Assembly: GCF_031312595.1 (NCBI RefSeq)
Contig: NZ_CP133592.1
Span: forward strand, 2,666,001 to 2,730,000
Reading direction: 5' to 3'
From: Methanolobus sediminis
GTDB lineage: Archaea; Halobacteriota; Methanosarcinia; Methanosarcinales; Methanosarcinaceae
DNA: 64,000 nt
Part shown: piece after piece, positions 1 to 64,000 of the stretch
Layout: each line of letters starts with the position of its first letter
Numbering within the stretch: the first letter of the stretch is position 1
Notes under the pieces: model-generated
What the model was told of the DNA's origin: nothing
The model's database searches: none
The model's input: the letters and a program-made list of their open reading frames with translations, nothing else
Position numbers and translations under genes: made by a program

Positions 1-1
1 G

Positions 2-1486
2 GTAATCAATTCATCAGAACTTGGAAGACCACGTATCGATGTACTTGTACAGATATCCGGTCTTTACAGGGACACATTCCCGATGAAGGTTAAGCTGATC
101 GATAAAGCGGTTAGACTTGCATATGAACAGGGAGAAACTGACGAGTATGATAACTATGTCACTCAAAATACGGATGCAATTCAGCTTGTTCTGAATGAAA
201 CACTGGAAGATGGCAACCTTTCACTTGACATAGCACAGTTCAGAGTCTTCGGTCCTGCTGACGGTGCTTATGGTACCGGAATGGCAAATGCAGTTGATTC
301 CAGTGACACCTGGAATGACACCAGTGTACTTGCAGAACTCTATGTCAGCAAGATGAGCTATGTCTACGGAGAAAATGTATGGGGACAGACGATATCCGAA
401 TACATCGAGCAGCAGACCGGTCGTGTAGTTGATATCGATAATTCAGTGGTCTTTGAGAGCAATCTTAACGGAACTGCAGCAATATTCCATAGCAGAAGTT
501 CCAGTACATATGGTTGCCTTGATACTGATGACTTCTACCAGTATATGGGTGGCTTGTACAATGCTATCAAATACATCACGGGTACAGGACCTGATACTTA
601 TGTGGTGAACCTGCAGGATCTCAATGATGCGGAGATTCAGACACTTCAAACATACCTCACAAACGAGCTGTATGCTAGATACCTGAATCCATCATGGATT
701 GAAGGAATGCAGCTTAGTGGTTATGAAGGTGCACTTGCAATGTCTGACTTCATTGATAATCTCTGGGGATGGGAAGCGCTCAGTCCGGATCTTATCAGTG
801 ATGATGTCTGGAACAGTGTGTATGATACCTACATGAGTAATGCAGAGCTCAGCAGCTGGATGCAGGAAAATAACCCATATGCATACCAGTCCATGCTTGC
901 AAGGATGACTGAAACTATTAGAAAAGAAAGTTGGGACGCTTCAGATGATACTCTTAATGATCTGGTATCCCAGCAGATAAAATCAGTCATTGAGAATGGA
1001 GCCACATGCTGTCATCACACTTGTGGAAACATTTTGAATCAGGAATTTATTACAGGAATTGCACAGGCACTCGTAGATGCAGGAGAATTGACTCAGGCTG
1101 AACTTGACAAGTATCTGGAAATTATGAAAGAAGCCACTACTTCCAGTATTGTGTTAAAGGATACTTCTGTAAGTACTCCTACTTCTACTTCTTCTGATTC
1201 ACTCAACTCTGTCCAAAGGGCAATGGCTTCTCAAGCAGCAGCCAACCAGAGCTCAACATCTGAGTCAGGTGGTGCCGGAGTAAACACAGTACAACCTCTG
1301 GAGGAAGGCTCAAAGTCCACTCCGGATGACTATGTAGAAGGTTATGAAATGACTCGGTCGAGTGTTTCTGATGCCACCTCACCTAACAGTCCACCGATCT
1401 CAGGTTCTGATGTTCTTGCAATGGGATTTGTAGTTACATTAGTAGGTTCAATTTACATTGGATTCTGGAAGAGGAGAAAGATATGA
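2..1486 (+). CDS. Surface CobN-like (cobaltochelatase/Mg-chelatase H) protein, 5' partial
   Basis: The reading frame is open from the first bases of the window, so this is the C-terminal 494 codons of a larger protein and the ATG at 83 is internal. It aligns by eye with the last third of the next gene: both have a GRPRIDV segment, a LWGWE motif and a cysteine/histidine motif ATCCHHTCGN (visible residues ~334-343). A Ser/Thr-rich linker follows, then a single C-terminal membrane segment (~468-487) with an FWKRRK basic tail. CobN-family proteins insert metal into corrin or porphyrin rings in the cytoplasm; this copy is predicted to be anchored on the outside of the cell. Its substrate is unknown. 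A hairpin terminator follows at once. Confidence 0.85.
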   Translation, partial: VINSSELGRPRIDVLVQISGLYRDTFPMKVKLIDKAVRLAYEQGETDEYDNYVTQNTDAIQLVLNETLEDGNLSLDIAQFRVFGPADGAYGTGMANAVDSSDTWNDTSVLAELYVSKMSYVYGENVWGQTISEYIEQQTGRVVDIDNSVVFESNLNGTAAIFHSRSSSTYGCLDTDDFYQYMGGLYNAIKYITGTGPDTYVVNLQDLNDAEIQTLQTYLTNELYARYLNPSWIEGMQLSGYEGALAMSDFIDNLWGWEALSPDLISDDVWNSVYDTYMSNAELSSWMQENNPYAYQSMLARMTETIRKESWDASDDTLNDLVSQQIKSVIENGATCCHHTCGNILNQEFITGIAQALVDAGELTQAELDKYLEIMKEATTSSIVLKDTSVSTPTSTSSDSLNSVQRAMASQAAANQSSTSESGGAGVNTVQPLEEGSKSTPDDYVEGYEMTRSSVSDATSPNSPPISGSDVLAMGFVVTLVGSIYIGFWKRRKI

Positions 1487-1495
1487 AAACTTTTT

Positions 1496-1513
1496 AGGCG
1501 CATTTATGCGCCT
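1496..1513 (+). terminator. Hairpin terminator after the first CobN-like gene
   Basis: A perfect 7-bp inverted repeat (aggcgca / tgcgcct) with a 4-base loop lies 9 bases after the stop codon and is followed by a T-rich stretch. Confidence 0.6.
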
Positions 1514-1563
1514 GCTTTTACAATTGTAAAATTAAACAGGGTATAGGAACGAGAAACAATTAA

Positions 1564-1626
1564 GACACTCCCAAAAAGCCGCCAAGCAAGAATTGGGAGT
1601 GTCAACACACGTTATCGGGGGATAAC
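1564..1626 (+). promoter_or_regulatory. Structured 5' leader of the second CobN-like gene: two hairpins, one enclosing the RBS
   Basis: Two perfect inverted repeats precede the ATG at 1627. The first pairs gacactccca (1564-1573) with tgggagtgtc (1594-1603) around a 20-base loop. The second pairs gttatc (1611-1616) with gataac (1621-1626) around gggg. The only Shine-Dalgarno-like G-run is therefore in the loop, and the stem ends directly at the start codon. The layout suggests post-transcriptional control. No cobalamin-riboswitch signature was seen. Confidence 0.45.
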
Positions 1627-4600
1627 ATGCAAGAAAGAAGTATATTGGTAATACTATTAAGTGTATTGTTGCTGGCATCAGCAACAACGATCGTATCGGC
1701 AGACGAAAACGATGTGAACGTCACCATCATCACCTATGATGATGCAGAAGTGATTGATTATGCTAAAAATGCAAACATCTACAATGAAAGCATAAATGTT
1801 CAGTATTTTACAACAAAGGATAATCTAACTGATATTGATCTCAGTAACCAGGACATAATATTTACCTACATGCTTTGGGGTTCTAAATACGAACAATTCT
1901 CCGACGAGATGGAGAAGGCAAAGGCTGAAGGAACTACTCTTGTGAACATTGCAAGTTACATTGACACATCCCTATATGATTACGATTTTAGTGGAGGCGA
2001 ACCCTACGGAAGTGATGATGAGAAATACTTCTTCAATATGGGGATGAAGGAAGAGTTCCTGAGGGTTAATGCTGAAAATTTCATAATATACCTTGCAAAG
2101 ACCTATGGAAACAAATCAGCACTTACAGATAGCTGGGAATGTGAGCCTCCCGTACTGCTTCCACAGGGCCTTTATCATCCGGATGATGATGTTTACTGGT
2201 TTGACACCACAGAAGAATATCTGGAATGGTACCAGAATGAATCTAACGGTGAACACCACATATATGATCCTTCCAAACCTACGATCGGCATATGGTTCCA
2301 TAAATCAGATTACAAAGATGGTAACACAGAGGTTGTCGACGCTCTTATATATGATCTTGAAAGCAAGGGCTGTAATGTTATAGCTGGTTTTGATACATTC
2401 CTAAATGTGAGCGGATATTATTGTGATGAAAGCGGAGAATCATTGGTTCAATGCATGATCTCCCTCAAGAGCTTTGGAATGGACGTAAGCACATATGAAG
2501 GATATGGCCTGACAGAGCTCACAAATCTTGATGTTCCTGTACTGAAGGGCATGGTTGCAGACCCTGATTCCGGGGACCCTGCAGATGCTAACAGGGGCAT
2601 CTCCAACGAAGAAGCTGTAAGAAAGACAGTCAGTCCGAATATAGACGGTATCTTCGAATATATCGTACTTGGACAGAGCAAGATGATCAAATACGGTGTC
2701 TATGAGTACGAACCAAATGATGCACAGATCGATTGGATGGCTAACCGTGCCATCAAATGGGCGGAACTTAAACGCATGGATAATCCAGACAAAAAGGTAG
2801 GTATTATCTATTACAACTATCCATCCGGTAAAGACAACGTAGGAGCAAGTTACCTGGATACTATGGCCAGTATGATGAACCTGCTCAATAAGATGAATGA
2901 AAGTGAATACACTCTTGACAATGTTCCTGAGAACAAAACAATTCTTCAGGAAATGATAATGGAGCAGGGAATAAACGTAGGTTCCTGGGCATCTGGTGTC
3001 CTTGAAGAAATGGTGAACTACCGAACTGAATGGGGACTGCAGCTTGTTCCAATGGATGAATATCAGCAATGGTTTGAGAACGAGCTGCCTCAGAATCTTC
3101 AAGACGATGTAATAAATGAGTGGGGAGAGCCCTGGGCAGATGATTTCCCTGAAGACAAAAAACTCATGATGTGGGAAAATGAAACTGGAAAATATATTGT
3201 AATCCCAACTGTCCAATGTGGTAACGTATGGCTCATGCCACAGCCTGCACGTGGTTCTACTCAGAATGATAACGTGCTGTACCACAGCTCCGTTGTTCCT
3301 CCTACACACCAGTACATTGCATTCTACCTCTGGCTTAACAAAGACTGGAATCCGGATGCAATTATCCATCTTGGTACCCATGGTACACACGAATGGCTTC
3401 CAGGACTTGCATATGGAATGAACAGAACATCTGACTGGGCACCATTACTTCTACAGGATCTGCCTAACATCTATCCATATATCGTAGCAAACGTAGGAGA
3501 AGGACTTACAGCAGAATATCGTGGAAATGCTTTGATCATTGACCACCTCACACCAACCCTTGAACGCGGAGGTCTGCATGCTGAGATGGCTGATCTTGCA
3601 TCGAACATCCAGGTGTACTATGACCCTGCAATTACAGATGAAGTGAGGAATGGTTACAGAGAAACGATACTTGACCAGATGGTGGAACTCAATCTGGATA
3701 ATGACCTCGATGTGAATGAATCCATGATAGATTTCTACAGGACAAATGATTCACAGTTCCAGTTTTTTGTTAAAAATGTGCTTCATGAATATCTGGAAGA
3801 GATCTCCGAGGAGAACATACCCTATGGTTTCCATGTACTCGGAGAAGTTCCGCCTATGAATGAAAGCGGACCAGTTGATGATCAGATGTCTGTGATGGTA
3901 AGATCAATGCTTGGAAGCAGCTTTGAAAATCTGATATTCAGCACCTTCTATTCAGACACGACTGAGTATCCACTGGGAATACCATATAATGATACAAAGA
4001 TAGACTGGCTTGTATGGGAAGTTGTTACCAACAATACAGCCCCTTCAATAGCACAGGATATGGTATATGGATTCAATGATTCTTCAGTAACTTCTTTACT
4101 TGAAAATGGAATCATACACAGGGACAACCTTATCGCATCTGCAACTGAACTTGATCGGGTTATGGATGCTCTGAATGCTGGTTTCATACCACCTGGACCC
4201 GGAAGGGACCCGATACAGAATACCGATTCAGTACCCACAGGCCGCAATTTCTATGGAGTGGATTCAAGATTATACCCATCTCCAACCACATGGGAGCTTG
4301 GATCAAAACTGGCACAGGATCTGCTTGTGGACTACTATGACAAATATGGAGAATATCCAAGGAAAGTATCTTTCTCAAGGTTCGGCGTGGAATTCATAAG
4401 GGATCATGGTACACTTGAAGCCGAGATGCTCTACATGCTGGGAGTCAAACCAGTTTGGGATGACACTTCAAAACAAGTCATCGGCCTTGTACTTATGAAC
4501 GAGTCCGAGCTTATGCCAAGCTACGGTGACTACCCTGGCAGACCTCGTATCGATGTGGTCTATGCAACTGCAGGTATGAGAGACGCATTCCCTGATAAGA

Positions 4601-5916
4601 TCCAGATGATAGATGAGGCAGTAAGACTTGCCAACACTGCTCCGGCTGGTAACTATACCAACTATGTGAACGAGAGCACGATTTCAATAAAAGAGGCATT
4701 GATTGAAGCTGGCTATGATAATGAAACTGCTGAGCTTATTTCCACAATGAGGTGCTTCGCTGTAAGGGATGGTACTTATGAAATAGGTATTTCTAATGCT
4801 ATAGAAGCAAGTGGTACATGGGATGATGAAGCCCAGATAGGAGAGCTTTACCTGAGTAAGATGGGATTTGCCTATGGTACTGAACTCTGGGGCCAGGAAT
4901 GTTCTGATCTTCTCAAACAAAACCTGATGAACGTTGATGCTTCGGTACATTCGGATTCATCCAACCTCTATGATACACTGGACAATGATGACTTCTTCCA
5001 GTACTTCGGTGGCCTTAACCTTGCAACCAGATATGTTTCCGGTAAGACACCAGAGATGTATGTTTCAGATACAAGGGATTCTGAAAACAGCGGAATGGTC
5101 ACCATGCAAAAGTATCTGAACACGAATCTGCGTTCCAGGTATCTCAATGATAAGTGGATAGAAGGCATGATGGAGTCTGAATATGCCGGTGCAGGAATGA
5201 TGTCTGAATTTGTGGACAATCTCTGGGGATGGGAAGTCTCCGACCCTAATCTTGTTGACGATAGTATGTGGGAGAACGTGTATAACACCTACATTAACTC
5301 CGAAATGAAGGAATTCTTCAATGAATACAACCCCGGAGCCTATCAGTCCATTACTGGCAGGATGCTGGAAGGTGTACGTAAAGGATATATTGACCTACCT
5401 GAGGATACCGTCAACAATCTTGTGAATGAATACATGGAGTCAGTTGCAGAGTATGGTGCAACATGCTGTCACCATACCTGTGGAAATCCGCTGTTGGACG
5501 ATTTTGTACAGGGTAACATGGGTATGGTTAGTCAGCAAGTCTTAGATGCGTACAAGAAACAGATGTACGATGCAACCCTCAGGGACGATTTTGTGACACA
5601 GGAACAGACTGACACCAGTTCATTAAAGAAAGCAGATAGCTCTCTTAATTCTGTCCAGAGAGCCATGGCAGCAGGTTCATCAAACCAGACCATGACATCT
5701 GAGGCCGGAGGAGCAGGAACGGATTATGACACACCTGTACAGGATTCTGCAAAATCTACACCTGACAACTATGTGGAAGGTTATGAGATGACTCAGGAAA
5801 GCACTACAAGCAAATCTGAAGGTTCAACTAGTTTCACTGGTTCTGATATAATAGCTTCAGTATTGGTGCTTGGTGCTGTAGGATTTATGTATTTTGGTTT
5901 TGTGAAGAGAAAATAA
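1627..5916 (+). CDS. Secreted, membrane-anchored CobN-like protein
   Basis: A 1429-residue member of the CobN/BchH chelatase large-subunit family. Residues 1-25 form a signal peptide ending in TIVSA. The body carries the family block GTHGTHEWLPG followed by DLPNIYPYIVANVGEG (~580-625), a GRPRIDV segment (~972) and the ATCCHHTCGN motif (~1277-1286). The C-terminus has a Ser/Thr-rich linker and one membrane helix with a basic tail (FVKRK). Cytoplasmic CobN works with ATPase partners (CobST or ChlID type), and none is in view. An exported version may instead bind or remodel tetrapyrroles or corrinoids at the surface; that role is inferred. It is a tandem paralogue of the preceding gene and has its own structured leader and terminator. 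Confidence 0.85.
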   Translation: MQERSILVILLSVLLLASATTIVSADENDVNVTIITYDDAEVIDYAKNANIYNESINVQYFTTKDNLTDIDLSNQDIIFTYMLWGSKYEQFSDEMEKAKAEGTTLVNIASYIDTSLYDYDFSGGEPYGSDDEKYFFNMGMKEEFLRVNAENFIIYLAKTYGNKSALTDSWECEPPVLLPQGLYHPDDDVYWFDTTEEYLEWYQNESNGEHHIYDPSKPTIGIWFHKSDYKDGNTEVVDALIYDLESKGCNVIAGFDTFLNVSGYYCDESGESLVQCMISLKSFGMDVSTYEGYGLTELTNLDVPVLKGMVADPDSGDPADANRGISNEEAVRKTVSPNIDGIFEYIVLGQSKMIKYGVYEYEPNDAQIDWMANRAIKWAELKRMDNPDKKVGIIYYNYPSGKDNVGASYLDTMASMMNLLNKMNESEYTLDNVPENKTILQEMIMEQGINVGSWASGVLEEMVNYRTEWGLQLVPMDEYQQWFENELPQNLQDDVINEWGEPWADDFPEDKKLMMWENETGKYIVIPTVQCGNVWLMPQPARGSTQNDNVLYHSSVVPPTHQYIAFYLWLNKDWNPDAIIHLGTHGTHEWLPGLAYGMNRTSDWAPLLLQDLPNIYPYIVANVGEGLTAEYRGNALIIDHLTPTLERGGLHAEMADLASNIQVYYDPAITDEVRNGYRETILDQMVELNLDNDLDVNESMIDFYRTNDSQFQFFVKNVLHEYLEEISEENIPYGFHVLGEVPPMNESGPVDDQMSVMVRSMLGSSFENLIFSTFYSDTTEYPLGIPYNDTKIDWLVWEVVTNNTAPSIAQDMVYGFNDSSVTSLLENGIIHRDNLIASATELDRVMDALNAGFIPPGPGRDPIQNTDSVPTGRNFYGVDSRLYPSPTTWELGSKLAQDLLVDYYDKYGEYPRKVSFSRFGVEFIRDHGTLEAEMLYMLGVKPVWDDTSKQVIGLVLMNESELMPSYGDYPGRPRIDVVYATAGMRDAFPDKIQMIDEAVRLANTAPAGNYTNYVNESTISIKEALIEAGYDNETAELISTMRCFAVRDGTYEIGISNAIEASGTWDDEAQIGELYLSKMGFAYGTELWGQECSDLLKQNLMNVDASVHSDSSNLYDTLDNDDFFQYFGGLNLATRYVSGKTPEMYVSDTRDSENSGMVTMQKYLNTNLRSRYLNDKWIEGMMESEYAGAGMMSEFVDNLWGWEVSDPNLVDDSMWENVYNTYINSEMKEFFNEYNPGAYQSITGRMLEGVRKGYIDLPEDTVNNLVNEYMESVAEYGATCCHHTCGNPLLDDFVQGNMGMVSQQVLDAYKKQMYDATLRDDFVTQEQTDTSSLKKADSSLNSVQRAMAAGSSNQTMTSEAGGAGTDYDTPVQDSAKSTPDNYVEGYEMTQESTTSKSEGSTSFTGSDIIASVLVLGAVGFMYFGFVKRK

Positions 5917-5930
5917 TAAGAGATTTGTTC

Positions 5931-5961
5931 CGGGCACTTTGAAATAAGTGCCTGTTTTTTT
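5931..5961 (+). terminator. Terminator after the second CobN-like gene
   Basis: Inverted repeat gggcactt / aagtgcct with a short loop, followed by a run of seven T. Confidence 0.7.
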
Positions 5962-6015
5962 ATTTAACATGTATTGCTATGTATTTTCTGACTCATATCT
6001 GTGGGTGGTAACGCT

Positions 6016-6306
6016 GTGGTAACTAAAGACAAAAGGAAAATTAACGAAGAGATCCAATCTAAAATCTTAGAAGTTCTTTCTATAAAAGACATGCATCTGG
6101 CAGAAATCTCAAAGGGGTTGAATATTTCAAGCGCATGCGTTTCAAAACATGTACGTATATTGGAAGATGCAAACCTTGTTGAAAGAAATATTTTGGGAAG
6201 AAGTCATGTTATATCACTGATAAACAAACACGAAAGTAAAGAAAGTGATAACAAGAACTTATCTGAATTGGAGTTATATATTATTGAACGCCGTTTTCTC
6301 GTCTAA
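6016..6306 (+). CDS. ArsR-like winged-helix regulator (small)
   Basis: A protein of about 96 residues, mostly one winged helix-turn-helix. Helices pass through ILEVLSIKDMHLAEISKGL and a recognition helix SSACVSKHVRILEDANLV, then a wing NILGRSHVISL. It has no sensor domain. The GTG at 6016 is preferred because GGTGG at 6003-6008 is well placed as its RBS; an upstream in-frame GTG lies at 6001. It sits directly after the CobN-like pair, so control of those genes is possible but unproven. Confidence 0.65.
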   Translation: MVTKDKRKINEEIQSKILEVLSIKDMHLAEISKGLNISSACVSKHVRILEDANLVERNILGRSHVISLINKHESKESDNKNLSELELYIIERRFLV

Positions 6307-6561
6307 ATTGAATACGCCTGAATGGGGCGAGGGTTGAAATCAGAGGTTCTATGATCAGTAATCAATTATTTCTCAAAGCAATCCGTATTAAAATATGAAT
6401 GTACTTCCTTATCCAACTTCACTTTCAACCCGGATTTTTCCGTTGTGCATCTCAACGAACTTTTAAAGCTCAAATTTTATCTTTCCGGCAATCAAGTTAG
6501 TATAGATTAATATAGTTTCATACTATCATATTGTACAAAGCTACAAAAGGGAAGGATATTT

Positions 6562-7359
6562 TTGAGTAGCAATGCAATCACTGATGATAATGCCGTGGAT
6601 AGCGTTATGGAAAAAATCTATCTGGAAGAGTTCAGGAACCTCAGGTCTGAAATAAAATCCCTGAAAAAAGATGTCAACAGGGCACTGGAGATATCCGGTC
6701 ACAGACATTCGGATGCTCTTTTCATGGAGATGAAGGGAGGATTTTCAAGACCTGTTATCCAGTACATGCTGGCTGACACAAAAGAGAATCTTGGAATTGG
6801 CCTCGATTCAAGTTGTGGGAATGGAGATTCCTGTAAATCTGCTTTTTCAGGTTTGCTTCAGGAAATGGCATTGCTTTTACTGGAAGACCGGATAAATGAG
6901 GTATCTCTGGCAGAATTCAGACAGAGATTTGAAGATCTTAAAGAAATGGCGGTTTTTGAGAATTGTGACAACTGCCTGGAAAATGCAACCCGGATATTTG
7001 AAAAACAGGTGGATCTCATAAGGTCATTTAGTATATCTTCTGTGGAGGAACAATATTCTCTGGTTTCTGTGGATATCGAAAATATCTCTGATGACATAGT
7101 AAGCCAGATATGTGAACCGCTTGCCAACAAGCAAAGACTCTGCATTCTTCGCCTGCTGAACTCATCCATCAGAAGTTTTTCTGATATATCCAAAGGCACA
7201 GGTCTTAGAGGTGGTAATCTCCTGTTCCACCTACAGAAGCTTTTAGATACTGATATGATAACCCAGAGAAGTGAGCGTGGTGACTATATGATCACAAGAA
7301 AAGGCCACATGACATTAAAAGGAATGGCCGAGCTTTTTGAAAAGCTCAGCAAAATCTGA
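6562..7359 (+). CDS. ArsR-family transcriptional regulator with N-terminal sensor region
   Basis: 265 residues starting at TTG with a GGGAAGG-type RBS about 7 bases upstream. Residues 1-180 are helical with a coiled-coil start (EEFRNLRSEIKSLKKD) and a Cys pair (CDNCL) that could bind metal or sense redox. Residues ~180-265 are a winged helix (EPLANKQRLCILRLL, then a helix GGNLLFHLQKLLD and a wing ending in ITRKGHMTLKG). Multi-domain ArsR proteins of this kind control methyltransferase genes in Methanosarcina; the target here is unknown. The upstream 6440-6560 region has an interrupted inverted repeat (atagt-ttcat-actat) that might be its operator. Confidence 0.7.
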   Translation: MSSNAITDDNAVDSVMEKIYLEEFRNLRSEIKSLKKDVNRALEISGHRHSDALFMEMKGGFSRPVIQYMLADTKENLGIGLDSSCGNGDSCKSAFSGLLQEMALLLLEDRINEVSLAEFRQRFEDLKEMAVFENCDNCLENATRIFEKQVDLIRSFSISSVEEQYSLVSVDIENISDDIVSQICEPLANKQRLCILRLLNSSIRSFSDISKGTGLRGGNLLFHLQKLLDTDMITQRSERGDYMITRKGHMTLKGMAELFEKLSKI

Positions 7360-7402
7360 TCATTCGATTTAATTAAACAAGTATGGTATTATGAAATTTT
7401 AA

Positions 7403-7744
7403 TCAACACTCGTTCCACATTGTATAAATATCCATAATTTCCTGAGCTTTTTCTTTTCCCATCTTTTCGGCTATCATCTCAAGGAATATGGTCATATAAT
7501 GAGGCTGCACACATCCAAGGCTCTCTTCACCTGTTTTAATAAGTGAAAGGAGATACTCAAGATCATCTGCATCAAGAGCTGAGATTCTAGTCTTAAAATC
7601 CTCTTCATTTTTTGCATAGTGGTTTGAAAGGGGAGGAAGTATTGATTTGTATGGTGCCTTTGAACCTGCACATTCAAGTCCTTCACATTCAGGAGCTACC
7701 TTCTTCAATACTGCTATGTCTCTGGGGGAAAGTTCTCTTGCCAT
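7403..7744 (-). CDS. Conserved hypothetical protein, 113 aa
   Basis: A small soluble helical protein with four cysteines, including a CEGLEC pair near residues 19-24. I do not recognise a family. The ORF has ordinary codon use and an ATG start with AGGT about 9 bases upstream. It is convergent with the regulator ending at 7359 and lies just downstream of the U32 peptidase gene on the same strand. Confidence 0.55.
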   Translation of the reverse strand: MARELSPRDIAVLKKVAPECEGLECAGSKAPYKSILPPLSNHYAKNEEDFKTRISALDADDLEYLLSLIKTGEESLGCVQPHYMTIFLEMIAEKMGKEKAQEIMDIYTMWNEC

Positions 7745-7856
7745 GGTAATTACCTATCGTTTTTTAATTAGTCCAGTATGTATTTTTTAGGTACATCCTA
7801 TATTATAATTAATGAGCTTTATTGTGCTCATGGTTTTTATGTTAAACTATCATTAT

Positions 7857-10331
7857 TTAAAGAACACCTTTGAAGTAATGTCCTTCATCATATTCCTCTT
7901 CTCTTGTGTTCTTAAGCTTAATTTGTTTTCCATCAAACGCTTTCCTGAAATTACGGGTGATATCCTTCACATCATCCCTTTCATAAAGCGAGAGGTCAAG
8001 TCTTAAAACATCGGCACCCGTTCCTGATAATTCTTCCAGTTTTTCCAGCATATTAAGGACAGTGGAATTATAGATAAGCGTACGTTCATCCTTCCTTTTG
8101 ACAGGGAATGAACCCTTGATACTATCTATCAATAGGATCTCACTATTCTCTTCTATTGTACCGTCCTGAATAAGAGGTTTTAGAAGGTCGTTCTTTGTAA
8201 CAAGTAAAAGCTCACGTCCATAGGCCAAAACTTCTATCTGAGTGTCAGGATTTGTGTTCCTGCAGACAGCCTTGGTTTCTTCAAGGTTCAGTTCGGTTGA
8301 AAGGGTAACACGATAAGCTCCGGATATTCCAAATGCATTTGCTGTCCAGGCATTAAAGGGATTGAACTCTTTCTGCGCTACAAATCCGGTTCCAAGTTCT
8401 TTTGCAAGCTGCACTGTTCCATAATTGGAACACGCAAGTTTGAATCCAAAATCAGTGACCTGCTGCATGAGTTGTTTTAATTCAGGCATTTCTTCTTCAA
8501 AAGAGATTGCAGGTGTCATGATAACCAGTTCAATATTCTTTTCTTTCAGTCCCATTGTCCTGAGAATATTGTCCTCGTTCACCATTTCACTGAAAAGAGA
8601 GATGGGTGCATAGATAATATCTGCTCCTGATTTTGATGCGACTATTACAGAATCTATATCAGAAACCTCAACACTCAGCAGCGGTTCAGTTCTTTTTTTG
8701 CCATTCTTTTTCCGGTCAAACCCTGTGGAAACATCAGGACAAGGACGGTTACGTCCATGCATATCAAAACGTGATTCAAAAAGCTTGTCAACTGCTTCTC
8801 TTCTAGTGCCTGAAAGTGCTCCAAGAGGGATGAATATGTTGTCATCGACATCCAGAACTATATCTTCCGCATGGAAAGTGGTATCCCCAAGTTTTCCAAG
8901 TGCCGTAATCATTTGTTCTCTGCTTGTGGGAGCTTTCTTTGCTTCTTCTACAACATAATCCCCAACAGCTTCAGTTTCAAGATTGCGGCTTTTGATGTTG
9001 ATCTTCAGTTTTTCTCCTTTGTGTGCATGAATAGTTATGGTAAGAGGAGTTGTCATCAGGTCCATATTATGCAGTCTTTCAAGCATCTGCGGGTCCATGG
9101 AAACATATACTTCATCATGCTTTCTGACAGACTTGCTTGTTTTAGGACTTATCAACAGGGTTGCAGTTTCACCTTTGTGTGCAATCTCAACAGGCTTATC
9201 GTCAACAAGAATGCCATCAATACGACAGCCGATTATCCTTATTTTAGTGTTTATGCTTATACCGTCATTGACCTTGATGTCCTGTTCAGGTACAATGGTC
9301 AGTCTTCCCTCTTCCTCGGATTTGACGATGTTTGCAACTTTTCCAAGATAAGCACCGTAGTTTGCACTGTATTTGCGCTGTGTCACGTCTTCCTCACCAA
9401 GCACAAATCCCCTTGTAAAACCTCGGTAGAATAATTTTGCAAGCTCGGTTTCCATTTCCTCAAGCTCTTCACCTGTGAAGTTCTCCCCGCTTTTGCAAAC
9501 TTTCTCTGCAACTGCCTTGTATGTTCTTGCACTGGCGGTCACGTATTCAGGCTTCTTCATCCTGCCTTCGATCTTAAGACTTTTCACACCGGTCTTAATT
9601 ATGTCTGAAAGACCCGGGAAAGTGCAGAGTTCAGCACAGCTTATCGGATAATCGCCCACAATATTGCTGTCAATTATCTTTCCGTCTGCGGACATCTTGT
9701 ATTGTCTTCTGCACGGCTGGAAACATGCTCCACGGTTTGCACTTCTGTCAGTTATAGCAGTACTGAAAAGACATCTTCCTGAAAATGAATAACAAAGTGC
9801 ACCATGGACAAAGAGTTCGATTTCAATGTTTGTCTTGTCAATTATGCTTTTAACCTGCTCAGTTGTCAGTTCCCTTGAAAGGATGACCCTGGAAGCCCCT
9901 GCATTAGCAATGAAGTCAACACCCTGCGGGTTGTGGATAGTCATCTGGGTGCTTGCATGTAACGGAAGATCAGGGAAATGTTCTTTCAGCAGGAAGAAAA
10001 GACCGAGATCCTCTAAAATAATGGCATCGATCTTGTAGGAATATGCCTTGTGCACAACATTAATGGCTTCCTGCATCTCGTGTTGTTTAAGCGGGATATT
10101 GAGGGCCAGGAATACTTTTACTCCATAGGAGTGTGCAAGTTCGATATTCTCTCTTAATTCTTCAATTGCAAAGTTCTTTGCACCCTGGCGTGCATTGAAC
10201 TCTCCGACTCCCAGGTAAACGGCATCTGCTCCTCCTTTAATGGCAGCTCTTAAAGCTTCAGGGTCACCGGCAGGTGCCAGTACCTCAGGAGGCGTGCAGA
10301 CTGAATTCATTGAATTATAATTAGTATGCAT
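7857..10331 (-). CDS. Peptidase U32 family protein (RlhA/YhbU-like)
   Basis: 824 residues. The N-terminal TIM-barrel-like U32 domain starts with EVLAPAGDPEALRAAIKGGADAVYLG split over residues ~17-42, then has FVHGALCYSFSGRC and the cysteine cluster RGACFQPCRRQY typical of the family. A linker with GRMKKPEYV precedes a DUF3656-like C-terminal region. Members such as E. coli RlhA hydroxylate 23S rRNA, using iron-sulfur or prephenate-dependent chemistry; others were called collagenases. RNA modification is the likelier role because the gene is 14 bp downstream of an Rsm22-type rRNA methyltransferase on the same strand. Confidence 0.88.
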   Translation of the reverse strand: MHTNYNSMNSVCTPPEVLAPAGDPEALRAAIKGGADAVYLGVGEFNARQGAKNFAIEELRENIELAHSYGVKVFLALNIPLKQHEMQEAINVVHKAYSYKIDAIILEDLGLFFLLKEHFPDLPLHASTQMTIHNPQGVDFIANAGASRVILSRELTTEQVKSIIDKTNIEIELFVHGALCYSFSGRCLFSTAITDRSANRGACFQPCRRQYKMSADGKIIDSNIVGDYPISCAELCTFPGLSDIIKTGVKSLKIEGRMKKPEYVTASARTYKAVAEKVCKSGENFTGEELEEMETELAKLFYRGFTRGFVLGEEDVTQRKYSANYGAYLGKVANIVKSEEEGRLTIVPEQDIKVNDGISINTKIRIIGCRIDGILVDDKPVEIAHKGETATLLISPKTSKSVRKHDEVYVSMDPQMLERLHNMDLMTTPLTITIHAHKGEKLKINIKSRNLETEAVGDYVVEEAKKAPTSREQMITALGKLGDTTFHAEDIVLDVDDNIFIPLGALSGTRREAVDKLFESRFDMHGRNRPCPDVSTGFDRKKNGKKRTEPLLSVEVSDIDSVIVASKSGADIIYAPISLFSEMVNEDNILRTMGLKEKNIELVIMTPAISFEEEMPELKQLMQQVTDFGFKLACSNYGTVQLAKELGTGFVAQKEFNPFNAWTANAFGISGAYRVTLSTELNLEETKAVCRNTNPDTQIEVLAYGRELLLVTKNDLLKPLIQDGTIEENSEILLIDSIKGSFPVKRKDERTLIYNSTVLNMLEKLEELSGTGADVLRLDLSLYERDDVKDITRNFRKAFDGKQIKLKNTREEEYDEGHYFKGVL

Positions 10332-10345
10332 GCAAATCAGTTAGA

Positions 10346-11866
10346 TCAGTTGTAATCGTCTGGTTCGTTACCATCATCATATTGTGATTCTATAATAGTA
10401 CCTTTTCCTACAAGCAGGTTATATGAATCGTTTGGTTCATTGTATTTGACAAGGACATTGAATATCTTGATGATACTGCCATATGGCACTTTTGTGAGAA
10501 CTTCGTTATCCTCTGAAAGATTGTGGGTAGGGATAACAGCATAGACCGCCTTTTTTGAAGTACCGTCACATACGCGGAAAAGTTTATACTTCTCATCCCC
10601 AAGGTCACCTGACATAACAGAACAGACAACATTGATGCGCTTTTTGCTGTGTTTTTCAATTTGTGACAGGCGGGCAAACCTTGATTTTGCAGACAGATCA
10701 ATAAAGTGCTTTGCAAGTTTGTCCTTTCTAAGTATTGCATAAGAGTATTTGATGTCGGTATTGATGTAGCGGTATGGTTCATCACACTCGGCAAGCTTTT
10801 CCATGAGTCTTGTAGTTTTTATGTCCTTTTTCTGCTCAAAACTCCAGCAATTTTCAAGGCTGCATTCTCCTGACCACAGGAATGTACAGGGACTGTATAT
10901 CCTTACACCCATTTTCTTCAGCATAATAGTAAGTCTGCGAAGCTCGGTTGAATTTGTCTTGTCCGCAGGTTCTATAATAATGATATTTCCATCCTGCGAG
11001 AGTTTTTCAGCCATGCTTTTTACAAGACTGGCTTTCTCTTCAAGGCTCATGTCTTTCATTTCATTCAGTACATTGGAAAAGACCATGAGGTCAATATTAT
11101 CCGGCAGCTTTTCGATGTCAAGTTTTGATACATCTCTCCTGATGGGCTCTTTTACTGTGACATTAGATTTGACAGCTGCATATTGTGGTACCAGGAAATT
11201 ATAAGCCTCTACATTCTCATCGAAAAGTTCAACGGAATATATCTCGGCCTTATGGTCATCCAGACGATTGTACATATCGATAAGCGCCAACGGGATTGTA
11301 CCGGGGCCACTTCCGACATCAAGTATTTTCATACGGGTCTTTAGTAGTCCGTCCTTTGCCATTTCATAGAGCAGGTACTGGAATTGTATAAAATAGACTG
11401 GAAACTGGTATGCCAGATAGCCAAGTACGCTGTAGCCTTTTTCATAACTTATGTTCCTGGAACTGCTTTCGTTCCAGTAGCTTGCTTTCTGCATGCGTAT
11501 GGCTTTTCTGATATTTTCCAGTGTCTGTAGATCGTCCCAGCTTTTACTTGTTTTTTTCTCAATGTACTGCTCGATAAGACGTTCAAGTTTTCGGGAAACT
11601 GAAGCAGATTTAAAGAACTGTTCGTTCTTTTTAATTTCGTCCTCACTGAGTATCATCTGCGTGGCGGGAGATGCACGAACAATATGATAATCTTCATTTT
11701 CTGGAATTATATCAACGCCGAGATCGAAAAGAACTGGTATAAGTGTCTGGTGTATTTGTTTAAGAGATGTCTCTTCTTTCAGATAATCTCTTAATTCGGA
11801 TAGCATGAATTCATGTTTCATACGTGAAACATATTTGAATGTGGATAAAATCTCCCTGTCTGACAT
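10346..11866 (-). CDS. Rsm22-type SAM-dependent rRNA methyltransferase
   Basis: 506 residues. An N-terminal helical region of about 185 residues precedes a Rossmann methyltransferase domain with the SAM loop ILDVGSGPGTIPLAL, an acidic end at IYSVELFDEN and a motif FSNVLNEM. After the core comes a cysteine-bearing segment SPCTFLWSGECSLENCWSF, resembling the metal-binding C-terminus of Rsm22 (mitochondrial small-subunit assembly) proteins. The C-terminal ~100 residues look like a small beta-barrel. It is the first gene of a probable two-gene operon with the U32 protein, consistent with ribosome modification. Confidence 0.75.
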   Translation of the reverse strand: MSDREILSTFKYVSRMKHEFMLSELRDYLKEETSLKQIHQTLIPVLFDLGVDIIPENEDYHIVRASPATQMILSEDEIKKNEQFFKSASVSRKLERLIEQYIEKKTSKSWDDLQTLENIRKAIRMQKASYWNESSSRNISYEKGYSVLGYLAYQFPVYFIQFQYLLYEMAKDGLLKTRMKILDVGSGPGTIPLALIDMYNRLDDHKAEIYSVELFDENVEAYNFLVPQYAAVKSNVTVKEPIRRDVSKLDIEKLPDNIDLMVFSNVLNEMKDMSLEEKASLVKSMAEKLSQDGNIIIIEPADKTNSTELRRLTIMLKKMGVRIYSPCTFLWSGECSLENCWSFEQKKDIKTTRLMEKLAECDEPYRYINTDIKYSYAILRKDKLAKHFIDLSAKSRFARLSQIEKHSKKRINVVCSVMSGDLGDEKYKLFRVCDGTSKKAVYAVIPTHNLSEDNEVLTKVPYGSIIKIFNVLVKYNEPNDSYNLLVGKGTIIESQYDDGNEPDDYN

Positions 11867-12130
11867 TATGGAATCATAGCCAGTTACCTATGATAAATAT
11901 GCTGATGGAAAAGTGAGATTAAGTGATGAACCATCTCATATGTTATCGTGTATGCTATCAAACATTAGGCCATGGCGTGACATTTATATATAATGTGGTT
12001 GTAGTCAAATTTAGTTGTCTTAAAACAAGTAAATTGGATATCATCCAAATATCATGGCAACAGATGTCAATTAAATGCATATAAATCTCCTTTGGACGAG
12101 GGATTAAATCATTTAAAAAGGACTGTCTAT

Positions 12131-12448
12131 ATGGAATCAGAAAAACCATTGTTTCGGAAAATACTTCAAAAAGCACGGGAATCCATTCTTAATTTTGACA
12201 GCAACGAAGCGGAATCTGCTGTAAGGGAAGCAGTAGATGCCGGCATGGACCCTGTCGACCTTATAGAACTTGGATTCATCGAGGGAATGAAAGAAATGGG
12301 AGATAGATATGAGAAAGGAGATGTTCCTCTTTTACATATATTCGCTGCCTCCAGAATTATGGAAAGAGGTGTTTCTCTTCTCAAATCTTGTGCAAATGAG
12401 AATAAGCTTGAACTGAAAATGTTCGGTAACATTGCCATGAATGCATAA
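12131..12448 (+). CDS. Stand-alone corrinoid-protein cap domain (MtbC/MttC/MtmC-like N-terminus)
   Basis: About 105 residues matching the helical cap domain of methanogen corrinoid proteins: LNFDSNEAESAVREAVDAG, then GFIEGMKEMGDRYEKGD and PLLHIFAASRIMERG. The Rossmann B12-binding half with its DxHxxG motif is absent. The start at 12131 has AAAGGA upstream; an in-frame TTG lies at 12092. The stop codon sits inside a strong hairpin terminator, so the short form looks like a finished transcription unit and not a gene cut by a frameshift. It might be a decoy, regulator or partner in methyl transfer, or simply a stable remnant. A TATA-like tttatatat lies near 11981. Confidence 0.75.
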   Translation: MESEKPLFRKILQKARESILNFDSNEAESAVREAVDAGMDPVDLIELGFIEGMKEMGDRYEKGDVPLLHIFAASRIMERGVSLLKSCANENKLELKMFGNIAMNA

Positions 12449-12480
12449 GGCAGACTCCGACCCTGCCTTATGTTCTTTTT
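12444..12480 (+). terminator. Terminator overlapping the stop of the cap-domain gene
   Basis: A perfect 10-bp inverted repeat, cataaggcag (12444-12453) with ctgccttatg (12463-12472), followed by ttcttttt. The stop codon at 12446-12448 lies within the left arm. Confidence 0.75.
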
Positions 12481-12524
12481 ACCTACTGTAATATTTATTA
12501 CTGATAAGTTCCCATCTTTTTATT

Positions 12525-12926
12525 ATGGGAAGTTCTTCCATAGATGAAAAAATCCTGATACGAAGATCAGACACACTTATCGCTGATGGAAACTATGAGG
12601 AAGCTATATTCTACCTGGATATGATCCTTATGGAAAAACCGGATGATGAAGAAGCCCTTTCCATGAAAGGACTGGCTTTCTGTCTTAAAGGCGAAACTGA
12701 CAGGGGACTTGATATACTGGAAGAGGCCCTTTCAATAGATCCATTTTCAAAAAAGGTCCTTATCATTTTTGCAGATGCATGTCTACATTCTTCGATGCCG
12801 GAAAAGTCTCTGGAGATACTTGACAGAGCGATAAGCTACTATCCGGATGATGATGGTTTCCTTATGCTCAAAGCTACTATACTGGGAGCTATGAAAAGGA
12901 ATGTAATGGATTCTTATCTAAACTGA
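12525..12926 (+). CDS. Small tetratricopeptide-repeat protein
   Basis: 133 residues forming about three TPR units: ADGNYEEAIFYLDMILMEKP, LKGETDRGLDILEEALSIDP and SMPEKSLEILDRAISYYP. There is no signal peptide or enzymatic domain, so it is likely a cytoplasmic scaffold. It is followed 44 bp downstream by a membrane-protein gene on the same strand, and cotranscription is possible. Confidence 0.75.
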   Translation: MGSSSIDEKILIRRSDTLIADGNYEEAIFYLDMILMEKPDDEEALSMKGLAFCLKGETDRGLDILEEALSIDPFSKKVLIIFADACLHSSMPEKSLEILDRAISYYPDDDGFLMLKATILGAMKRNVMDSYLN

Positions 12927-12970
12927 TTCAAATCATTAATTATTTATTCAGACACTTTCTATTTATTTAT

Positions 12971-14062
12971 ATGAGCTGGTATGTAATAGATGTGATAGAC
13001 AAGGCAATAGAAAGGACAAAAGCCTGTCTTTTCGAGCCTTTTGACATCATGAAGTGGTTGAAACTTGCAATTATAGTCTTTTTCATAGGTGGATCAGGTG
13101 GTTTCAATAGTGGTGGAAACGGGAGATATAATACCTCAGGAGGAGAACCTGATCTATCCTGGATTCCTGATAGTTTTACAGATTCTATGAGCAATTTGTC
13201 TCATCATCTCTCATCATATTCAGATACGACATTGTTTCTTGTAATTGCTTTACTTTTAATGCTGCTATTTTTGTTAGCCATTATTTTAGGATATATAGGC
13301 AGTACAATGGAATTCGTGCTGGTGGATTCACTTGTAAGCAATGATGTCAGGGTACGTGAGTATTTTAAAAAGTACATGGGTAAAGGTCTTGCACTTTATA
13401 TTCTGCGCCTGATATTGTTGTTGATGTTTATTCTAATATTAGTTTTAGTGTCGTTACCTTTCATATTCATGATATCCGCAGGTGACTCCGGGTCTTCAGG
13501 AGCATTAGGAATAGTTGGTATGATCTTTGTGATAATTATTGCTGTTCTGGTACTTGCCATTATTTTAGGAATTATAGGTTCATTCGTAAACATGGCAATT
13601 CCTGTTTCCATGTATCAGGGCTCAGGTTTTTTCTCTGCAATCGGAAATGTTTTCAGGCAATTCAGAGCTGACTGGAAACAAATAGTCATTTACTGGATAG
13701 GGCGAGGTGTTCTGGGAATTGCCGTTGCCATTATAGCTGGTATTTTAGGCCTGATAATACTCGTCATTCTGCTACTGATCTTAGGAGCAATTGACCTTGG
13801 ATTATACTTTATTCTCAATATGTTACTGCCCGGGACTATACTATGGTCGCTGCTAATATCAGTGGTTGTCGTGGAGTTACTGCTTCTAAGCTTTGCATCG
13901 GCTATGATCAGGATGCCATTTTCTGTATTCATGAAGTATCACATGCTCGGTTTCCTGGAATTATGGTATCCTCTCAAGATGCCAATGTTCGATGAACATT
14001 ACCGTGTTCCAGGCAGCGGTTCAGACCAATGGATCGAAGAAGCTATGATTCCAGATGAATAA
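12971..14062 (+). CDS. Polytopic membrane protein (archaeal DUF7544-like)
   Basis: 363 residues. The amphipathic start WYVIDVIDKAIERTKACLFEPFD, seen in halobacterial and methanogen proteins, is followed by a Gly-rich loop and six or seven hydrophobic segments, several rich in Ile, Val and Leu. The overall pattern resembles the membrane domain of glycerophosphodiester phosphodiesterase-type proteins. No catalytic residues are evident. Function unknown; perhaps membrane stress or lipid handling. It lies between the TPR gene and maf. Confidence 0.65.
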   Translation: MSWYVIDVIDKAIERTKACLFEPFDIMKWLKLAIIVFFIGGSGGFNSGGNGRYNTSGGEPDLSWIPDSFTDSMSNLSHHLSSYSDTTLFLVIALLLMLLFLLAIILGYIGSTMEFVLVDSLVSNDVRVREYFKKYMGKGLALYILRLILLLMFILILVLVSLPFIFMISAGDSGSSGALGIVGMIFVIIIAVLVLAIILGIIGSFVNMAIPVSMYQGSGFFSAIGNVFRQFRADWKQIVIYWIGRGVLGIAVAIIAGILGLIILVILLLILGAIDLGLYFILNMLLPGTILWSLLISVVVVELLLLSFASAMIRMPFSVFMKYHMLGFLELWYPLKMPMFDEHYRVPGSGSDQWIEEAMIPDE

Positions 14063-14149
14063 ATAACAAAGATGCTAACTTTGCTTACCATCTTTTTTCC
14101 TTTCTTTTTTACCGGATAACTGATATTCTCTGCCAGCTTTTCCTTTGCT

Positions 14150-14755
14150 ATGAAAAAGGTGATACTTGCCTCCGCGTCTCCAAGAAGAAAAGAACTGCTT
14201 TCCACTCTTATTGGTCACGATTTTGAAATTATTGTCAGTTCCTATGACGAGAAAGCAGTTGAAGATCTGGCTCCGGTAGATCAGGTAATGCATCATTCAA
14301 GGGAAAAAGCAATTGATGTTGCAGGAAAAGTGAACGAAGGCATCATAATTTCTGCTGACACTGTTGTTGTATGCGACGGAGAAATCCTGGGTAAACCAGG
14401 CGATGACGATAATGCCAAAAGAATACTTCGGAAGCTGAGTGGCAAAAAGATACAGGCAATCTCAGGGATCACTGTGATGGATGTGACTACCGGCTCAGAA
14501 GTCACAGAATATGAGCTAACATATATCCGGATGCGTAAAATGTCAGATGCTTTCATCGTGGAATATATCAATACCGGAGAAACCGAAGGGAAAGCGGGTG
14601 CATTTGCAATTCAGGGAAAAGGTGCAATACTAGTTGAGAGGATCGAAGGCGATTTTTTCAATGTGGTAGGACTTCCGCTTTATAGGTTATCGCAGATGCT
14701 TGAAAAGTTTGGAATTGATGTTCTGGATGAAGTTACGAGAAACGAAACAAAATAG
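14150..14755 (+). CDS. maf: Maf-type nucleoside-triphosphate pyrophosphatase
   Basis: 201 residues with the full Maf signature. It starts with ILASASPRRKELL; the middle has ISADTVVVCDGEILGKP with the catalytic Asp in SADT; later come the conserved GKAGAFAIQGKGA and FFNVVGLPL. The dTTP/UTP type hydrolyses non-canonical or house-cleaning NTPs. An A-rich hairpin-like element (aagatg / catctt) lies in front of it at 14070-14097 and may end the preceding transcript. Confidence 0.92.
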   Translation: MKKVILASASPRRKELLSTLIGHDFEIIVSSYDEKAVEDLAPVDQVMHHSREKAIDVAGKVNEGIIISADTVVVCDGEILGKPGDDDNAKRILRKLSGKKIQAISGITVMDVTTGSEVTEYELTYIRMRKMSDAFIVEYINTGETEGKAGAFAIQGKGAILVERIEGDFFNVVGLPLYRLSQMLEKFGIDVLDEVTRNETK

Positions 14756-14814
14756 CAGAATAGTGTGAGTATTGAATTGTCAAATAAAAAAGTAAAGAAA
14801 GCTAATCTCTCCGA

Positions 14815-15771
14815 TCAGCAATCTTTTTTCCAGCGCTTCAGAATTCCCATTGCACAAAGCATCGCAACAATGAATACTGGTGTTTCAAATCCTGGACTTT
14901 CTTCTTCATCTTTTGTAGTTGTTTCTTCCACTGCTTCTTCTTCCTCAGTAGGCATTTCTTCCACAGGAGAGGACGCTGCTACCAGGGTATATGTAGTGGG
15001 TGTTTCCAGTTTAAGGTCATGCAGTTTTATTGATGATGTGGTTGCTGCACTGGAAGTAACTTCCCCGTCCACGATAACATCCACGTAGAAACTATAAGAT
15101 TCATCTGCCGGAACTGTCATCCTCACGGTAGCTCTTGTTTTCTGGTTCTGTCCAAGATTATAGGCAACTGCACTGCCCGGGTATCTTGTGTAATCATCAA
15201 CAATTGCCGTGACAACCACAGTAATCTTATCCGCCTTTTCTCCCTGATTGTAAAGGCCCGGTGAAGCTTCAAATATAATGTCCTCACCATAGTTCGTTGC
15301 CTGGATGGTTTCGATCATAAGGTCAGTAAGTATTACATTTGGAACTTTTTCGGTTACTTCACTTACCAGATGGACATAGGTTGAAGAATCATCTACAAGA
15401 CTGCCATCCTCAAAAAGCTCGATGACAACAAGCTGTTCTCCGCTTTTAGGAACATTTAAGGAAATTGTCTTGTATGATTGCTCCTGGGCCTTCAGGTAGC
15501 CGACACTTTCCTCGTGTTCTGCAGTAATCAGATTTGTAGAAGGATCCTTTGATTTCACTTTAATGGAAAGTGAACCGGTATCTGTGTCCAATGGGTTCAT
15601 CATATAAGCTGTTACTTTAAGTTCGAACTCTTCGCCGTCCGGTGTCGACATTACATCTACATTTGTGATAACCGGGTGTGGTGTCTCTTCGATCAGATTC
15701 TGATTAATGCATCCGCTTGAGACGCAAAAAGCAAAAATGAAAAAGAAAAGCAGAAGGTTCATAACTTTCAT
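14815..15771 (-). CDS. Secreted lipoprotein with PGF-CTERM anchor (DUF7490-like)
   Basis: 318 residues. The signal peptide ends in a lipobox (SSGC, Cys21). The body contains two or three beta-sandwich repeats. A Glu/Thr-rich stalk (~266-290) is followed by PGFETPVFIVAMLCAMGIL and the basic tail KRWKK, which is an archaeosortase-type PGF-CTERM signal. Having both a lipobox and a PGF-CTERM is unusual: one end could be lipidated while the other is processed by archaeosortase. It lies 8 bp after the next lipoprotein gene and is probably cotranscribed with it. Surface or substrate-binding role inferred. Confidence 0.75.
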   Translation of the reverse strand: MKVMNLLLFFFIFAFCVSSGCINQNLIEETPHPVITNVDVMSTPDGEEFELKVTAYMMNPLDTDTGSLSIKVKSKDPSTNLITAEHEESVGYLKAQEQSYKTISLNVPKSGEQLVVIELFEDGSLVDDSSTYVHLVSEVTEKVPNVILTDLMIETIQATNYGEDIIFEASPGLYNQGEKADKITVVVTAIVDDYTRYPGSAVAYNLGQNQKTRATVRMTVPADESYSFYVDVIVDGEVTSSAATTSSIKLHDLKLETPTTYTLVAASSPVEEMPTEEEEAVEETTTKDEEESPGFETPVFIVAMLCAMGILKRWKKDC

Positions 15772-15779
15772 GTTACCGC

Positions 15780-16589
15780 CTACAGTTTAACTGTCAGTAT
15801 AAGTGTCTGCTCATCTACGACATTATCGCCGTACATAAGTTTAACATAGACATCGGTTTCCCCGTTTGGAGCATCGCTTTTCACTGGTATCTGGATACCT
15901 TTGGTATATGATGTTCCACTTCTGGCCATGGCTTCATTAATATCCATTGAAGTATCATCAGCAATGAGTTCATTGTCTACGTCAAATTCAACTCTGAGGA
16001 GACCTGCAGGTATTGTGCTCTGTCCATGGTTCTTCACGGAGAATGATATAGTTGCATTTTCCCCTTTCTTAAGTTCCCATGTTTCGGATGATGTTGTACG
16101 TAATGAACTCATGTTCTCAACAAATCCAAGGAACTGGAGCTGTGCATCAGGCGTTATTATCACATCAACAGGTAATGACTTTGTCTTTGTGATCTGCTTA
16201 CCTTCTTCATCCATACCTGAAAGATAACTGATCGTTACGGCAGAGTCATTAACATCTGTGTCAAATGCAGGTGCAGTGATCTTTGCATTAAGGGCTGATG
16301 ATTGTGCAGTTGTTTCTTTACCTGCTATGTTCACTGATCCTGTTCCTGTAACTGTAAATGGCATGAAACCTGAAACAGTCACTGATTCAATAGCCTGGGT
16401 ATCATTGTTCGTTACTGTGAGCGATATGTCCTGTTCCTGGAATTCTTTAATAATTACAGGACTGGTGCTGACAAAGACATTGTCAGGGCTGACCGGATCG
16501 GCCGGTTGTACTGTGTCTGTACATCCGGATACCAGCAGCATTGCCAGTACGGACATCGCTATGATCATCTTTCGGACTAGTTCTGTCAT
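15780..16589 (-). CDS. Secreted lipoprotein with CARDB/Ig-like domains
   Basis: 269 residues. The signal peptide ends in LLVSGC (lipobox Cys23), followed by two immunoglobulin-like beta-sandwich domains. Each has the archaeal surface-protein pattern LTVTNNDTQAIESVTVSG and ISFSVKNHGQSTIPAGLLRV. There is no C-terminal anchor. It is first in a two-gene operon with the PGF-CTERM lipoprotein. Likely a paired cell-surface complex; ligand unknown. Confidence 0.7.
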   Translation of the reverse strand: MTELVRKMIIAMSVLAMLLVSGCTDTVQPADPVSPDNVFVSTSPVIIKEFQEQDISLTVTNNDTQAIESVTVSGFMPFTVTGTGSVNIAGKETTAQSSALNAKITAPAFDTDVNDSAVTISYLSGMDEEGKQITKTKSLPVDVIITPDAQLQFLGFVENMSSLRTTSSETWELKKGENATISFSVKNHGQSTIPAGLLRVEFDVDNELIADDTSMDINEAMARSGTSYTKGIQIPVKSDAPNGETDVYVKLMYGDNVVDEQTLILTVKL

Positions 16590-16776
16590 ATAATAACTAC
16601 CTCACATTTGAAAGTACTCAAAAGTTTAAATATCCTTTGTTATTTTTTTTTGTTGATATGATTTTTTTTATTTAATAATAGCCTGACCAGTTTTTTCCAG
16701 TTTTCATCCTGGAATTACTTTCTTATGCTCTGCACTCATATACGGATGATAAGCAACGATCAGAGGTCTCTTTTAT

Positions 16777-17820
16777 ATGTATGATTTTACTGCAAAAGAA
16801 CGGTTTATTCGCTCACTAGAAGGGAAAGAAGTGGATAAGGTTCCTGTTTGCTCAGTCACACAAACAGGAGTCGTAGAGCTTATGGAACTTACAGGTTCAA
16901 AGTGGCCGCAGGCTCACTATGACCCGGAGATGATGGCAACACTTGTGATAGCCGGTCATGAAATCGCCGGACTTGAAGCTGTAAGGTTTCCTTTTTGTAC
17001 GACGGTAATAGCTGAAACCCTTGGTTGCATTTTTGATGAAGGTTCAATTGATACACAACCCTATCAACTCGATTTCCCCTGCAAGACCAAAGAAGATGCA
17101 GCAAACTTTTCTCTTCCTTCCAATTTGTCTGAATGTAGAAGAATAAAGATCATGTTGCAGGCTGCAGAGTTAATCAGGAGTAAGGTTTCAGATGACATCC
17201 CAGTTATAGCCGGAATGATAGGGCCAGCTGCAATTGCATTTTATCTGTCAGGTGCAAATAATTACTTGCGTTGGTGTATCACAGAGCCGGAACTTTTACA
17301 ACGTCTAATGAAACTGGGAACTGAACTATGTATCGAGTATGCCAATCTGCTATTTGAAAAAGGAGTGGATGCAGTGGTAATAATAGATTCCGAAGCAGGA
17401 CCTGATATTTTGCCGCCACCACTTTTCACTGAACTTGTGCTTCCTGAATATCGTTTACTGACCGCAGGAATGAAAGGTCACAGCATTTTGCATATTTGTG
17501 GTGACGCCACAGATATTCTTGAAGGCATGGCAGAATCGGGATTTGAAGGTCTGAGTGTTGAGGAAAGAACTGATATTGCATACGCAAAGAGTATTGTTGG
17601 GGAACGAGCCTGTTTAATTGGTAATGTATCACCGGCAGCTACTCTCTTGTCTAAATCAACTGACCAGATTAAAAAGGAAGCAAAGCAATGTATCAGGGAT
17701 GGGGCAGGAATACTTGCTCCCGGTTGTGGTATAGCTCCACGCACACCTGTTGGGAACATCCAGGCTTTTGTGGCTGCCAGGGATGAATATTATGAGGAGA
17801 AAGCTTCAAAGCAAGAATGA
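16777..17820 (+). CDS. Methylcobamide:CoM methyltransferase (MtaA/MtbA family)
   Basis: 347 residues of the uroporphyrinogen-decarboxylase fold. It begins with TAKERFIRSLEGKEVDKVP and carries the zinc ligands expected of the family in HICGD (~235) and APGCGIAP (~315). In methylotrophic methanogens the enzyme moves the methyl group from a corrinoid protein to coenzyme M. MtaA (methanol) and MtbA (methylamine) cannot be separated from sequence by eye, so no symbol is given. No substrate-specific MtaB or MtaC gene is adjacent. Confidence 0.85.
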   Translation: MYDFTAKERFIRSLEGKEVDKVPVCSVTQTGVVELMELTGSKWPQAHYDPEMMATLVIAGHEIAGLEAVRFPFCTTVIAETLGCIFDEGSIDTQPYQLDFPCKTKEDAANFSLPSNLSECRRIKIMLQAAELIRSKVSDDIPVIAGMIGPAAIAFYLSGANNYLRWCITEPELLQRLMKLGTELCIEYANLLFEKGVDAVVIIDSEAGPDILPPPLFTELVLPEYRLLTAGMKGHSILHICGDATDILEGMAESGFEGLSVEERTDIAYAKSIVGERACLIGNVSPAATLLSKSTDQIKKEAKQCIRDGAGILAPGCGIAPRTPVGNIQAFVAARDEYYEEKASKQE

Positions 17821-17949
17821 ATGACTTTTATTCATTCCCTCCCCTACATTCTATTTTTCGTTTTTCTATTCCATTTTGTATCTGATTTACATACTGTTTT
17901 TATTTTATAAACGCCTAAGTATAAGCAACCTTTAGAGAGGTTTTATTGA

Positions 17950-18861
17950 TTGAAAGGATGGATACTTTACAAAACTGCTCAGAATTCTCTGAGTCCGGAT
18001 GCTTATGAAATTCATCGTCTTATAGAGACTGCCGGGAAAAAAGGTATTGATATTGAGGTTGTGGCACCTGATCAATTCGATCTTCTGGTAACACGGGAAG
18101 ACCGCAAAAGCATATTGCTCAATGGTGAAGTCGTACCTCTGCCGGATTTTCTCTTACCGCGTATGGGTGCAGGTACTTCTTATTTTGGAATGGCAGTTAT
18201 ACGCCACCTGGAAAAACTTGGTGTGTATATAGTAAACTCTGCACAGTCCATTGATACTGTAAAAGATAAACTTTATTCCCAGCAGATACTTGCAGGTCAT
18301 AATATCCCCGTACCACGAACAATGCTTGGAAAATATCCTATTGATGATGCGCTTGTGGAAAAATACCTCAGTTTTCCTCTTGTGGTTAAGACACTTTCCG
18401 GTTCTATGGGAAAAGGAATTTTTCTTTGTGATAATAAATCACAGTTCAATGACCTGATGGGACTTATACATGTGACCAATCCCAAATTGAACATAATCCT
18501 TCAGGAATTTATCAAAAGCAGTCATGGAAAGGATCTCAGGGTCTTTGTCGTAGGTGGAAGACCTATTGCATGTATTGAAAGGACTTCAAGTGACAATAAT
18601 TTCAAGGCCAATTTTTCCAGGGGAGGACAGGTTTCCAGATTTGCAATGACCTCTGAAGTAAAATGGCTTGCAACAGAGACAGCAAGACTTTTCGGTCTTG
18701 ATATAGCAGGTATTGATCTCCTTTTTGATGGAAAACATTTCAGGGTTTGTGAGGCAAATTCATCTCCGGGTTTTAAGGGTATTGAAAGTTGTTGTGATAT
18801 CGATATTGCAGATGAGATCTATAGTTTCATAAAAATCAGGTTAGGAATACATGAAGATTAA
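17950..18861 (+). CDS. RimK-type ATP-grasp glutamate ligase (CofF/MptN-like)
   Basis: 303 residues, TTG start with GAGAGG upstream. N-terminal domain ~1-95; ATP-grasp core with a KTLSGSMGKGIFLC glycine loop (~140), the RVFVVGGRPIACIER strand and the metal-binding end FRVCEANSSPGFKGIE. In methanogens RimK relatives add L-glutamate to coenzyme F420 (CofF) or to tetrahydromethanopterin to make tetrahydrosarcinapterin (MptN). Sarcinapterin is the Methanosarcinales form, so MptN is plausible, but the two are not distinguishable here. Confidence 0.82.
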   Translation: MKGWILYKTAQNSLSPDAYEIHRLIETAGKKGIDIEVVAPDQFDLLVTREDRKSILLNGEVVPLPDFLLPRMGAGTSYFGMAVIRHLEKLGVYIVNSAQSIDTVKDKLYSQQILAGHNIPVPRTMLGKYPIDDALVEKYLSFPLVVKTLSGSMGKGIFLCDNKSQFNDLMGLIHVTNPKLNIILQEFIKSSHGKDLRVFVVGGRPIACIERTSSDNNFKANFSRGGQVSRFAMTSEVKWLATETARLFGLDIAGIDLLFDGKHFRVCEANSSPGFKGIESCCDIDIADEIYSFIKIRLGIHED

Positions 18862-19213
18862 TTAAGGAAACCAAATCTCCTGCAATATGTGGTATACAAA
18901 ATACTTTGTGTATGTACAAAAAGAAAGTTATGAATATGGGCAATATACTATTCCATAATTTTTATACTTTTTATTTTTTATTTTAATTAATGTGGATATA
19001 TATTTTTATCTTTAAGGTATAAAATATATATTAGTTCATTAGATGTTGTTTTGTTGGTATGGTTGGCAACGGGCACAACACATTTATATATTTATGTTCA
19101 CTATACAACTCCATCTTATATATGCAACAACTGCACACATGGTGCATAATTCTATTCACGATTGTTAATATAAATTTCATAGTGTATATACATATTATTG
19201 AGGAAGTGTACAT
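18862..19213. promoter_or_regulatory. Intergenic region holding the chemoreceptor promoter
   Basis: No gene is seen in these 352 bases. They are very AT-rich, with at least two TATA-like boxes (cacatttatatat near 19080 and cttatatatg near 19114) ahead of the TTG start, implying a leader of about 70-110 bases. Several short palindromic words (tgcacacatggtgca) are present. Confidence 0.4.
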
Positions 19214-21268
19214 TTGAAAATAAATTTGAAAAACATTACAATAAGTAAAAAGATCATAGCGCTTGCTTTGATCCTTACAATTTTGCCAGTGACAGCAGTC
19301 GGAGTCTTTGCTTACGAGCAGACTTCAACTGCAATCAGAGAACAACTCCATGAAAGGCTTGATGAGCAGGTCTCCATGGAAGAACAATATGTAGAAGCTG
19401 TATTTTCCGTAGCTCAGGAAAGTCTCAGATCAAATATTGGTGTTGCAAGTCTTCAACTATACAATTATGGTACTCCTTCGATAGTAAACAATCAGCTTGT
19501 ATTTGGTGACACTGTTGTTAACGGAAATAATGAAGTTGTTGACCTTGTCAAAGAAGAGACAGGTTCAGACTCAACAGTCTTCCAGGTAACTGGTAATTCG
19601 GCAGTCCGTATTTCCACAACCATATTAGATGAGAGCGGAAACCGTGCTGTTGGAACTGCTGTTTCTCAGGAGGTCTATCAAACCGTAGTACAGAGAGGAC
19701 AGACTTACATGGGAGAAGCAACTGTGCTTGGTGCTAAATACCTTACTATATATGACCCTATCAAGGATAGTACAGGAAATACAGTAGGCATCATTTCTAT
19801 AGCAACTCCTGAAGAACACTACCGGCAGATTATCAAAAATCAGATGGAAACCATTACTTTTGGTGAAACCGGTTACATGTATGTAATGGACTCCAAAGGT
19901 AATGTCATAATCCATCCAAGTATTGAGGGTGACAACCTTCTTTCAAACGATTTTGTAAAGACAATGGTTGCAGAAAAGGAAGGAAGGCTCAATTATATGT
20001 GGCAGGGTCGTGAAAAGGCAATTAGTTTTGCATATTACCCTGATAATGACTGGATAATTGCATCAGGTACATATGTTGACGAGTTCGAAGCACCTGTCAG
20101 GGCAATTAGGGATGGTCTTATTGCTGCTATAATTGTATTCATAATACTGGGTTCAGGAGCAGGCTATCTTATTAGTAGGTCAATCTCTAAAGGAGTTGAA
20201 GGTATCGTTGCAGACTTCAAGAAGATATCTGATGATGCAATGGAAGGTAGGATCAATTCCAGAGCAGAAACTGATGTAGATATCGACTTCACAGCAATTC
20301 CGCTGGGTCTTAATGACATTCTGGCAACATTGACAAATGTAATTGGTGTAGTGACTAAGAGCGCAAATGGTGTTGCTGCAACCGCACAAGAAATGTCTGC
20401 AGCAATAGAGGAAACAACAGCTGCAACCACTCAGGTCGCTGATACTGTGAATGAGATCGCAAGAGGTTCACAGGAGCAGTCTGCAAGATCAGAAGATGTT
20501 GCGAGAACAATGAATGATATGACTATTGGTGTACAGGACATTGCAAGCAATGCACAGCTGGCAGCAGAAGCAGCAAATGCTTCAAGGGACTTCATTACAG
20601 AAGTCGGCAACCAGTCAAGAGATATGCTTGTGCAGATGGACGCTATTCAGAACGCTACAAATGGTTCTGCAAATGTCATCAGGGAACTTGAGGCTAAATC
20701 AAATCAGATCGGTGAGATCGTACAGCTTATTACCAGTATAGCTGACCAGACCAACCTGCTTGCTCTTAACGCTGCTATTGAAGCTGCAAGGGCAGGAGAA
20801 CACGGACGTGGTTTTGCTGTTGTGGCAGATGAGGTAAGGAAACTTGCTGAAGATTCAGGTAAAGCAGCATCACAAATATCCGGACTGATCGCAGAGATCC
20901 AGAACGGAACACATGCAGCAGTTGCTTCAATGGAATCCGGTACGAAGACTGTTACTGAAGGTGTCAGTTCACTTTCTCACACTGTTGAGTCTGTCCAGAA
21001 GATCGTAGAGGAGAGTAACAGGGTTGCTCAGATGGCAGAGAATATTGCGGCTGCAGCAGAAGAGCAGTCTGCTTCCATTGAAGAAGTTACAGCAACTGTT
21101 GATGAGGTAGCATCTATTTCACAGCAGGCAGCAGCAGGTACGGAGGAAACCTCCGCAGCAGTTGAGCAGCAGAATGCATCTATGCATGAACTTGCAAAGA
21201 GCTCACAGGAACTTGCACAGATGGCTGCTGAGATGCAGCAATTTGTTGCAAAATATCAGACTGAATAA
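19214..21268 (+). CDS. Methyl-accepting chemotaxis protein with Cache sensor
   Basis: 684 residues, TTG start with GAGG about 10 bases upstream. Membrane segment 1 (~14-33), an extracellular single-Cache-like sensor (~35-295; [19 protein letters not shown] and [15 protein letters not shown] are typical), membrane segment 2 (~300-320), then a linker. The signalling coiled coil has the conserved hairpin tip [20 protein letters not shown] and [18 protein letters not shown] (~505-550). The tail is rich in Glu/Gln methylation-type pairs. It signals to CheA/CheW; no other che gene is in view, so it is an orphan receptor in this window. Confidence 0.93.
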
Positions 21269-21300
21269 GGAGTGAGCTTTCACTCCCACTCTCTTTTTTA
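21269..21300 (+). terminator. Terminator after the chemoreceptor gene
   Basis: Perfect 7-bp arms ggagtga and tcactcc with a 4-base loop, followed within 12 bases by a T-run. Confidence 0.7.
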
Positions 21301-21574
21301 AATTCTTTTTTGTTTTTTTCAGACCAATGTTGACTGGTATTTATTGCCTGCTCTAATTGCGTTGTTATTTAACATTCCTGTTTAAAAGTCGGTTGGCAAT
21401 TATTTTATATCATGGTTCTGTCTTTTCGTAACTGCGTATGAAATGCGTCAGATATAAGTATTTGAAATGAAAAATATCTATTTGTCAGTATAAAAATAAA
21501 AGATCCTGTTGGATCTGAATTATTGAGCCGGATATTGAAAAATAATATGGAGAAGTTGATAGTAAAGTGATAAT
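21301..21574. other. Intergenic region before the DJ-1/PfpI gene
   Basis: AT-rich, no gene seen. A short dyad agatcc-tgtt-ggatct lies at 21501-21516, about 60 bases before the start codon at 21575, and could be an operator. Confidence 0.3.
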
Positions 21575-22117
21575 ATGCCAGGATCAGATCTAGATAGTAA
21601 AAAAATATTAATGGTTGTTGCACAGGAAGGATTCAGGGATGAGGAATTCTTTGAGCCAAGAGAAGTTTTTGAGGATGCAGGTATAACTATTACCATTGCA
21701 AGTAAAACCACCAATGAGGCATCCGGTGTCCTGGGCAGGTCTGTCAAGCCTGATGTTGCAATTGATAAAGTTAACATTGCAGATTATGATGCCATAGTCA
21801 TATCCGGTGGTCCAGGTTCCAGGAAGTATCTGTGGCCTGATAAGAATCTCAGGGAACTGGTTGCAGATGCATTTGAGCAGGAGAAGGTTGTTGCTGCTAT
21901 TTGTGTTTCTCCGGTTGTTCTTGCGAGGGCAGGTATCCTTGAGGGTAAAAGGGCTACTGTGTTTAAGGACCCCGAGTCAATAAAGGAACTGGAAAAGGGT
22001 GGAGCTATCTATGAGGATGAGGGCGTGATTGTTGTAGATAATGTTGTCACCGGAAGGGACCCGGCCAGTGCTGAAGAGTTTGGTGAGGCTGTCCTTGAGG
22101 CTTTGCAAAATTTCTAA
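21575..22117 (+). CDS. DJ-1/PfpI family protein
   Basis: 180 residues of the class I glutamine amidotransferase-like fold. The nucleophile elbow is VVAAICVSPVVLARAG, with Cys109 as the probable active residue, and an upstream acidic residue in EGFRDEEFFEPREV. PfpI members act as proteases, deglycases or chaperones; which applies is not decidable. It is convergent with the MBL-fold gene, with a strong terminator between. Confidence 0.88.
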   Translation: MPGSDLDSKKILMVVAQEGFRDEEFFEPREVFEDAGITITIASKTTNEASGVLGRSVKPDVAIDKVNIADYDAIVISGGPGSRKYLWPDKNLRELVADAFEQEKVVAAICVSPVVLARAGILEGKRATVFKDPESIKELEKGGAIYEDEGVIVVDNVVTGRDPASAEEFGEAVLEALQNF

Positions 22118-22147
22118 GATTTACAAGTTTTACGTTATTTAAAGACT

Positions 22148-22169
22148 ATAAGCCGGATACCCGGCTTAT
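22148..22169. terminator. Bidirectional terminator between convergent genes
   Basis: A perfect 9-bp inverted repeat, ataagccgg with ccggcttat, 4-base loop, between the DJ-1 and MBL-fold genes. Confidence 0.7.
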
Positions 22170-22222
22170 CTCTTATATCTGTTCATTTGTAAACAAGTCT
22201 GACTTGTGACTTTCATGCTAAT

Positions 22223-22990
22223 TCAAAGTTCGACCACCATGAGGTCTTTTGCGACTATGACCTCGCCTTTGTAGTACTTTTTTATGTGGTCTGTTGCTTC
22301 CCTGTAACGTCCCTGCATGTGTGGATATAGATGCGTGAGATAGAGCTTTTTTGCGGTTAACGGATATTCTTCCATCATGAGGGTGAGCATGTCAGGTGTG
22401 GTGTGGTTGGTCATTGGGAACCCGAGCGGGAAGGAGCATTCATGTATGAGTACGTCTGCATCCTCTGCCAGTTCCATGACTTCCTCACAGGGCTCGGTGT
22501 CGCCTGTGTATACCATGGTTTTGCCATTGCTCTCGACACGATAGGCAAGGGAGTTTTCGGTGTGTACGGTCTTTGCACACCTGACGGTGCAGTTACAATC
22601 TCCTTCTGTGCCCTGTGGTACGAATTCATCTCCTGGCGAGAGTTCTGTTATCTCTACTGTGAATTTGTCCCTGAGATAGTCGTAGACGTTAAGTGTCTTC
22701 TCAAACCATTCCCGTGTGCCCTGCGGCCCGTATAACCTCATGTCTGTCCTTCCTACAAGCCAGTTGGCCTTGATAAGTGCCAATACATCTCCTACGTGGT
22801 CCAGGTGCAGATGTGTGAGTATTATGGCATCAATATCCTTATGGTTGTGCCTGCTCTCGTAAATCCTTCCAAGAACCCCGCAGCCGCAATCAAAAAGCAG
22901 GAGATTTTTCTCTGTATCCAGAAGTACTCCTGACTGTACTCTCCCGTCCTGGGGTATTCCGGTACCTGTGCCAAGAAACGTTATTTCCAT
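22223..22990 (-). CDS. MBL-fold metal-dependent hydrolase (RNase Z-like)
   Basis: 255 residues. It has the metallo-beta-lactamase zinc motif THLHLDHVGD (~59-68), a second His in AKTVHTENSL, the Asp ligand in VYTGDTEPCEE and a final His in YLTHLYPH. Length and the opening LGTGTGIPQDGR resemble RNase Z/ElaC relatives, but the long exosite insertion of tRNase Z is absent, so the substrate is uncertain. It is divergent from the tRNA-Leu gene. Confidence 0.85.
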   Translation of the reverse strand: MEITFLGTGTGIPQDGRVQSGVLLDTEKNLLLFDCGCGVLGRIYESRHNHKDIDAIILTHLHLDHVGDVLALIKANWLVGRTDMRLYGPQGTREWFEKTLNVYDYLRDKFTVEITELSPGDEFVPQGTEGDCNCTVRCAKTVHTENSLAYRVESNGKTMVYTGDTEPCEEVMELAEDADVLIHECSFPLGFPMTNHTTPDMLTLMMEEYPLTAKKLYLTHLYPHMQGRYREATDHIKKYYKGEVIVAKDLMVVEL

Positions 22991-23077
22991 ACCAGCTATA
23001 ATAAGACTTAAGTAACTTAATTGTTATTATCTGGTGTTCAAAACCAACATGACCGGCATTCCACTACTATTCTAACT

Positions 23078-23161
23078 GCGAGGGTTGCCCAGCTGGTCAA
23101 AGGCGCCGGACTTAAGATCCGGTATCGAAGGATTTCGAGGGTTCAAATCCCTCCCCTCGCA
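23078..23161 (+). tRNA. tRNA-Leu (UAA)
   Basis: Acceptor stem gcgaggg pairs with ccctcgc. The anticodon stem ccgga/tccgg encloses cttaaga, giving anticodon TAA. A long variable arm and the T-loop gttcaaatc are present. The 84-base type II structure with no encoded CCA fits leucine. tRNA-Leu 3' ends are known casposon targets in Methanosarcina. Confidence 0.95.
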
Positions 23162-23670
23162 TCTGGTTTTTGGGTAATAGGTATCCTGAATATTAGATAC
23201 TCAGAATTTTAGAAAGTTTGTGTCTTACTTAAATCTCGGTACTTTATTAATTAATATCTATACATAATAAATATACATATATTTTAAAAAACAAACAATT
23301 TATATGTAGATACATCGTATATATTTTTGTGGGTACTTTTAGATATTTTGCTTGATGCATAAATGAAATAAATTTGTGGGAGAGGGTAAATCATAATCTA
23401 TCAATGGTCTAAAATAACTTAAAAATAAGATCTTAAAATTCGGATAAAATAATCCTTTAATTCCAGAAGTAATGCGCTGGGTGGATTTTTAGTATTGCAA
23501 CAAATGTACATAGTTGTACATATCTAATTTTGCTATCAAACTAATATCCGGATTTGAGATTTATTGAGACCATTCTATGTACAACTTACCTCTAAATCTC
23601 ATTTGATGAAAACGAATCATGATAAAAACACATCACAAAGTCAAATTAAGAACTGAATTTGGTGTCTATA
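23162..23670. promoter_or_regulatory. AT-rich upstream region of the giant surface protein, with TGTACA dyad
   Basis: No gene is seen. A 7-bp dyad atgtaca-tagt-tgtacat lies at 23504-23521, with a third half site atgtaca at 23577-23583. The spacing and symmetry look like a regulator-binding site cluster upstream of the surface-protein gene. TATA-like words such as aatttatatg lie near 23300. Confidence 0.4.
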
Positions 23671-26600
23671 ATGGTTGGTAAGCAAACAATAGTTAGAATT
23701 TTGATGATGGTGATTATATTCTCGACAATTTCCATCACTACAGTTTCAGCTACAGAAATTACTGTAGGTAAAAATACGAGTTATGATCATACAAGCATAT
23801 TAGAAGCTGTAGCTGAAGCATCAGATGGAGATACAATTATTGTTTATGCTGCTACCTATAAAGAGAATATAGATATTGATAAATCTTTGATAATTCGAAC
23901 AGACTCTGCAAGTACAGAGGCATGCATTCAGGCTGCAGACGTTAATGAACCTGTACTCCACATAACAGCAGATAACGTAAGAATAAGCGGTTTTGAAATA
24001 ATAAATTCTTCAGAGGAATGTGGGATCGATATCGAAAGTGTTGATGGATGTACAATAACAGGCACCACATTGAGATCAAATTGGAACGGAATTTTTGTTG
24101 AGGATTCAAATAATACTTCAATAATTGGTAATTATATTTTTGAAAATGAGTGTAGTGGTATTTACCTATTGAATGATACTAATTGTACTATAGAAGATAA
24201 TGACTTACAAGGTAATTATCAAGGCATTGAAATGTTATATTCTGACTACAATATAATTACGGACAACACAATTGGAAACAATACTAAAAATGGATTAGAT
24301 TTGTTCGATTCCAATAACAATAAAATAAAAAACAATGATGAAACAGAGAATGAATGTGGCATTTACATTATGATGTCCAACGAAAATAACATTGAAAAGA
24401 ATACTGTTCTCAAAAATAAAAAAGGAATTGACCTCAGTAATTCCCGTTTCAATACTTTTTCAGGTAATGAAATAGACTATAATCAAAAGAACATAATTTT
24501 TACAGAAAGTAATCATAATCTAATCTACAACAATATAATCAACTCCACTGGTATTGAACTCATTGGTGAAATGAGCAATAACTGGAACATCAGTGTTACA
24601 AATGGAGAAAATATTGTAGGTGGGTTCTTATTAGGTGGAAATTACTGGACAGATTCACAAAATGAAGGTATCAGTCAAACATGCACAGATGAGAACCATG
24701 ATGGATTCTGTGATTGTACATACGATCTTGGTGAAAATTATAACTATGACAATAGTTTCAATATTGACTATTTGCCTCTTCGAAAAACAGATTTTATCAC
24801 TGTAGACGACGATGATGATAATAATGCTGATTATAATTCAATTCAGGATGCTGTGAATAACGCAAGTGATAAAGATACTATCGTTGTATTCCCGGGAACA
24901 TACTCTGAGAATATAGATGTGAACAAGGAACTTAGAATCGTTTCAGCTTCCGGTGATCCAGATGATACAATCGTTCAGGCTCTAAACCCGGATGGCCATG
25001 TGTTCCATGTAACTGCAGACAATGTTACAGTCAGTGGTTTTAATGTGAGTGTAGCTACAGGATCTGGCAAAGCAGGTATATATCTCGATAATGTAGAGAA
25101 TAACAATATCAGTTACAATGTATTGTCAAACAATTCCATAGGTATCTATCTGGTTTCTTGCAGCAACAACACGCTGGCAGACAACACTGCAACAAATAAT
25201 GACTACGGCATACATTTGAGTTCTTCCGGCAACAACATGCTGACAAACAACACTGCAGAATACAATGATATATACGGCATACATCTGGTTTCTTCCGGCA
25301 ACAACACTCTTAACGGCAATACGGCGGAGCACAACAATAACTACGGCATACATCTGGTTTATTCCAGTAACAACATGCTGACAGGCAACAACGCAGTAGA
25401 CAATGATGGACATGGCATCTATCTACAGTCTTCCAGTAACAACACGCTGACAGGCAACAACGTAGCAGACAATAACTACGGCATCTGGATGATTTATTCA
25501 AGCAAAAACACACTAAACTACAACAACATAGCACATAATGATCTGGGAATCAGAATTTCTGCTAGTGTAAATAACATCATATGTGTAAATGATTTCCTCA
25601 ACAATAATGATACAGATTACACATACAATTACCTCGAAGAAGTTGGATATCTGTACAATGATTCATTATACATAGGATACATTGGAAATTATTATTCAAA
25701 TTATAAAGCTGCTGATAAAAATAACGATGGAGTTAATGATACCGCACCGTATGCATTAATTGATTTATCAGAAAACTATCAATTAACCTCAAATCCAATA
25801 CAGTCAATAACTATTGAAGGAGAACATATTAATCCTACTTCTTTGACTACCACAGATTCGAAAACTTTTCCTATTAAAATTGGTGAAAGCTATAAAATTA
25901 CTATCTCTACAATAAAGAGTACCGAGATTGACAATATTTCATTAAAAGTTTATGATTCAAACGGAACAAAACTAACTACAAGTTTTGAAGTAAACCGCTC
26001 TGATAATGATTACATTCTTAATTTTTCTGTAAATGAGACTGAGCAGGAAGTCGGTTCATCGGGTGACATAGAAATTATACTTCAAAATATTAATGTAAGT
26101 GGCACAGTAGTGGAAGAATACAAAAAAATTGCTCCTATCATCTTTACATTTTTTGAATTTAAAGAGAACGATGACGGTCTCTATGAGATATTTCCTGATA
26201 AAAACGGAACAGGAAGTACAGTAGTGATTGCAAGTCCTGAGTTTGAACAGGAATTTGTTACCGAATACTGGACAGATGAAGGCCTGTCTTCAGTAGAAAT
26301 AGATAAAAAACTCTTCAATTTAGCATGTTTGCAAACTGTAGCTCTTAATGAGATTGTCAAAAAATGGCCGGATTCCACCATACAGATTTACGATAAAGAT
26401 GTTGCACAGGCTACTGTTGAACGTGACATAGATAATTTTAGATCAAATAAAAAACAAGTTGTAATTGTGGGGGCACTTCCGCATGCAGAAACCTCATTTG
26501 GTAATCTAAAAGCTTCCAAAGCATACCCTGCTTCCTATCTTAGTTATACTATGGCAGCTGAGATAAATAATCAGAACCTATGGCATGAAAACGACATAGT

Positions 26601-29600
26601 ATATGTTGCTAAGCATTACAGAGCTATGCAATATTTTAATGCCTTAAATCCCATTGTCATAAATTTGATGGAAATTCCCCATATATATAGGCTTATCAAA
26701 TATGATACTTCATCTGAATTTGGCTCTGATGATACAGATTATCCTGCAATACTCATTGCTAAAGAAAATCATCCTCTTTTGCAGGTATCTCCTACACTTG
26801 GAACCGATATTCGTGGAGACATTAGTGAAATTGATTACAGCAAAACTCTTTACAAAATGGGAACACTGATGCCTTTAGGATATACTTATTATCCTGGACT
26901 TGATATCGAACGTGAATATGAAATCTGTACTCTTACTGTACACATAGGTCTGGACAAATTTAATGCTGAAGCCTCTTTTCCTGAAAATTTCTACTTTAAA
27001 GCAGGAATTTCCCGGAATGAAGAAGAAGTCAAGAACGAAATATATTGTGGCCGAAATGGAAAGTATTCGTGGACTTCATTCAAATATTATTTGCTAAAAC
27101 AAACTATAACAATAAATGAAAATTTGGGTTATCAAAAAATAAGTGGAGTAGAAGATAAAGCTCTTAAAAGAGTAAACTCAATTCCCTTAATTCCAAATAG
27201 CTGCAAAATGCTAATCAAAGAAATGGTAACAGGATACTTTGATGCGCTAACTCTAATATGTGCACCCCATGCCCTCATTTCAGAAAATGAAGTATTGCAG
27301 TATGTGCTTGAACCAAGTAGTGCCCATACTTTACTTTCAGATACGCTTAATAAATTAAGCACAGAAGATAAAACCGTCTCGGAAATAGTAATATATCAAA
27401 ATGAGAAGTATCCAGGCAAGGTAGCACTTATAAATGGTGCAATTTCGGTTATATCTGAAGTTTTCAGCGAGATTGACTTGGCATCATCCGATAAATCTCC
27501 TTATAGTGTAACTCCTACTTTGGAAGCAGAATCACATGTATATGACTATGTAGGAGCCTCGGACAACATCAATTATATTCTATTGATGGATGATATTGTT
27601 ACAGAAAGTACAATTTTTGAATCAAAGGTAGAAAATGGTGCTTTTGATTATAAGGATGCTCTTGATTTAATAGGCAAAGGGTTGGGTTTGTATGAAAAAG
27701 ATAGTGGTACAACTGATAAAAAATACAAAGAGCTCTCTAAAAAAAGAGATAAAGCTGCTAGACTGGCTAGGCTAGCTTGTAAAGCTGGATCTGCAATAAG
27801 TAGTTATGAAGAAGCTCAGGAAGCAGCAACTTTCAATGCAAATCAACTCTTTTACATAGGAGATCCTTATCTTACAGGTTATGATGATCCAGTATCAAAT
27901 ATAACCGTAGATCCTCTTCCAGATACGATCAAAATCGATTTTTCATCAAAGCCGAATAGTGCTGATTTCATGGGTACGACATTCATATTTCCGAATGTTA
28001 CATCATTTGAAATGACAAACGTCACTTCAAAGGTCATTTTAGAGGATTGGTTGCCATCTTCAGGCTTACCTAAAACCCAGGTAATGACAATCTCCATATT
28101 CCATCCATCGAACCAGGTAATAGATGGGATTAACTATTCACTTTCAAATGAAACAGTAATGGAAAACATCACATTGCCAGTCGGAGCTGTAACGATCGAA
28201 AATAGTACAGTCCCCGGACTCATGGACAATCTTACTGGATATCCATCCTATAGAATGATGATGGGAACTGAAGATCTTGGAAATATCAGCCATACAGTTT
28301 TGAGAATATTCCCTACAATATATTATCCAAATAAAACATTAGTATATTATGAGGATATAGATGTCACCCTGAATGTAAAGAACGTCACATTGCCTGATAT
28401 TGATGTGCATCTTGATTCATATCCGAACATTATAGGGGTAAGGAGTGGTAATACTAGCAGTGCAATATTAAGATTCTACAATGATCTTTACTCAACAGAT
28501 AATGCTACGGTCAAGGTCGTTTTCAATTCATCATCAGATATGACCATTGATGGAATAAATGCTTCATTGCCGCTATCTCTGGAACTGGGAACATCTTCTG
28601 ATGATTATTACAGAGAAATACCTGTTAACATAACCATACCTGAGGTTAGCACAAAAGAAACTTTCTACATGAATGTAACACTGGAGTATTTTGATGGTAA
28701 CGATACAACCAGCAAATTGTATTCAATACCTGTAATCGCAATTCCTGAGAACATGACTGACCTGGAAATAATTGATGTGGATTTCCCTGAAGAATTAGAG
28801 GCATATCACACATACAACGTTTCAGTATCAATCAAAAATTCCGGTCAAAACACTGTTGCATTTGTTCCAGTGAAGCTCTTCCTTGATTACAATGAGACAT
28901 CAGAAACCACATTAAATGAAATAAAAGTCAATGAAACATGTGTTGAGTATTTCAGTTTCATGCCGACTACAACCGGAGAACATAATTTAACAGTTGTAGT
29001 TTCACCTTCGCCTTATGAACTAAATCTCGAGAATAATTATTATACTGAATTATTCGATATTAAAACGGTAATAACGGTTGATAGTAGTGGCGGAGGAGAT
29101 TATACTTCAATAAACGAGGCATTGGAAGCCTCGATTGATGGATGTACTATTGTAGTCTATCCCGGAGAATATAATGAGAATATATACGTCGATAAGTCAG
29201 TAACAATACTATCGGCGTCAATTGATCCAACAAATACAGTTGTTAAAGCAGCTGAACCCATGAACCCTGTATTCCATCTAGTGAAAAATGATGTAACAAT
29301 AACAGGTTTTGGCATCACGAACTCAAATAATGCAGGCATATATCTTGATAATGTGCAGGAATGTACTATAAGCTGCAATAACATAGAATCAAATGGAAAC
29401 GGAATCATCCTGAACAATTCCATAGATAATAATCTTGCTGAGAACAGAATAGCAGATAATAGTGATATAGGTTTGCAAATATCCGGATCAAATGGTAATA
29501 TCATCGATTCAAATATTTTTACAGATAACAGATATGGACTAGATTTAACATATTCTGACAAGAACAAGGTAAATGACTGTATTGTGTACAATAATGAAAA

Positions 29601-30699
29601 GGGCATCCTGATTGAAAACTCAAATGAAAATCATTTGACAAACAGTGTTCTTTATGAGAACGAAGAAGGTGTCTATTTTACTTTGTCTAGCAACAATACC
29701 ATGCACAACAATGCAATTACTGATAATTCCCAGGAGGGCATTGTCCTTCACAATAGTGGAAGTAACCTCATCTATAACAACTTCTTCAATAACATAGAGA
29801 ATATCGAAATCAATGGGGATAACTTCTGGAATACCACCATGGTCAAAGGCGAAAATATAATCGGTGGACCGTACCTGGGTGGTAATTTCTGGGCAACTCC
29901 AAACAATACAGGTTTCAGTCAGATTTCAAAAGACGAAAATGGTGATGGTATTTGTGATATAGAATATCAAATTACTGAAAATAACACAGATTACTTCCCG
30001 CTTACTTACATCAAAGATGAAACCATACAAGACAATAATGAAGATGAAAGCATAAATATCATTTTTGAATATTCTGAAGAACCGGAAAGCAATATTGAAA
30101 TGACAATGCTTTCAAAACAATATGTGTCAGAAGGAAAACATCTTATCTATGATTTCAGCGATGAGAACGACTGCTTGATTTCTGTAGAGTTTGATTCTAA
30201 GAAGACTGTTGGATATGTAATAACAACTGTGGATATTCTTAAAGGCAGATCCTTTTTGGTTTCAAGTTCACCTGATGGAGAAACTTACCTGAATATGAAT
30301 ATCTGTGTTGGCAATGACAATTTTTCAACATCAGAATTTATTGATAATGTAATTATTAAATTCAAAGTTGATAAATCATGGATTGCTGATAACTCAATAA
30401 ATGAAACAACCATCAGATTGAATTTGTACAATAATGGTAAATGGACTCAACTAAACAGTATTAAAGCAGACGAAGATGGGAGCTATCTGTTCTTTGAAGC
30501 AAATACACCAACATTCTCATCGTTTGCAATTACGGGAGAAGAGATTGTATATTCACCCATTGATGATAATGAAATACTCGAAAAGTCTACTGAAGAAGCA
30601 AAACAAGATTCACAAGACATTTCTGGATTTGGTGTGATTGGTGCAGCCGCAATAATATTAATTATTATATCTGTTCTGAAAAGGAGGAAAACTAATTAA
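23671..30699 (+). CDS. Giant secreted beta-helix surface protein with PGF-pre-PGF anchor region
   Basis: About 2340 residues. ATG 23671 is preferred (GGTG 7 bases upstream); TTG 23659 is alternative. Signal peptide 1-26 ends TTVSA. Three NosD/CASH-type right-handed beta-helix blocks lie at ~27-370, ~380-690 and ~1800-2110, each opened by a DYTSINEAL or DYNSIQDAV pectate-lyase-like start. The second contains near-identical 23-24-residue coils (25140-25540). Between them lie an unrecognised ~600-residue globular region (~850-1450), Ig-like segments and a CARDB domain (~1705-1800). The C-terminus is a PGF-pre-PGF domain (VDKSWIADNSIN) and a terminal helix with KRRK. Probably an S-layer-associated adhesin or sugar-binding protein. 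Confidence 0.85.
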   Translation: MVGKQTIVRILMMVIIFSTISITTVSATEITVGKNTSYDHTSILEAVAEASDGDTIIVYAATYKENIDIDKSLIIRTDSASTEACIQAADVNEPVLHITADNVRISGFEIINSSEECGIDIESVDGCTITGTTLRSNWNGIFVEDSNNTSIIGNYIFENECSGIYLLNDTNCTIEDNDLQGNYQGIEMLYSDYNIITDNTIGNNTKNGLDLFDSNNNKIKNNDETENECGIYIMMSNENNIEKNTVLKNKKGIDLSNSRFNTFSGNEIDYNQKNIIFTESNHNLIYNNIINSTGIELIGEMSNNWNISVTNGENIVGGFLLGGNYWTDSQNEGISQTCTDENHDGFCDCTYDLGENYNYDNSFNIDYLPLRKTDFITVDDDDDNNADYNSIQDAVNNASDKDTIVVFPGTYSENIDVNKELRIVSASGDPDDTIVQALNPDGHVFHVTADNVTVSGFNVSVATGSGKAGIYLDNVENNNISYNVLSNNSIGIYLVSCSNNTLADNTATNNDYGIHLSSSGNNMLTNNTAEYNDIYGIHLVSSGNNTLNGNTAEHNNNYGIHLVYSSNNMLTGNNAVDNDGHGIYLQSSSNNTLTGNNVADNNYGIWMIYSSKNTLNYNNIAHNDLGIRISASVNNIICVNDFLNNNDTDYTYNYLEEVGYLYNDSLYIGYIGNYYSNYKAADKNNDGVNDTAPYALIDLSENYQLTSNPIQSITIEGEHINPTSLTTTDSKTFPIKIGESYKITISTIKSTEIDNISLKVYDSNGTKLTTSFEVNRSDNDYILNFSVNETEQEVGSSGDIEIILQNINVSGTVVEEYKKIAPIIFTFFEFKENDDGLYEIFPDKNGTGSTVVIASPEFEQEFVTEYWTDEGLSSVEIDKKLFNLACLQTVALNEIVKKWPDSTIQIYDKDVAQATVERDIDNFRSNKKQVVIVGALPHAETSFGNLKASKAYPASYLSYTMAAEINNQNLWHENDIVYVAKHYRAMQYFNALNPIVINLMEIPHIYRLIKYDTSSEFGSDDTDYPAILIAKENHPLLQVSPTLGTDIRGDISEIDYSKTLYKMGTLMPLGYTYYPGLDIEREYEICTLTVHIGLDKFNAEASFPENFYFKAGISRNEEEVKNEIYCGRNGKYSWTSFKYYLLKQTITINENLGYQKISGVEDKALKRVNSIPLIPNSCKMLIKEMVTGYFDALTLICAPHALISENEVLQYVLEPSSAHTLLSDTLNKLSTEDKTVSEIVIYQNEKYPGKVALINGAISVISEVFSEIDLASSDKSPYSVTPTLEAESHVYDYVGASDNINYILLMDDIVTESTIFESKVENGAFDYKDALDLIGKGLGLYEKDSGTTDKKYKELSKKRDKAARLARLACKAGSAISSYEEAQEAATFNANQLFYIGDPYLTGYDDPVSNITVDPLPDTIKIDFSSKPNSADFMGTTFIFPNVTSFEMTNVTSKVILEDWLPSSGLPKTQVMTISIFHPSNQVIDGINYSLSNETVMENITLPVGAVTIENSTVPGLMDNLTGYPSYRMMMGTEDLGNISHTVLRIFPTIYYPNKTLVYYEDIDVTLNVKNVTLPDIDVHLDSYPNIIGVRSGNTSSAILRFYNDLYSTDNATVKVVFNSSSDMTIDGINASLPLSLELGTSSDDYYREIPVNITIPEVSTKETFYMNVTLEYFDGNDTTSKLYSIPVIAIPENMTDLEIIDVDFPEELEAYHTYNVSVSIKNSGQNTVAFVPVKLFLDYNETSETTLNEIKVNETCVEYFSFMPTTTGEHNLTVVVSPSPYELNLENNYYTELFDIKTVITVDSSGGGDYTSINEALEASIDGCTIVVYPGEYNENIYVDKSVTILSASIDPTNTVVKAAEPMNPVFHLVKNDVTITGFGITNSNNAGIYLDNVQECTISCNNIESNGNGIILNNSIDNNLAENRIADNSDIGLQISGSNGNIIDSNIFTDNRYGLDLTYSDKNKVNDCIVYNNEKGILIENSNENHLTNSVLYENEEGVYFTLSSNNTMHNNAITDNSQEGIVLHNSGSNLIYNNFFNNIENIEINGDNFWNTTMVKGENIIGGPYLGGNFWATPNNTGFSQISKDENGDGICDIEYQITENNTDYFPLTYIKDETIQDNNEDESINIIFEYSEEPESNIEMTMLSKQYVSEGKHLIYDFSDENDCLISVEFDSKKTVGYVITTVDILKGRSFLVSSSPDGETYLNMNICVGNDNFSTSEFIDNVIIKFKVDKSWIADNSINETTIRLNLYNNGKWTQLNSIKADEDGSYLFFEANTPTFSSFAITGEEIVYSPIDDNEILEKSTEEAKQDSQDISGFGVIGAAAIILIIISVLKRRKTN
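25140..25540 (+). repeat. In-gene tandem repeats encoding beta-helix coils
   Basis: About six 66-72-bp units with recurring words such as ttccggcaacaacatgctgac and tacggcatacatctggtt encode GIHLVSSGNNTLNGN-type coils. The unit similarity is higher at DNA level than elsewhere in the gene, so unit number could change by recombination. Confidence 0.7.
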
Positions 30700-30724
30700 A
30701 CTTGAATCTCTTTAACATTGTGTG

Positions 30725-30748
30725 GGTAAACTTAGTTTACCTGCCATT
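30725..30748 (+). terminator. Terminator after the giant surface protein gene
   Basis: Perfect arms ggtaaac and gtttacc with a 3-base loop, followed by tgccatttt. Confidence 0.55.
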
Positions 30749-30763
30749 TTAGTTGTCTTTTAT

Positions 30764-30867
30764 ATAGTCTCTTGTGTCTCCTGTCTGTCGTCTGCATTTG
30801 TCTCCGGTGTCTCTTGGAATTGTCTCCTAAATTTGGCATGAGGAGACAAAGGAGACTACATGTCTCC
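30764..30867. repeat. Cluster of gtctc(c) words and hairpins at the cas1 3' end
   Basis: The word gtctc occurs at least six times in about 100 bases on the + strand, and ggagac twice. They form a perfect 9-bp stem, ttgtctcct (30820-30828) with aggagacaa (30841-30849), and a 6-bp stem ggagac-tacat-gtctcc (30851-30867). It abuts the cas1 stop codon. It may be a terminator for cas1 or an element end; no second copy was seen next to the cas1 remnants. Confidence 0.5.
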
Positions 30868-30874
30868 ATCAAAA

Positions 30875-32047
30875 TCAACCGTTTGCAACAAGTTTCTCCC
30901 ACTTATCCAAGCGTTCTTTGTTATGAGCATTAAGCGTAAAAGGCTTATCAGCCTTCGCGTTTTTCTTCATGTAATGCAAAGTACCTTTAGAGAATCCTAG
31001 CTTTTTCCAGTCTGAATACGAAATACTGAGTATTTTCTTTCGTATGTCGTTTGTGTCCTGTCGTGTTGTCTCATACTGAGGGACAATGAAATCAATGTCC
31101 TTTCTTTTGTCAGTTAAATATTGAGCTAATTCTCTAGTCTTCAGGAACATGACATAACTCCACATTGTCATATTCCCTTTGTAACTAACTCTCTTATTGA
31201 ACCATAGATTGATCTCTTCAGTCAGTTTCTTAGCCCCTGTGGGCCTCAAGCGCAAGGAATAACTTTCAGTTCTAATGAAATCTTTCTTCTCCATGCAATC
31301 TCTTTCTATTAGACTTAAAACTGCGAGATCCACAAGGAACCTGAAAGGTTCTTGTAAGTCGTAAGCTAGACTATTCTTGCCAGTATTCATTTCATGCAAA
31401 AAACCCACGTGGAGATCTAACCCCACAGCGTTGATGGCCCGGAGGGCCTCTGCCTCTAGCAGAGCGTAGCCATAGTTAGGCATAGTGTTTACCATGTCCC
31501 CTGCCCCGTTGGGCCTACGGCTCGAATCAATTCTTGATTCATAATCATATTTATCAGGAATGGCTTTTGAGAACTCGTTCCAATATTTGTAGGCTACTCC
31601 ACCTTCAACACCCATTATTTCCTTGATGGATTTTGCTTTCTTTAGTTTCTCAAAGTCCTCTGTAAAATCGTAGTCAACTGAAAGATATCTTTGTTTGAGA
31701 TAATCAAGCACTACTTGAGATTTGTCAAACTTAGCCTCAATGAAGTTCTTTGCTATTTTGACTCTTGCTTTCTCTTCCTCAAAAGCATGGTACTGAGCAA
31801 ACCTTGTCTTGACATTAGTGCTTTCAGGTGGGAGCATTGTAGTTAATAGCTTACCATCCCAGTTGAGAATTGATATCTGGACATTGTGTTTTATCAACCA
31901 TCGGATAGCATCAAGTGTGAGATTTCCGTTCTGACCATAGATAATAACACTATCAATATCCATTCTCTTTGGAGAGAATACATATTGTTCAGTGTCATCA
32001 GCCTTGAGATATTTGTGATAGCAGTACATTTTGCATATTCGGTTCAT
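30875..32047 (-). CDS. cas1: Solo Cas1 integrase with C-terminal helix-turn-helix
   Basis: 390 residues. The N-terminal domain has DIDSVIIYGQNGNLTLDAIR, then LIKHNVQISILNWDG. The catalytic domain carries the Cas1 metal ligands Glu148 (GVEGG), His218 (GFLHE) and Glu233 in AYDLQEPFR. An extra ~60-residue tail (~335-390; SDWKKLGFSKGTLHYMKKNAK) looks like the DNA-binding HTH found in casposases. No cas2, cas4, effector, PolB or CRISPR array is in the window, so this is a cas1-solo gene. The ORF is intact and catalytically complete. The first 21 codons lie in a ~130-bp segment repeated at 43.1 kb and, more decayed, at 40.5 kb. It may act as a transposase or integrase. Confidence 0.9.
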   Translation of the reverse strand: MNRICKMYCYHKYLKADDTEQYVFSPKRMDIDSVIIYGQNGNLTLDAIRWLIKHNVQISILNWDGKLLTTMLPPESTNVKTRFAQYHAFEEEKARVKIAKNFIEAKFDKSQVVLDYLKQRYLSVDYDFTEDFEKLKKAKSIKEIMGVEGGVAYKYWNEFSKAIPDKYDYESRIDSSRRPNGAGDMVNTMPNYGYALLEAEALRAINAVGLDLHVGFLHEMNTGKNSLAYDLQEPFRFLVDLAVLSLIERDCMEKKDFIRTESYSLRLRPTGAKKLTEEINLWFNKRVSYKGNMTMWSYVMFLKTRELAQYLTDKRKDIDFIVPQYETTRQDTNDIRKKILSISYSDWKKLGFSKGTLHYMKKNAKADKPFTLNAHNKERLDKWEKLVANG

Positions 32048-32117
32048 AGCTACAAGCTCAAATGGTGAATGATTGGAATTATTTTTAAAATCAATTCATA
32101 GTCACTTAATGCATTTC
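31985..32117 (-). repeat. Repeat copy A: cas1 5' end plus upstream flank
   Basis: This block covers the first 21 cas1 codons and about 70 bases of upstream DNA. It is about 90-95% identical by eye to 43049-43183 and partly similar to 40457-40550. Identity stops sharply at gcatttc (about 32117 and 43183), which may mark the upstream boundary of a mobile unit. Read on the + strand, the same block encodes LEIFVIAVHFAYSV and YKLKW, the C-terminus of the small ORFs at 40.4 and 43.0 kb. Confidence 0.7.
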
Positions 32118-32141
32118 AATGAGTCTTTTAATCGGCTCATT
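32118..32141 (-). terminator. Possible terminator of the wHTH gene
   Basis: Arms aatgag and ctcatt surround a T-rich loop directly at the 3' end of the gene read on the minus strand. Confidence 0.35.
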
Positions 32142-32667
32142 ACCTCTTCTTTTTATCCAGTTCCCACATATCGATGAAACTGTCAAGAAGACTATCAAGA
32201 AAACTCTCTTTATAGAGAATAAGCAATTCGGCAACAAGCTCAGGATCAGCAACGGTAAAATTACTTACCCTTCCTACTTTCTCTTTTGTGATTATTCCTG
32301 AACCTGCAAGCTTGTTAAGGTGCCAGGAAACCGTAGACGGGGACAGATCAACTGCATCTGATAATTCCTTATTGTTCATGGTGCCATTCTGGAGAAGATT
32401 GATCAGAATATGCCTACAGGGTGTTCTCCTCAAAAAAAAGAGGATATTTCTCTCATTCTTCCCGAACTTCCTGTCTTTTACAAAATAACGCACATAATCT
32501 TCATCCTTAATGGAGTATATCATGTTCTTCTTCTCCATATAATAAAGATTATACTGCAAGCTACCTATTACTATATCCAGTCGCCTTGTAAGCTCCCTGA
32601 GATGAACACCAGGTGAATCCCTGATAAGTTCGTAGATTCTTTTCCTAGTTTCTAGTTCAACTTCCAT
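32140..32667 (-). CDS. Double winged-helix transcriptional regulator
   Basis: 175 residues from ATG 32667. There are two wHTH units: residues ~1-55 (RKRIYELIRDSPGVHLREL, then a helix IGSLQYNLYYMEKKN) and ~75-145 (NNKELSDAVDLSPSTVSWHL then KLAGSGIITKE). The architecture is common in archaeal regulators that sit beside small membrane proteins. Its start overlaps the end of the 95-residue membrane protein gene by 11 bases, so the two are cotranslated. The longer N-terminal extension to 32748 is only the overlap with the neighbour in another frame. Confidence 0.8.
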   Translation of the reverse strand: MEVELETRKRIYELIRDSPGVHLRELTRRLDIVIGSLQYNLYYMEKKNMIYSIKDEDYVRYFVKDRKFGKNERNILFFLRRTPCRHILINLLQNGTMNNKELSDAVDLSPSTVSWHLNKLAGSGIITKEKVGRVSNFTVADPELVAELLILYKESFLDSLLDSFIDMWELDKKKR

Positions 32668-32944
32668 CGTCAATCTTCTCTTTAGTAAACAAGGCAAGGA
32701 AAAATAATGCAAGGACGACAAAATTAAGTAAACTTCCCCATACTTCAAGGTAGTCTCCTACTCTGGGATAATAAATATCTCCTGCATCTAAGAAGTTCAT
32801 TACTGCATAGAAAAAAAACGCTGCAGATAAGAGAAGCAGTTTCTTCCTTCTTTCTCGTACATATGCTAGAAAAGAGATTGAAAAAAGAACTAATGCTAGC
32901 AAACTTGAAACAATCGTAATTAGTTGATCAGGTTCAGAAATCAT
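32657..32944 (-). CDS. Small three-helix membrane protein, partner of the wHTH regulator
   Basis: 95 residues with three hydrophobic segments (~9-27, ~36-50, ~68-86) and a basic RERRKK loop after the first helix, so that loop is predicted to be cytosolic. This is the archaeal pattern of a short membrane protein coupled to a double-wHTH regulator (DUF7521-like). It may sense the membrane or an envelope signal and pass it to the regulator. ATG start; the 3' end overlaps the regulator. Confidence 0.65.
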   Translation of the reverse strand: MISEPDQLITIVSSLLALVLFSISFLAYVRERRKKLLLLSAAFFFYAVMNFLDAGDIYYPRVGDYLEVWGSLLNFVVLALFFLALFTKEKIDDGS

Positions 32945-33336
32945 AGGCTCAAATTTCCTCCAGCTATTTAATCGGTATTAAAGGTAAATTTTTGAAATTA
33001 TAATGGATATTCAGAACAAAACATTATTGATTGATAGGACTTACGGCATTTGATAGATGAAGTCAAGTATAAAGAGTCTTGCACAAATATTGAGAATCAG
33101 GCAACTAGGCACTACCTATCCACTATTATTTAATTGTATACTACAAGTCATTAATTAATGCTGACAAATTCAACCATATTTTCAGCCAGACTTATATTGT
33201 GCTCTTTGTGATAGCTATCACCAACTTGCATATTTGTTTTCATTGCTTTACCCATCCATCCTGGTATATGTAAGTACGTGCTCAAATTTATGAGCTATTA
33301 TATTATTTAAAAAAGAATGTAAGGAAACCCTACAAA
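32945..33336. other. Intergenic region; possible 34-aa ORF on the minus strand
   Basis: No clear gene. A minus-strand ORF at 33151-33255 (ATG 33255) would encode 34 residues beginning MGKAMKTNMQVGDSYHKEHN. It reads like protein but is too short to judge; it could be a gene tail or a peptide. Confidence 0.25.
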
Positions 33337-34164
33337 CTATTCTTCTTTCACAATAACGTACTCATCCTTTCTCGTCTTAGTAAGATATACAACTAATCCC
33401 AGGATGGTCACGAGAAAAACTGTGCTTATCTCCATTGTACTTAGGGCAAGGCCACCTGCACTAAGAGGCTGCGACAGATAGTCACCAATAGAAGCACCGA
33501 GAGGACGTGTCAGGATATAAGCTATCCAGAAGGCTGTAACTGAATTCAAATTAATGCGATAGTATGCCACGGTTACTATTCCTATCATTGTAGCAAACAT
33601 AAGGGCTGACTTCCAGTAACCCACATCAAATCCCTCTGATACTAAATCACCGGCAGCAGTACCCAAAGCAAATGTGAATAGAATAGCAAACCAGTAGAAT
33701 GCTTCCCTCTTGGCTGTGTAGATGGAGTGAATGGACAATGTCTTCTCACTTTTATACCATAGTGCAAATGTTACTATTAGTGCAAAGGTGAAAATAATAG
33801 TAGTTGTCTCCAGGGGGACGCCGTAGTTGTCCACTAAATTATCGGTGATCAATGTACCGACAACGCTGATCATCACAACAGATAGCCAGTAGATTGCTGG
33901 CACATACCTTTTTGATCGAAACTGGATGAACAGTGCGATAAGCAGGAAACTGCTCATGATTATGGTAGTTTGAGTTAAGCCTAGGTTTAGATTAAATGTA
34001 AGGAAGTCTGCAGCTGTTTCACCAACGGTTGTTGCCATGATTTTTATGATCCAGAAAAAGATTGTAATTTCTGGAACCTTGCTCAAAATCTGTCGGCTTA
34101 GTGACGAAGAAGAAGCGACTTCATAAGGAGCAGATGAGTTATTCTCATCCTTATACGGGTTCAT
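33337..34164 (-). CDS. COG4705-type integral membrane protein
   Basis: 275 residues with about eight hydrophobic segments in two similar halves. Repeated family motifs are KVPEITIFFWIIKIMATTVGE, split around the first helix, and ALGTAAGDLVSEGFD; each half has a TTxGExxAD or GTxxGD signature. COG4705 proteins are uncharacterised membrane proteins suspected to be transporters. A 100-base upstream region carries two direct repeats that may control it. Confidence 0.78.
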   Translation of the reverse strand: MNPYKDENNSSAPYEVASSSSLSRQILSKVPEITIFFWIIKIMATTVGETAADFLTFNLNLGLTQTTIIMSSFLLIALFIQFRSKRYVPAIYWLSVVMISVVGTLITDNLVDNYGVPLETTTIIFTFALIVTFALWYKSEKTLSIHSIYTAKREAFYWFAILFTFALGTAAGDLVSEGFDVGYWKSALMFATMIGIVTVAYYRINLNSVTAFWIAYILTRPLGASIGDYLSQPLSAGGLALSTMEISTVFLVTILGLVVYLTKTRKDEYVIVKEE

Positions 34165-34266
34165 TTTCGAATCATCTCACTTTTAATTTTAGTTGTTTAT
34201 TAAATACACCAGCATTTAACAAATCAACAGACTCTAGATTAATAATTGAAAATATACTCATTCTGG

Positions 34267-34299
34267 TACAGTATTCGAATATTAATACAGTACTCGAAT
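34267..34299. promoter_or_regulatory. Direct repeat pair upstream of the COG4705 gene
   Basis: tacagtattcgaat (34267-34280) and tacagtactcgaat (34286-34299) differ at one base and are offset by 19 bp, close to two helical turns. This is typical of tandem binding of a regulator. It is about 100-135 bases upstream of the minus-strand start at 34164. Confidence 0.45.
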
Positions 34300-34359
34300 T
34301 ATCGGAACAAATTAAACCATCAGATATCTTCCATTAACCTTTGATATGCAACAAGTTAG

Positions 34360-34452
34360 ATTGAAAAAATCAGCACAGATCTACATGAAAAAGAATATGA
34401 TATTATTGGTTTCAAAACAGGGGATTCAACCGTGTGGATTGAAACCCTTTAA
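34360..34452 (+). pseudogene. Orphan C-terminal gene tail (~30 codons)
   Basis: The frame after a stop at 34357 reads IEKISTDLHEKEYDIIGF then KTGDSTVWIETL and stop, which looks like real protein but has no start or upstream part. It overlaps the 3' end of the metallophosphoesterase fragment on the other strand. Probably the tail of a lost gene; family not recognised. Confidence 0.35.
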
Positions 34453-34992
34453 CTCTACTTTATCGTCGATGATCTCGATATATTCCAGCTTATGTTCGTC
34501 ACCAAATCCCAAGCTTCCGGTATTTGCAACCCTTCTGCCGTCATCCACATATGCATCATGAGTATGTCCGTATATCAGATACTGTTCAGGACGCATGTGT
34601 AACTGGAAATGTCTCGTATCTGATCCGGCAAGATCCCTCATTTCTTTAAAAATATTGTTCTTCAGGTAGTTCCTGATCCTTCTTTCAGGTGGCTGTCGCA
34701 TGGACATGAATGCTGACCTGGGTTCACTTGGAAATTTCTTCAGGTCGTCCCATAAAGAGCGTTTGGACAGTATATTATCCCATAGTTTGTCGGCTGCATT
34801 GCCTGTGATATGGCTGGCAAGGCATATTTGCTCGCAGAAAGTCTCATACACCTTCATGGATCGGTAAAAAGGATTAGACAGCACCTCTAACTGGTATCCG
34901 TGGAAAAAGAAGAAATTCAGTTCCTTGCTCCTTATCACTGCGTGTTTTTTGATTTTGAATGCCAGGTCTTTCTTTAGCTCTCGGGAAAAAAG
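34426..34992 (-). pseudogene. Metallophosphoesterase, C-terminal fragment of a split gene
   Basis: The frame is open from about 34992 (RELKKDLAFKIKKHAVIRSK) to the stop at 34426. It contains the family's C-terminal metal-binding GHTHDAYVDDGRRVANTGS, but no DxH, GD or GNHD motif, so it cannot be active alone. An in-frame stop lies just upstream at about 34994. The matching N-terminal fragment with SDVHLG and LLGDI is on the + strand at 42802-42930. Original gene order is restored if the 35-42.9 kb segment is inverted, although a middle part of about 80-100 residues is missing. Confidence 0.75.
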
Positions 34993-34995
34993 TAC

Positions 34996-35108
34996 TTATT
35001 TTCCAAGAAAAACCAATTGAAAAGAAAATTATTGATTTTGATAATTTTGGTAGAGAATTTACTAACAAAAAAGATTTGCTAAGACTAATAACTGATTATT
35101 TTAAATAA
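34996..35108 (+). pseudogene. Orphan C-terminal gene tail (~37 codons) at a rearrangement junction
   Basis: The + strand frame reads FQEKPIEKKIIDFDNFGREF then TNKKDLLRLITDYFK and stop. It looks like the C-terminus of a protein whose front has been lost exactly where the metallophosphoesterase fragment starts. Family not recognised. Confidence 0.4.
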
Positions 35109-35149
35109 ACTTATTTTAAATTTTATATTTGTACGTTAACTCTATAGAA

Positions 35150-35180
35150 GCGTACACTTTTTTCGCCTTGTATATATCCC
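35150..35180 (+). repeat. 31-bp exact repeat, copy 1
   Basis: Starts gcgtacac and ends tatatatccc; identical over 31 bases to 60192-60222 on the same strand, 25 kb away. Read on the minus strand both encode GYIQGEKSVR, so they may be fragments of one lost coding sequence. It directly borders the duplicated block starting near 35212. Confidence 0.7.
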
Positions 35181-35211
35181 AGCACCTGGTTTTTGGGATA
35201 TATAACTCTAA

Positions 35212-35445
35212 TTATGGCAACGCTTTTGCATAAAATGCACATAACCTCGTTTTTATTCCACCTTGTAATTTTTACACATCAATTAATTAAAAGAGATAAC
35301 ACTGTTTACTTTTACATATAATTATTTTAGATAATATATTATAGTTTAAAATCAATAACATATTGTGGACTAATAATCTACTATATGAACATTTTAAGGA
35401 GGAGTGGGAATGTCAGATGCCGTAGGTTTTGTAGTAGTGTACAAT
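35212..35445 (+). repeat. Duplicated promoter/leader block, copy 1 (functional EthD gene)
   Basis: This block matches 38066-38315. Shared parts include gggatatata, ctctaatt-tggcaacg, taattaaaagagataacact, aatcaataacatattgtgga and the aggaggagtg RBS with the first codons MSD. Its left end is the decayed start of the ~150-aa family gene on the minus strand (KSVAIIRVIYP). Here it drives the intact EthD gene. Confidence 0.7.
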
Positions 35446-35724
35446 AAACCAGACGATACTAAAAAATTTGATACGCGATATCAGGAACATTTGGGTTTGT
35501 TTAATAAGACTTTTGGGGACATCGTAGAAAATACGAGAATTTTAAAGTTAGATGATGAAATATTTTACCAATTCAGCATAGTAGAATTCAAACCTGGTAC
35601 AGACTTTGATGCTTTGATGAATTCTTCTGAAATGAAAGCTGTGATTGGAGACGTACTGACATTTGTTCCCGAAGACAAAGTCAAGCTTTTGCCAATAACA
35701 CAAGCTCTCCCTTGTTCACAATAG
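35410..35724 (+). CDS. EthD-like dimeric alpha/beta-barrel protein
   Basis: 104 residues. ATG 35410 is chosen because GGAGG at 35399-35403 is 7 bases upstream. Ferredoxin-like alpha/beta pattern: VGFVVVYNKPDDTKKFDTRY, a conserved HLGLF, a FYQFSIVEFKPGTDFDAL strand-loop-helix, and VIGDVLTFVPE. EthD-family proteins are small accessory or degradative enzymes. A strong hairpin sits on the stop codon, and an isochorismatase-fold hydrolase follows 86 bases on. Its promoter block is duplicated at 38.1 kb. Confidence 0.7.
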   Translation: MSDAVGFVVVYNKPDDTKKFDTRYQEHLGLFNKTFGDIVENTRILKLDDEIFYQFSIVEFKPGTDFDALMNSSEMKAVIGDVLTFVPEDKVKLLPITQALPCSQ

Positions 35725-35733
35725 TGAACAAGG
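35710..35733 (+). terminator. Hairpin over the EthD stop codon
   Basis: A perfect 10-bp inverted repeat, ccttgttcac with gtgaacaagg around aata, followed by tttaatta. It may terminate most transcripts or protect the mRNA 3' end. Confidence 0.65.
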
Positions 35734-35810
35734 TTTAATTATGCATTTTTACTGTGTTAAACTGTTATAGTAAAATGAATATCAACTATAAGGCTTAATG
35801 GGGTATACAA

Positions 35811-36437
35811 ATGACAAATGTAAGGAGAGATAGCACTGCATTCATTATCGTGGATGCGCAGAACTTCGTTCTTCATGAGAAAGGAATTGCTGCAAAATGG
35901 GGAGTATGGAAAATTGCCCGTGAAAAAGGTATTGTGGAGAACACGGTCAAAGCCATTGAAAGATTCAGGGCAGAAAAGATACCTATAATCTTCGTAAATA
36001 TGGAGCTGCGACCTCAGATATCACAGGCGCTAAATGCGAACCTGCCTGATATAGATTTTTGGAAACCGATAAAGGGACTGGATTTTACAAAAATAACCCG
36101 CGAAGAAGGAGAATTTCAGGGAAAGGTCATCGAACAATTCACACCTCATCCTGAAGATCTCATAGTCGCAAAACACCATACGATGAGTGGTTTTCACGGA
36201 ACAGACCTTGACAGGATACTCAGGTCTCTACACTATGATACCCTGCTCTTTGGAGGTGCCATTACAAACCTCTGTGTTGAAGGGACTGTAAGGGGAGCTT
36301 TTGACAGAGGATATAATAATATTGTCCTGAGCGATTGCGTTGCTTCAATTAGTGACGAGGCACAGAATTTTGCCATGGAATTTGTATTTCCGAAATTTGG
36401 CAGGGTTTGCACTTCAGAGGAGCTTGAGATCTTGTGA
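35811..36437 (+). CDS. Isochorismatase-fold cysteine hydrolase
   Basis: 208 residues with the family's catalytic triad in place: Asp (IIVDAQNF, ~15), Lys (DLIVAKHHTM, ~122) and Cys in GGAITNLCVEGT (~156), plus the cis-peptide region. Members hydrolyse amide or enol-ether bonds (nicotinamidase, isochorismatase, biuret or carbamoyl hydrolases). Pairing with the EthD protein suggests a small catabolic or detoxification unit; substrate unknown. Confidence 0.85.
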   Translation: MTNVRRDSTAFIIVDAQNFVLHEKGIAAKWGVWKIAREKGIVENTVKAIERFRAEKIPIIFVNMELRPQISQALNANLPDIDFWKPIKGLDFTKITREEGEFQGKVIEQFTPHPEDLIVAKHHTMSGFHGTDLDRILRSLHYDTLLFGGAITNLCVEGTVRGAFDRGYNNIVLSDCVASISDEAQNFAMEFVFPKFGRVCTSEELEIL

Positions 36438-36480
36438 GGAAGATCTTCTAATAAAATTGACAAAAAATGTGGGGGAAAAT

Positions 36481-37419
36481 ATGACTGACGGAGATGTGAC
36501 TGACAACAATAAAAAAGGGAATGACACTAATAAATTACAATGTCGGTATTGTATTGTACTGATGACAATTTTGTTAATGCTCGCAGGAGGTACACTTTAT
36601 TATTTTAGTACAAACTCTAGAGCTTCTGAAATTTTACTCTGTATTCTGCTTAGCATTAGCGTGATTGCACTTCTATTAGCTCTCACCTTTGCGGCTTCTA
36701 TCTTTAAGTGTCTTGGAATGAATAGTCCTAAGGAAGCTCTTGGTTTACCCAAAGGTAGTGTACGGGCCATAATTGCATTGAGTCTCATACTCATATTTAT
36801 GATAAGTTCTGTGTTTTTCTTTACGCAGCTCTCTTATCCGAGACTTACTAATGAGATAGACTTTTCACAAGCGGAATATGATAATCTCTCGAAAGAATCG
36901 ATTTTTTACTCCTATCCACATTATGTTAATGCAACGAACGAAACGCGATATAACGTTATGTTAAAAAAGGAACCAAATAAGGACAGTGTAGATATTGCAA
37001 AACAGATCATTACAACCATAAGCACGTTGGTCGTTGCAGTTGCTGGTTTTTACTTTGGTACGAAATCTGTCTCAATAGCCAGTGAAGCTGCAACGGGTAA
37101 GGAAATCGAAACAGGTCCTGATCCTCTTATTCGTGATATAGGCCCCAAAGAAGGCAAACAAGATGAATCGATACCAAACTTCACGATTACTGGAAAGAAT
37201 CTAGAAGCGATAAAGGAGGTAAGACTCGATCACATTGAAAAAGATTATTCTATGAAGTTCGGAGCTGAAAGTATCATGTTAAATCCTACAAAGGTTATAT
37301 TCACATTGAAAATACCCACAGACGCTCCTATAGATAAGTATAATGTGGTTGTTGTTAATGATGAACAAGTAGAGGATTGCTTTAAAGCTGCATTTAAAGT
37401 TAAGAACAAGGAGGATTAA
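36481..37419 (+). CDS. Membrane protein with C-terminal IPT/TIG-like domain
   Basis: 312 residues from ATG 36481 (GGGGG RBS at 36471-36476). The frame is open back to 36340, but that part only overlaps the isochorismatase gene. Helices at ~22-40, ~47-70 and ~95-115; the LGLPKGSVRAIIALSLIL segment is a motif I have seen in other archaeal and bacterial membrane proteins. Then a ~60-residue loop, a fourth helix with VVAVAGFYFGTKS (~180-200) and a beta domain (~220-310; PNFTITGKNLEAIKEVRL). Function unknown. Confidence 0.6.
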   Translation: MTDGDVTDNNKKGNDTNKLQCRYCIVLMTILLMLAGGTLYYFSTNSRASEILLCILLSISVIALLLALTFAASIFKCLGMNSPKEALGLPKGSVRAIIALSLILIFMISSVFFFTQLSYPRLTNEIDFSQAEYDNLSKESIFYSYPHYVNATNETRYNVMLKKEPNKDSVDIAKQIITTISTLVVAVAGFYFGTKSVSIASEAATGKEIETGPDPLIRDIGPKEGKQDESIPNFTITGKNLEAIKEVRLDHIEKDYSMKFGAESIMLNPTKVIFTLKIPTDAPIDKYNVVVVNDEQVEDCFKAAFKVKNKED

Positions 37420-37652
37420 ACATCGGATGGTGGCACAAGTTCTTAAAAATAATTAATTTTGGCGATATGAGGGTGTTATATTCACCTCATAATCTTGGCT
37501 CTGTAGAAATCATCATTTGAATAATAAGCGCAACCGTGATATACCTGTCAAGGTTGTGCATTAATATCTTTAACTTGACTTCTTTTTCTTGATTACGGAT
37601 AAAAGATTTATTCAGTTATATTCTCTCACATAATAAAAAGCGATTCTAAACA

Positions 37653-38132
37653 TTATTTAAAATTCCCCTCCAACACCTTCACCGCTCCATGTCCATAATT
37701 CAGCTTCTTCCCTTGCCTAATTTTGTCCTTAATCCTCTTCAGTGTACTCCCATGATTAATCCCCATTGGAAGTACATCTTTAGGTTCTAGAGGAAGCACC
37801 CATTCATGAAACTCTTTAATGTTAAGATATGTCTCAATCTTATTACCTTCCAGTTCTTCAATTTCAACCTTGTTTGCCTCCTTGCCAATATACACACAGC
37901 CTTTAGGTTTCAAGTATCGCCTTTGTAGAACTCCAACATTCCCTTTAAATTTGGCTTCAGGATGATCTATGTAATCTAGGAACATATCGCTTAATGGCTT
38001 CCAATATTTTCTTCCCTGAAATTCATCTCCTGTATTGTAATCTATGAACTCTTTTTCAATTGCTGGGATATATACAACTCTAATTTTGGCAACGTTTTTG
38101 TAAGTAGAATACACAACCTTTTTTGAATTCAT
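37653..38132 (-). CDS. Unrecognised ~150-aa family, full-length copy 1
   Basis: 159 residues. The core KYWKPLSDMFLDYIDHPEAK, then VGVLQRRYLKPKGCVYIGKE, is followed by a variable stretch and a C-terminal helix-turn-helix-like tail (PMGINHGSTLKRIKDKIRQG). The tail parallels the Cas1 C-terminus (KLGFSKGTLHYMKKNAK). I do not recognise the family. Relatives in the window are an intact copy at 57793-58242 and remnants at 43.3, 45.3 and 56.3 kb. The start ATG 38132 lies inside the duplicated block shared with the EthD promoter. A DNA-binding role is inferred only from the tail. Confidence 0.6.
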   Translation of the reverse strand: MNSKKVVYSTYKNVAKIRVVYIPAIEKEFIDYNTGDEFQGRKYWKPLSDMFLDYIDHPEAKFKGNVGVLQRRYLKPKGCVYIGKEANKVEIEELEGNKIETYLNIKEFHEWVLPLEPKDVLPMGINHGSTLKRIKDKIRQGKKLNYGHGAVKVLEGNFK

Positions 38133-38315
38133 ATTTTTAGTTCTAGATTTAACTTAATTAAAAGAGATAACACTGTTTACTTTTATATTAAATTTTCATA
38201 GATATTTTATAATACTTTTAAATCAATAACATATTGTGGAAAAATAATCCATAATATGGATATTTTTAGGAGGAGTGGAATGTCAGATAATATAGGATTT
38301 GTAATAGTGTAATGT
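38066..38315 (+). repeat. Duplicated promoter/leader block, copy 2
   Basis: Second copy of the block at 35212-35445, including the GGAGGAGTG ribosome-binding site. On the minus strand it encodes the N-terminus of the ~150-aa family protein; on the + strand it carries the EthD promoter. The two copies bracket a 2.9-kb unit (EthD, isochorismatase, membrane protein, ~150-aa gene). Confidence 0.7.
38280..38312 (+). pseudogene. Truncated EthD start (10 codons)
   Basis: After a good RBS the frame reads MSDNIGFVIV then stop, matching MSDAVGFVVV of the intact gene at 35410. Nothing further of EthD remains. The retained promoter probably now transcribes the downstream membrane protein gene at 38358. 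Confidence 0.65.
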
Positions 38316-38357
38316 AAAACTGAAAACAAGTCAGATATTAAGAATATGGGGGTAAAC

Positions 38358-38996
38358 ATGACATCAGAGGCTATTAAACCATGGGGTATGGAGCCCGAAA
38401 ATGTAAATGGTGATTCCGCTGATGCTACACCTGCAAGTAGTAATTGCAAGCGGCGTGTAGCTATGAGAATTTTTTGGGCAGCTGTCCTTGCCAGTATTTG
38501 TTTTATTTATTTAGCAGTATCTGGGTGGCTAGACTTGGGAATACCTTATTATGTAGTTGTCTTTAGCATAATTGGTGGACTAATGTATCTTTTTGCTTCT
38601 ACTGCAGGCGAATGGGAAACAGCTAAAGAAAAACTAAAAGATGATCCAAATAAATTAAATAAATTCAATAATCAAAATTTTTACGAGAAATTAAATGATT
38701 TCGGCATTCAAAGAAAAGCTTTGCGTGTACTGGCAGCTCCTCTACTGGCAATTGGAATATACCTGCTATTTGATCTGATATTTGTTGGCTTTAGTACAAC
38801 AACCGAACCAGCAAATATCACCGAGAATTCAAGCATATTGGAAATAGTAACTGAGATACAAAATGCCGGTGATTCTGAAAAGATTATCATGATGAAAGCA
38901 GGCATATCTTTTCTGGTCGGAGCTTTTGTGAAACAATTCCTTACTTTAATCCGGGCATTAGCAGATGAAATAGGCGGAGGTAAAAAGCAGAAATAA
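38358..38996 (+). CDS. Four-helix membrane protein, unknown function
   Basis: 212 residues from ATG 38358 (GGGGG 5-9 bases upstream; an in-frame ATG at 38346 is possible). A polar N-terminal 30 residues, then helices at ~35-55, ~60-80, ~120-140 and ~175-195, with a charged loop (EKLKDDPNKLNKFNNQ) between helices 2 and 3. No family recognised. It is driven by the second copy of the EthD promoter block and ends at a strong terminator. Confidence 0.55.
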   Translation: MTSEAIKPWGMEPENVNGDSADATPASSNCKRRVAMRIFWAAVLASICFIYLAVSGWLDLGIPYYVVVFSIIGGLMYLFASTAGEWETAKEKLKDDPNKLNKFNNQNFYEKLNDFGIQRKALRVLAAPLLAIGIYLLFDLIFVGFSTTTEPANITENSSILEIVTEIQNAGDSEKIIMMKAGISFLVGAFVKQFLTLIRALADEIGGGKKQK

Positions 38997-39014
38997 ATAG
39001 ATTTTTTACTTCAT

Positions 39015-39041
39015 AAAGAAGGGTAATATTTTCCCTTCTTT
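39015..39041 (+). terminator. Terminator after the four-helix membrane protein
   Basis: A perfect 9-bp inverted repeat, aaagaaggg with cccttcttt, 9-base loop. Confidence 0.65.
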
Positions 39042-39075
39042 GATTAATTTTCAAGAAACTTATCTATTAACAAAT

Positions 39076-39287
39076 TCACTGCCTCCTTTCCCACATCTCC
39101 AACCTTTCCTTCACATGAGCACTCAGACTAAACGGTTTATCAGCTTTAGAATTCTTTTTCATGTACTCAACTTTGCCATTCATCATAGAATTGAACTCAG
39201 CAGTGAGTTTCCTTGCTCTGAAGGTCTTAATTTGAGAGAATAGTTTTCTGCTCTGGTGAAATCTAAGAATAAGTTTTTCAACAGAAG
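39076..39287 (-). pseudogene. cas1 remnant, C-terminal, with internal deletion and frameshift
   Basis: Read on the minus strand it gives DFTRAENYSLKLRP, a frameshift, then RARKLTAEFNSMMN, then YMKKNSKADKPFSLSAHVKE and RLEMWERRQ with stop. These match intact Cas1 segments RTESYSLRLRP, GAKKLTEEINLWFN and YMKKNAKADKPFTLNAHNKE. About 65 residues between the second and third segments are missing. Confidence 0.8.
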
Positions 39288-39321
39288 ACTTTATAGAAAC
39301 ATAAATAGTGGATGAGAATAT

Positions 39322-40041
39322 ATGAAAATGAATGGCAATACAATATTGATCACTGGTGGAGCTACCGGTATTGGATTAGCCCTGGCCGAAGCTTTCGTAC
39401 AGGCAGGTAATAAGGTCATCATCTGCGCAAGGACCGAAGAGAACCTGAAGCAGGCTAAAGAAAAGCTCCCTCAGCTGCATATAAGAAAGTGCGATGTTTC
39501 GAAAGAAGAAGATTGTGAGGCATTATATGCCTGGGTAACTGCTAATTTTAAGGATATGAACGTCTTGATAAATAATGCAGGTATCCAGCGTATGATCGAC
39601 TTCAGGAAAGGGACTGAAGATCTTATCAGGCATCGTATGGAAGACGGAGAGGACGAGATAGATGCTAACCTCAAGTCTCTTGTGTATATGACTGCACTTT
39701 TTACCCCTCATCTGATGAAGCAAAAAGAAGCCGCGATTATGAACGTTTCTTCGGGACTTGTATTTTATCCCATGCCTGCAGTTCCTATTTATTGTGCAAC
39801 CAAAGCAGCGGTCCACACGCTCAGCATCTTGCTCAGACAACAACTGGAAGGCACTTCAGTCAAAGTATTTGAGTTGATCCCGCCAATGGTAGACACAAAC
39901 CTCGATAAAGGTGCAAGGAAAGCCAGAGGACAGACATATTTCGGCATCACGACTGCCGAGCTTGTCCAACCTACAATGAAAGCCTTTGAATCAGATGAAT
40001 ACGAGATACGCGTGATCGACCCAAAGCTGGCATCAAGATAA
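39322..40041 (+). CDS. Short-chain dehydrogenase/reductase (DltE-like)
   Basis: 239 residues with the NAD(P)-binding TGGATGIG (~10-17), the NNAG motif in VLINNAGIQ (~88), a catalytic Ser in MNVSSGL and YCATKAA as YxxxK (~155). Length and sequence resemble the DltE-type SDR group. The substrate is unknown. It begins just past the cas1 remnant and may be cargo or a bystander. Confidence 0.88.
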   Translation: MKMNGNTILITGGATGIGLALAEAFVQAGNKVIICARTEENLKQAKEKLPQLHIRKCDVSKEEDCEALYAWVTANFKDMNVLINNAGIQRMIDFRKGTEDLIRHRMEDGEDEIDANLKSLVYMTALFTPHLMKQKEAAIMNVSSGLVFYPMPAVPIYCATKAAVHTLSILLRQQLEGTSVKVFELIPPMVDTNLDKGARKARGQTYFGITTAELVQPTMKAFESDEYEIRVIDPKLASR

Positions 40042-40153
40042 AAAAGACGGTTGTCGATACATATTTGTTGATAACGTTAATTTGATAAGTTGATTAGATT
40101 TTTTACAGAATAATGTATATAGTCATCTCTCTTTTAATAAAAAGAGTGAGAAG

Positions 40154-40339
40154 ATGACTCAAAATAAAAGATATTTGGAGTGGGGTATTAGTTTTTGGAT
40201 TGGAATTGGTTTAATGAGCATAATAAATGTTTGGAAAATTAGCCAAAACCGTAATCCAATTTTATATTCTGAGATTATGTTTGGGATTTCTATAATTTTT
40301 ATAATTGTAGCTGCAATTTTAATAAAAACTAAAAAATAG
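40154..40339 (+). CDS. Small two-helix membrane protein
   Basis: 61 residues, two hydrophobic segments (~11-26 and ~40-57) and a basic C-terminus (IKTKK). GAG RBS about 6-8 bases upstream. No family recognised. Followed 9 bases later by another small hydrophobic ORF, so the two may be one unit. Confidence 0.45.
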   Translation: MTQNKRYLEWGISFWIGIGLMSIINVWKISQNRNPILYSEIMFGISIIFIIVAAILIKTKK

Positions 40340-40348
40340 GCTAGTATA

Positions 40349-40549
40349 ATGAAGGGTAATCTCATGATCAGTTTCCCGAAACATATGTTGATACGGATTT
40401 CCTTAATACTGCTTCTTATAAACCTGATAACGTTCTACGGGGTTGCAAAGGTACCTTTAGGTTTTGTTCTCAGCGTCATCATCCTTGAGATATTTGTGAT
40501 AGCAGTGTCATTTGCATATTTGGTTCATATATACAAGCTTAAATGGTGA
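40349..40549 (+). CDS. Small hydrophobic ORF, copy 1, antisense to a cas1 5' remnant
   Basis: 66 codons (or 62 from ATG 40364, the start shared with copy 2). Two hydrophobic stretches: LIRISLILLLINLITFYGV and LEIFVIAVSFAYLV. Copy 2 at 42950-43135 keeps the frame with many differences, several silent (ctg/cta, ttc/ttt, gca/gcg), which hints at a real protein. However, the last third is the complement of a cas1 start with an internal stop on the cas1 strand (NQICK-stop-HCYHKYLK). It may therefore be a chimera of an unrelated small gene and cas1 5' DNA. Confidence 0.4.
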   Translation: MKGNLMISFPKHMLIRISLILLLINLITFYGVAKVPLGFVLSVIILEIFVIAVSFAYLVHIYKLKW

Positions 40550-40550
40550 C
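40457..40550 (-). pseudogene. cas1 5'-end remnant (copy B)
   Basis: Minus-strand reading gives MNQICK-stop-HCYHKYLKDDDAEN, matching MNRICKMYCYHKYLKADDTEQ of intact Cas1. Similarity to cas1 coding ends there. Confidence 0.65.
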
Positions 40551-40572
40551 CCATCTTCATCCATTCAAAGAA

Positions 40573-42276
40573 TCATTCTTCTTGCAAGTTCCTGTAAGCT
40601 TCCAGGACATCCTGGACTGACTCGAAGATATGGTCCCTGCCGATCATTTCAGTTATACCGTCCCTGTCAAGCTCATTCATAACAGGCTGCACCACATCAC
40701 TTAATACAAGAGTGATATTCATTTGTTGCAACTGGGTGCATACATTTTTAAGCGCCTCTATAGAAGTGAAATCGATATCTTCGATGTTCGTTGCAGAAAT
40801 ACAAAACCATTTAAGTCCCCCATCTTTGTTGGCAAGTGCAATTATTTCTTCTCTGAAACGGGTTTCGTTAGCAAAGTAAAGGTTTGAGCCAAAACGGTAT
40901 ATCAACAGGCCCTTAACAGCTTGCTGCCCTTTTTCGAGTGGAACTGTCCTCATGGCTCCTCCCTGTTTTGGAACAAGCAGCAGGTTAAGTGGTCGGTAAC
41001 TGTGGCGCAGGTGAGCAATAACCGAGAGTACTATAGATATCACAATTCCCTGCTCAACACCTATAACTACAACTGTCATAGATGTTATCAGGGCAACGTT
41101 GAATTCGACAGGACGCTGTCTGTAAAGAGCAGCCATTCCTTTTGTATCAATAAGTCGCAGACCAATGAGAAATACCACCGATGAAAGTACGGCAGTGGGC
41201 AAATAGGCGAATGGCCTGGTAAAGAACATCAGAACTATCACAACAATAAAGACAGTTGTGAGCTGGGTAAGCTGGGTACGCCCTCCGGCACTTCTGACCA
41301 TTTCGGTTTTTGTCGGACTGCCATTGACAACAAAAGTACCTGATATTCCTGCTGCTGCATTGGCAAGGCCAAGTCCGATGAGATCTGAGTTTTCGTTGAA
41401 AGTGTCGGAAAACTTCATAGCATAAGCCCGGGACGTTGCAGCACTCTGGGCGAGGATGATAATAAAACAGGCCGCTGAAATGTTAAGAAGCTTTGGAATA
41501 TCTGAAAGTGTAACCTGAGGCAAAGCAAGATGAGGCAAACCCCCGGGTATCGTATTAAGAATAATGATCCCGTAAGAGGAAAGATCGAACATCCAGCTTG
41601 CAGTAATTGCCCCGACGATTGCTATTAGTGCACCGGGGAATTTACTCCCAATCCTTTCGCTAAGAACTATAACCACGATTACAGATAATGAGACTAAAAG
41701 CGTGGGAACGTTTATAAGAGCCAGGGTTTTTAATAAAGATGAGGGTAAAGATAAAAGATGAATTAACGTTCCATCTAATCCAGTGGCTATCCCTAACATC
41801 CCACCAAGCTGTGAGATCGAGATACGGATACCTACGCCGGATAGAAATCCTATCAGGACTGTATGAGAAAGGAAATCAGCCAGAAAACCCAGTTTCAGCA
41901 TGCCTGCAATAAGGATCAAGATTGCTGCAATCAGAGCGATCATCCCGGCATATGCAACGTATTGAGGAGATTCCGGCACTGCCATTGTTATCAGTCCGCT
42001 CGCTATTATCGCCGCAGTTGCAGAATCGGCTCCGACTACAAGATGGCGGGATGAACCGAAAATAGCAAAAGCTAACATAGGAAGCAGAATTGTGTAAATT
42101 CCGGTAACTAAAGGCATACCTGCAATCCTGGTGTACCCCATAACTTCAGGAATGGCAAATGCTGCGAATGCGATTCCTGCAGTGATTTCCATAGGTATTT
42201 GTTTAGGACTGGATGGTAATGCTCCTTGTAAAAGAGGAATGTGAAGGAACTTTCCCGGATTTTTTGCAGGCTTCAT
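40573..42276 (-). CDS. SulP/SLC26-type anion transporter with STAS domain
   Basis: 567 residues. The sulfate-transporter core spans ~1-430 with about 12 membrane segments and SulP hallmarks such as AFAIPEVMGYTRIAGMPLV and GFLSGVGIRISISQLGGMLG. A cytosolic STAS domain follows (~450-560; DIDFTSIEALKNVCTQLQQM). Such carriers move sulfate, bicarbonate or related anions. It lies within the segment bounded by the split metallophosphoesterase pieces, between cas1 remnants. Confidence 0.93.
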   Translation of the reverse strand: MKPAKNPGKFLHIPLLQGALPSSPKQIPMEITAGIAFAAFAIPEVMGYTRIAGMPLVTGIYTILLPMLAFAIFGSSRHLVVGADSATAAIIASGLITMAVPESPQYVAYAGMIALIAAILILIAGMLKLGFLADFLSHTVLIGFLSGVGIRISISQLGGMLGIATGLDGTLIHLLSLPSSLLKTLALINVPTLLVSLSVIVVIVLSERIGSKFPGALIAIVGAITASWMFDLSSYGIIILNTIPGGLPHLALPQVTLSDIPKLLNISAACFIIILAQSAATSRAYAMKFSDTFNENSDLIGLGLANAAAGISGTFVVNGSPTKTEMVRSAGGRTQLTQLTTVFIVVIVLMFFTRPFAYLPTAVLSSVVFLIGLRLIDTKGMAALYRQRPVEFNVALITSMTVVVIGVEQGIVISIVLSVIAHLRHSYRPLNLLLVPKQGGAMRTVPLEKGQQAVKGLLIYRFGSNLYFANETRFREEIIALANKDGGLKWFCISATNIEDIDFTSIEALKNVCTQLQQMNITLVLSDVVQPVMNELDRDGITEMIGRDHIFESVQDVLEAYRNLQEE

Positions 42277-42417
42277 ATTCGTTTTAATCTCCTATTAATA
42301 ATTCATCTATAATCTTTACTTTTATTCCTTCAACAAACTTCTGGTCATTTTACGGAAGAAGTTTTTATTTTACCTTTCCATGGCTCTTGATTCTCATAAG
42401 CTTGATATTGAGCAAAT

Positions 42418-42525
42418 TAAGTCTTAACATTGATACTCCTAGGAAGGAGAATAGTAGTTAGTAACTTATCATCCCAGGTTAGAAAAGTAACCTGACTCTT
42501 GATGTTATTAGGTGCTTGATTAAAC
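42418..42525 (-). pseudogene. cas1 remnant, N-terminal domain fragment
   Basis: Minus-strand reading APNNIKSQVTFLTWDDKLLT then TILLPRSINVKT aligns with intact Cas1 KHNVQISILNWDGKLLT and TMLPPESTNVKT. Flanks have decayed. It lies between the SulP gene and the metallophosphoesterase N-terminal fragment. Confidence 0.75.
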
Positions 42526-42801
42526 TATAATTTTAAACCAGATAATGACATTTAACAGATAAATAAATATGAATACTTCCATTCAGCCTTGTCCTGACCG
42601 CCTGTGAAAGCATTGGAGCAGCACGGGGTATTCCAAGAAAAATAAATGTGCAAGCTTTGGCAATATATTAATAAGGATGATGTGCAACGGACATTGTCAC
42701 AATGGTTTCGACCGCATTATGAATAAAAATTTCTGACCGCGTGTTATAACAGGATCCTGTTGAACTCAGTTCATGCTGCAGGATCAAAAGAGGAGGAATC
42801 T

Positions 42802-42930
42802 ATGTCTATAGTAGCTGTCTCTGATGTGCATCTTGGTATGAAGGGAGCAAAAGAAGATGAATTTACAGAATTCGTAGATTATTTGAATGAAAGGAAGGTC
42901 AAACACCTTGTACTGCTGGGGGATATTTTA
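42802..42930 (+). pseudogene. Metallophosphoesterase, N-terminal fragment of a split gene
   Basis: A good RBS (aggaggaatct) precedes ATG 42802. The frame encodes MSIVAVSDVHLGMKGAKEDE and LNERKVKHLVLLGDI: the DxH and GD metal motifs of the calcineurin-like family. After LLGDI the sequence changes to the repeated block beginning near 42933. The C-terminal half is at 34426-34992 on the other strand. Confidence 0.78.
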
Positions 42931-42932
42931 GT

Positions 42933-43183
42933 AAAGGACGGATTACCTCATGATCAGTTTTCCGAAACAGATGTTGATACGGATTTCCTTAATACTACTT
43001 CTTATAAACTTGATAACGTTCTACGGGGTTGCAAACCTACTGTTAAGTTTTGTTCTCAGCGTCATCGGCCTTGAGATATTTGTGATAGCAGTACATTTTG
43101 CGTATTCGGTTCGTAGATACAAGCTCAAATGGTGAATGATTGGAATTATTTTAAAACTCAATTCATAGTCACTTAATGCATTT
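42933..43183 (+). repeat. Repeat copy C: small hydrophobic ORF fused to cas1 5' end
   Basis: Similar to 40355-40550 over its left part and to 31985-32117 over its right part. It carries a 61-codon + strand ORF (42950-43135, MISFPKQMLIRISLILLLIN onwards) and, on the minus strand at 43050-43135, a cas1 start whose ATG is now ACG (TNRIRKMYCYHKYLKADDAEN). It is inserted in, or fused to, the broken metallophosphoesterase gene. Confidence 0.65.
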
Positions 43184-43276
43184 CTTTTTAGGATATCTAT
43201 AACTATAGCTTTAAACTCTTAGTTTGAGAAACACAGCCGTCCAAAAGAGCTTTTTATTCACATCACTTACATTAAA

Positions 43277-43543
43277 TTAAGTTAAAGTGCTAATTATCCA
43301 TTTCACATTCCTGCTCTTAAAATTCAAATCCTCTCCCTTTGCTTTTTTCTTCAAATAAGCCAACGCACTCCTATGCTTGATTCCGAGTTGTATTGCTAAG
43401 CTTCTTGAAATAGTGCGGACCTTGTTTAATCCCTTCTGTTTCATAATCAAGGAAAGAATCATAAACAATACTCTGTGAGCATTAGAAAAAGGAGCTAATG
43501 GTTTCACTGCCTTTCCATTTTCTTCAAGGATCTGAAATCCCAC
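43277..43543 (-). pseudogene. ~150-aa family remnant fused to its HTH tail
   Basis: An 88-codon ORF. The part NKVRTISRSLAIQLGIKHRS joins a segment also seen, out of frame, in the 56.3-kb remnant (NKVHIISNNLAGQL) to the C-terminal tail GIKHRSALAYLKKKAKGEDL of the family. The conserved core (YIDHPEAKF, VYIGKEANK) is missing, so this is an internal-deletion derivative. It could still be translated. Confidence 0.6.
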
Positions 43544-43658
43544 AAATTAGATCGATGAGATTGAAAGTCACCATCAATAAAATAATGTAAGAAAAGTATG
43601 CAAAGAAAATAACGAGAGTATAAGCACCACGATTATCTCTTGAACTACTTTTCAAATC

Positions 43659-43877
43659 CTAGTTTTCATTGTTTGTCTGTTCTTTCTTATTCAGGAAAGA
43701 TGAAACAGTTTTCTGAATGAATACTATTTCGTCAAGTGAGAAATACATGAAGACATCCTCACCAGTATGACGGTTGTATTTCCTGATACGTAACCATCTG
43801 TCAGAATAAGAGCTTATACGGGTGTAATTTTCACTATTACAGTGCATAAACTCCTTTCCGTTATTACATATCTCCAT
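43659..43877 (-). CDS. Small hypothetical protein, 72 aa
   Basis: A basic, aromatic-rich small protein (ISSYSDRWLRIRKYNRHTGE then DVFMYFSLDEIVFIQKTVSS). Coding quality looks real. The start has no strong RBS. No family recognised. It lies alone between remnants. Confidence 0.45.
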   Translation of the reverse strand: MEICNNGKEFMHCNSENYTRISSYSDRWLRIRKYNRHTGEDVFMYFSLDEIVFIQKTVSSFLNKKEQTNNEN

Positions 43878-44239
43878 ATTTGATTAGAGTTTCAGATCGA
43901 ACTTATACTTATGTTATATATTTTCCATAGACGTAAGTGTACTATAGAGCAGTATATAATTGTGGTATTTTTGGGGAACAAAAACTGGATAATGCCAATA
44001 AATGCCAGCATTTATCAGCTCAATATTTTCTCTAATTCCTGCACAAGGAGTTCGTAATTCTTTTCCAGTTCAGGTAGCATTTCCATAACCTTGTTCATCT
44101 GTCTGGAACTTGCCTGCACCTCTATTCAGGAAGAAACAGAACTCCTTTTAAATTAACAATATGTTTTCAACTGAAAACAAAAAAGTATTTCTAAAAGTGA
44201 ATGTATGTCCTTTCAAAAAAGAACAAAATGAGTTAAGAA
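43878..44239. other. Intergenic region with a short coiled-coil ORF remnant
   Basis: On the minus strand 44015-44119 reads QASSRQMNKVMEMLPELEKN then YELLVQELEKILS and stop, from a GTG. It looks like the coiled-coil end of a lost protein or a 34-residue peptide. The rest is AT-rich and holds nothing recognised. Confidence 0.3.
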
Positions 44240-45091
44240 TCATTTTGTTACTGAATGTGCAAAGTTTATATGCTTAAGCACATGTTGGTCTGTGCATTCT
44301 TTTAAGTAACGGCTTTCGATATCTGATGGGCTTAAGTTTTCCACAAGGTCAAATCCTAAACATGCGAGATTTTCCTCTAATACCAAAGGGTTGAAGCCTC
44401 CTGTTTTTCTTGGCTCATCTATCTTTTCCAGATATTCCGTTGATTTTTGTAGTTGTTGAGACTTCTTCTCAAGGTTAATCTCATTAAGATCCATATAATC
44501 GAAAACAAGGGTGCTACCAGAAGAACTAATGTTAGCAATAAAGCGCAGTGTTGTTTCCACTTCATCCTGGGTTAAGTAATTAATGACGCCAAGCCAGCTA
44601 AAGAAGGTTTTAGCTTCAGGATCGTAAGATGACAAGTTCGTAAGTTCAGTTTCCAAATTTTGCTTGGTGAAATCAATTGGAACTAAATGTAGATTTTCTG
44701 GATTTTTCCACCCCAACTCTGCATATCTTTGAAGTTTAAATTCCTGTGTTGCAGGATGGTCAATTTCGAAAACGTTTAATTTTTCCATTAAATCCTGTCG
44801 TCGAAGTGCAAATGTGTCCATCCCTGCGCCAAGAATTACATATTGAGTAACTCCCTGTCTGATAGCTTCCTCCAGGATATCTTCGGTGTATCGTGAACGG
44901 GTGACAATATTATTTGTTGCCGGTACAAAAACCTCCGGGATAATCTGCTGCTTGATCTGTTCTTGCACGTCTTTGGGTACCAGATCATTGGCTAAAAAAT
45001 CATCAAATATTTTGTCGGTAGCATGTATGCAGTGATGGGCACGCATGTAAGCTGTCCATAGTGAAGTATTACTAACCTGGTTATCGTCCAT
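44240..45091 (-). CDS. LCM/TIGR00027-type SAM-dependent methyltransferase
   Basis: 283 residues of the leucine carboxyl methyltransferase fold. Family features are RSRYTEDILEEAIRQGVTQY then VILGAGMDTFALRR (SAM loop), an acidic FEIDHPATQEFKLQR, and SWLGVINYLTQDEVETTL. The family methylates small molecules or carboxyl groups; some members belong to polyketide pathways. Substrate unknown. Single gene; both sides carry remnants. Confidence 0.87.
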   Translation of the reverse strand: MDDNQVSNTSLWTAYMRAHHCIHATDKIFDDFLANDLVPKDVQEQIKQQIIPEVFVPATNNIVTRSRYTEDILEEAIRQGVTQYVILGAGMDTFALRRQDLMEKLNVFEIDHPATQEFKLQRYAELGWKNPENLHLVPIDFTKQNLETELTNLSSYDPEAKTFFSWLGVINYLTQDEVETTLRFIANISSSGSTLVFDYMDLNEINLEKKSQQLQKSTEYLEKIDEPRKTGGFNPLVLEENLACLGFDLVENLSPSDIESRYLKECTDQHVLKHINFAHSVTK

Positions 45092-45550
45092 CTGATTATC
45101 ACCTTTTCATTCAGATTTCATTTTTAAGCTTATAGAGTGGAGTAAACATTTAATTTTGCTCAATAATGCTTCAGGAATTCTAGGAGTTGCGAATGATTTC
45201 ACTCATTTTTGCAGTATCTTCAGTAAATATTTGTTGGTGCAGTGTTTGAGTGGAAAGATAAAACTCCGTTTTCAAGTCTCCTTCCCCTGTCATATCTTCC
45301 AATTATTTTAATGTACTCATCTGCTTAATTCCAATCTTGCTTGATTCAGTAAGTATAAAACCAAATATGTATTGAGTATCTTGCAGGCTTTTTTGAGCGA
45401 TATCTTATTTTAATGAAAAAGAACACCTGCTAACATTTGGATATTACGGAAATATCCTGAGAAACGATCTTTACCCTTATTTATCCTAGTAAAGTCTTTA
45501 ATAAAGAATATAACTATAATAAGAACGGAAAAATAAAAAAGAAAAGGAGC
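45092..45550. other. Intergenic region holding a decayed ~150-aa family tail
   Basis: On the minus strand 45257-45385 reads YIFGFILTESSKIGIKQMST then LK-stop-LEDMTGEGDLKTE, matching the tail of the intact copy at 57.8 kb (YVLNITPAEARKIGIKYRST, then LKKLKERVQEEDFNLNTKE). No intact gene. The remainder is AT-rich. Confidence 0.55.
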
Positions 45551-46618
45551 TTAAACTACAGCTGCCTTTTTCTCTGTTTTTGCTGCGTTTCCTTCCATTT
45601 CTTCTTCCACAGCTTCAGCATCTTCTCTTGTCAAAGCTGCTATAAGGCATCCTCTTGCAATAGAGTAAATAGGGTCCTTAGAATCAGACAATGTGTACTT
45701 GTTCTTCTTTACCTTTGAGATGTTGATCGGAAGGTTAGCTTCAGATATCCTGCTTTCAAACATTTCCATGAAGCCCTTTGCACGGCTGCTTCCACCTGCA
45801 ATTGCGATTGGGAATTCTGCGTCAGGAGGTGCGACCTCTGATAGCTTCTTTTTAAGGTTTCCAATGATGTATGTTATCAATGCATCATAGTAAAGTGCGA
45901 TTGCACCCTGTACACTTCCAATTTCATAATCTGAACTGAATGAGAAATCAGTTTCCTTTATAGAAGTAATTCTTTCGATTGCAACGCCTGTGGCACTGGC
46001 TACCTGTTCATCTATCCAGTCTCCACCTCTTGCAATACTGAATGATACAATAGGGGTAGCAAGATATGCAACGGTTATGTTTGTCATTCCTGCACCTACA
46101 CTTATACCAATTCCTGTGAAATTGAAGTCTCCCAACTCAGAAAAGACCACTGCCAGACCTTCATCTATAAGTTTTGTCTCATATCCCAGTCTTCTTGACA
46201 GAGCTTCAACGGTTTTACTGTGGTAAAGAACATTCACTTTACTGTCTACAGGGGCTGCAGGGACTGAAATATATGCAATTTCTCCTGCTCTCTGTGGTGC
46301 ACCAAGAACTCTTTCAATGATCAGTTTTATCATTGGAATTGATTCTTTTTCATCCGGGCTGATGATTCCCTGATGCATTGGTCTTCTGATAGGTTTGTTA
46401 AAAACATTTGAGAATTTGAATGCATCTTCTCCTAATACGCTAATTGTATCGCCTTTCTGAGTGTATAATATCTTGGCACTGTCCAGCATGTTCTGTGCAA
46501 GATCTCCTGCCTCCATTTCTAAAAAAGCGTTTCTCTGCTGTGCAAATGCGATAGAATCTCCTTTTCCTTTTTCTGCACAGATTATATTCATAGTCCCAAC
46601 ATCAAGTCCTTTTGCCAT
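45551..46618 (-). CDS. Actin/Hsp70-superfamily ATPase (possible volactin-like cytoskeletal protein)
   Basis: 355 residues with the actin-fold nucleotide motifs: phosphate 1 GLDVGTMNIICAE (~4), phosphate 2 GIGISVGAGMTNITVAY (~170) and adenosine AIAGGSSRAKGFMEMF (~275). It is about MreB size, with a charged tail (~335-355, EEEMEGNAAKTEKKAA). There are no Hsp70 substrate or FtsA SHS2 domains evident. Haloarchaeal volactin is a shape-determining actin of this kind; identity with it is a suggestion only. It is cotranscribed with a membrane protein whose stop is 3 bases upstream. Confidence 0.78.
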   Translation of the reverse strand: MAKGLDVGTMNIICAEKGKGDSIAFAQQRNAFLEMEAGDLAQNMLDSAKILYTQKGDTISVLGEDAFKFSNVFNKPIRRPMHQGIISPDEKESIPMIKLIIERVLGAPQRAGEIAYISVPAAPVDSKVNVLYHSKTVEALSRRLGYETKLIDEGLAVVFSELGDFNFTGIGISVGAGMTNITVAYLATPIVSFSIARGGDWIDEQVASATGVAIERITSIKETDFSFSSDYEIGSVQGAIALYYDALITYIIGNLKKKLSEVAPPDAEFPIAIAGGSSRAKGFMEMFESRISEANLPINISKVKKNKYTLSDSKDPIYSIARGCLIAALTREDAEAVEEEMEGNAAKTEKKAAVV

Positions 46619-46621
46619 GTT

Positions 46622-47404
46622 TTACCTCCTAATAGAGTCGATTTTGTTTCTTATCTTATTAGACAAGTTTCGATTCTTCATTTCTTCACTCTGTTTCATA
46701 GTTGCACTTAGCATTTTGCTTGTCAAGTCAATACCATAATCATTCACTTTGACCTTTCCACTCATAGTGCTTTGTAGATATTCGACTTCCTTGATACTAT
46801 CTTCAACTTCTATTCTGGCCTGTGCCACTTCCTTCAATGCTTTTCCCGGAACAAAGTCTGATGTTTCCTCTTTTATTCCCAAGTTAAATGATGAGAAACT
46901 CGTTTTAGAAAAGGATTCATTCAGGGTCTGTTCAACTTCTCTTTCGATATCCTCCTCGGTATATGCGCTAAGTGGATTCTCTTCGAGCAGTTGTCTTGAA
47001 TGTTCTTCGATAAGTTTCAGTACTGCATTTCCAAAGGCATTACCTGAAAGCAGGCAAATACCAGAAGCATATGCAAACGAAACATAGCTAACATATGGAT
47101 ATACCCATTTGTCCGAAAAGATCATTGCAAAGTAGATTATACCAAAAACAGAAGATAGAAAACCGATTATCATTACCCAGTTACTATGGACTCCGTAAGG
47201 TCGGCGCTGACTGATCATCAGGTTAATGCCTAATAAGATGAAAGAAAGCCCAACGCCCAATAGGCCATAAGTGGTTATTATTTCCGAAGGATCAGACGTT
47301 CTCCTGAGATGGACCATTATAGCAAATCCAATTGCACTTATGGATAGTATGAGGCCAGACAGGAATACCATTGACCCGAAATAGTACCTGAGTTTAGATT
47401 CCAT
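46622..47404 (-). CDS. Membrane protein with cytosolic coiled-coil tail, partner of the actin-like ATPase
   Basis: 260 residues. Five hydrophobic segments in the first 125 residues (e.g. YYFGSMVFLSGLILSISAIG, WVMIIGFLSSVFGIIYFAM), then ~135 polar residues rich in Glu and Lys with helical runs (DIEREVEQTLNESF; ALKEVAQARIEVEDSIKEVE). It resembles the archaeal DUF7139 type. First gene of a two-gene operon; the 3-base gap to the actin-like gene implies translational coupling. It may anchor the filament to the membrane. Confidence 0.65.
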   Translation of the reverse strand: MESKLRYYFGSMVFLSGLILSISAIGFAIMVHLRRTSDPSEIITTYGLLGVGLSFILLGINLMISQRRPYGVHSNWVMIIGFLSSVFGIIYFAMIFSDKWVYPYVSYVSFAYASGICLLSGNAFGNAVLKLIEEHSRQLLEENPLSAYTEEDIEREVEQTLNESFSKTSFSSFNLGIKEETSDFVPGKALKEVAQARIEVEDSIKEVEYLQSTMSGKVKVNDYGIDLTSKMLSATMKQSEEMKNRNLSNKIRNKIDSIRR

Positions 47405-47664
47405 TAATTATTATAAATATTATTCTTAATATATATTCTTTACTTATTATGTAATATTTATAAATATGTTTATATTTATATCTTTTTTTGCATAGGCTAC
47501 ACGTACTATAACTTTTGAGTATTAACAAAGTTTGAATGCTTGCAGGACTATTCACTTTGAATATGAAATACTTAGAATCAAATGAGCAAGCTACATGATT
47601 GTTTTTTATGTAGCAATGATCAAAAAATACGGAAGAATCCAGTTAATATCTGGATTTAAAAAAC

Positions 47665-48267
47665 TTATATTACTTTCAGATACTCGAGAATATCATTAAG
47701 ATCAGCATCAGACATCTGCCATCTTGGCATTACCAGATCAATTTGTTCTCCTTCAGGGTCGACACCATCCCTTATTGCCGCCTTGATATCCTCATCGGTA
47801 AAGACTTCATCTCCGGTGGTCAGGGTACTATAAGTAATGTCAGCTGGTATCGTATAGGCCATCATGACCGGTACACCACCTTTACCATCAACTCCATGAC
47901 AGTTGACACAACTTCCACCATGTACGTAAAGCCAGTTAGGTCCATAGGTAAAAGCGATTTTCTGTCCGCTTTCATTGTAACCCGTGTAGTAGATCATTTC
48001 ACCATTTGAAGTGAAATTTGTTTTCAGGTCCACACCATAAGGATAGATATAACCAGACCCCATCGTGCCATTCTCTGAATAATAACCGGCCCCCATCATT
48101 CCGCCTTCACCATAATATCCCTGTCCCATCATACCTCCTGGCTGATTATAGCCTGGCATATAAGCATAATTTGATTGCTGATTATTCATCATACTGATTA
48201 CTACTACCAGTAGGATAATAATAATCAGCCCTATTAATGCAAAAAAGTACTTTTCTATTTTTTCCAT
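47665..48267 (-). CDS. Membrane-anchored monoheme c-type cytochrome with Met-rich spacer
   Basis: 200 residues from ATG 48267 (GGGG RBS about 7 bases upstream). One N-terminal helix (~7-27), then an unusual Gly/Tyr/Met spacer with GGMMGQGYY, GGMMGAGYY and NGTMGSGY repeats. A cytochrome c domain follows: CVNCHG (haem attachment, ~113-117) and a distal Met in MPRWQM (~180). It is predicted to face the outside. Monoheme cytochromes with a class I fold are uncommon in methanogens, whose best-known example is multihaem MmcA. The Met-rich repeats could bind copper. Confidence 0.85.
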   Translation of the reverse strand: MEKIEKYFFALIGLIIIILLVVVISMMNNQQSNYAYMPGYNQPGGMMGQGYYGEGGMMGAGYYSENGTMGSGYIYPYGVDLKTNFTSNGEMIYYTGYNESGQKIAFTYGPNWLYVHGGSCVNCHGVDGKGGVPVMMAYTIPADITYSTLTTGDEVFTDEDIKAAIRDGVDPEGEQIDLVMPRWQMSDADLNDILEYLKVI

Positions 48268-48570
48268 TTCTAAACCCCACATATTAATGGAACAAAAAGA
48301 AATATAATATTTTGCTTCTTTCTGATATTTCAACGTCCCTTTTAAACTTAGTTTAAGCATGATTGGTATTCCATGTCTATCATTGACTTGCTAAGTTGCT
48401 GGAATCATGAGAAACTGATGTTCATCAGTATGAGATAAAATGACAGAATTCAGTATTTTTATATACCTTGAAGTTTCAACTTAAATAGTTAAAATATTAC
48501 TCAACATTCTTATTAATGTTCATTAATTTTCCTTCAGGAAGATGTTATCATTGTAAAATGGGGGTGTCAT
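48268..48570. promoter_or_regulatory. Divergent intergenic region between cytochrome and FKBP genes
   Basis: 303 bases, no gene. A TATA-like tttttatatacc near 48456 is suitably placed for the FKBP gene with a leader of about 80-90 bases. Confidence 0.4.
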
Positions 48571-49104
48571 ATGAAGAATATCTTATTCATAATATTGATT
48601 TGTTCATTGCTTATCAGTGGGTGCACTGAGTCTGACGATATTAAAAAAGTAGAAAAAGGGGACTTTGTTTCTGTTAATTATACGGGAACTCTGGATGACG
48701 GTACTGTATTTGACACTTCCATGGAGGAAGTTGCAAGAAAAGAAGGAATTTACAATTCTGGCAGGCACTATGAACCTTTGTCTTTTGTAGCCGGGGAGGA
48801 ACAAGCGATCAAAGGTTTTGATGATGCAGTAATCGGTATGGAGGTCGGTGATGTTAAAACAGTGGTCATCCCTCCAGAAAATGTATATGGTGTCTATTGT
48901 CCGGCGCTTCTGATATCTGTACCTGTAGAAGATTTTCACTCAGCGAATATCACTCCGGTCATTGGTCAGAAAGTGACCACTCAGAATCAGGTAGGCTTTA
49001 TAGTTAACATCACCGACAAAAATGTTACTATTGACTGTAATGCCCAGTTGGCAGGTAAGACCTTGACGTTCACAATAGAAATGGTCTCAATAGAGAAAGC
49101 CTGA
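48571..49104 (+). CDS. Lipoprotein FKBP-type peptidyl-prolyl isomerase
   Basis: 177 residues. The signal peptide ends in LLISGC (lipobox Cys18). The FKBP core has GDFVSVNYTGTLDDGTVFDT, an insertion with YEPLSFVAGEEQAIKGFDDA, and VGDVKTVVIPPENVYG, followed by an insert-in-flap region (~105-150) as in archaeal/SlyD-type FKBPs. Predicted to be attached to the outer face of the membrane and to fold exported proteins. Divergent from the cytochrome gene, so it may help mature exported redox proteins. Confidence 0.9.
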   Translation: MKNILFIILICSLLISGCTESDDIKKVEKGDFVSVNYTGTLDDGTVFDTSMEEVARKEGIYNSGRHYEPLSFVAGEEQAIKGFDDAVIGMEVGDVKTVVIPPENVYGVYCPALLISVPVEDFHSANITPVIGQKVTTQNQVGFIVNITDKNVTIDCNAQLAGKTLTFTIEMVSIEKA

Positions 49105-49119
49105 GGATATGGCTTTATC

Positions 49120-49215
49120 TCTAGTTCCACATTTCTAATCTCTCTTTAACATGAGAATTCAAGGTAAACGGTTAATTAGCTTTAGCATTCTTTTTCATGT
49201 CACGCAGAGCACTTT
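49120..49215 (-). pseudogene. cas1 remnant, C-terminal tail
   Basis: Minus-strand reading KSALRDMKKNAKAN-stop-PFTLN, then SHVKERLEMW, matches Cas1 KGTLHYMKKNAKADKPFTLN and AHNKERLDKW. One internal stop. It lies 10-15 bases after the FKBP gene. Confidence 0.78.
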
Positions 49216-49237
49216 TAGAAAAACAGGCTTGCCGAAA

Positions 49238-49672
49238 TCATGCCCACAAAAACCACCATGCCAGCAAGGCGATGATGAAATACGTAATATACATCACAGG
49301 AAGGTTGGTCTTACCTATTTTCACCCATGGGTAATAATCAACAAACTCCGGATTCCATTCTGAGAAATTGACAACCGGATTCACGAGAAACCAGGTAAAG
49401 TCCTCTATAACTATACATGAGAAGTAGGCACTACAAGTATTCCGAAAAGGCGGGTATTCCAGCCACCGATAACCAGCGGCAGGGTCAGCAGCAGGGGCCA
49501 CATGACAAAGAAAAGATAGAAATGATAGGCTGTGAGGCTGACATGTTTACCAAACCGGATAGTCCAGCCAATCTTGCCGTGATTGCCTGCTCCTGCCTTC
49601 TACATATGCTTCCCAGAAGGCTGTAGCAATCATTGCAGCCCATATCCACACAAAGATCAGGTAAACATTTAC
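49238..49672 (-). pseudogene. Decayed polytopic membrane protein gene
   Basis: Reading the minus strand across several frameshifts and stops gives FVWIWAAMIATAFWEAYVEG, GKHVSLTAYHFYLFFVMWPL, then TWFLVNPVVNFSEWNPEFVD and MYITYFIIALLAWWFLWA. These are consistent helices of one membrane protein. At least two frame changes and stops are present. Family not recognised. It abuts the cas1 tail remnant. Confidence 0.6.
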
Positions 49673-49812
49673 AGTAATAATTGCTTTTTACTGCATATAT
49701 TTTATTTGACAGAGATATGACAATTCAGTTCTTATGGGGATCAGCAAACTTAAGGTAGAGATAATTTCCATGTTTTCAACAAATATTTATTGGCGCAAAA
49801 TCAATTATTTTT

Positions 49813-50064
49813 ATGCCAAAATCTCCAGAACCAGATAAGCAATCGCTCAAAGTCACTGAACGTATAAATGCTACAGCGCTTGAATTACTCGAAAAACATC
49901 CAGAAGGTCTGCGCTGGTCAGAACTAACTTCAATGATCAGGAATTCAGATCCCACTTTTCATCCGAAGACTGTTAATGGATGTATCTGGAAACTGCTCGA
50001 AAAATATCCTGACAGGGTTTACAAGCCATCTAAAGGGCTCTTCAGATTGCTGAAATACAAATGA
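49813..50064 (+). CDS. Small winged-helix-like DNA-binding protein
   Basis: 83 residues. Predicted helices NATALELLEKHPEGLRWSEL and PKTVNGCIWKLLEKYPDRVY followed by YKPSKGLFRLLKY form a winged-helix-like (HARE-HTH-type) unit. Likely a DNA-binding protein. ATG start 27 bases after a TATA-like aatatttattgg, so possibly leaderless or short-leadered. Confidence 0.6.
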   Translation: MPKSPEPDKQSLKVTERINATALELLEKHPEGLRWSELTSMIRNSDPTFHPKTVNGCIWKLLEKYPDRVYKPSKGLFRLLKYK

Positions 50065-50341
50065 AGTTGACTACAAACAGAAAAGAGCTAGAACCGCATT
50101 GGTCTTTGTTACCTGAATGGCAACTTTAATGTCATTATGTTTTTCTATTTCAGCAGTTGGCATTTCAAAAGAACTGCCTTTAGCATGGGCTTCAAGTTTA
50201 ACAGTCAATGCTGTGTTTCATATCCAATAACCGGTTCAATTATTGAGCAAAATAGGAGTATTACATTATTTTACGCAAAAAAATCTTTTTTGGAAAACTA
50301 TAATTATCATCAATTACATTACCCATTTTTGGGAAGTAATC

Positions 50342-50608
50342 ATGACAGTATTAAATTATGCTCTTTTAATAAAGAACGAATTGTTAAATGAAATGTCAGT
50401 TAACATTAATGAGCTGTGTGGCAAGTCTTCTGTTATTAATGGACAAGATGTAGTTGTAGAAAATGTGAAAATCGAAACAAGTCGTGTTGTAGATATATAC
50501 AAACATCCGATGTACAATATTTACATGAATCATGAATTGAAATTCAAAGATGTTTCACTATTTGATGCAGTGTATCATGTTAGCATGCATTTTGGGAATG
50601 GAAGATAA
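50342..50608 (+). CDS. Hypothetical protein, 88 aa
   Basis: The frame from ATG 50342 encodes TVLNYALLIKNELLNEMSVN then INELCGKSSVINGQDVVVEN and a beta/alpha tail (DVSLFDAVYHVSMHFGNG). Frame-open sequence extends upstream to 50243 but looks non-coding. The true start could also be ATG 50393. No family recognised. Confidence 0.4.
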   Translation: MTVLNYALLIKNELLNEMSVNINELCGKSSVINGQDVVVENVKIETSRVVDIYKHPMYNIYMNHELKFKDVSLFDAVYHVSMHFGNGR

Positions 50609-50955
50609 TTATTTTGCATTTCATCTGTTACAATTAAAATTTTAGGTGCCAGCAGGCTTATTTTGATATCAAGGTCATTCATCAAAACTCATTGAGATGT
50701 GCTTAGCTAAAATATCAGCTAATATTCAATATTTTAGTTACATTTTGATAACTATGTTCTTTCTAAGCTCAAAATATTATGCTATTGGCATTATTCAGGC
50801 AAAATAGCTTGCATAATGCATTATTTTCATAAAAAAGAGCTGAGGGTTTCTATATTCTCTATAAAAACGGGTTTGATATGTTATTAATCTATTATTTAGA
50901 TTTAATACGTTTATTTTAAGCAAAACCATTATATTCATGATATTTCTTTACGAGA
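50609..50955. other. AT-rich intergenic region
   Basis: No gene found. There are a weak dyad aaaatat / atatttt near 50708-50734 and several tagct/agcta words; nothing else noted. Confidence 0.3.
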
Positions 50956-51588
50956 ATGGTTTTAAATTGCCCTAATGGGCTAAAAGCTGGTGAAAAAAGG
51001 TTTATGGAAATAAGCACAGCTGTAAAAAAAGCAATTCGCTATAGCGTAGTTCAGAATATTCTGAAGCATTATCAATGCCCTGATACATGCGGAGCACATT
51101 GTTGCAGCAAGGGGCAAATTCACTTTTTCGAGGATGAAGTCAAAGTCCTGACAGTTTTGGATCAGGAAAAGGCTAAGAATATCACAAACGATGGTCTGTC
51201 CGCAGGACTTTACCAGATGAATGCACCCTGTTCTTTTCTCAATACAAGCGGCAGATGTGATGCATACAACAGTAGACCTACCGTTTGTGGTATGTATCCA
51301 TTCAAGGTCAACACATCCGGCACTACCCTTGGTCTGCAGCCCTGTCCGATTGGATTTTTGATAATCCGGGATTTTGCAGAATGGATAATTGACACCTTTT
51401 CAAAATCAGGAGTCTCTGATGAAGAAAAAACCAGGATAAAAGAAGAATGGCAAAAAAATGTAGATTCATATGAAGCAGAACTTGTAGACTTCCACTTTAA
51501 ACCGGTTCTTAAAGAGATGCAGATACCTTTTGATGAACTTGAAATGCTTTCAATGTTCCTGTCTTCAAAAAAAGCTAAGAATAGCTAA
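50956..51588 (+). CDS. YkgJ-family cysteine-cluster protein, copy 1
   Basis: 210 residues (a start at ATG 51004 with AAAGG upstream is also possible). The CxxxC..CC cluster is CPDTCGAHCCSKG (~38-50); the second group is CSFLNTSGRCDAYNSRPTVC then GMYPF. This pattern binds iron or an iron-sulfur cluster in the zinc/iron-chelating YkgJ family (PF03692). It often acts in redox or as a metal-handling partner. A second family member follows 150 bases downstream. Confidence 0.8.
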   Translation: MVLNCPNGLKAGEKRFMEISTAVKKAIRYSVVQNILKHYQCPDTCGAHCCSKGQIHFFEDEVKVLTVLDQEKAKNITNDGLSAGLYQMNAPCSFLNTSGRCDAYNSRPTVCGMYPFKVNTSGTTLGLQPCPIGFLIIRDFAEWIIDTFSKSGVSDEEKTRIKEEWQKNVDSYEAELVDFHFKPVLKEMQIPFDELEMLSMFLSSKKAKNS

Positions 51589-51740
51589 TATTTTATAAAT
51601 TACTTTATAAATGCATTTTTTAGCCTACATTTATTTTTTACTTATTTTAATTCTAGACTTTCCTCGAAAGTTTATCTAGATCTATTCATATAGAAACCGG
51701 TTTTTCGGATTATTATCTTAGAAAATAAAAGGTGGTTGGT

Positions 51741-52298
51741 TTGCCTATTTCTGAAACTTATGAGATTGTTGAGGTAATCCTCTCGCATTATTCTTGTCCG
51801 TCCAGCTGTAATGCTTTTTGCTGTAAAATAGCAGATATTAATCTGGATGAAAATGATCTGGAACGGTTAAAACAGGCATCTGAATATAAAGCCTATATGG
51901 TCAAGTCTTGTAATGAAGATGGAAAACAGCATAAGATATGTCCTCCATGTCCTTTTCTAATATTAGACCGATGCAGTGTATATGATAAAAGGCCAGCTAT
52001 ATGCCGATTGTTTCCATTCAACATCTGTGATCTTCCAGACGCATTGCTATTGTTCCCATGTGACATGGGGGCAAGTATATTCGAAGATTATGTGATATAT
52101 TCTAATATAATCCTTAAGCAACCAATCTCAGCATCAACAATTGAGTCTTTTGCACAGTCACATTGTTCTTTCAGAACAAAATTAAATGAAGGGCTATATA
52201 TTCCAATGCTTATCCTCAAAATCAACAAACTTGTAGCGTTTAAAGAATATCTGGAATCAGGACTCGGATTTAAGGGAAACCCGGAAATCCCAGTTTAA
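51741..52298 (+). CDS. YkgJ-family cysteine-cluster protein, copy 2
   Basis: 186 residues. TTG 51741 is preferred because the AAAGGTGG RBS at 51728-51735 would overlap the GTG at 51732. Clusters CPSSCNAFCCKI and CPPCPFLILDRCSVYDKRPA then ICRLFPF. Shorter than copy 1 and only distantly similar in sequence, so an old duplication or independent acquisition. Its 3' end overlaps the convergent gene at 52257 by 42 bases. Confidence 0.75.
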   Translation: MPISETYEIVEVILSHYSCPSSCNAFCCKIADINLDENDLERLKQASEYKAYMVKSCNEDGKQHKICPPCPFLILDRCSVYDKRPAICRLFPFNICDLPDALLLFPCDMGASIFEDYVIYSNIILKQPISASTIESFAQSHCSFRTKLNEGLYIPMLILKINKLVAFKEYLESGLGFKGNPEIPV

Positions 52299-52511
52299 TT
52301 TATTTTTGTTCACCGGTGAGAAATTACATCTGACCATTGCTTCCTTGAATTGCTTATTGGTGACAAAAAAGCCAACTGATGATTCTTCAAACAATGTTTT
52401 GAGAGCAAAACTTGCGTAAGTATTTTTTGAGCCTTTTTGTGGGAGTATGTTTTCCTTTATCCAATTGTCAATGGTTTTAATTTCAATATCGCTTAATTCG
52501 TAATCACCCAT
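52257..52511 (-). CDS. Small phage/ICE-like hypothetical protein
   Basis: 84 residues from ATG 52511 with a GGAG RBS. It has LSDIEIKTIDNWIKENILPQ, then YASFALKTLFEESSVGFFVT and NKLNWDFRVS. The pattern resembles small proteins of Firmicute phages and integrative elements that end in LNWxFxIS, which suggests acquisition from such an element. Function unknown. It overlaps the YkgJ gene tail-to-tail. Confidence 0.55.
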   Translation of the reverse strand: MGDYELSDIEIKTIDNWIKENILPQKGSKNTYASFALKTLFEESSVGFFVTNKQFKEAMVRCNFSPVNKNKLNWDFRVSLKSES

Positions 52512-52644
52512 TTTATTTGCTCCTGTATTTCTAACTATACGCAGATTTAGACTCTCTATATAGGCTCATGGCTTTTTTAATGTTGTTCTTTCTCTACATA
52601 ACCATGACTTGCTAAATAAAAAAAGTAAAAACCATCAACACAAA

Positions 52645-52741
52645 GTTTTATATAGAATAACATCAGTAACTGCATTCCGAGTACTCATCAGTCAACGATA
52701 CAACTCAAAACACAGACTAAACTTGATTAAGGAGGATTATC
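52645..52741 (+). promoter_or_regulatory. Promoter and strong RBS of the 2Fe-2S ferredoxin gene
   Basis: TATA-like ttttatatag at 52645-52654, a leader of about 65-70 bases, then AAGGAGGA about 5-8 bases before ATG 52742, the strongest Shine-Dalgarno in the region. High expression is expected. Confidence 0.55.
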
Positions 52742-53050
52742 ATGCAAAAACCAGAAACTCATATATTCGTTTGCGCAAGCACAAGACTAAATGGAATGGT
52801 AAAGGGCGCTTGTGAGAACAAAAAGTCACACAACCTTGTAGGAATGTTTGCTGAAGAAGTAATGGACAGAGACCTTGAAGGTGAAGTGATGGTTACTGCA
52901 ACCGGATGTGTAGGTCTTTGCGAGAAGGGACCAATAGTCATGATCTACCCACAGCAGATCTGGTATGGCGAGGTTACAGAAGGTGACATCGAGGAGATCC
53001 TTGATGCAGTAGAAGAAGGTGGAGTCGTAGACCGACTGCTCATTGATTAA
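52742..53050 (+). CDS. Thioredoxin-like [2Fe-2S] ferredoxin
   Basis: 102 residues. Cluster ligands are Cys at positions ~11 and ~24 (FVCASTRLNGMVKGAC) and the pair GCVGLCEKGP (~59-63), the pattern of NuoE/Shethna-type thioredoxin-like ferredoxins. The end YPQQIWYGEVTEGDIEEIL is typical of the family. An electron carrier with unknown partners. It has its own strong promoter/RBS and a terminator, so it is monocistronic. Confidence 0.9.
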   Translation: MQKPETHIFVCASTRLNGMVKGACENKKSHNLVGMFAEEVMDRDLEGEVMVTATGCVGLCEKGPIVMIYPQQIWYGEVTEGDIEEILDAVEEGGVVDRLLID

Positions 53051-53070
53051 AACTAAACACAAAACGTAAG

Positions 53071-53107
53071 GCGATTTATTCATTAAAACTGAATAAGTCG
53101 TTTTTAT
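53071..53107 (+). terminator. Terminator after the ferredoxin gene
   Basis: Arms cgatttattca and tgaataagtcg (one G-T pair) followed by a T-run. Confidence 0.7.
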
Positions 53108-53385
53108 TTATCTTATTCATACTTTTTCTTTCCGTTTCTTGATTTAAGCATTTTAGATCTAAATTAGATATGGAAGCTTCGTGTTCTCAGTTAACTGTAT
53201 AATCCCTGCTTATTACCATATAGATTCCTAATAAACATCTTTTAATCAATTAACACTCAAAACTGAGCAGTCTGAATATATATTTTGACGTTTGTCTCAT
53301 TTTTTACTCATAACTTTTGATTTACTCTGGTTTAACTGGCCTAAAAGACAAAAAGTTATATGTCAGGGATGCCTGTACCAAAGGT
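53108..53385. other. Intergenic region before homospermidine synthase
   Basis: AT-rich; contains TATA-like tctgaatatatat near 53275. An open frame runs back to 53317, but it lacks conservation-like sequence before the ATG at 53386. Confidence 0.35.
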
Positions 53386-54834
53386 ATGAAACCCAAATTC
53401 TCAAAGAAGGTTCTCATCATCGGTTATGGTTCAGTTTCACAGTGTACCCTGCCGCTTTTACTGGACAAACTCGATGTTCCGTTAGAAAACATTACGTTAA
53501 TAGATTTTGAAGACAAATCAAAAGCCCTGAAGAAATATACCAATCAGGGATTAACATTTGTCCGTGAAAAGATCACACCGGAAAACCTGACTCAGGTCTT
53601 ATCCAGACACATGGATAATGATGGCCTGATAATAGACCTTTCATGGAATATTGATGCCATAGACATCATTACGTGGTGTCATGAACATAACGTGTTATAC
53701 GTAAACACATCTGTAGAAGTATGGGACCCTACTGAGGATTTCCTTAATAGAAGCCTGCTGGAAAAATCCCTTTATTTACGCCAGATGAAATTACGTGAGC
53801 TTTCCCGTGACTGGAAGGACGCACCTACTGCTGTTGTAGACCACGGTGCAAATCCAGGTCTTATTACTCACTTTGTTAAGCAGGGTCTGCTGGATATTGC
53901 AGAACGCACCTGTGCTGATAAAAAAGTATCTCCTGAAGATGAAGAAGAGATCAGACAACTTGCTGAGAAAAGAGATTTTGCTCACCTTGCCCACAAACTT
54001 GGTGTCAGGGTTATTCACTGCAGTGAACGCGACACTCAGGTTGCTAACCGCGCAAAGGAAGTCGATGAGTTTGTAGGTACATGGAGCATAGAAGGACTTA
54101 GAGAAGAAGGAACAGCTCCTGTAGAAATTGCCTGGGGTACACACGAGAATAAGATGCCTCCATTGGCTCAGGTTCCGGACTTTGGCCCACAAAATGTTAT
54201 TTTCATGCCACAGATGGGTATGAACACCTGGGTAAGATCATGGATACCCGGTGAAGAGATTGTTGGTATGGTTATCCGTCATGGAGAATCATACGGTCTT
54301 TCTAAACTACTGACGGTATGGGATGAAGATAAAGCTGCATTCAGACCAACTATTCATTACGCTTACATGCCATGTCATGATACGCTTTCATCTCTCTTTG
54401 AGTTGCGTGGCCGCAACTATGAGCTCCAGTCAAAGCTCAGAATAATGACAAATGAGATCGTTTCCGGTGAAGATATATTGGGTGCGCTTCTGATGGGTCA
54501 TTCTTATAATTCATGGTGGACCGGAAGTGCATTGAGTATCGATGACACAAGGTCTCTTGCACCAGGTCAGAATGCTACAACTCTTCAGGTGGCTGCTGGT
54601 GTAGTAGCTGCCGTACTCTGGATGCTTGAGAATCCAAAAGAAGGAATCAGGACACCAGAAGATCTTCCACATGATTTTGTCCTGAATATTGCCCTGCCAT
54701 ATCTTGGTAATTTCATATCCACTCCATCAGACTGGACTCCACTTAAGAACCGTAAGGTATTCTTTAAGGAGAATCCAGCAGTGGAGCATGATTCTGATCC
54801 ATGGCAATTTGAGAACTTCCAGTTTATTGGATGA
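53386..54834 (+). CDS. hss: Homospermidine synthase
   Basis: 482 residues from ATG 53386. NAD-binding KVLIIGYGSVSQCTLPLLLD (~8-27), then DGLIIDLSWNIDAIDIITWC, NTSVEVWDP, TAVVDHGANPGLITHFVKQG, and a C-terminal AGVVAAVLWMLENPKEGI. The enzyme makes sym-homospermidine from putrescine units in an NAD-dependent reaction. The sequence is the bacterial-type Hss and not the deoxyhypusine-synthase-like plant form, so lateral transfer in the lineage is likely. Confidence 0.88.
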   Translation: MKPKFSKKVLIIGYGSVSQCTLPLLLDKLDVPLENITLIDFEDKSKALKKYTNQGLTFVREKITPENLTQVLSRHMDNDGLIIDLSWNIDAIDIITWCHEHNVLYVNTSVEVWDPTEDFLNRSLLEKSLYLRQMKLRELSRDWKDAPTAVVDHGANPGLITHFVKQGLLDIAERTCADKKVSPEDEEEIRQLAEKRDFAHLAHKLGVRVIHCSERDTQVANRAKEVDEFVGTWSIEGLREEGTAPVEIAWGTHENKMPPLAQVPDFGPQNVIFMPQMGMNTWVRSWIPGEEIVGMVIRHGESYGLSKLLTVWDEDKAAFRPTIHYAYMPCHDTLSSLFELRGRNYELQSKLRIMTNEIVSGEDILGALLMGHSYNSWWTGSALSIDDTRSLAPGQNATTLQVAAGVVAAVLWMLENPKEGIRTPEDLPHDFVLNIALPYLGNFISTPSDWTPLKNRKVFFKENPAVEHDSDPWQFENFQFIG

Positions 54835-55019
54835 TCTTAACAAAATATTGAATAAATTAATGACTGGATTCACAATTAGATGTTAAGTCTCTTTGTGAGT
54901 CCATCATGTCTACTTTTAATTTTAAGTTGTTATTTATAGTGTAAAATATACTACTTATACTAAGTAATTATTCTACAATTATTCTACAATAAATGTGGGT
55001 TTATTAAAGAGGTCTGAAA

Positions 55020-55622
55020 ATGGATTTTAATGAATTGACTATAGCAAGATATGCCAGCAGAAAATACACTGACAGGAAGATAGATGAAGAGACAATCGGG
55101 CAGATCAAGGAAATGATCAGGAACAGTCCTTCAGCTGTTAATGTTCAGCCATGGATGATCAAGATAATAGATGATGCCGAAACAAAAGAAAAACTTGCAC
55201 CGCATGTATTTGGAGGACAGACTCAGGTTCCAAGCTGTTCACACATTTTAATCTTATGTGCAAATATTGAATGGGACAGCCATATTCAGGCAAATATAGA
55301 AGGCATGAGAAAGGCACAGGTTCCGGAACAGAATATCAAATATTACCAGATGGCAGTTGATGGTATGTTTGGTCGTATATCCGATGAAGAGAGACTTGTG
55401 GAATCACAGAAAAATGTGTATATAGCAGCAGCAGCAGCCATATTTGGAGCTAAGTCACTGGGTGTTGACTCATGCATAATACAAGGATTTGATGTAGATG
55501 CTCTCAGCAAGGTTCTTGATCTGCCAGCAAATCTTACGCCCACATTGATAGTTACTCTGGGTTATGCTGCAGATAGTCCAGTTCCAAAAAGCAGACTTCC
55601 TGAAGATGAAATATTCTGTTGA
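55020..55622 (+). CDS. Nitroreductase-family FMN oxidoreductase
   Basis: 200 residues. The typical start YASRKYTDRKIDEETIGQI with Arg/Lys FMN phosphate contacts, RNSPSAVNVQPW, and the late IYIAAAAAIFGAKSLG-like region with GVDSCIIQGFD. A homodimeric NAD(P)H:FMN reductase of nitro or quinone compounds; natural substrate unknown. RBS gaggtctgaaaATGG at 55010-55021. Monocistronic. Confidence 0.88.
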   Translation: MDFNELTIARYASRKYTDRKIDEETIGQIKEMIRNSPSAVNVQPWMIKIIDDAETKEKLAPHVFGGQTQVPSCSHILILCANIEWDSHIQANIEGMRKAQVPEQNIKYYQMAVDGMFGRISDEERLVESQKNVYIAAAAAIFGAKSLGVDSCIIQGFDVDALSKVLDLPANLTPTLIVTLGYAADSPVPKSRLPEDEIFC

Positions 55623-55700
55623 ATAAGCCATCTTCTTTTAAATATTTTATTTTTCTGTTTTTTGAATATGTAGATATTTTCATTTTGTTTATTAAGAGCT

Positions 55701-55829
55701 GCTCTGTAAAAATCCTCGATATTTGGTCGAAGATTTAAACATACAATAATTTGGAATATATTACATTATAGTTATGAAAAGTCCCTGTTTTATCATACTG
55801 ATGTTGATTTTAATGGGTTTCTACAGAGC
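55701..55829. mobile_element. MITE-like element, 129 bp
   Basis: Near-perfect 15-bp terminal inverted repeats: gctctgtaaaaatcc (55701-55715) and gggtttctacagagc (55815-55829), 13 of 15 matching. The interior is AT-rich and non-coding. A related transposase was not seen in the window. No target-site duplication is obvious. Confidence 0.5.
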
Positions 55830-56224
55830 CGAAAAATTGACAATAACTCCCACTCATCTCATACTCCATCACCCGTATAGAGAGTTTTACCCCCCACTCC
55901 CTTTCCACTCATACTCTTTTACTTTTTACGGAGGCCGAAAATGCTGCTTTTAAGATACAGAGGGAAGATATCTTGCAGCATTTCCGTGCAACCCAATTCT
56001 TTACGTTTTTCTACGGAGGAATTTCAAATGAGTTCTATATCGTATCACAGAATGGTTCTTTGTGATGTTTACTGCGTGGCAGTTTTTACCACAAACAATA
56101 CTATATTTTTTAACTATATAAATATATCTGCACTTTACTATATAATGCGCATGATAATGATGAGATGTTTGTAGTTTTATTCCATATCAGTTTTTCACTT
56201 CTACACCCTGCTGCCTGCTCATCA
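55830..56224. other. Non-coding region after the MITE-like element
   Basis: No gene supported. A 77-codon open frame at 55941-56174 has an RBS-like tacggagg but its composition is not protein-like. The motif tacggagg occurs twice (about 55927 and 56012). Confidence 0.3.
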
Positions 56225-56410
56225 ATATTGTTGGCTTCTTTGCCAATGTAAGCAACAGAATCAGCCTTACATGCTTTCTTTCAAGTATTCCTGTTTCCCC
56301 ATCAAGCTTTGATTCAGGATGATTGACATATTCTATAATTGTCCTGCTAAGTTGTTTGAAATAATGTGAACCTTGTTAATCTCTCTTGTCTCATAACTAA
56401 TGAAAGGTTC
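56225..56410 (-). pseudogene. ~150-aa family remnant (frameshifted)
   Basis: Minus-strand reading across frameshifts: EPFISYETREINKV, then HYFKQLSRTIIEYVNHPESK and LDGETGILERKH, then SVAYIGKEANNIDEQ. These match the intact copy at 57.8 kb (EFIDYSTGDI, YWKPLSDVFLDYIDHPEAK, GDIGVLQRRH and CMYIGKEANKVEMQ). Two or more frameshifts. Confidence 0.75.
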
Positions 56411-56557
56411 TGTTTGACTGATATGGGATTGTTTGATGTCAATGAGCTTGAATTAATCAGTCATATTGAAGGATGAAAACCATGAATAGGTACACTTATA
56501 GGGTTAGGGAGCAAATTAAGCTATACATTTCGTCAGTGAAAATCAGGAAGGATTGAT

Positions 56558-57046
56558 ATGACCGAACGTCAGGTTGAAAGTGTGATAATCGAAATTCCTC
56601 AAGGAAGCCGTAACAAATACGAGTATGATAAAGAAAAGAAAATGATAAAATTCGACAGGATGCTTTATTCTTCAATGGTATATCCCTGCGAATATGGTTT
56701 TTTCCCCGATACCCTGGCACTTGACGGTGATCCTCTGGATGCCATGGTCATGACATGGGAACCCACGTTTCCCGGATGCATGATAGATGTTCATCCTGTT
56801 GCATTGTTTGATATGGAGGACGATAAAGGAAGGGATGAAAAGATACTCTGTGTTCCTGAGACTGATCCTTTGTGGAACTATATTGAAACGATCGAACAGG
56901 TTCCTCCTCATTTGTTAAAAGAGATCACTCATTTTTTCGGGACTTATAAGAATCTGGAGGACAAGCATGTGAAGATAATTGGCTGGAAAGGTCTGGAGGA
57001 AGCAGTCCATACACTTCAGGAAGCAAAATCCCGATATATCGAGTAA
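56558..57046 (+). CDS. ppa: Inorganic pyrophosphatase (family I)
   Basis: 162 residues with the family signature DGDPLDAMVM (~57-66), the N-terminal IEIPQGSRNKYEYDKEK and the basic LEDKHVKIIGWKG near the end. It hydrolyses cytosolic pyrophosphate to drive biosynthesis. RBS caGGAAGGattgatATG. Monocistronic, flanked by remnants on its left. Confidence 0.93.
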   Translation: MTERQVESVIIEIPQGSRNKYEYDKEKKMIKFDRMLYSSMVYPCEYGFFPDTLALDGDPLDAMVMTWEPTFPGCMIDVHPVALFDMEDDKGRDEKILCVPETDPLWNYIETIEQVPPHLLKEITHFFGTYKNLEDKHVKIIGWKGLEEAVHTLQEAKSRYIE

Positions 57047-57072
57047 ATGAAATGATATTTACGCTCTTAGTG

Positions 57073-57660
57073 TCATTTTAACTTTCGCTTTTCACCGAGT
57101 AATTTTTCTTTGTTGGGTCGGGTGTCATCTAATAAAAAATCTGCCCAATTAAGTCCAAGTTTATCGGTGTTTTCTTCCCAATATAACAAACGGTCATAAT
57201 AATAATCTATCTTTTCCGTGACAGGTTTTGGGAAGTCATCTTTTCCGTATTTTAAGACTATTGCTGTCAATTCATAAAAGGACAAACCCAAAGCATGTGT
57301 TTCTACATGCACGGTGGCTCCGGCATGACCAATTGCATGACACAAAGCACCATATTCGCTGTCATTGATCTCTTTTGCTACAGCATGTGAATCTAAAATT
57401 GCCTTTTTTGCAATAGGCATTTTAACTTTGCCCCTTGCCCAATCCTCACAAAGTTCTAAACAGATTCTTGGTCTGTGTTCATCAGGATACTTTGCTTCAA
57501 ACTGCTCCAAAGGTGCTTTTGCACAATCCAATGCCCACATTACAATGGTTCGGTGATTTTGTAGTTGAATTAATTTAATCAAATCTTGTAAGCATTGACT
57601 GTCGCGAGAAAACAATATTTTATTTTTCTTCTTTAATTTGATCTCTACATCTGAAAACAT
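57073..57660 (-). CDS. Imm5-like putative immunity protein
   Basis: 195 residues, helical. It matches the Imm-5-like pattern: MWALDCAKAPLEQFEAKYPD, RPRICLELCEDWARGKVKMP, a run of SHAVAKEINDSEYGALCHAI, and GHAGATVHVETHALG. In bacteria this domain is predicted to protect against polymorphic toxins. No toxin gene is adjacent; it may be an orphan immunity gene retained after horizontal gain. Family assignment from memory of motifs. Confidence 0.65.
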   Translation of the reverse strand: MFSDVEIKLKKKNKILFSRDSQCLQDLIKLIQLQNHRTIVMWALDCAKAPLEQFEAKYPDEHRPRICLELCEDWARGKVKMPIAKKAILDSHAVAKEINDSEYGALCHAIGHAGATVHVETHALGLSFYELTAIVLKYGKDDFPKPVTEKIDYYYDRLLYWEENTDKLGLNWADFLLDDTRPNKEKLLGEKRKLK

Positions 57661-57792
57661 AGTCTAAATCCCACTAAGAAGTGAATATATATTTGATTGA
57701 CGATTTAAAAAATAATTTATTTTGTTTAATGTTCAATAAAATCTACAGTGTATGTCTAATCAGTTCTAAGAGATATTGTTTGTTCAGAAGAG

Positions 57793-58242
57793 ATGATCAA
57801 AACTGTTGTTCCTTACAACAAGAATCCACAGGTTGCTATTGAGCAGGAGTTCATAGATTACAGTACAGGCGATATTCTTAAAGGAAGGCAATATTGGAAG
57901 CCACTAAGTGATGTATTTCTAGATTACATAGATCATCCTGAAGCTAAGTTTGAAGGAGATATAGGAGTACTGCAAAGGAGACATCTTACTCCTACTGGAT
58001 GCATGTATATTGGTAAGGAAGCCAATAAGGTTGAAATGCAGGAACTTGAGAGCAATACTATTGAGACCTATCCTGATATTGAAAAAATAAGAGAGTATGT
58101 ACTCAACATTACTCCTGCTGAAGCTAGGAAAATAGGAATTAAATATAGGAGTACTCTTAAAAAATTGAAGGAAAGGGTGCAAGAAGAGGATTTTAACTTG
58201 AATACGAAGGAGATGAGAAAAGTATTGGAAAGTTTAGCTTGA
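57793..58242 (+). CDS. Unrecognised ~150-aa family, full-length copy 2
   Basis: 149 residues. The same core as copy 1: EFIDYSTGDILKGRQYWKPL, LDYIDHPEAKFEGDIGVLQR, then YIGKEANKVEMQELE and the tail AEARKIGIKYRSTLKKLKER. The N-terminus differs (IKTVVPYNKNPQVAIEQ versus IRVVYIPAIEK). The frame is intact with no strong RBS. It lies 4 bases from the end of the convergent PD-(D/E)XK nuclease gene. Confidence 0.6.
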   Translation: MIKTVVPYNKNPQVAIEQEFIDYSTGDILKGRQYWKPLSDVFLDYIDHPEAKFEGDIGVLQRRHLTPTGCMYIGKEANKVEMQELESNTIETYPDIEKIREYVLNITPAEARKIGIKYRSTLKKLKERVQEEDFNLNTKEMRKVLESLA

Positions 58243-58246
58243 TAAA

Positions 58247-59335
58247 TTAAACAAGCCATTTCAAATGTGGATAAGTGGCTTTAATCTCTTCCAATTCCTC
58301 TAATAAGTATAAGAAATAATTCTGAATAGCTTCAATGTGATCTTCTTGATTGAGGAAATAATCAATACTTTTTGATTGATAAATCCCCGCCCAGTTTCTT
58401 GTTTCGTTAAGGTTGAAACTACTCCATTTGTCAGAATTGGAAACTATTTGTTTCATTACTTTCATTATTTCGTTTCTTTCTAAAGCATTAGGCGAAACGT
58501 TTATTGATAAACTAACTTCTGGATAGGAGTCAATCTTTGAGTTATTCATTGAATATCCCATTACAATGTCAAATTTATCTTTTTGTATCTGAAAATAAAC
58601 ATACCTGTCTTGTTCTTTCAGTTGGTTTAAAGCTGTAGAATGTTGTGGTTTGTTCCCACCGACAATGCTTATAAACTTATCAATAACTGCTCCACTCATT
58701 GTTTCTTCCATCATTCTTCTCACACGTGGGAAGTTTGCTATTGTTAAAATATCAATGCTTGTAAATCGGTTGCTTCCTGACAAACCATTCTCCTCCATGA
58801 ATTCCAATGTTTCAGTAATTAATATATTAGATATATTTTCATTAAATACTGATAAAAACTGATAAATTTGATTCCATCTAAATTGCTTAAACGTTAGGCT
58901 AGTACAATCTTTACAATTCTTGAAAATATGATCTTGGTCTTTTACATCAAAATCTCTTGTTATGTAAATTAGAGATTTTTTATTAATGTTTTTTATAGAA
59001 TCTAAATGTTCTGCATATCTCTGCAATTGATTCTGACCTTCTTCAGACCCTATTTTACATTCTATGAAGATAAGTTCATTTTCAACATCATTTGATAATT
59101 CAATAAAAATATCAGGTCTACTTCCTGAAAAATGAGTATCTAATGCTCCAAATGATTCTTGTGTACTTACAAAAAAATCATTGAAACAAATGTTAGATAT
59201 GTTGAAATCCTGAATCCATTTTGAAAGCAAATCACTATCTGATTTTAGCAAATATGTAAAAATTTCAGTAAAAAAGTCTTCTAAAGGAATTTGATTTGGA
59301 TTCAGCTTTAATAAATTTGTAAAAAGTGACATCAA
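58247..59335 (-). CDS. PD-(D/E)XK nuclease-family protein
   Basis: 362 residues. The nuclease core is GSRPDIFIEL (Asp ~75), 12 residues later LIFIECKIGSEEGQNQLQRY (Glu-x-Lys ~92-94), with Gln and Tyr helix motif IV-like, as in the PD-(D/E)XK_4 group. The C-terminal ~200 residues are unrelated (LIYITRDFD; NFPRVRRMMEET). Such proteins are often restriction or phage-defence nucleases; no methylase partner is in view. Composition is lower in GC than neighbours, which fits recent acquisition. Confidence 0.75.
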   Translation of the reverse strand: MMSLFTNLLKLNPNQIPLEDFFTEIFTYLLKSDSDLLSKWIQDFNISNICFNDFFVSTQESFGALDTHFSGSRPDIFIELSNDVENELIFIECKIGSEEGQNQLQRYAEHLDSIKNINKKSLIYITRDFDVKDQDHIFKNCKDCTSLTFKQFRWNQIYQFLSVFNENISNILITETLEFMEENGLSGSNRFTSIDILTIANFPRVRRMMEETMSGAVIDKFISIVGGNKPQHSTALNQLKEQDRYVYFQIQKDKFDIVMGYSMNNSKIDSYPEVSLSINVSPNALERNEIMKVMKQIVSNSDKWSSFNLNETRNWAGIYQSKSIDYFLNQEDHIEAIQNYFLYLLEELEEIKATYPHLKWLV

Positions 59336-59626
59336 TTAACCTATTAAATATTTTCTACATATTTCATACTAAAAAGATTCCTTACATTATAATGTTATGT
59401 ATATGTTCTGATTTTGGATTTTTAATTTTACCCATAAAGAGTATGGTATCACTCATTCAGTGGAATGAGAATGCTGCAAATATATAAGTTAAATACACTT
59501 TACATAATGCAGAGAAAAAAATAAATATCACCATTTAAGAATATTAGTGATAAATAGTATAGCAACCAAAAAATGTTTATTCAACTATATTTGTAAATAA
59601 GTTAAAGATAGTGATGAGGTATTCTT

Positions 59627-59983
59627 ATGATTTTTGATGAAATAACGCTCCGGTTAAAAGAAGGTACTACTATTCCTAAACCAGAAGCAAAAGAAGCATT
59701 CAAAATTAAAGGGTTAGGAAAAAGAAGAGAGGAAAAGGCTCTTATTTATTACATTCCAAATCACAAAAATCCAGATAAGCCTTATCAAAAAGGTATCACT
59801 GCGTCAGAGTTTGAGACTGCATATCAACAAATAACTAATAATGGCGAGTTCAGTAGAACTTGGTTTAATGAAAATTTGTCTGAATGTGCAAACGAAGGAG
59901 GATGTAACTTCACAACCATTGGTGGGATTTTTGAGCTTTTGGATTTAGCAGAGTATAAACCTGGGAAGTATGTGAAGAAATAA
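59627..59983 (+). CDS. Hypothetical protein, 118 aa
   Basis: A basic N-terminal half (KIKGLGKRREEKALIYYIPN) and a Cys pair in SECANEGGCNFTTIGGIFEL. RBS is weak (gatGAGGtattcttATG). I do not recognise the family; it may belong with the nuclease gene as part of an accessory island. Confidence 0.5.
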   Translation: MIFDEITLRLKEGTTIPKPEAKEAFKIKGLGKRREEKALIYYIPNHKNPDKPYQKGITASEFETAYQQITNNGEFSRTWFNENLSECANEGGCNFTTIGGIFELLDLAEYKPGKYVKK

Positions 59984-60353
59984 AATTAGTATTGTAGATA
60001 GAGCAATTTATTCTATATTCAATAATAATTCTATTATTTATCAGTTCTTTCTTTGATTAAATGTAATTGAGATTTACCAGAGTTATTTAAAATCTGCATA
60101 TTTGTGGATTCTCTGGAAAAGTAATATTTTTGTTTCCTGCAAAAACACCGTACACTTTTTAAAAAACACTAAAAATTGACACTAAAAAATAGCGTACACT
60201 TTTTTCGCCTTGTATATATCCCTATTTTAATGTGCGAAAGGTAAAATTAGAACCAATTTGTTCAGTAAGCATCTTAAACGAGTTCTCTCTACAACCGTTC
60301 ACAGAGGATCAAAACTATCAGACGTACAAAACATCAGTATGTCAAACAAAACT
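59984..60353. other. Intergenic region with 31-bp exact repeat copy 2
   Basis: The repeat at 60192-60222 equals 35150-35180. A shorter relative (cgtacacttttt) lies at 60149-60160. On the minus strand the stretch reads GYIQGEKSVRYFLVSIFSVF, a lost coding fragment. No gene. Confidence 0.5.
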
Positions 60354-60497
60354 CTACTGTACAGGTTCTAGAGCTAAATAACCTTGTACTTTTATGATAT
60401 TGAACTTCTGACCTTTCTTGAAACCTTCATACTCGATCAGATTTTTTGGTATGGTAGGTCTGTACTGACCATTATACTTTTGCAGTGTAGTTGTCAT
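60354..60497 (-). CDS. Short AbrB-like (swapped-hairpin) protein
   Basis: 47 residues from ATG 60497 with GGGTGA about 6 bases upstream. The sequence QYRPTIPKNLIEYEGFKKGQ then KFNIIKVQGYLALEPVQ has the AbrB/SpoVT pattern of type II antitoxins and small archaeal regulators (R-x-TIPK...GxKxG). No toxin partner is visible, so it may act alone. The 7-bp tandem repeats at 60525-60559 lie in its likely promoter region. Confidence 0.65.
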   Translation of the reverse strand: MTTTLQKYNGQYRPTIPKNLIEYEGFKKGQKFNIIKVQGYLALEPVQ

Positions 60498-60524
60498 AAA
60501 ATCACCCAGGTAAGCTATTTGCTG

Positions 60525-60559
60525 CATAAATCATAAATCATAAATCATAAATCATAAAT
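60525..60559. repeat. Heptanucleotide repeat, 5 x cataaat
   Basis: Five perfect copies of cataaat in a row. On the minus strand the tract begins 28 bases upstream of the AbrB-like start codon. On the + strand it lies about 70 bases before the SUMF1-like start. A length change would shift promoter spacing. Confidence 0.85.
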
Positions 60560-60627
60560 CAGAAGTTAAAGATATCTTTATTGTTGAATAATAATTCATC
60601 AAAAATCAAACGAATGGCTGCCAAACA

Positions 60628-61389
60628 ATGGATGATATTGATATAAATTCCGGGAACAATGTAAGGAACAATAACAATCCTGAGCAGAATGACGAAATAG
60701 TAATGCCAGGTTCTATTACAAATTCTATTGGTATGGATTTTGTACTCATACCTTCAGGAGAATTCTCTCTGGACTCATCTGAGTTCAAGTATGATGTAAT
60801 ATCAGATATTTCAATTCCTGAACCATTTTATCTTGGAAAATTTCAGGTAACACAGAAACAGTGGAATGCTGTAATGGAAAAATGCCCATCTTGCTTTGAA
60901 AGCCACAACAGACCAGTAGAATGTATTACCTGGAATGAGGTCAGGGAATTCATTGCAAAACTGAATGAACTGGAAAAGACTGATAAATACCGTCTTCCTT
61001 CTGAACTTGAATGGGAGTATGCATGCAGGGCCGGAACTGATACCAAATACTTTTTCGGAGATTCTGACAGGGAACTTGACAAATATGCCTGGTATTATCA
61101 GAATTCAGAACACATGACCCATCCGGTTGGACTAAAAAAAGCAAATCCATGGGGTTTGCATGACATGTATGGAAACGTTTGGGAATGGTGTCAGGACAGA
61201 TACCACAGAAATTATGAAGAAGCTCTTGCCGAAGGCAGTGCATGGGATTTTGTAGGTAGCATAGGAATAGTTCTACGTGGTGGAGGATGGGTCAGTTATT
61301 CTGAAAAGTGCCGTTCATCATATAGAAGTAGTTTTGATTCGGATTATGGTTCATATTCTGTGGGTTTCCGTCTTCTTATGACATTATGA
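60628..61389 (+). CDS. SUMF1/formylglycine-generating-enzyme-like protein
   Basis: 253 residues. The family pattern begins MDFVLIPSGEFSLDSSEF, then FYLGKFQVTQKQWNAVME, PVECITWNEVREFIAKLNEL, YRLPSELEWEYACRAGTDT and the end GLHDMYGNVWEWCQDRY and VLRGGGW. The two active Cys of true FGE are not both evident, so it is likely a regulator or structural relative. Start is ATG 60628 or, less likely, 60703; no strong RBS. Confidence 0.85.
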   Translation: MDDIDINSGNNVRNNNNPEQNDEIVMPGSITNSIGMDFVLIPSGEFSLDSSEFKYDVISDISIPEPFYLGKFQVTQKQWNAVMEKCPSCFESHNRPVECITWNEVREFIAKLNELEKTDKYRLPSELEWEYACRAGTDTKYFFGDSDRELDKYAWYYQNSEHMTHPVGLKKANPWGLHDMYGNVWEWCQDRYHRNYEEALAEGSAWDFVGSIGIVLRGGGWVSYSEKCRSSYRSSFDSDYGSYSVGFRLLMTL

Positions 61390-61431
61390 TTTCCAGTTAA
61401 GCTTTAAATATCCGGGAATCTTCCACTTATT

Positions 61432-61809
61432 ATGGAAAAAAGTACTTCTAAGACAGAATTCCATAATATTGATGAATACATTGCACTCTTCCCAAAGGAC
61501 GTACGGGATAAGCTGGAAGAGTTGAGAATAGTGATTTTGGAAGCTGCACCGGAGGCCGAAGAAGTTATCAGTTACAAAATGCCGACATTCAGGTTGAACG
61601 GTATTCTTGTTCATTTTGCTGCCTACAAAAATCATATTGGATTTTATCCAACTCCTTCAGGAATTACTGCATTTGAGGAGGAACTTTCTGGGTATAAACA
61701 TTCTAAAGGTTCTATCCAGTTTCCGCTGGATAAACCTATACCTTTTGATATTGTCAAAAAAATTGTGGTTTTCAGAGTTAGAGAAAACAAGGCAAAAACG
61801 AATCTATGA
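61432..61809 (+). CDS. DUF1801 (YdhG-like) protein
   Basis: 125 residues with EAEEVISYKMPTFRLNGILV, HFAAYKNHIGFYPTPSGI and KGSIQFPLDKPIPFDIVKKI, the hallmarks of the DUF1801/YdhG family, a possible iron-chaperone-like fold. Overlapping frames downstream are not real. Followed by an alcohol dehydrogenase 37 bases on. Confidence 0.85.
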   Translation: MEKSTSKTEFHNIDEYIALFPKDVRDKLEELRIVILEAAPEAEEVISYKMPTFRLNGILVHFAAYKNHIGFYPTPSGITAFEEELSGYKHSKGSIQFPLDKPIPFDIVKKIVVFRVRENKAKTNL

Positions 61810-61846
61810 AATAAAAAGAAGTTCAATTGCTTATCAGGTTGGGATT

Positions 61847-62809
61847 ATGAAAGCTGTTGTATATGAAAAATATGGTTCACCTGATGTCCTTGAATTTAGG
61901 GATATAGACAAACCTGTTCCAAAGGACAATGAGATTCTTGTAAAGATACATGCGACCACTATAAACAGGACTGATTGTGGACTTCGTAAAGCTGAACCTT
62001 TCATTGCAAGATTCTTCACTGGTTTGATCCGTCCGAAGAATAAAGTACTTGGATCAGAGTTCTCCGGAGTCATTGAAGCAATAGGCAGGGACATAAATAG
62101 ATTCCAAACAGGTGATAATGTCTTTGGTCACAGTGGCGATAAGTTTGGGACACATGCAGAATATACATGTTTAACAGAAAATGACCCTGTAGTACTTAAG
62201 CCTCAGAATATGACCTACGAGGAAGCAGCTTCAGTCTGCGACGGTGCAACGCTGGCATGGACATACCTTAGCAGGGCTGATATTCAGAAAGGATACAAAG
62301 TCCTCGTCAACGGGGCATCAGGTTCCATTGGTTCAGCTGCAGTCCAGCTTGCAAAATACTGTGGAGCAGAAGTAACCGGAGTATGCAGTACCGCCAATGT
62401 GGAAATGGTTAAAGCTCTTGGAGCAGACCGGGTGATAGATTATACAAAAGATGATTTCACAAAAGATGCCCGGAAATACGAGGTTGTTTTTGATGCGGTA
62501 GGAAAAAGTTCATTTTCACGTTGCAAGAACATCATAAAATCCGGTGGGATCTATTTCTCTACCGAACTGGGATTCATGGCCCAAAATCCATTCCTTGATA
62601 TTCTGACATCGAAAATTGGTAACAAAAGAGTGATGTTCCCTCTTCCGAAATACAAAAAAGAAGATGTCCTGTTTTTTAAGAAGCTTATTGAAGAAGGTCA
62701 TCTAAAAGCTGTAATAGACCGTTCTTATCCACTGGATGATATTGTGGAAGCTTACAGGTATGTTGAAACCGGGCATAAAAAAGGAAATGTTGTAATCACC
62801 CTTCAATAA
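61847..62809 (+). CDS. Zinc-type alcohol dehydrogenase/quinone oxidoreductase family
   Basis: 320 residues from ATG 61847 (KAVVYEKYGSPDVLEFRDID). Cofactor site YKVLVNGASGSIGSAAVQLA (~150-170), FSGVIEAIGRDINRFQTGD and a C-terminal YPLDDIVEAYRYVETGHKKG. It lacks the structural zinc cluster, so it belongs with the MDR quinone-reductase group. It reduces enones or quinones with NADPH. Confidence 0.88.
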   Translation: MKAVVYEKYGSPDVLEFRDIDKPVPKDNEILVKIHATTINRTDCGLRKAEPFIARFFTGLIRPKNKVLGSEFSGVIEAIGRDINRFQTGDNVFGHSGDKFGTHAEYTCLTENDPVVLKPQNMTYEEAASVCDGATLAWTYLSRADIQKGYKVLVNGASGSIGSAAVQLAKYCGAEVTGVCSTANVEMVKALGADRVIDYTKDDFTKDARKYEVVFDAVGKSSFSRCKNIIKSGGIYFSTELGFMAQNPFLDILTSKIGNKRVMFPLPKYKKEDVLFFKKLIEEGHLKAVIDRSYPLDDIVEAYRYVETGHKKGNVVITLQ

Positions 62810-62922
62810 CTGTATTTTCCATATTTTTCAAGAATATGACTTTTGGGTCTTATTTTTTAATTACAATATTTCTAGTCTCACAAGCCTTTTATTCAAAAAA
62901 GTTTATTTGCCTGCAAAATTAT

Positions 62923-63660
62923 ATGGAAGTGAATGTGATAAAAGGAATATTAATAATATTGCTATTTTTGCTGATATCGCCAGTTAATATTGTCTATGCT
63001 GAAACTGGTGTAGATTATGATGCTTACAAAGATAAGTGGGATTTGCTTTATGAAGACAAAAGCAATTGGTTGTGTTTTGATTATTCAATAGATTATGCAA
63101 GAAATCATCCCGGATGGGGTATGGTTATTCTTTCACCGTCACCAGCTTTTAGATTTCAACCTCATATGGTTAATTACAAAATAGAAGGAAATATGCTGTA
63201 TATCCATGAACCACAGGCTAATCTTACATATGAGCTTGAAATTGTAAACGGTTCTATGAATGTTCCTTTATACGACGATTTTCCAAATTCATTCTCTAGC
63301 CAGTGGACACGACCAACTTATTTCTATTTTATTCCCAACGAGTCAGGAGTTCTAAGAACCTATTATTCTTTGCAGGATAATCGTAACGAGTTTTTTGATT
63401 ATGAAAACATAAGCAGCTCTAATATATCTCAAACAATGGAAATAGAGTCGACAATGGAAGAACTGAATCAAAGTTCTGTAATCGTGATGTGTGAAAATAG
63501 TACTGGAAATCAAACAGGAAATAACATTTCTATTATTGAGAATACAAGCAAAGTTTCAATAGGATCAAACAATGATACTCCAGATAATGCAGACACTATT
63601 AAATCTGAAAGTTTTACAGCGAAAATCATTAATTTTGCAAAATCTCTTTTTGGGATCTGA
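62923..63660 (+). CDS. Secreted Asn-rich protein with C-terminal helix
   Basis: 245 residues from ATG 62923. The signal peptide ends in NIVYAE (~22). A beta-rich domain (~25-160; FDYSIDYARNHPGWGMVILS, MLYIHEPQANLTYELEIVN) is followed by an Asn/Ser/Thr-rich stalk (~165-230) with many N-x-S/T sequons for glycosylation. The short end KIINFAKSLFGI is amphipathic and not a classic anchor. Surface protein of unknown function. Confidence 0.65.
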   Translation: MEVNVIKGILIILLFLLISPVNIVYAETGVDYDAYKDKWDLLYEDKSNWLCFDYSIDYARNHPGWGMVILSPSPAFRFQPHMVNYKIEGNMLYIHEPQANLTYELEIVNGSMNVPLYDDFPNSFSSQWTRPTYFYFIPNESGVLRTYYSLQDNRNEFFDYENISSSNISQTMEIESTMEELNQSSVIVMCENSTGNQTGNNISIIENTSKVSIGSNNDTPDNADTIKSESFTAKIINFAKSLFGI

Positions 63661-63836
63661 ATACTACGATTCTTTAAGTGAGATCTATTTTTCTTTTTTA
63701 TCTGTTTTTTTATAGATCTCATAAAACAAGTGACAGTTAATTTTAAGTAGTATTAGCTAAGTAAATGACTTCCGTTTACAATCAGAATACTATCAATTCA
63801 ATAACTAGCAAGTAAAATCTGTTCGGAGTAATTATT

Positions 63837-64000
63837 ATGAAAATGCCTACACAAATCAAGCATGCTTTGATAGAAGCAATGATATCACAATACACTGAAG
63901 ATTTTCCTTCATGTAAAATAAACCAGGAACCTCTTACATTCCAGGTTGCTGTAGGCAAAATCCTTGAGGATGCGGAAGTTTTCGGAATCACAGAATCTGA
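63837..64000 (+). CDS. Unidentified gene, 3' partial
   Basis: ATG 63837 with CGGAG 10 bases upstream opens a frame to the window edge: KMPTQIKHALIEAMISQYTE then DFPSCKINQEPLTFQVAVGK. The 54 visible codons look coding. Family not recognised. Confidence 0.5.
   Translation, partial: MKMPTQIKHALIEAMISQYTEDFPSCKINQEPLTFQVAVGKILEDAEVFGITES

Follow-up and report, generated by a model that had tools for sequence, protein, structure and literature searches.

The closest described systems are the family 2 casposons of Methanosarcinales. The casposon of M. mazei targets the last 4 bp of tRNA-Leu, which lie within a 14-bp duplication beginning CGCA (PMC6977970), and tandem, decaying casposon arrays have already been published (PMC4046053, PMC10359463), those of M. 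burtonii and M. psychrophilus being tandem or decaying (PMC4046053). An analogy has been drawn with Tn7 islands (PMC4046053), which resemble casposon arrays in that one target is hit repeatedly while older copies decay, although their enzymes are unrelated to those of casposons. Here we describe a 64,000-nt stretch of the Methanolobus sediminis genome (contig NZ_CP133592.1, positions 2,666,001 to 2,730,000, forward strand), referred to as the window, in which two pieces of a metallophosphoesterase (MPE) gene lie on opposite strands.

The tRNA-Leu island and its casposon remnants

In relatives, the islands at the corresponding position contain a module made up of PolB (about 890 aa), a small HNH-like protein, a protein of about 213 aa, an HTH protein and Cas1 (about 400 aa). 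The HNH-like and HTH genes were called by position, size and reading, and the 117-aa protein gave no Pfam HNH match; PolB is intact in genomes G060, G061 and G063. The module occurs three times in tandem in G060 (L125-L126, G060:C1:939518-963670), where the middle element shows paired, perfectly matching ends and a 14-bp duplication, with CGCATCTAAAATTT on each side. A 15.2-kb element at tRNA-Leu in G039 (L123, G039:C2:183458-198680) has perfect 33-bp inverted ends, is apparently intact and shows the 14-bp duplication CGCACCTGCGCATT, which begins with the last bases of tRNA-Leu. Of the 27 genomes of the genus, 18 contain the terminal-repeat pattern, and the reversed pattern used as a control gave no match in any of them. 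On their predicted proteins and ends the relatives' elements are casposons, which share with family 2 the module of Cas1 and PolB type, including putative HNH-like and HTH genes, the terminal inverted repeats and the 14-bp target duplication described for M. mazei (CGCA, the final 4 bp of tRNA-Leu, followed by 10 bp), as well as tandem elements with one target and degraded neighbours. G039 carries a further pair of ends (G039:C1:424490-433471) that are 9 kb apart and have the terminal repeat seen in the window.

In the window, the relatives' homology to the left flank ends at 23163-23218 and the tRNA-Leu site itself is unoccupied. The terminal repeat at 35150-35180, the target copy at 35181-35194 and the left end starting at 35195 form a tandem joint. 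Unlike family 2 casposons, the window has remnants and single ends: the predicted Cas1 (TIGR00287, E 1e-59; PF01867, E 9e-65) is without its N-terminus and the putative PolB is present as fragments only, so that the window holds casposon remnants and no casposon. All the casposon ends are single (35150, 60192 and the left ends at 35195 and 38065), and the remnants lie in both orientations, cas1 on the minus strand and PolB on the plus (57790-58239) and minus (37653, 43259) strands. Neither HNH nor HTH genes were found in the window, and a simple scan of it returned no CRISPR-like array. A further difference from family 2 is that the island also holds MPE debris and ordinary host-type genes (SulP, SDR, isochorismatase, DUF347, methyltransferase). 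Judged from its sequence, the remnant field represents a hypervariable island next to tRNA-Leu, packed with putative decayed casposons of the family 2 type. The features are collected in Table 1.

Two other parts of this region were noted. Directly after tRNA-Leu, positions 23659-30699 hold an open frame of 2346 aa in which right-handed-helix-like segments are repeated, and this part of the island showed no similarity to the other islands compared. A second terminal repeat at 60192-60222 is identical over its 31 nt to the repeat at 35150; the 14 nt beside it (TATTTTAATGTGCG) were interpreted as a target of the CGCA type lying on the other strand, the PolB end at 57790-58239 (+) lies about 2 kb away, and the site was read as the remnant of an oppositely oriented casposon. 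The segment at 55.6-60.7 kb is absent from G062.

Table 1. Features of the tRNA-Leu island in the window; Cas1 and PolB assignments are predictions from sequence similarity.
Feature	Coordinates	Strand	Remarks
tRNA-Leu (taa)	23077..23163	+	ARAGORN; island begins directly after
Predicted casposase-type cas1, long open frame without first ~25 residues	30875..32001	-	5' end replaced by X1
X1, small-ORF repeat copy	31989-32117		replaces cas1 5' end
MPE C-terminal fragment, last ~178 codons	34426..34963	-	frame open; HGYQLE and GHTH
3' end of unrelated cargo gene (last ~47 codons) and short tail	34964..35149	+	fused to MPE C-terminal break; 88% to G050:C45:1547-1745
Casposon terminal repeat GGGATATATACAAGGCGAAAAAAGTGTACGC, 31 nt	35150..35180	-	identical to casposon repeats in G039, G057
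14-nt target-site copy AGCACCTGGTTTTT	35181..35194	+	12/14 to tRNA-Leu 3' end CGCATCTGGTTTTT
Left end of second casposon-like element, tandem to first	35195..35441	+	79% to 38064-38311
Putative casposon PolB C-terminal remnant	37653..38063	-	66% aa to residues 761-877 of G060 PolB
Third left-end copy	38064..38311	+	abuts PolB remnant
Other putative Cas1/PolB fragments	39085-39177, 45368-45490, 49127-49234, 56152-56410		
X2, small-ORF repeat copy	40342-40549		same strand as X1, X3
SulP transporter block	40486..42388	-	91% to G062:C12:78338-80263
Putative cas1 internal remnant, residues 71-107	42384..42494	-	left of N-terminal MPE fragment
Upstream region of broken MPE gene	42688..42801 (~114 bp)	+	DNA similarity to type-I upstream regions
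MPE N-terminal fragment, residues 1-43	42802..42930	+	DxH and GD motifs
X3, small-ORF repeat joined to N-terminal break	42930..43184	+	88% to X2, 95% to X1
Putative PolB C-terminal remnant	43259..43543	-	right of X3
Putative PolB end remnant	57790-58239	+	

The two metallophosphoesterase fragments

Both halves reported on opposite strands by the first-pass annotation are real and map to non-overlapping parts of a 273-aa MPE gene. The N-terminal fragment, read as MSIVAVSDVHLG...HLVLLGDI, was 70% identical at the protein level to an intact Methanolobus relative (E 1.8e-13), and the C-terminal fragment, read on the minus strand as ...YGHTHDAYVDDGRRVANTGS... with its end at 34426, was 64% identical (E 1.7e-14). 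The latter had been extended to 34992, which is too far, since its MPE similarity ends at 34963 and the 30 nt at 34964-34993 match, without a single difference, the 3' end of an unrelated 529-aa gene in G050. The DNA ahead of the N-terminal fragment (42688-42801) matches the sequence upstream of the type-I MPE genes of G059, G062 and the source genome (G000) at 74-82% identity.

The fragments share the DxH, GD, H and GHTH motifs with the calcineurin-like metallophosphoesterases (PF12850/PF00149) that form a group of 271-273 aa in Methanolobus, and they are closely identical to the intact genes of 12 other Methanolobus genomes, from which the window gene differs in being in two pieces and in the absence of the GNHD block. 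Compared with these intact genes, 52 residues (156 nt) including the GNHD motif are absent between the fragments, fewer than the 80-100 first estimated; in the source genome no other copy of this middle part was found, the sole match being the intact MPE paralogue kept elsewhere (G000:C1:741138). The DxH, GD, GNHD, H and GHxH motifs do not stand in one chain, the GNHD block being gone and the rest divided between two strands. Judging by its predicted motifs, the broken gene lacks the GNHD metal-binding motif and is a pseudogene, which would not be expected to act as an enzyme. The dN/dS of the C-terminal fragment (0.11-0.22) is uninformative on the break, because it mostly reflects the history before it.

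DNA trees were built separately for the N-terminal (129 nt) and C-terminal (534 nt) pieces. Each was placed as sister to the same type-I MPE genes (G000, G059, G062), with a support of 0.77 for the N-terminal piece, which is short when taken alone, so that its placement is weak, and of 1.0 for the C-terminal piece. The earlier proposal that the halves come from one gene lineage was thus borne out, and the simplest reading is that both pieces would belong to one extra, diverged type-I MPE gene. A derivation of the halves from different paralogues, type I and type II, was supported neither by the trees nor by the upstream similarity; genes of the two types adjoin each other in M. vulcani PL 12/M (G062). 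Type-II MPE genes (L031, L035, L028 and others) stop at TAG, several of them with TAG, one Ala codon and a second TAG. The genus is known for pyrrolysine, and these endings are possibly a mere stop preference.

Break junctions and origin of the fragments

At the C-terminal break, the MPE fragment is joined to the end of the gene matched in G050. In that genome the stop of the 529-aa gene lies about 100 bp ahead of a casposon terminal repeat, and in the window the gene fragment continues into the terminal repeat at 35150-35180, the distance from the MPE piece to the casposon end being 186 bp. At the N-terminal break, MPE similarity ends near 42930, where X3 starts. This repeat (66 aa) is present in three same-strand copies with no others genome-wide, and two of the three sit exactly at gene breaks, X1 at the cas1 5' end and X3 at the N-terminal MPE piece; none of eight other islands contained the complete repeat, the last 20 codons of which occur in G062. 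The first-pass annotation had the repeat filling the break, which holds for the N-terminal side, whereas the C-terminal break carries a different fragment. Its link between the break and the cas1 remnant field stands; Cas1 and PolB remnants flank the N-terminal piece and the C-terminal piece is near a casposon end. When read from the alignments, both MPE joints showed little or no common sequence, and they resemble the products of illegitimate joining.

Taken together, the MPE pieces are probably the debris of an extra type-I gene cut up in a decaying casposon hotspot at tRNA-Leu. A diverged extra copy would have lain in this hotspot, probably as passenger DNA, and repeated casposon insertion with illegitimate deletion would have cut it apart. 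The C-terminal piece would have ended up against the 3' end of a different cargo gene, adjacent to a casposon end, and the N-terminal piece against the local small-ORF repeat, and the 156 nt between them would have been lost. Since casposon remnants occur in both orientations, the interval need not have been inverted to place MPE fragments on opposite strands, and separate or oppositely oriented insertions are the more likely source of this arrangement. The fragments, their junctions, the colinearity and the casposon ends are directly shown; the order of events and the passenger status of the gene we infer. No relative carries MPE inside a casposon, since a search of about 8 kb around the relatives' intact MPE genes gave no casposon terminal repeat. 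MPE fragments were absent from eight other islands, and no complete casposon spans either MPE half in the window.

A sub-case of this explanation has MPE arriving in the island as two separate copies, for instance with casposons inserted in opposite orientations, each copy decaying to a different part. This is possible, if on balance not favoured: besides the remnants of both orientations, the left ends of the second and third elements show repeated insertion of related elements, and MPE copies do multiply, as M. vulcani PL 12/M has two side by side. However, it requires two copies of a gene held by no other island examined, and two source copies are indistinguishable from one because the halves have no overlap. 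Somewhat more doubtful is a resident MPE gene of the hotspot, not carried as cargo, that was disrupted by casposon insertion, with later deletion and translocation of one piece. The Cas1 and PolB debris on both sides of the N-terminal fragment and the contact of the C-terminal fragment with the casposon-end cargo gene would fit such a course, but an MPE gene at this tRNA-Leu locus was found in no relative.

On the preferred reading of debris in a decaying hotspot, the MPE split reflects ordinary decay, at an insertion hotspot of a kind already known. The useful outcome is the recognition of the remnant field as a probable casposon hotspot beside tRNA-Leu, whose content can be compared across Methanolobus genomes. 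The islands of the genus form a series of intact single, triple-tandem and fully decayed states, which helps to study the arrival, stacking and decay of Cas1-based transposons, a question tied to the origin of CRISPR adaptation. It seems improbable that casposon hotspots actively shuffle passenger genes and that the MPE pair is the trace of two insertions, opposite in orientation, that carried the same gene; if true, repeated insertion in two orientations at one tRNA-Leu would drag in host genes and cut them at element-linked breaks.

Gene order and age of the break

In each of G062, G063 and G061, a single contig carries both the left flank (19.2-23.2 kb) and the right flank (starting at about 47.6-48.5 kb and reaching 55.6 kb) with order and strand unchanged, and the DNA between them is different in each genome compared. 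The opposite strands of the MPE halves had been explained by a single inversion of 34.99-42.93 kb. With the C-terminal boundary corrected, one inversion of 34.96-42.93 kb would have split an intact MPE gene with the loss of 156 nt at the break; reversing the interval does restore the order of the N- and C-terminal parts, both then on the minus strand, and the origin of both halves from one lineage agrees with it. The blocks within the interval contradict this explanation. In M. vulcani PL 12/M (G062), the SulP block has the window's orientation relative to both outer flanks and is followed by about 255 bp and then by a block matching window position 47615, and in M. vulcani B1d (G063) the isochorismatase block (35195-36455) is not reversed relative to the flanks. 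The colinearity was read from one genome for each block, so that each alone is one observation; among the 27 genomes, SulP is present solely in G062 and the source genome. A third argument against the inversion is that the target-site copy at 35181-35194 and the adjacent casposon terminal repeat retain the strand of tRNA-Leu.

A reversal of the interval relative to the flanks was not seen in relatives. The examination of intact homologues, set beforehand as a refutation, also spoke against the inversion: intact MPE lies elsewhere with neither flank, and the intact loci have no neighbour gene in common with the MPE pieces of the window. Moreover, the junction at 34964 also truncates an unrelated gene, so an inversion needs extra events anyway. 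A single inversion is thus very improbable, and separate insertions or insertion-linked deletions are likelier.

The age of the break was assessed by simulating neutral decay since the split from G062, with d ranging from 0.22 (one branch) to 0.44 (whole distance) as derived from the dS of the type-I MPE gene. A 178-codon piece stayed stop-free in 3% to 0.3% of the simulations (P about 0.003-0.03). As the 178 codons are still open, the MPE break is probably younger than the G062 split; an old inversion common to M. vulcani and then lost there was considered and is unlikely, since the open piece argues for a recent break. Finally, a repeat-rich region could mislead assembly, but the source genome consists of 2 contigs with 99.97% completeness and 0.08% contamination and the surrounding blocks are colinear with relatives, which makes an assembly or contamination artefact the least credible explanation.

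Follow-up and report, generated by a model that had tools for sequence, protein, structure and literature searches.

The window (the whole 64,000-nucleotide stretch of Methanolobus sediminis DNA analyzed here) contains five scattered pieces of related coding sequence interspersed with cas1 remnants, and the question raised by the locus is what protein these pieces belong to. An earlier note described them as a separate companion family of about 150 residues, with two intact members, three remnants and a C-terminal tail resembling that of Cas1. The pieces almost certainly represent the last ~150 residues of PolB, the DNA polymerase encoded by family 2 casposons, left behind by repeated insertion at a tRNA-Leu and decay by deletion. 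Casposons are transposons mobilized by a Cas1 protein (PMC4046053). The features of the locus are collected in Table 1.

Table 1. Casposon-related features in the window, in order of position
Feature	Position	Strand	Basis or remark
tRNA-Leu (anticodon TAA), casposon attachment site	23077-23163	+	ARAGORN, Rfam
14-bp target duplication CGCATCTGGTTTTT, overlapping the tRNA 3' end	23158-23171	+	CGCA rule (PMC6977970)
Casposase cas1 with C-terminal HTH	30875-32047	-	PF01867; matches M. mazei casposase 6opm
Casposon terminal repeat GGGATATATACAAGGCGAAAAAAGTGTACGC	35149-35180	-	Outer end at 35180
Target duplication AGCACCTGGTTTTT	35181-35194	+	2 mismatches versus copy at tRNA
End of second casposon, GGGATATATAACTC...	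35195-35441	+	79% identical to 38064-38311
Chimeric ORF	37653-38132	-	PolB 761-883 (37698-38063) plus N terminus translated from casposon end
Casposon end within polB, GGGATATATACAACTC...	38065-38311	+	Sequence comparison of ends
cas1 remnant	39088-39263	-	Residues 270-284 and 370-399 (pieces at 39088 and 39219)
cas1 remnant	42384-42494	-	Residues 71-107
PolB remnant	43283-43543	-	Residues 730-786 and 857-896
PolB remnant	45222-45490	-	Residues 171-211 joined to 849-895
cas1 tail remnant	49127-49237	-	Residues 362-398
PolB remnant	56193-56410	-	Residues 759-829
Short polB piece	57759-57793	+	About residues 623-634, different frame, just upstream of PolB tail at 57790
PolB tail	57790-58242	+	Residues 746-894 map to 57790-58236; ORF 57793-58242
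PD-(D/E)XK nuclease-like gene	58247-59335	-	PF14281; between polB tail and terminal repeat at 60222
Casposon terminal repeat	60191-60222	-	Next to it a 14-bp sequence ending in GTGCG

The two longer ORFs, on the minus strand at 37653-38132 and on the plus strand at 57793-58242, are related with 62% identity over 117 amino acids (E 5e-58), and each of the three smaller pieces also matches this protein, so that the relationship between the five proposed earlier is confirmed. With the 57793 protein as the query, matches are found in 53 of 186 genomes of the same order, and the best full-length matches in relatives fall in open frames ~890 residues long that in most cases are about 5 kb away from a full-length cas1. 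At the relative locus L083 the frame has 894 amino acids and belongs to the family B DNA polymerases (PF00136 DNA_pol_B, E 2.6e-8), with a further match to PDB code 5mdn, and the gene order there is cas1-hth1-hth2-HNH-polB. This order is present in all 12 sampled relative loci. These five genes make up the core described for family 2 casposons by Krupovic et al. (2014, PMC4046053). Mapping against full-length PolB aligns all five pieces to the casposon PolB C terminus, with internal deletions, and in relatives this C terminus is continuous with the full-length polymerase. Searches of the fragments against Pfam and NCBIfam give no match above chance. The polymerase catalytic core is missing from the window, where the separate pieces cover residues 171-211 and about 623-896 only.

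The open frame surrounding the match at 67 loci in other genomes varies from 15 to 1051 amino acids and is in many cases continuous with PolB, and a fixed small gene with a conserved independent start is found at none of the 67. A separate small protein family working with a solo Cas1 and recognizing the same DNA would fit the tail held in common with Cas1 and also the association with cas1, which was predicted earlier and is observed as a Cas1 match in 52 of the 53 genomes with a PolB tail compared with 83 of the 133 others (some of the Cas1 matches being CRISPR Cas1). This explanation is nevertheless almost certainly wrong since its members fall within full-length PolB in relatives, their frames have no fixed size and the two long ORFs are one deletion product and one chimera. 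The casposon PolB assignment removes a false new partner of Cas1 and puts a known transposon component in its place, and the proposal that the two proteins belong to one system is upheld, as Cas1 and PolB are core genes of the same transposon.

Neither of the long ORFs can be termed intact, because each is a C-terminal piece of a protein of ~890 residues with the other parts missing. Directly upstream of ORF 57793-58242 the short polB piece joins residue 746 in another frame, which corresponds to a deletion combined with a frame shift. The similarity of ORF 37653-38132 to PolB stops at 38063, and the remainder of its N terminus is the translated casposon end GGGATATATACAACTC starting at 38065, placing the end of one casposon inside the polB of another. 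A second copy of the target duplication for the casposon end at 38065 was searched for and not found. Both ORFs are therefore accidental, the first a deletion product and the second a chimera. The positions reported earlier do contain the pieces, but the 37653-38132 ORF is to be read on the minus strand and the extents of all five change when defined against PolB (Table 1).

The attachment site is the 3' end of the tRNA-Leu, where a target duplication with CGCA is present. A casposon end (GGGTAATAGG...) begins at 23172 directly after CGCATCTGGTTTTT, and the same end type occurs in the relative locus L093. The more distant copy of the duplication, AGCACCTGGTTTTT, is flanked by two outward-facing casposon ends, and the terminal repeat at 35149-35180 recurs as an identical 32 bp at 60191-60222 and in the relative locus L087. 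Several ends are found in the window, but no two of them pair as the terminal inverted repeats of a single element; in L087 (genome G131), the casposon at the same tRNA-Leu has terminal repeats that match, and its duplications match as well. Relatives have casposons at this same tRNA-Leu, the genes to its left being conserved in five relatives and the right flank partly in two. The terminal repeats were detected through conserved ends beside tRNA-Leu, an inverted-repeat search inside casposons recovered no terminal repeats, and one terminal-repeat variant had no exact match in the genome. The sequence adjoining the repeat at 60222 (60223-60260, GTGCGAAAGGTAAAATTAGAACCAA) resembles a decayed tRNA-Leu 3' end when compared by eye with L086, and ARAGORN calls no tRNA there.

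The casposase gene in the window has lost its original first ~29 codons, with homology beginning at residue 30 of the relatives, and its start is replaced by sequence that recurs at 43056-43184 and 40470-40549. It carries the substitutions P122L and L190P, and neither position varies among 13 intact relatives. Two copies of a small hydrophobic ORF are present, at 40349-40549 and 42950-43135 (87% identical DNA), and part of the duplicated sequence is fused to the shortened cas1 start (31989-32117). The stretch from 23 to 60 kb contains no HNH, hth1 or hth2 gene, and the single weak hth1 match lies outside it, at 10412; there is no complete casposon in the window. The nuclease-like gene is probably casposon cargo, judging by its position, and a 2346-residue NosD/beta-helix surface protein (23659-30699), located between the tRNA-side casposon end and cas1, may be cargo as well.

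In all likelihood the tRNA-Leu was a repeated target of casposon insertion, the end of one element came to be within the polB of another, and deletions then reduced the elements to pieces of polB and cas1 among other genes. The locus is a record of successive casposon insertions at a single tRNA and preserves one end within the polB of a second element.

The last ~45 residues of PolB are similar to the Cas1 tail (hhalign P 1.1e-5), and a second independent comparison agrees. Windows elsewhere in Cas1 or PolB give no score in hhalign with the sole exception of Cas1 289-368, which reaches into the tail. The AlphaFold models have four helices with equal spacing in both tails, the PolB-tail model being poor except for the last ~55 residues, and Foldseek searches of both tail models against the PDB give no significant match. 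The tails of Cas1 and PolB are homologous and have the same helix pattern, in agreement with the common tail noticed earlier. Krupovic et al. (2014, PMC4046053) reported a similar HTH at the C termini of both Cas1 and PolB in family 2, and the shared tail is thus already published and here confirmed across many genomes. The casposase tail is required for integration in vitro, and for the isolated casposase HTH domain DNA binding could not be shown (Hickman et al., PMC6977970). With one HTH tail in common, the casposase and the casposon polymerase may both dock on the same DNA, and it is plausible that both tails recognize it. In an intact casposon, Cas1 inserts the element ends at the tRNA-Leu 3' end (integration of ends by Cas1 being known from the literature), PolB would presumably copy the element, and the shared HTH tails could direct both proteins to one and the same DNA, either of the casposon or of the target. 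The result touches on a question posed in the casposon literature, namely what the HTH tail of the casposase does (PMC6977970).

Casposon relics in this genome and across the genus are overwhelmingly C-terminal tails of polB and cas1. In a survey of 27 genomes of the genus, with search tables limited by E-value, the midpoint of the PolB relic lies in the last 22% of the protein at 55 of 66 loci. The p-value obtained for this bias assumes independent loci and is too small, because L183 and L186 are flanked by the same sequence and seem to descend from a single relic in an ancestor of the two species. For hth2, the central gene, the 23 matches in these genomes are all full length, with no fragments. 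A detection effect was rejected as the origin of the tail bias, since conservation of the PolB tail does not exceed that of the remainder of the protein. Two further explanations were considered: persistence of tails by facing cargo genes tail-to-tail, with neighbor orientation taken from simple ORF calls, applies to 7 of 8 tails by ORF positions in the window but only 11 of 31 in relatives and has no support as a general rule, and nested insertion into polB as the source of tails was rejected with a terminal repeat at the 5' edge in only 1 of 59 relics (38065).

The enrichment for tails could also mean that some of the fragments, ORF 57793-58242 above all, are expressed and yield small HTH proteins that, for example, compete with the casposase at casposon ends. 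Consistent with such a domesticated tail, the enrichment is strong across the genus and conservation does not explain it, and the 57793 frame is open with a dN/dS of 0.21 relative to the fragment in G131. Intact PolB pairs at moderate dS have values of 0.14-0.21, however, so the fragment resembles intact polymerases, as expected from inheritance off an intact PolB, and gives no sign of separate selection. Stops or frame shifts also occur in many tail relics and the truncation points differ between the window genome (G000) and G131, making domestication very improbable. The PolB and Cas1 fragments themselves are most likely inert casposon debris.

A second pattern concerns strand. A cas1 tail accompanies a polB tail on the same strand in 7 of 20 relic loci (L173, L174, L178, L179, L183, L186 and L191), that is, in all loci of this sample with both tails, the 20 having been hand-picked from the survey table as polB-tail relics and not at random; in L172 a polB tail and a short piece of cas1 are on one strand. 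The same holds for the clusters of this genome and for L193-L195, but not for L192 or the piece at 57790. Loci L192-L195 were added later, partly because same-strand pairs had been seen there, and the own-genome clusters L196-L204 are the only ones selected without reference to strand pattern. In intact casposons of the relative loci, cas1 and polB are on opposite strands. At L186 (1757-2215, minus strand) a polB piece is fused in frame with a cas1 tail, and a similar polB-cas1 junction is present in L192. Random decay does not obviously account for relics that are nearly tail-only and on one strand per cluster. Both features would be accounted for if the cas1 and polB tails were orientation-fixed separators in gene arrays, retained or produced by a casposase-driven process resembling the build-up of cassettes or spacers, an idea that is itself very unlikely to be correct.

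The locus is close to characterized elements. The family 2 casposons (PMC4046053) likewise have a Cas1 with a C-terminal HTH, a PolB with a similar HTH tail and insertion at a tRNA 3' end, and their core of cas1, polB, HNH and two HTH genes is found in relatives of the window locus, whereas all that is left of them in the window is one truncated cas1 together with fragments of cas1 and polB, with no HNH or hth2. In the Methanosarcina mazei casposon the last 4 bp of tRNA-Leu (CGCA) open a 14-bp duplication (PMC6977970), and the window has the same tRNA-Leu target with a 14-bp duplication starting with CGCA at the tRNA end. The window casposase is related to that of M. mazei (6opm) over residues 14-388 but is without its original N terminus, and the terminal repeats in the window are different and unmatched. 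Methanococcoides burtonii and Methanolobus psychrophilus likewise have several neighboring casposons at a single location, some of them decayed (PMC4046053); compared with these, the relics in the window are more numerous and smaller, and include a casposon end inside the polB of another element.
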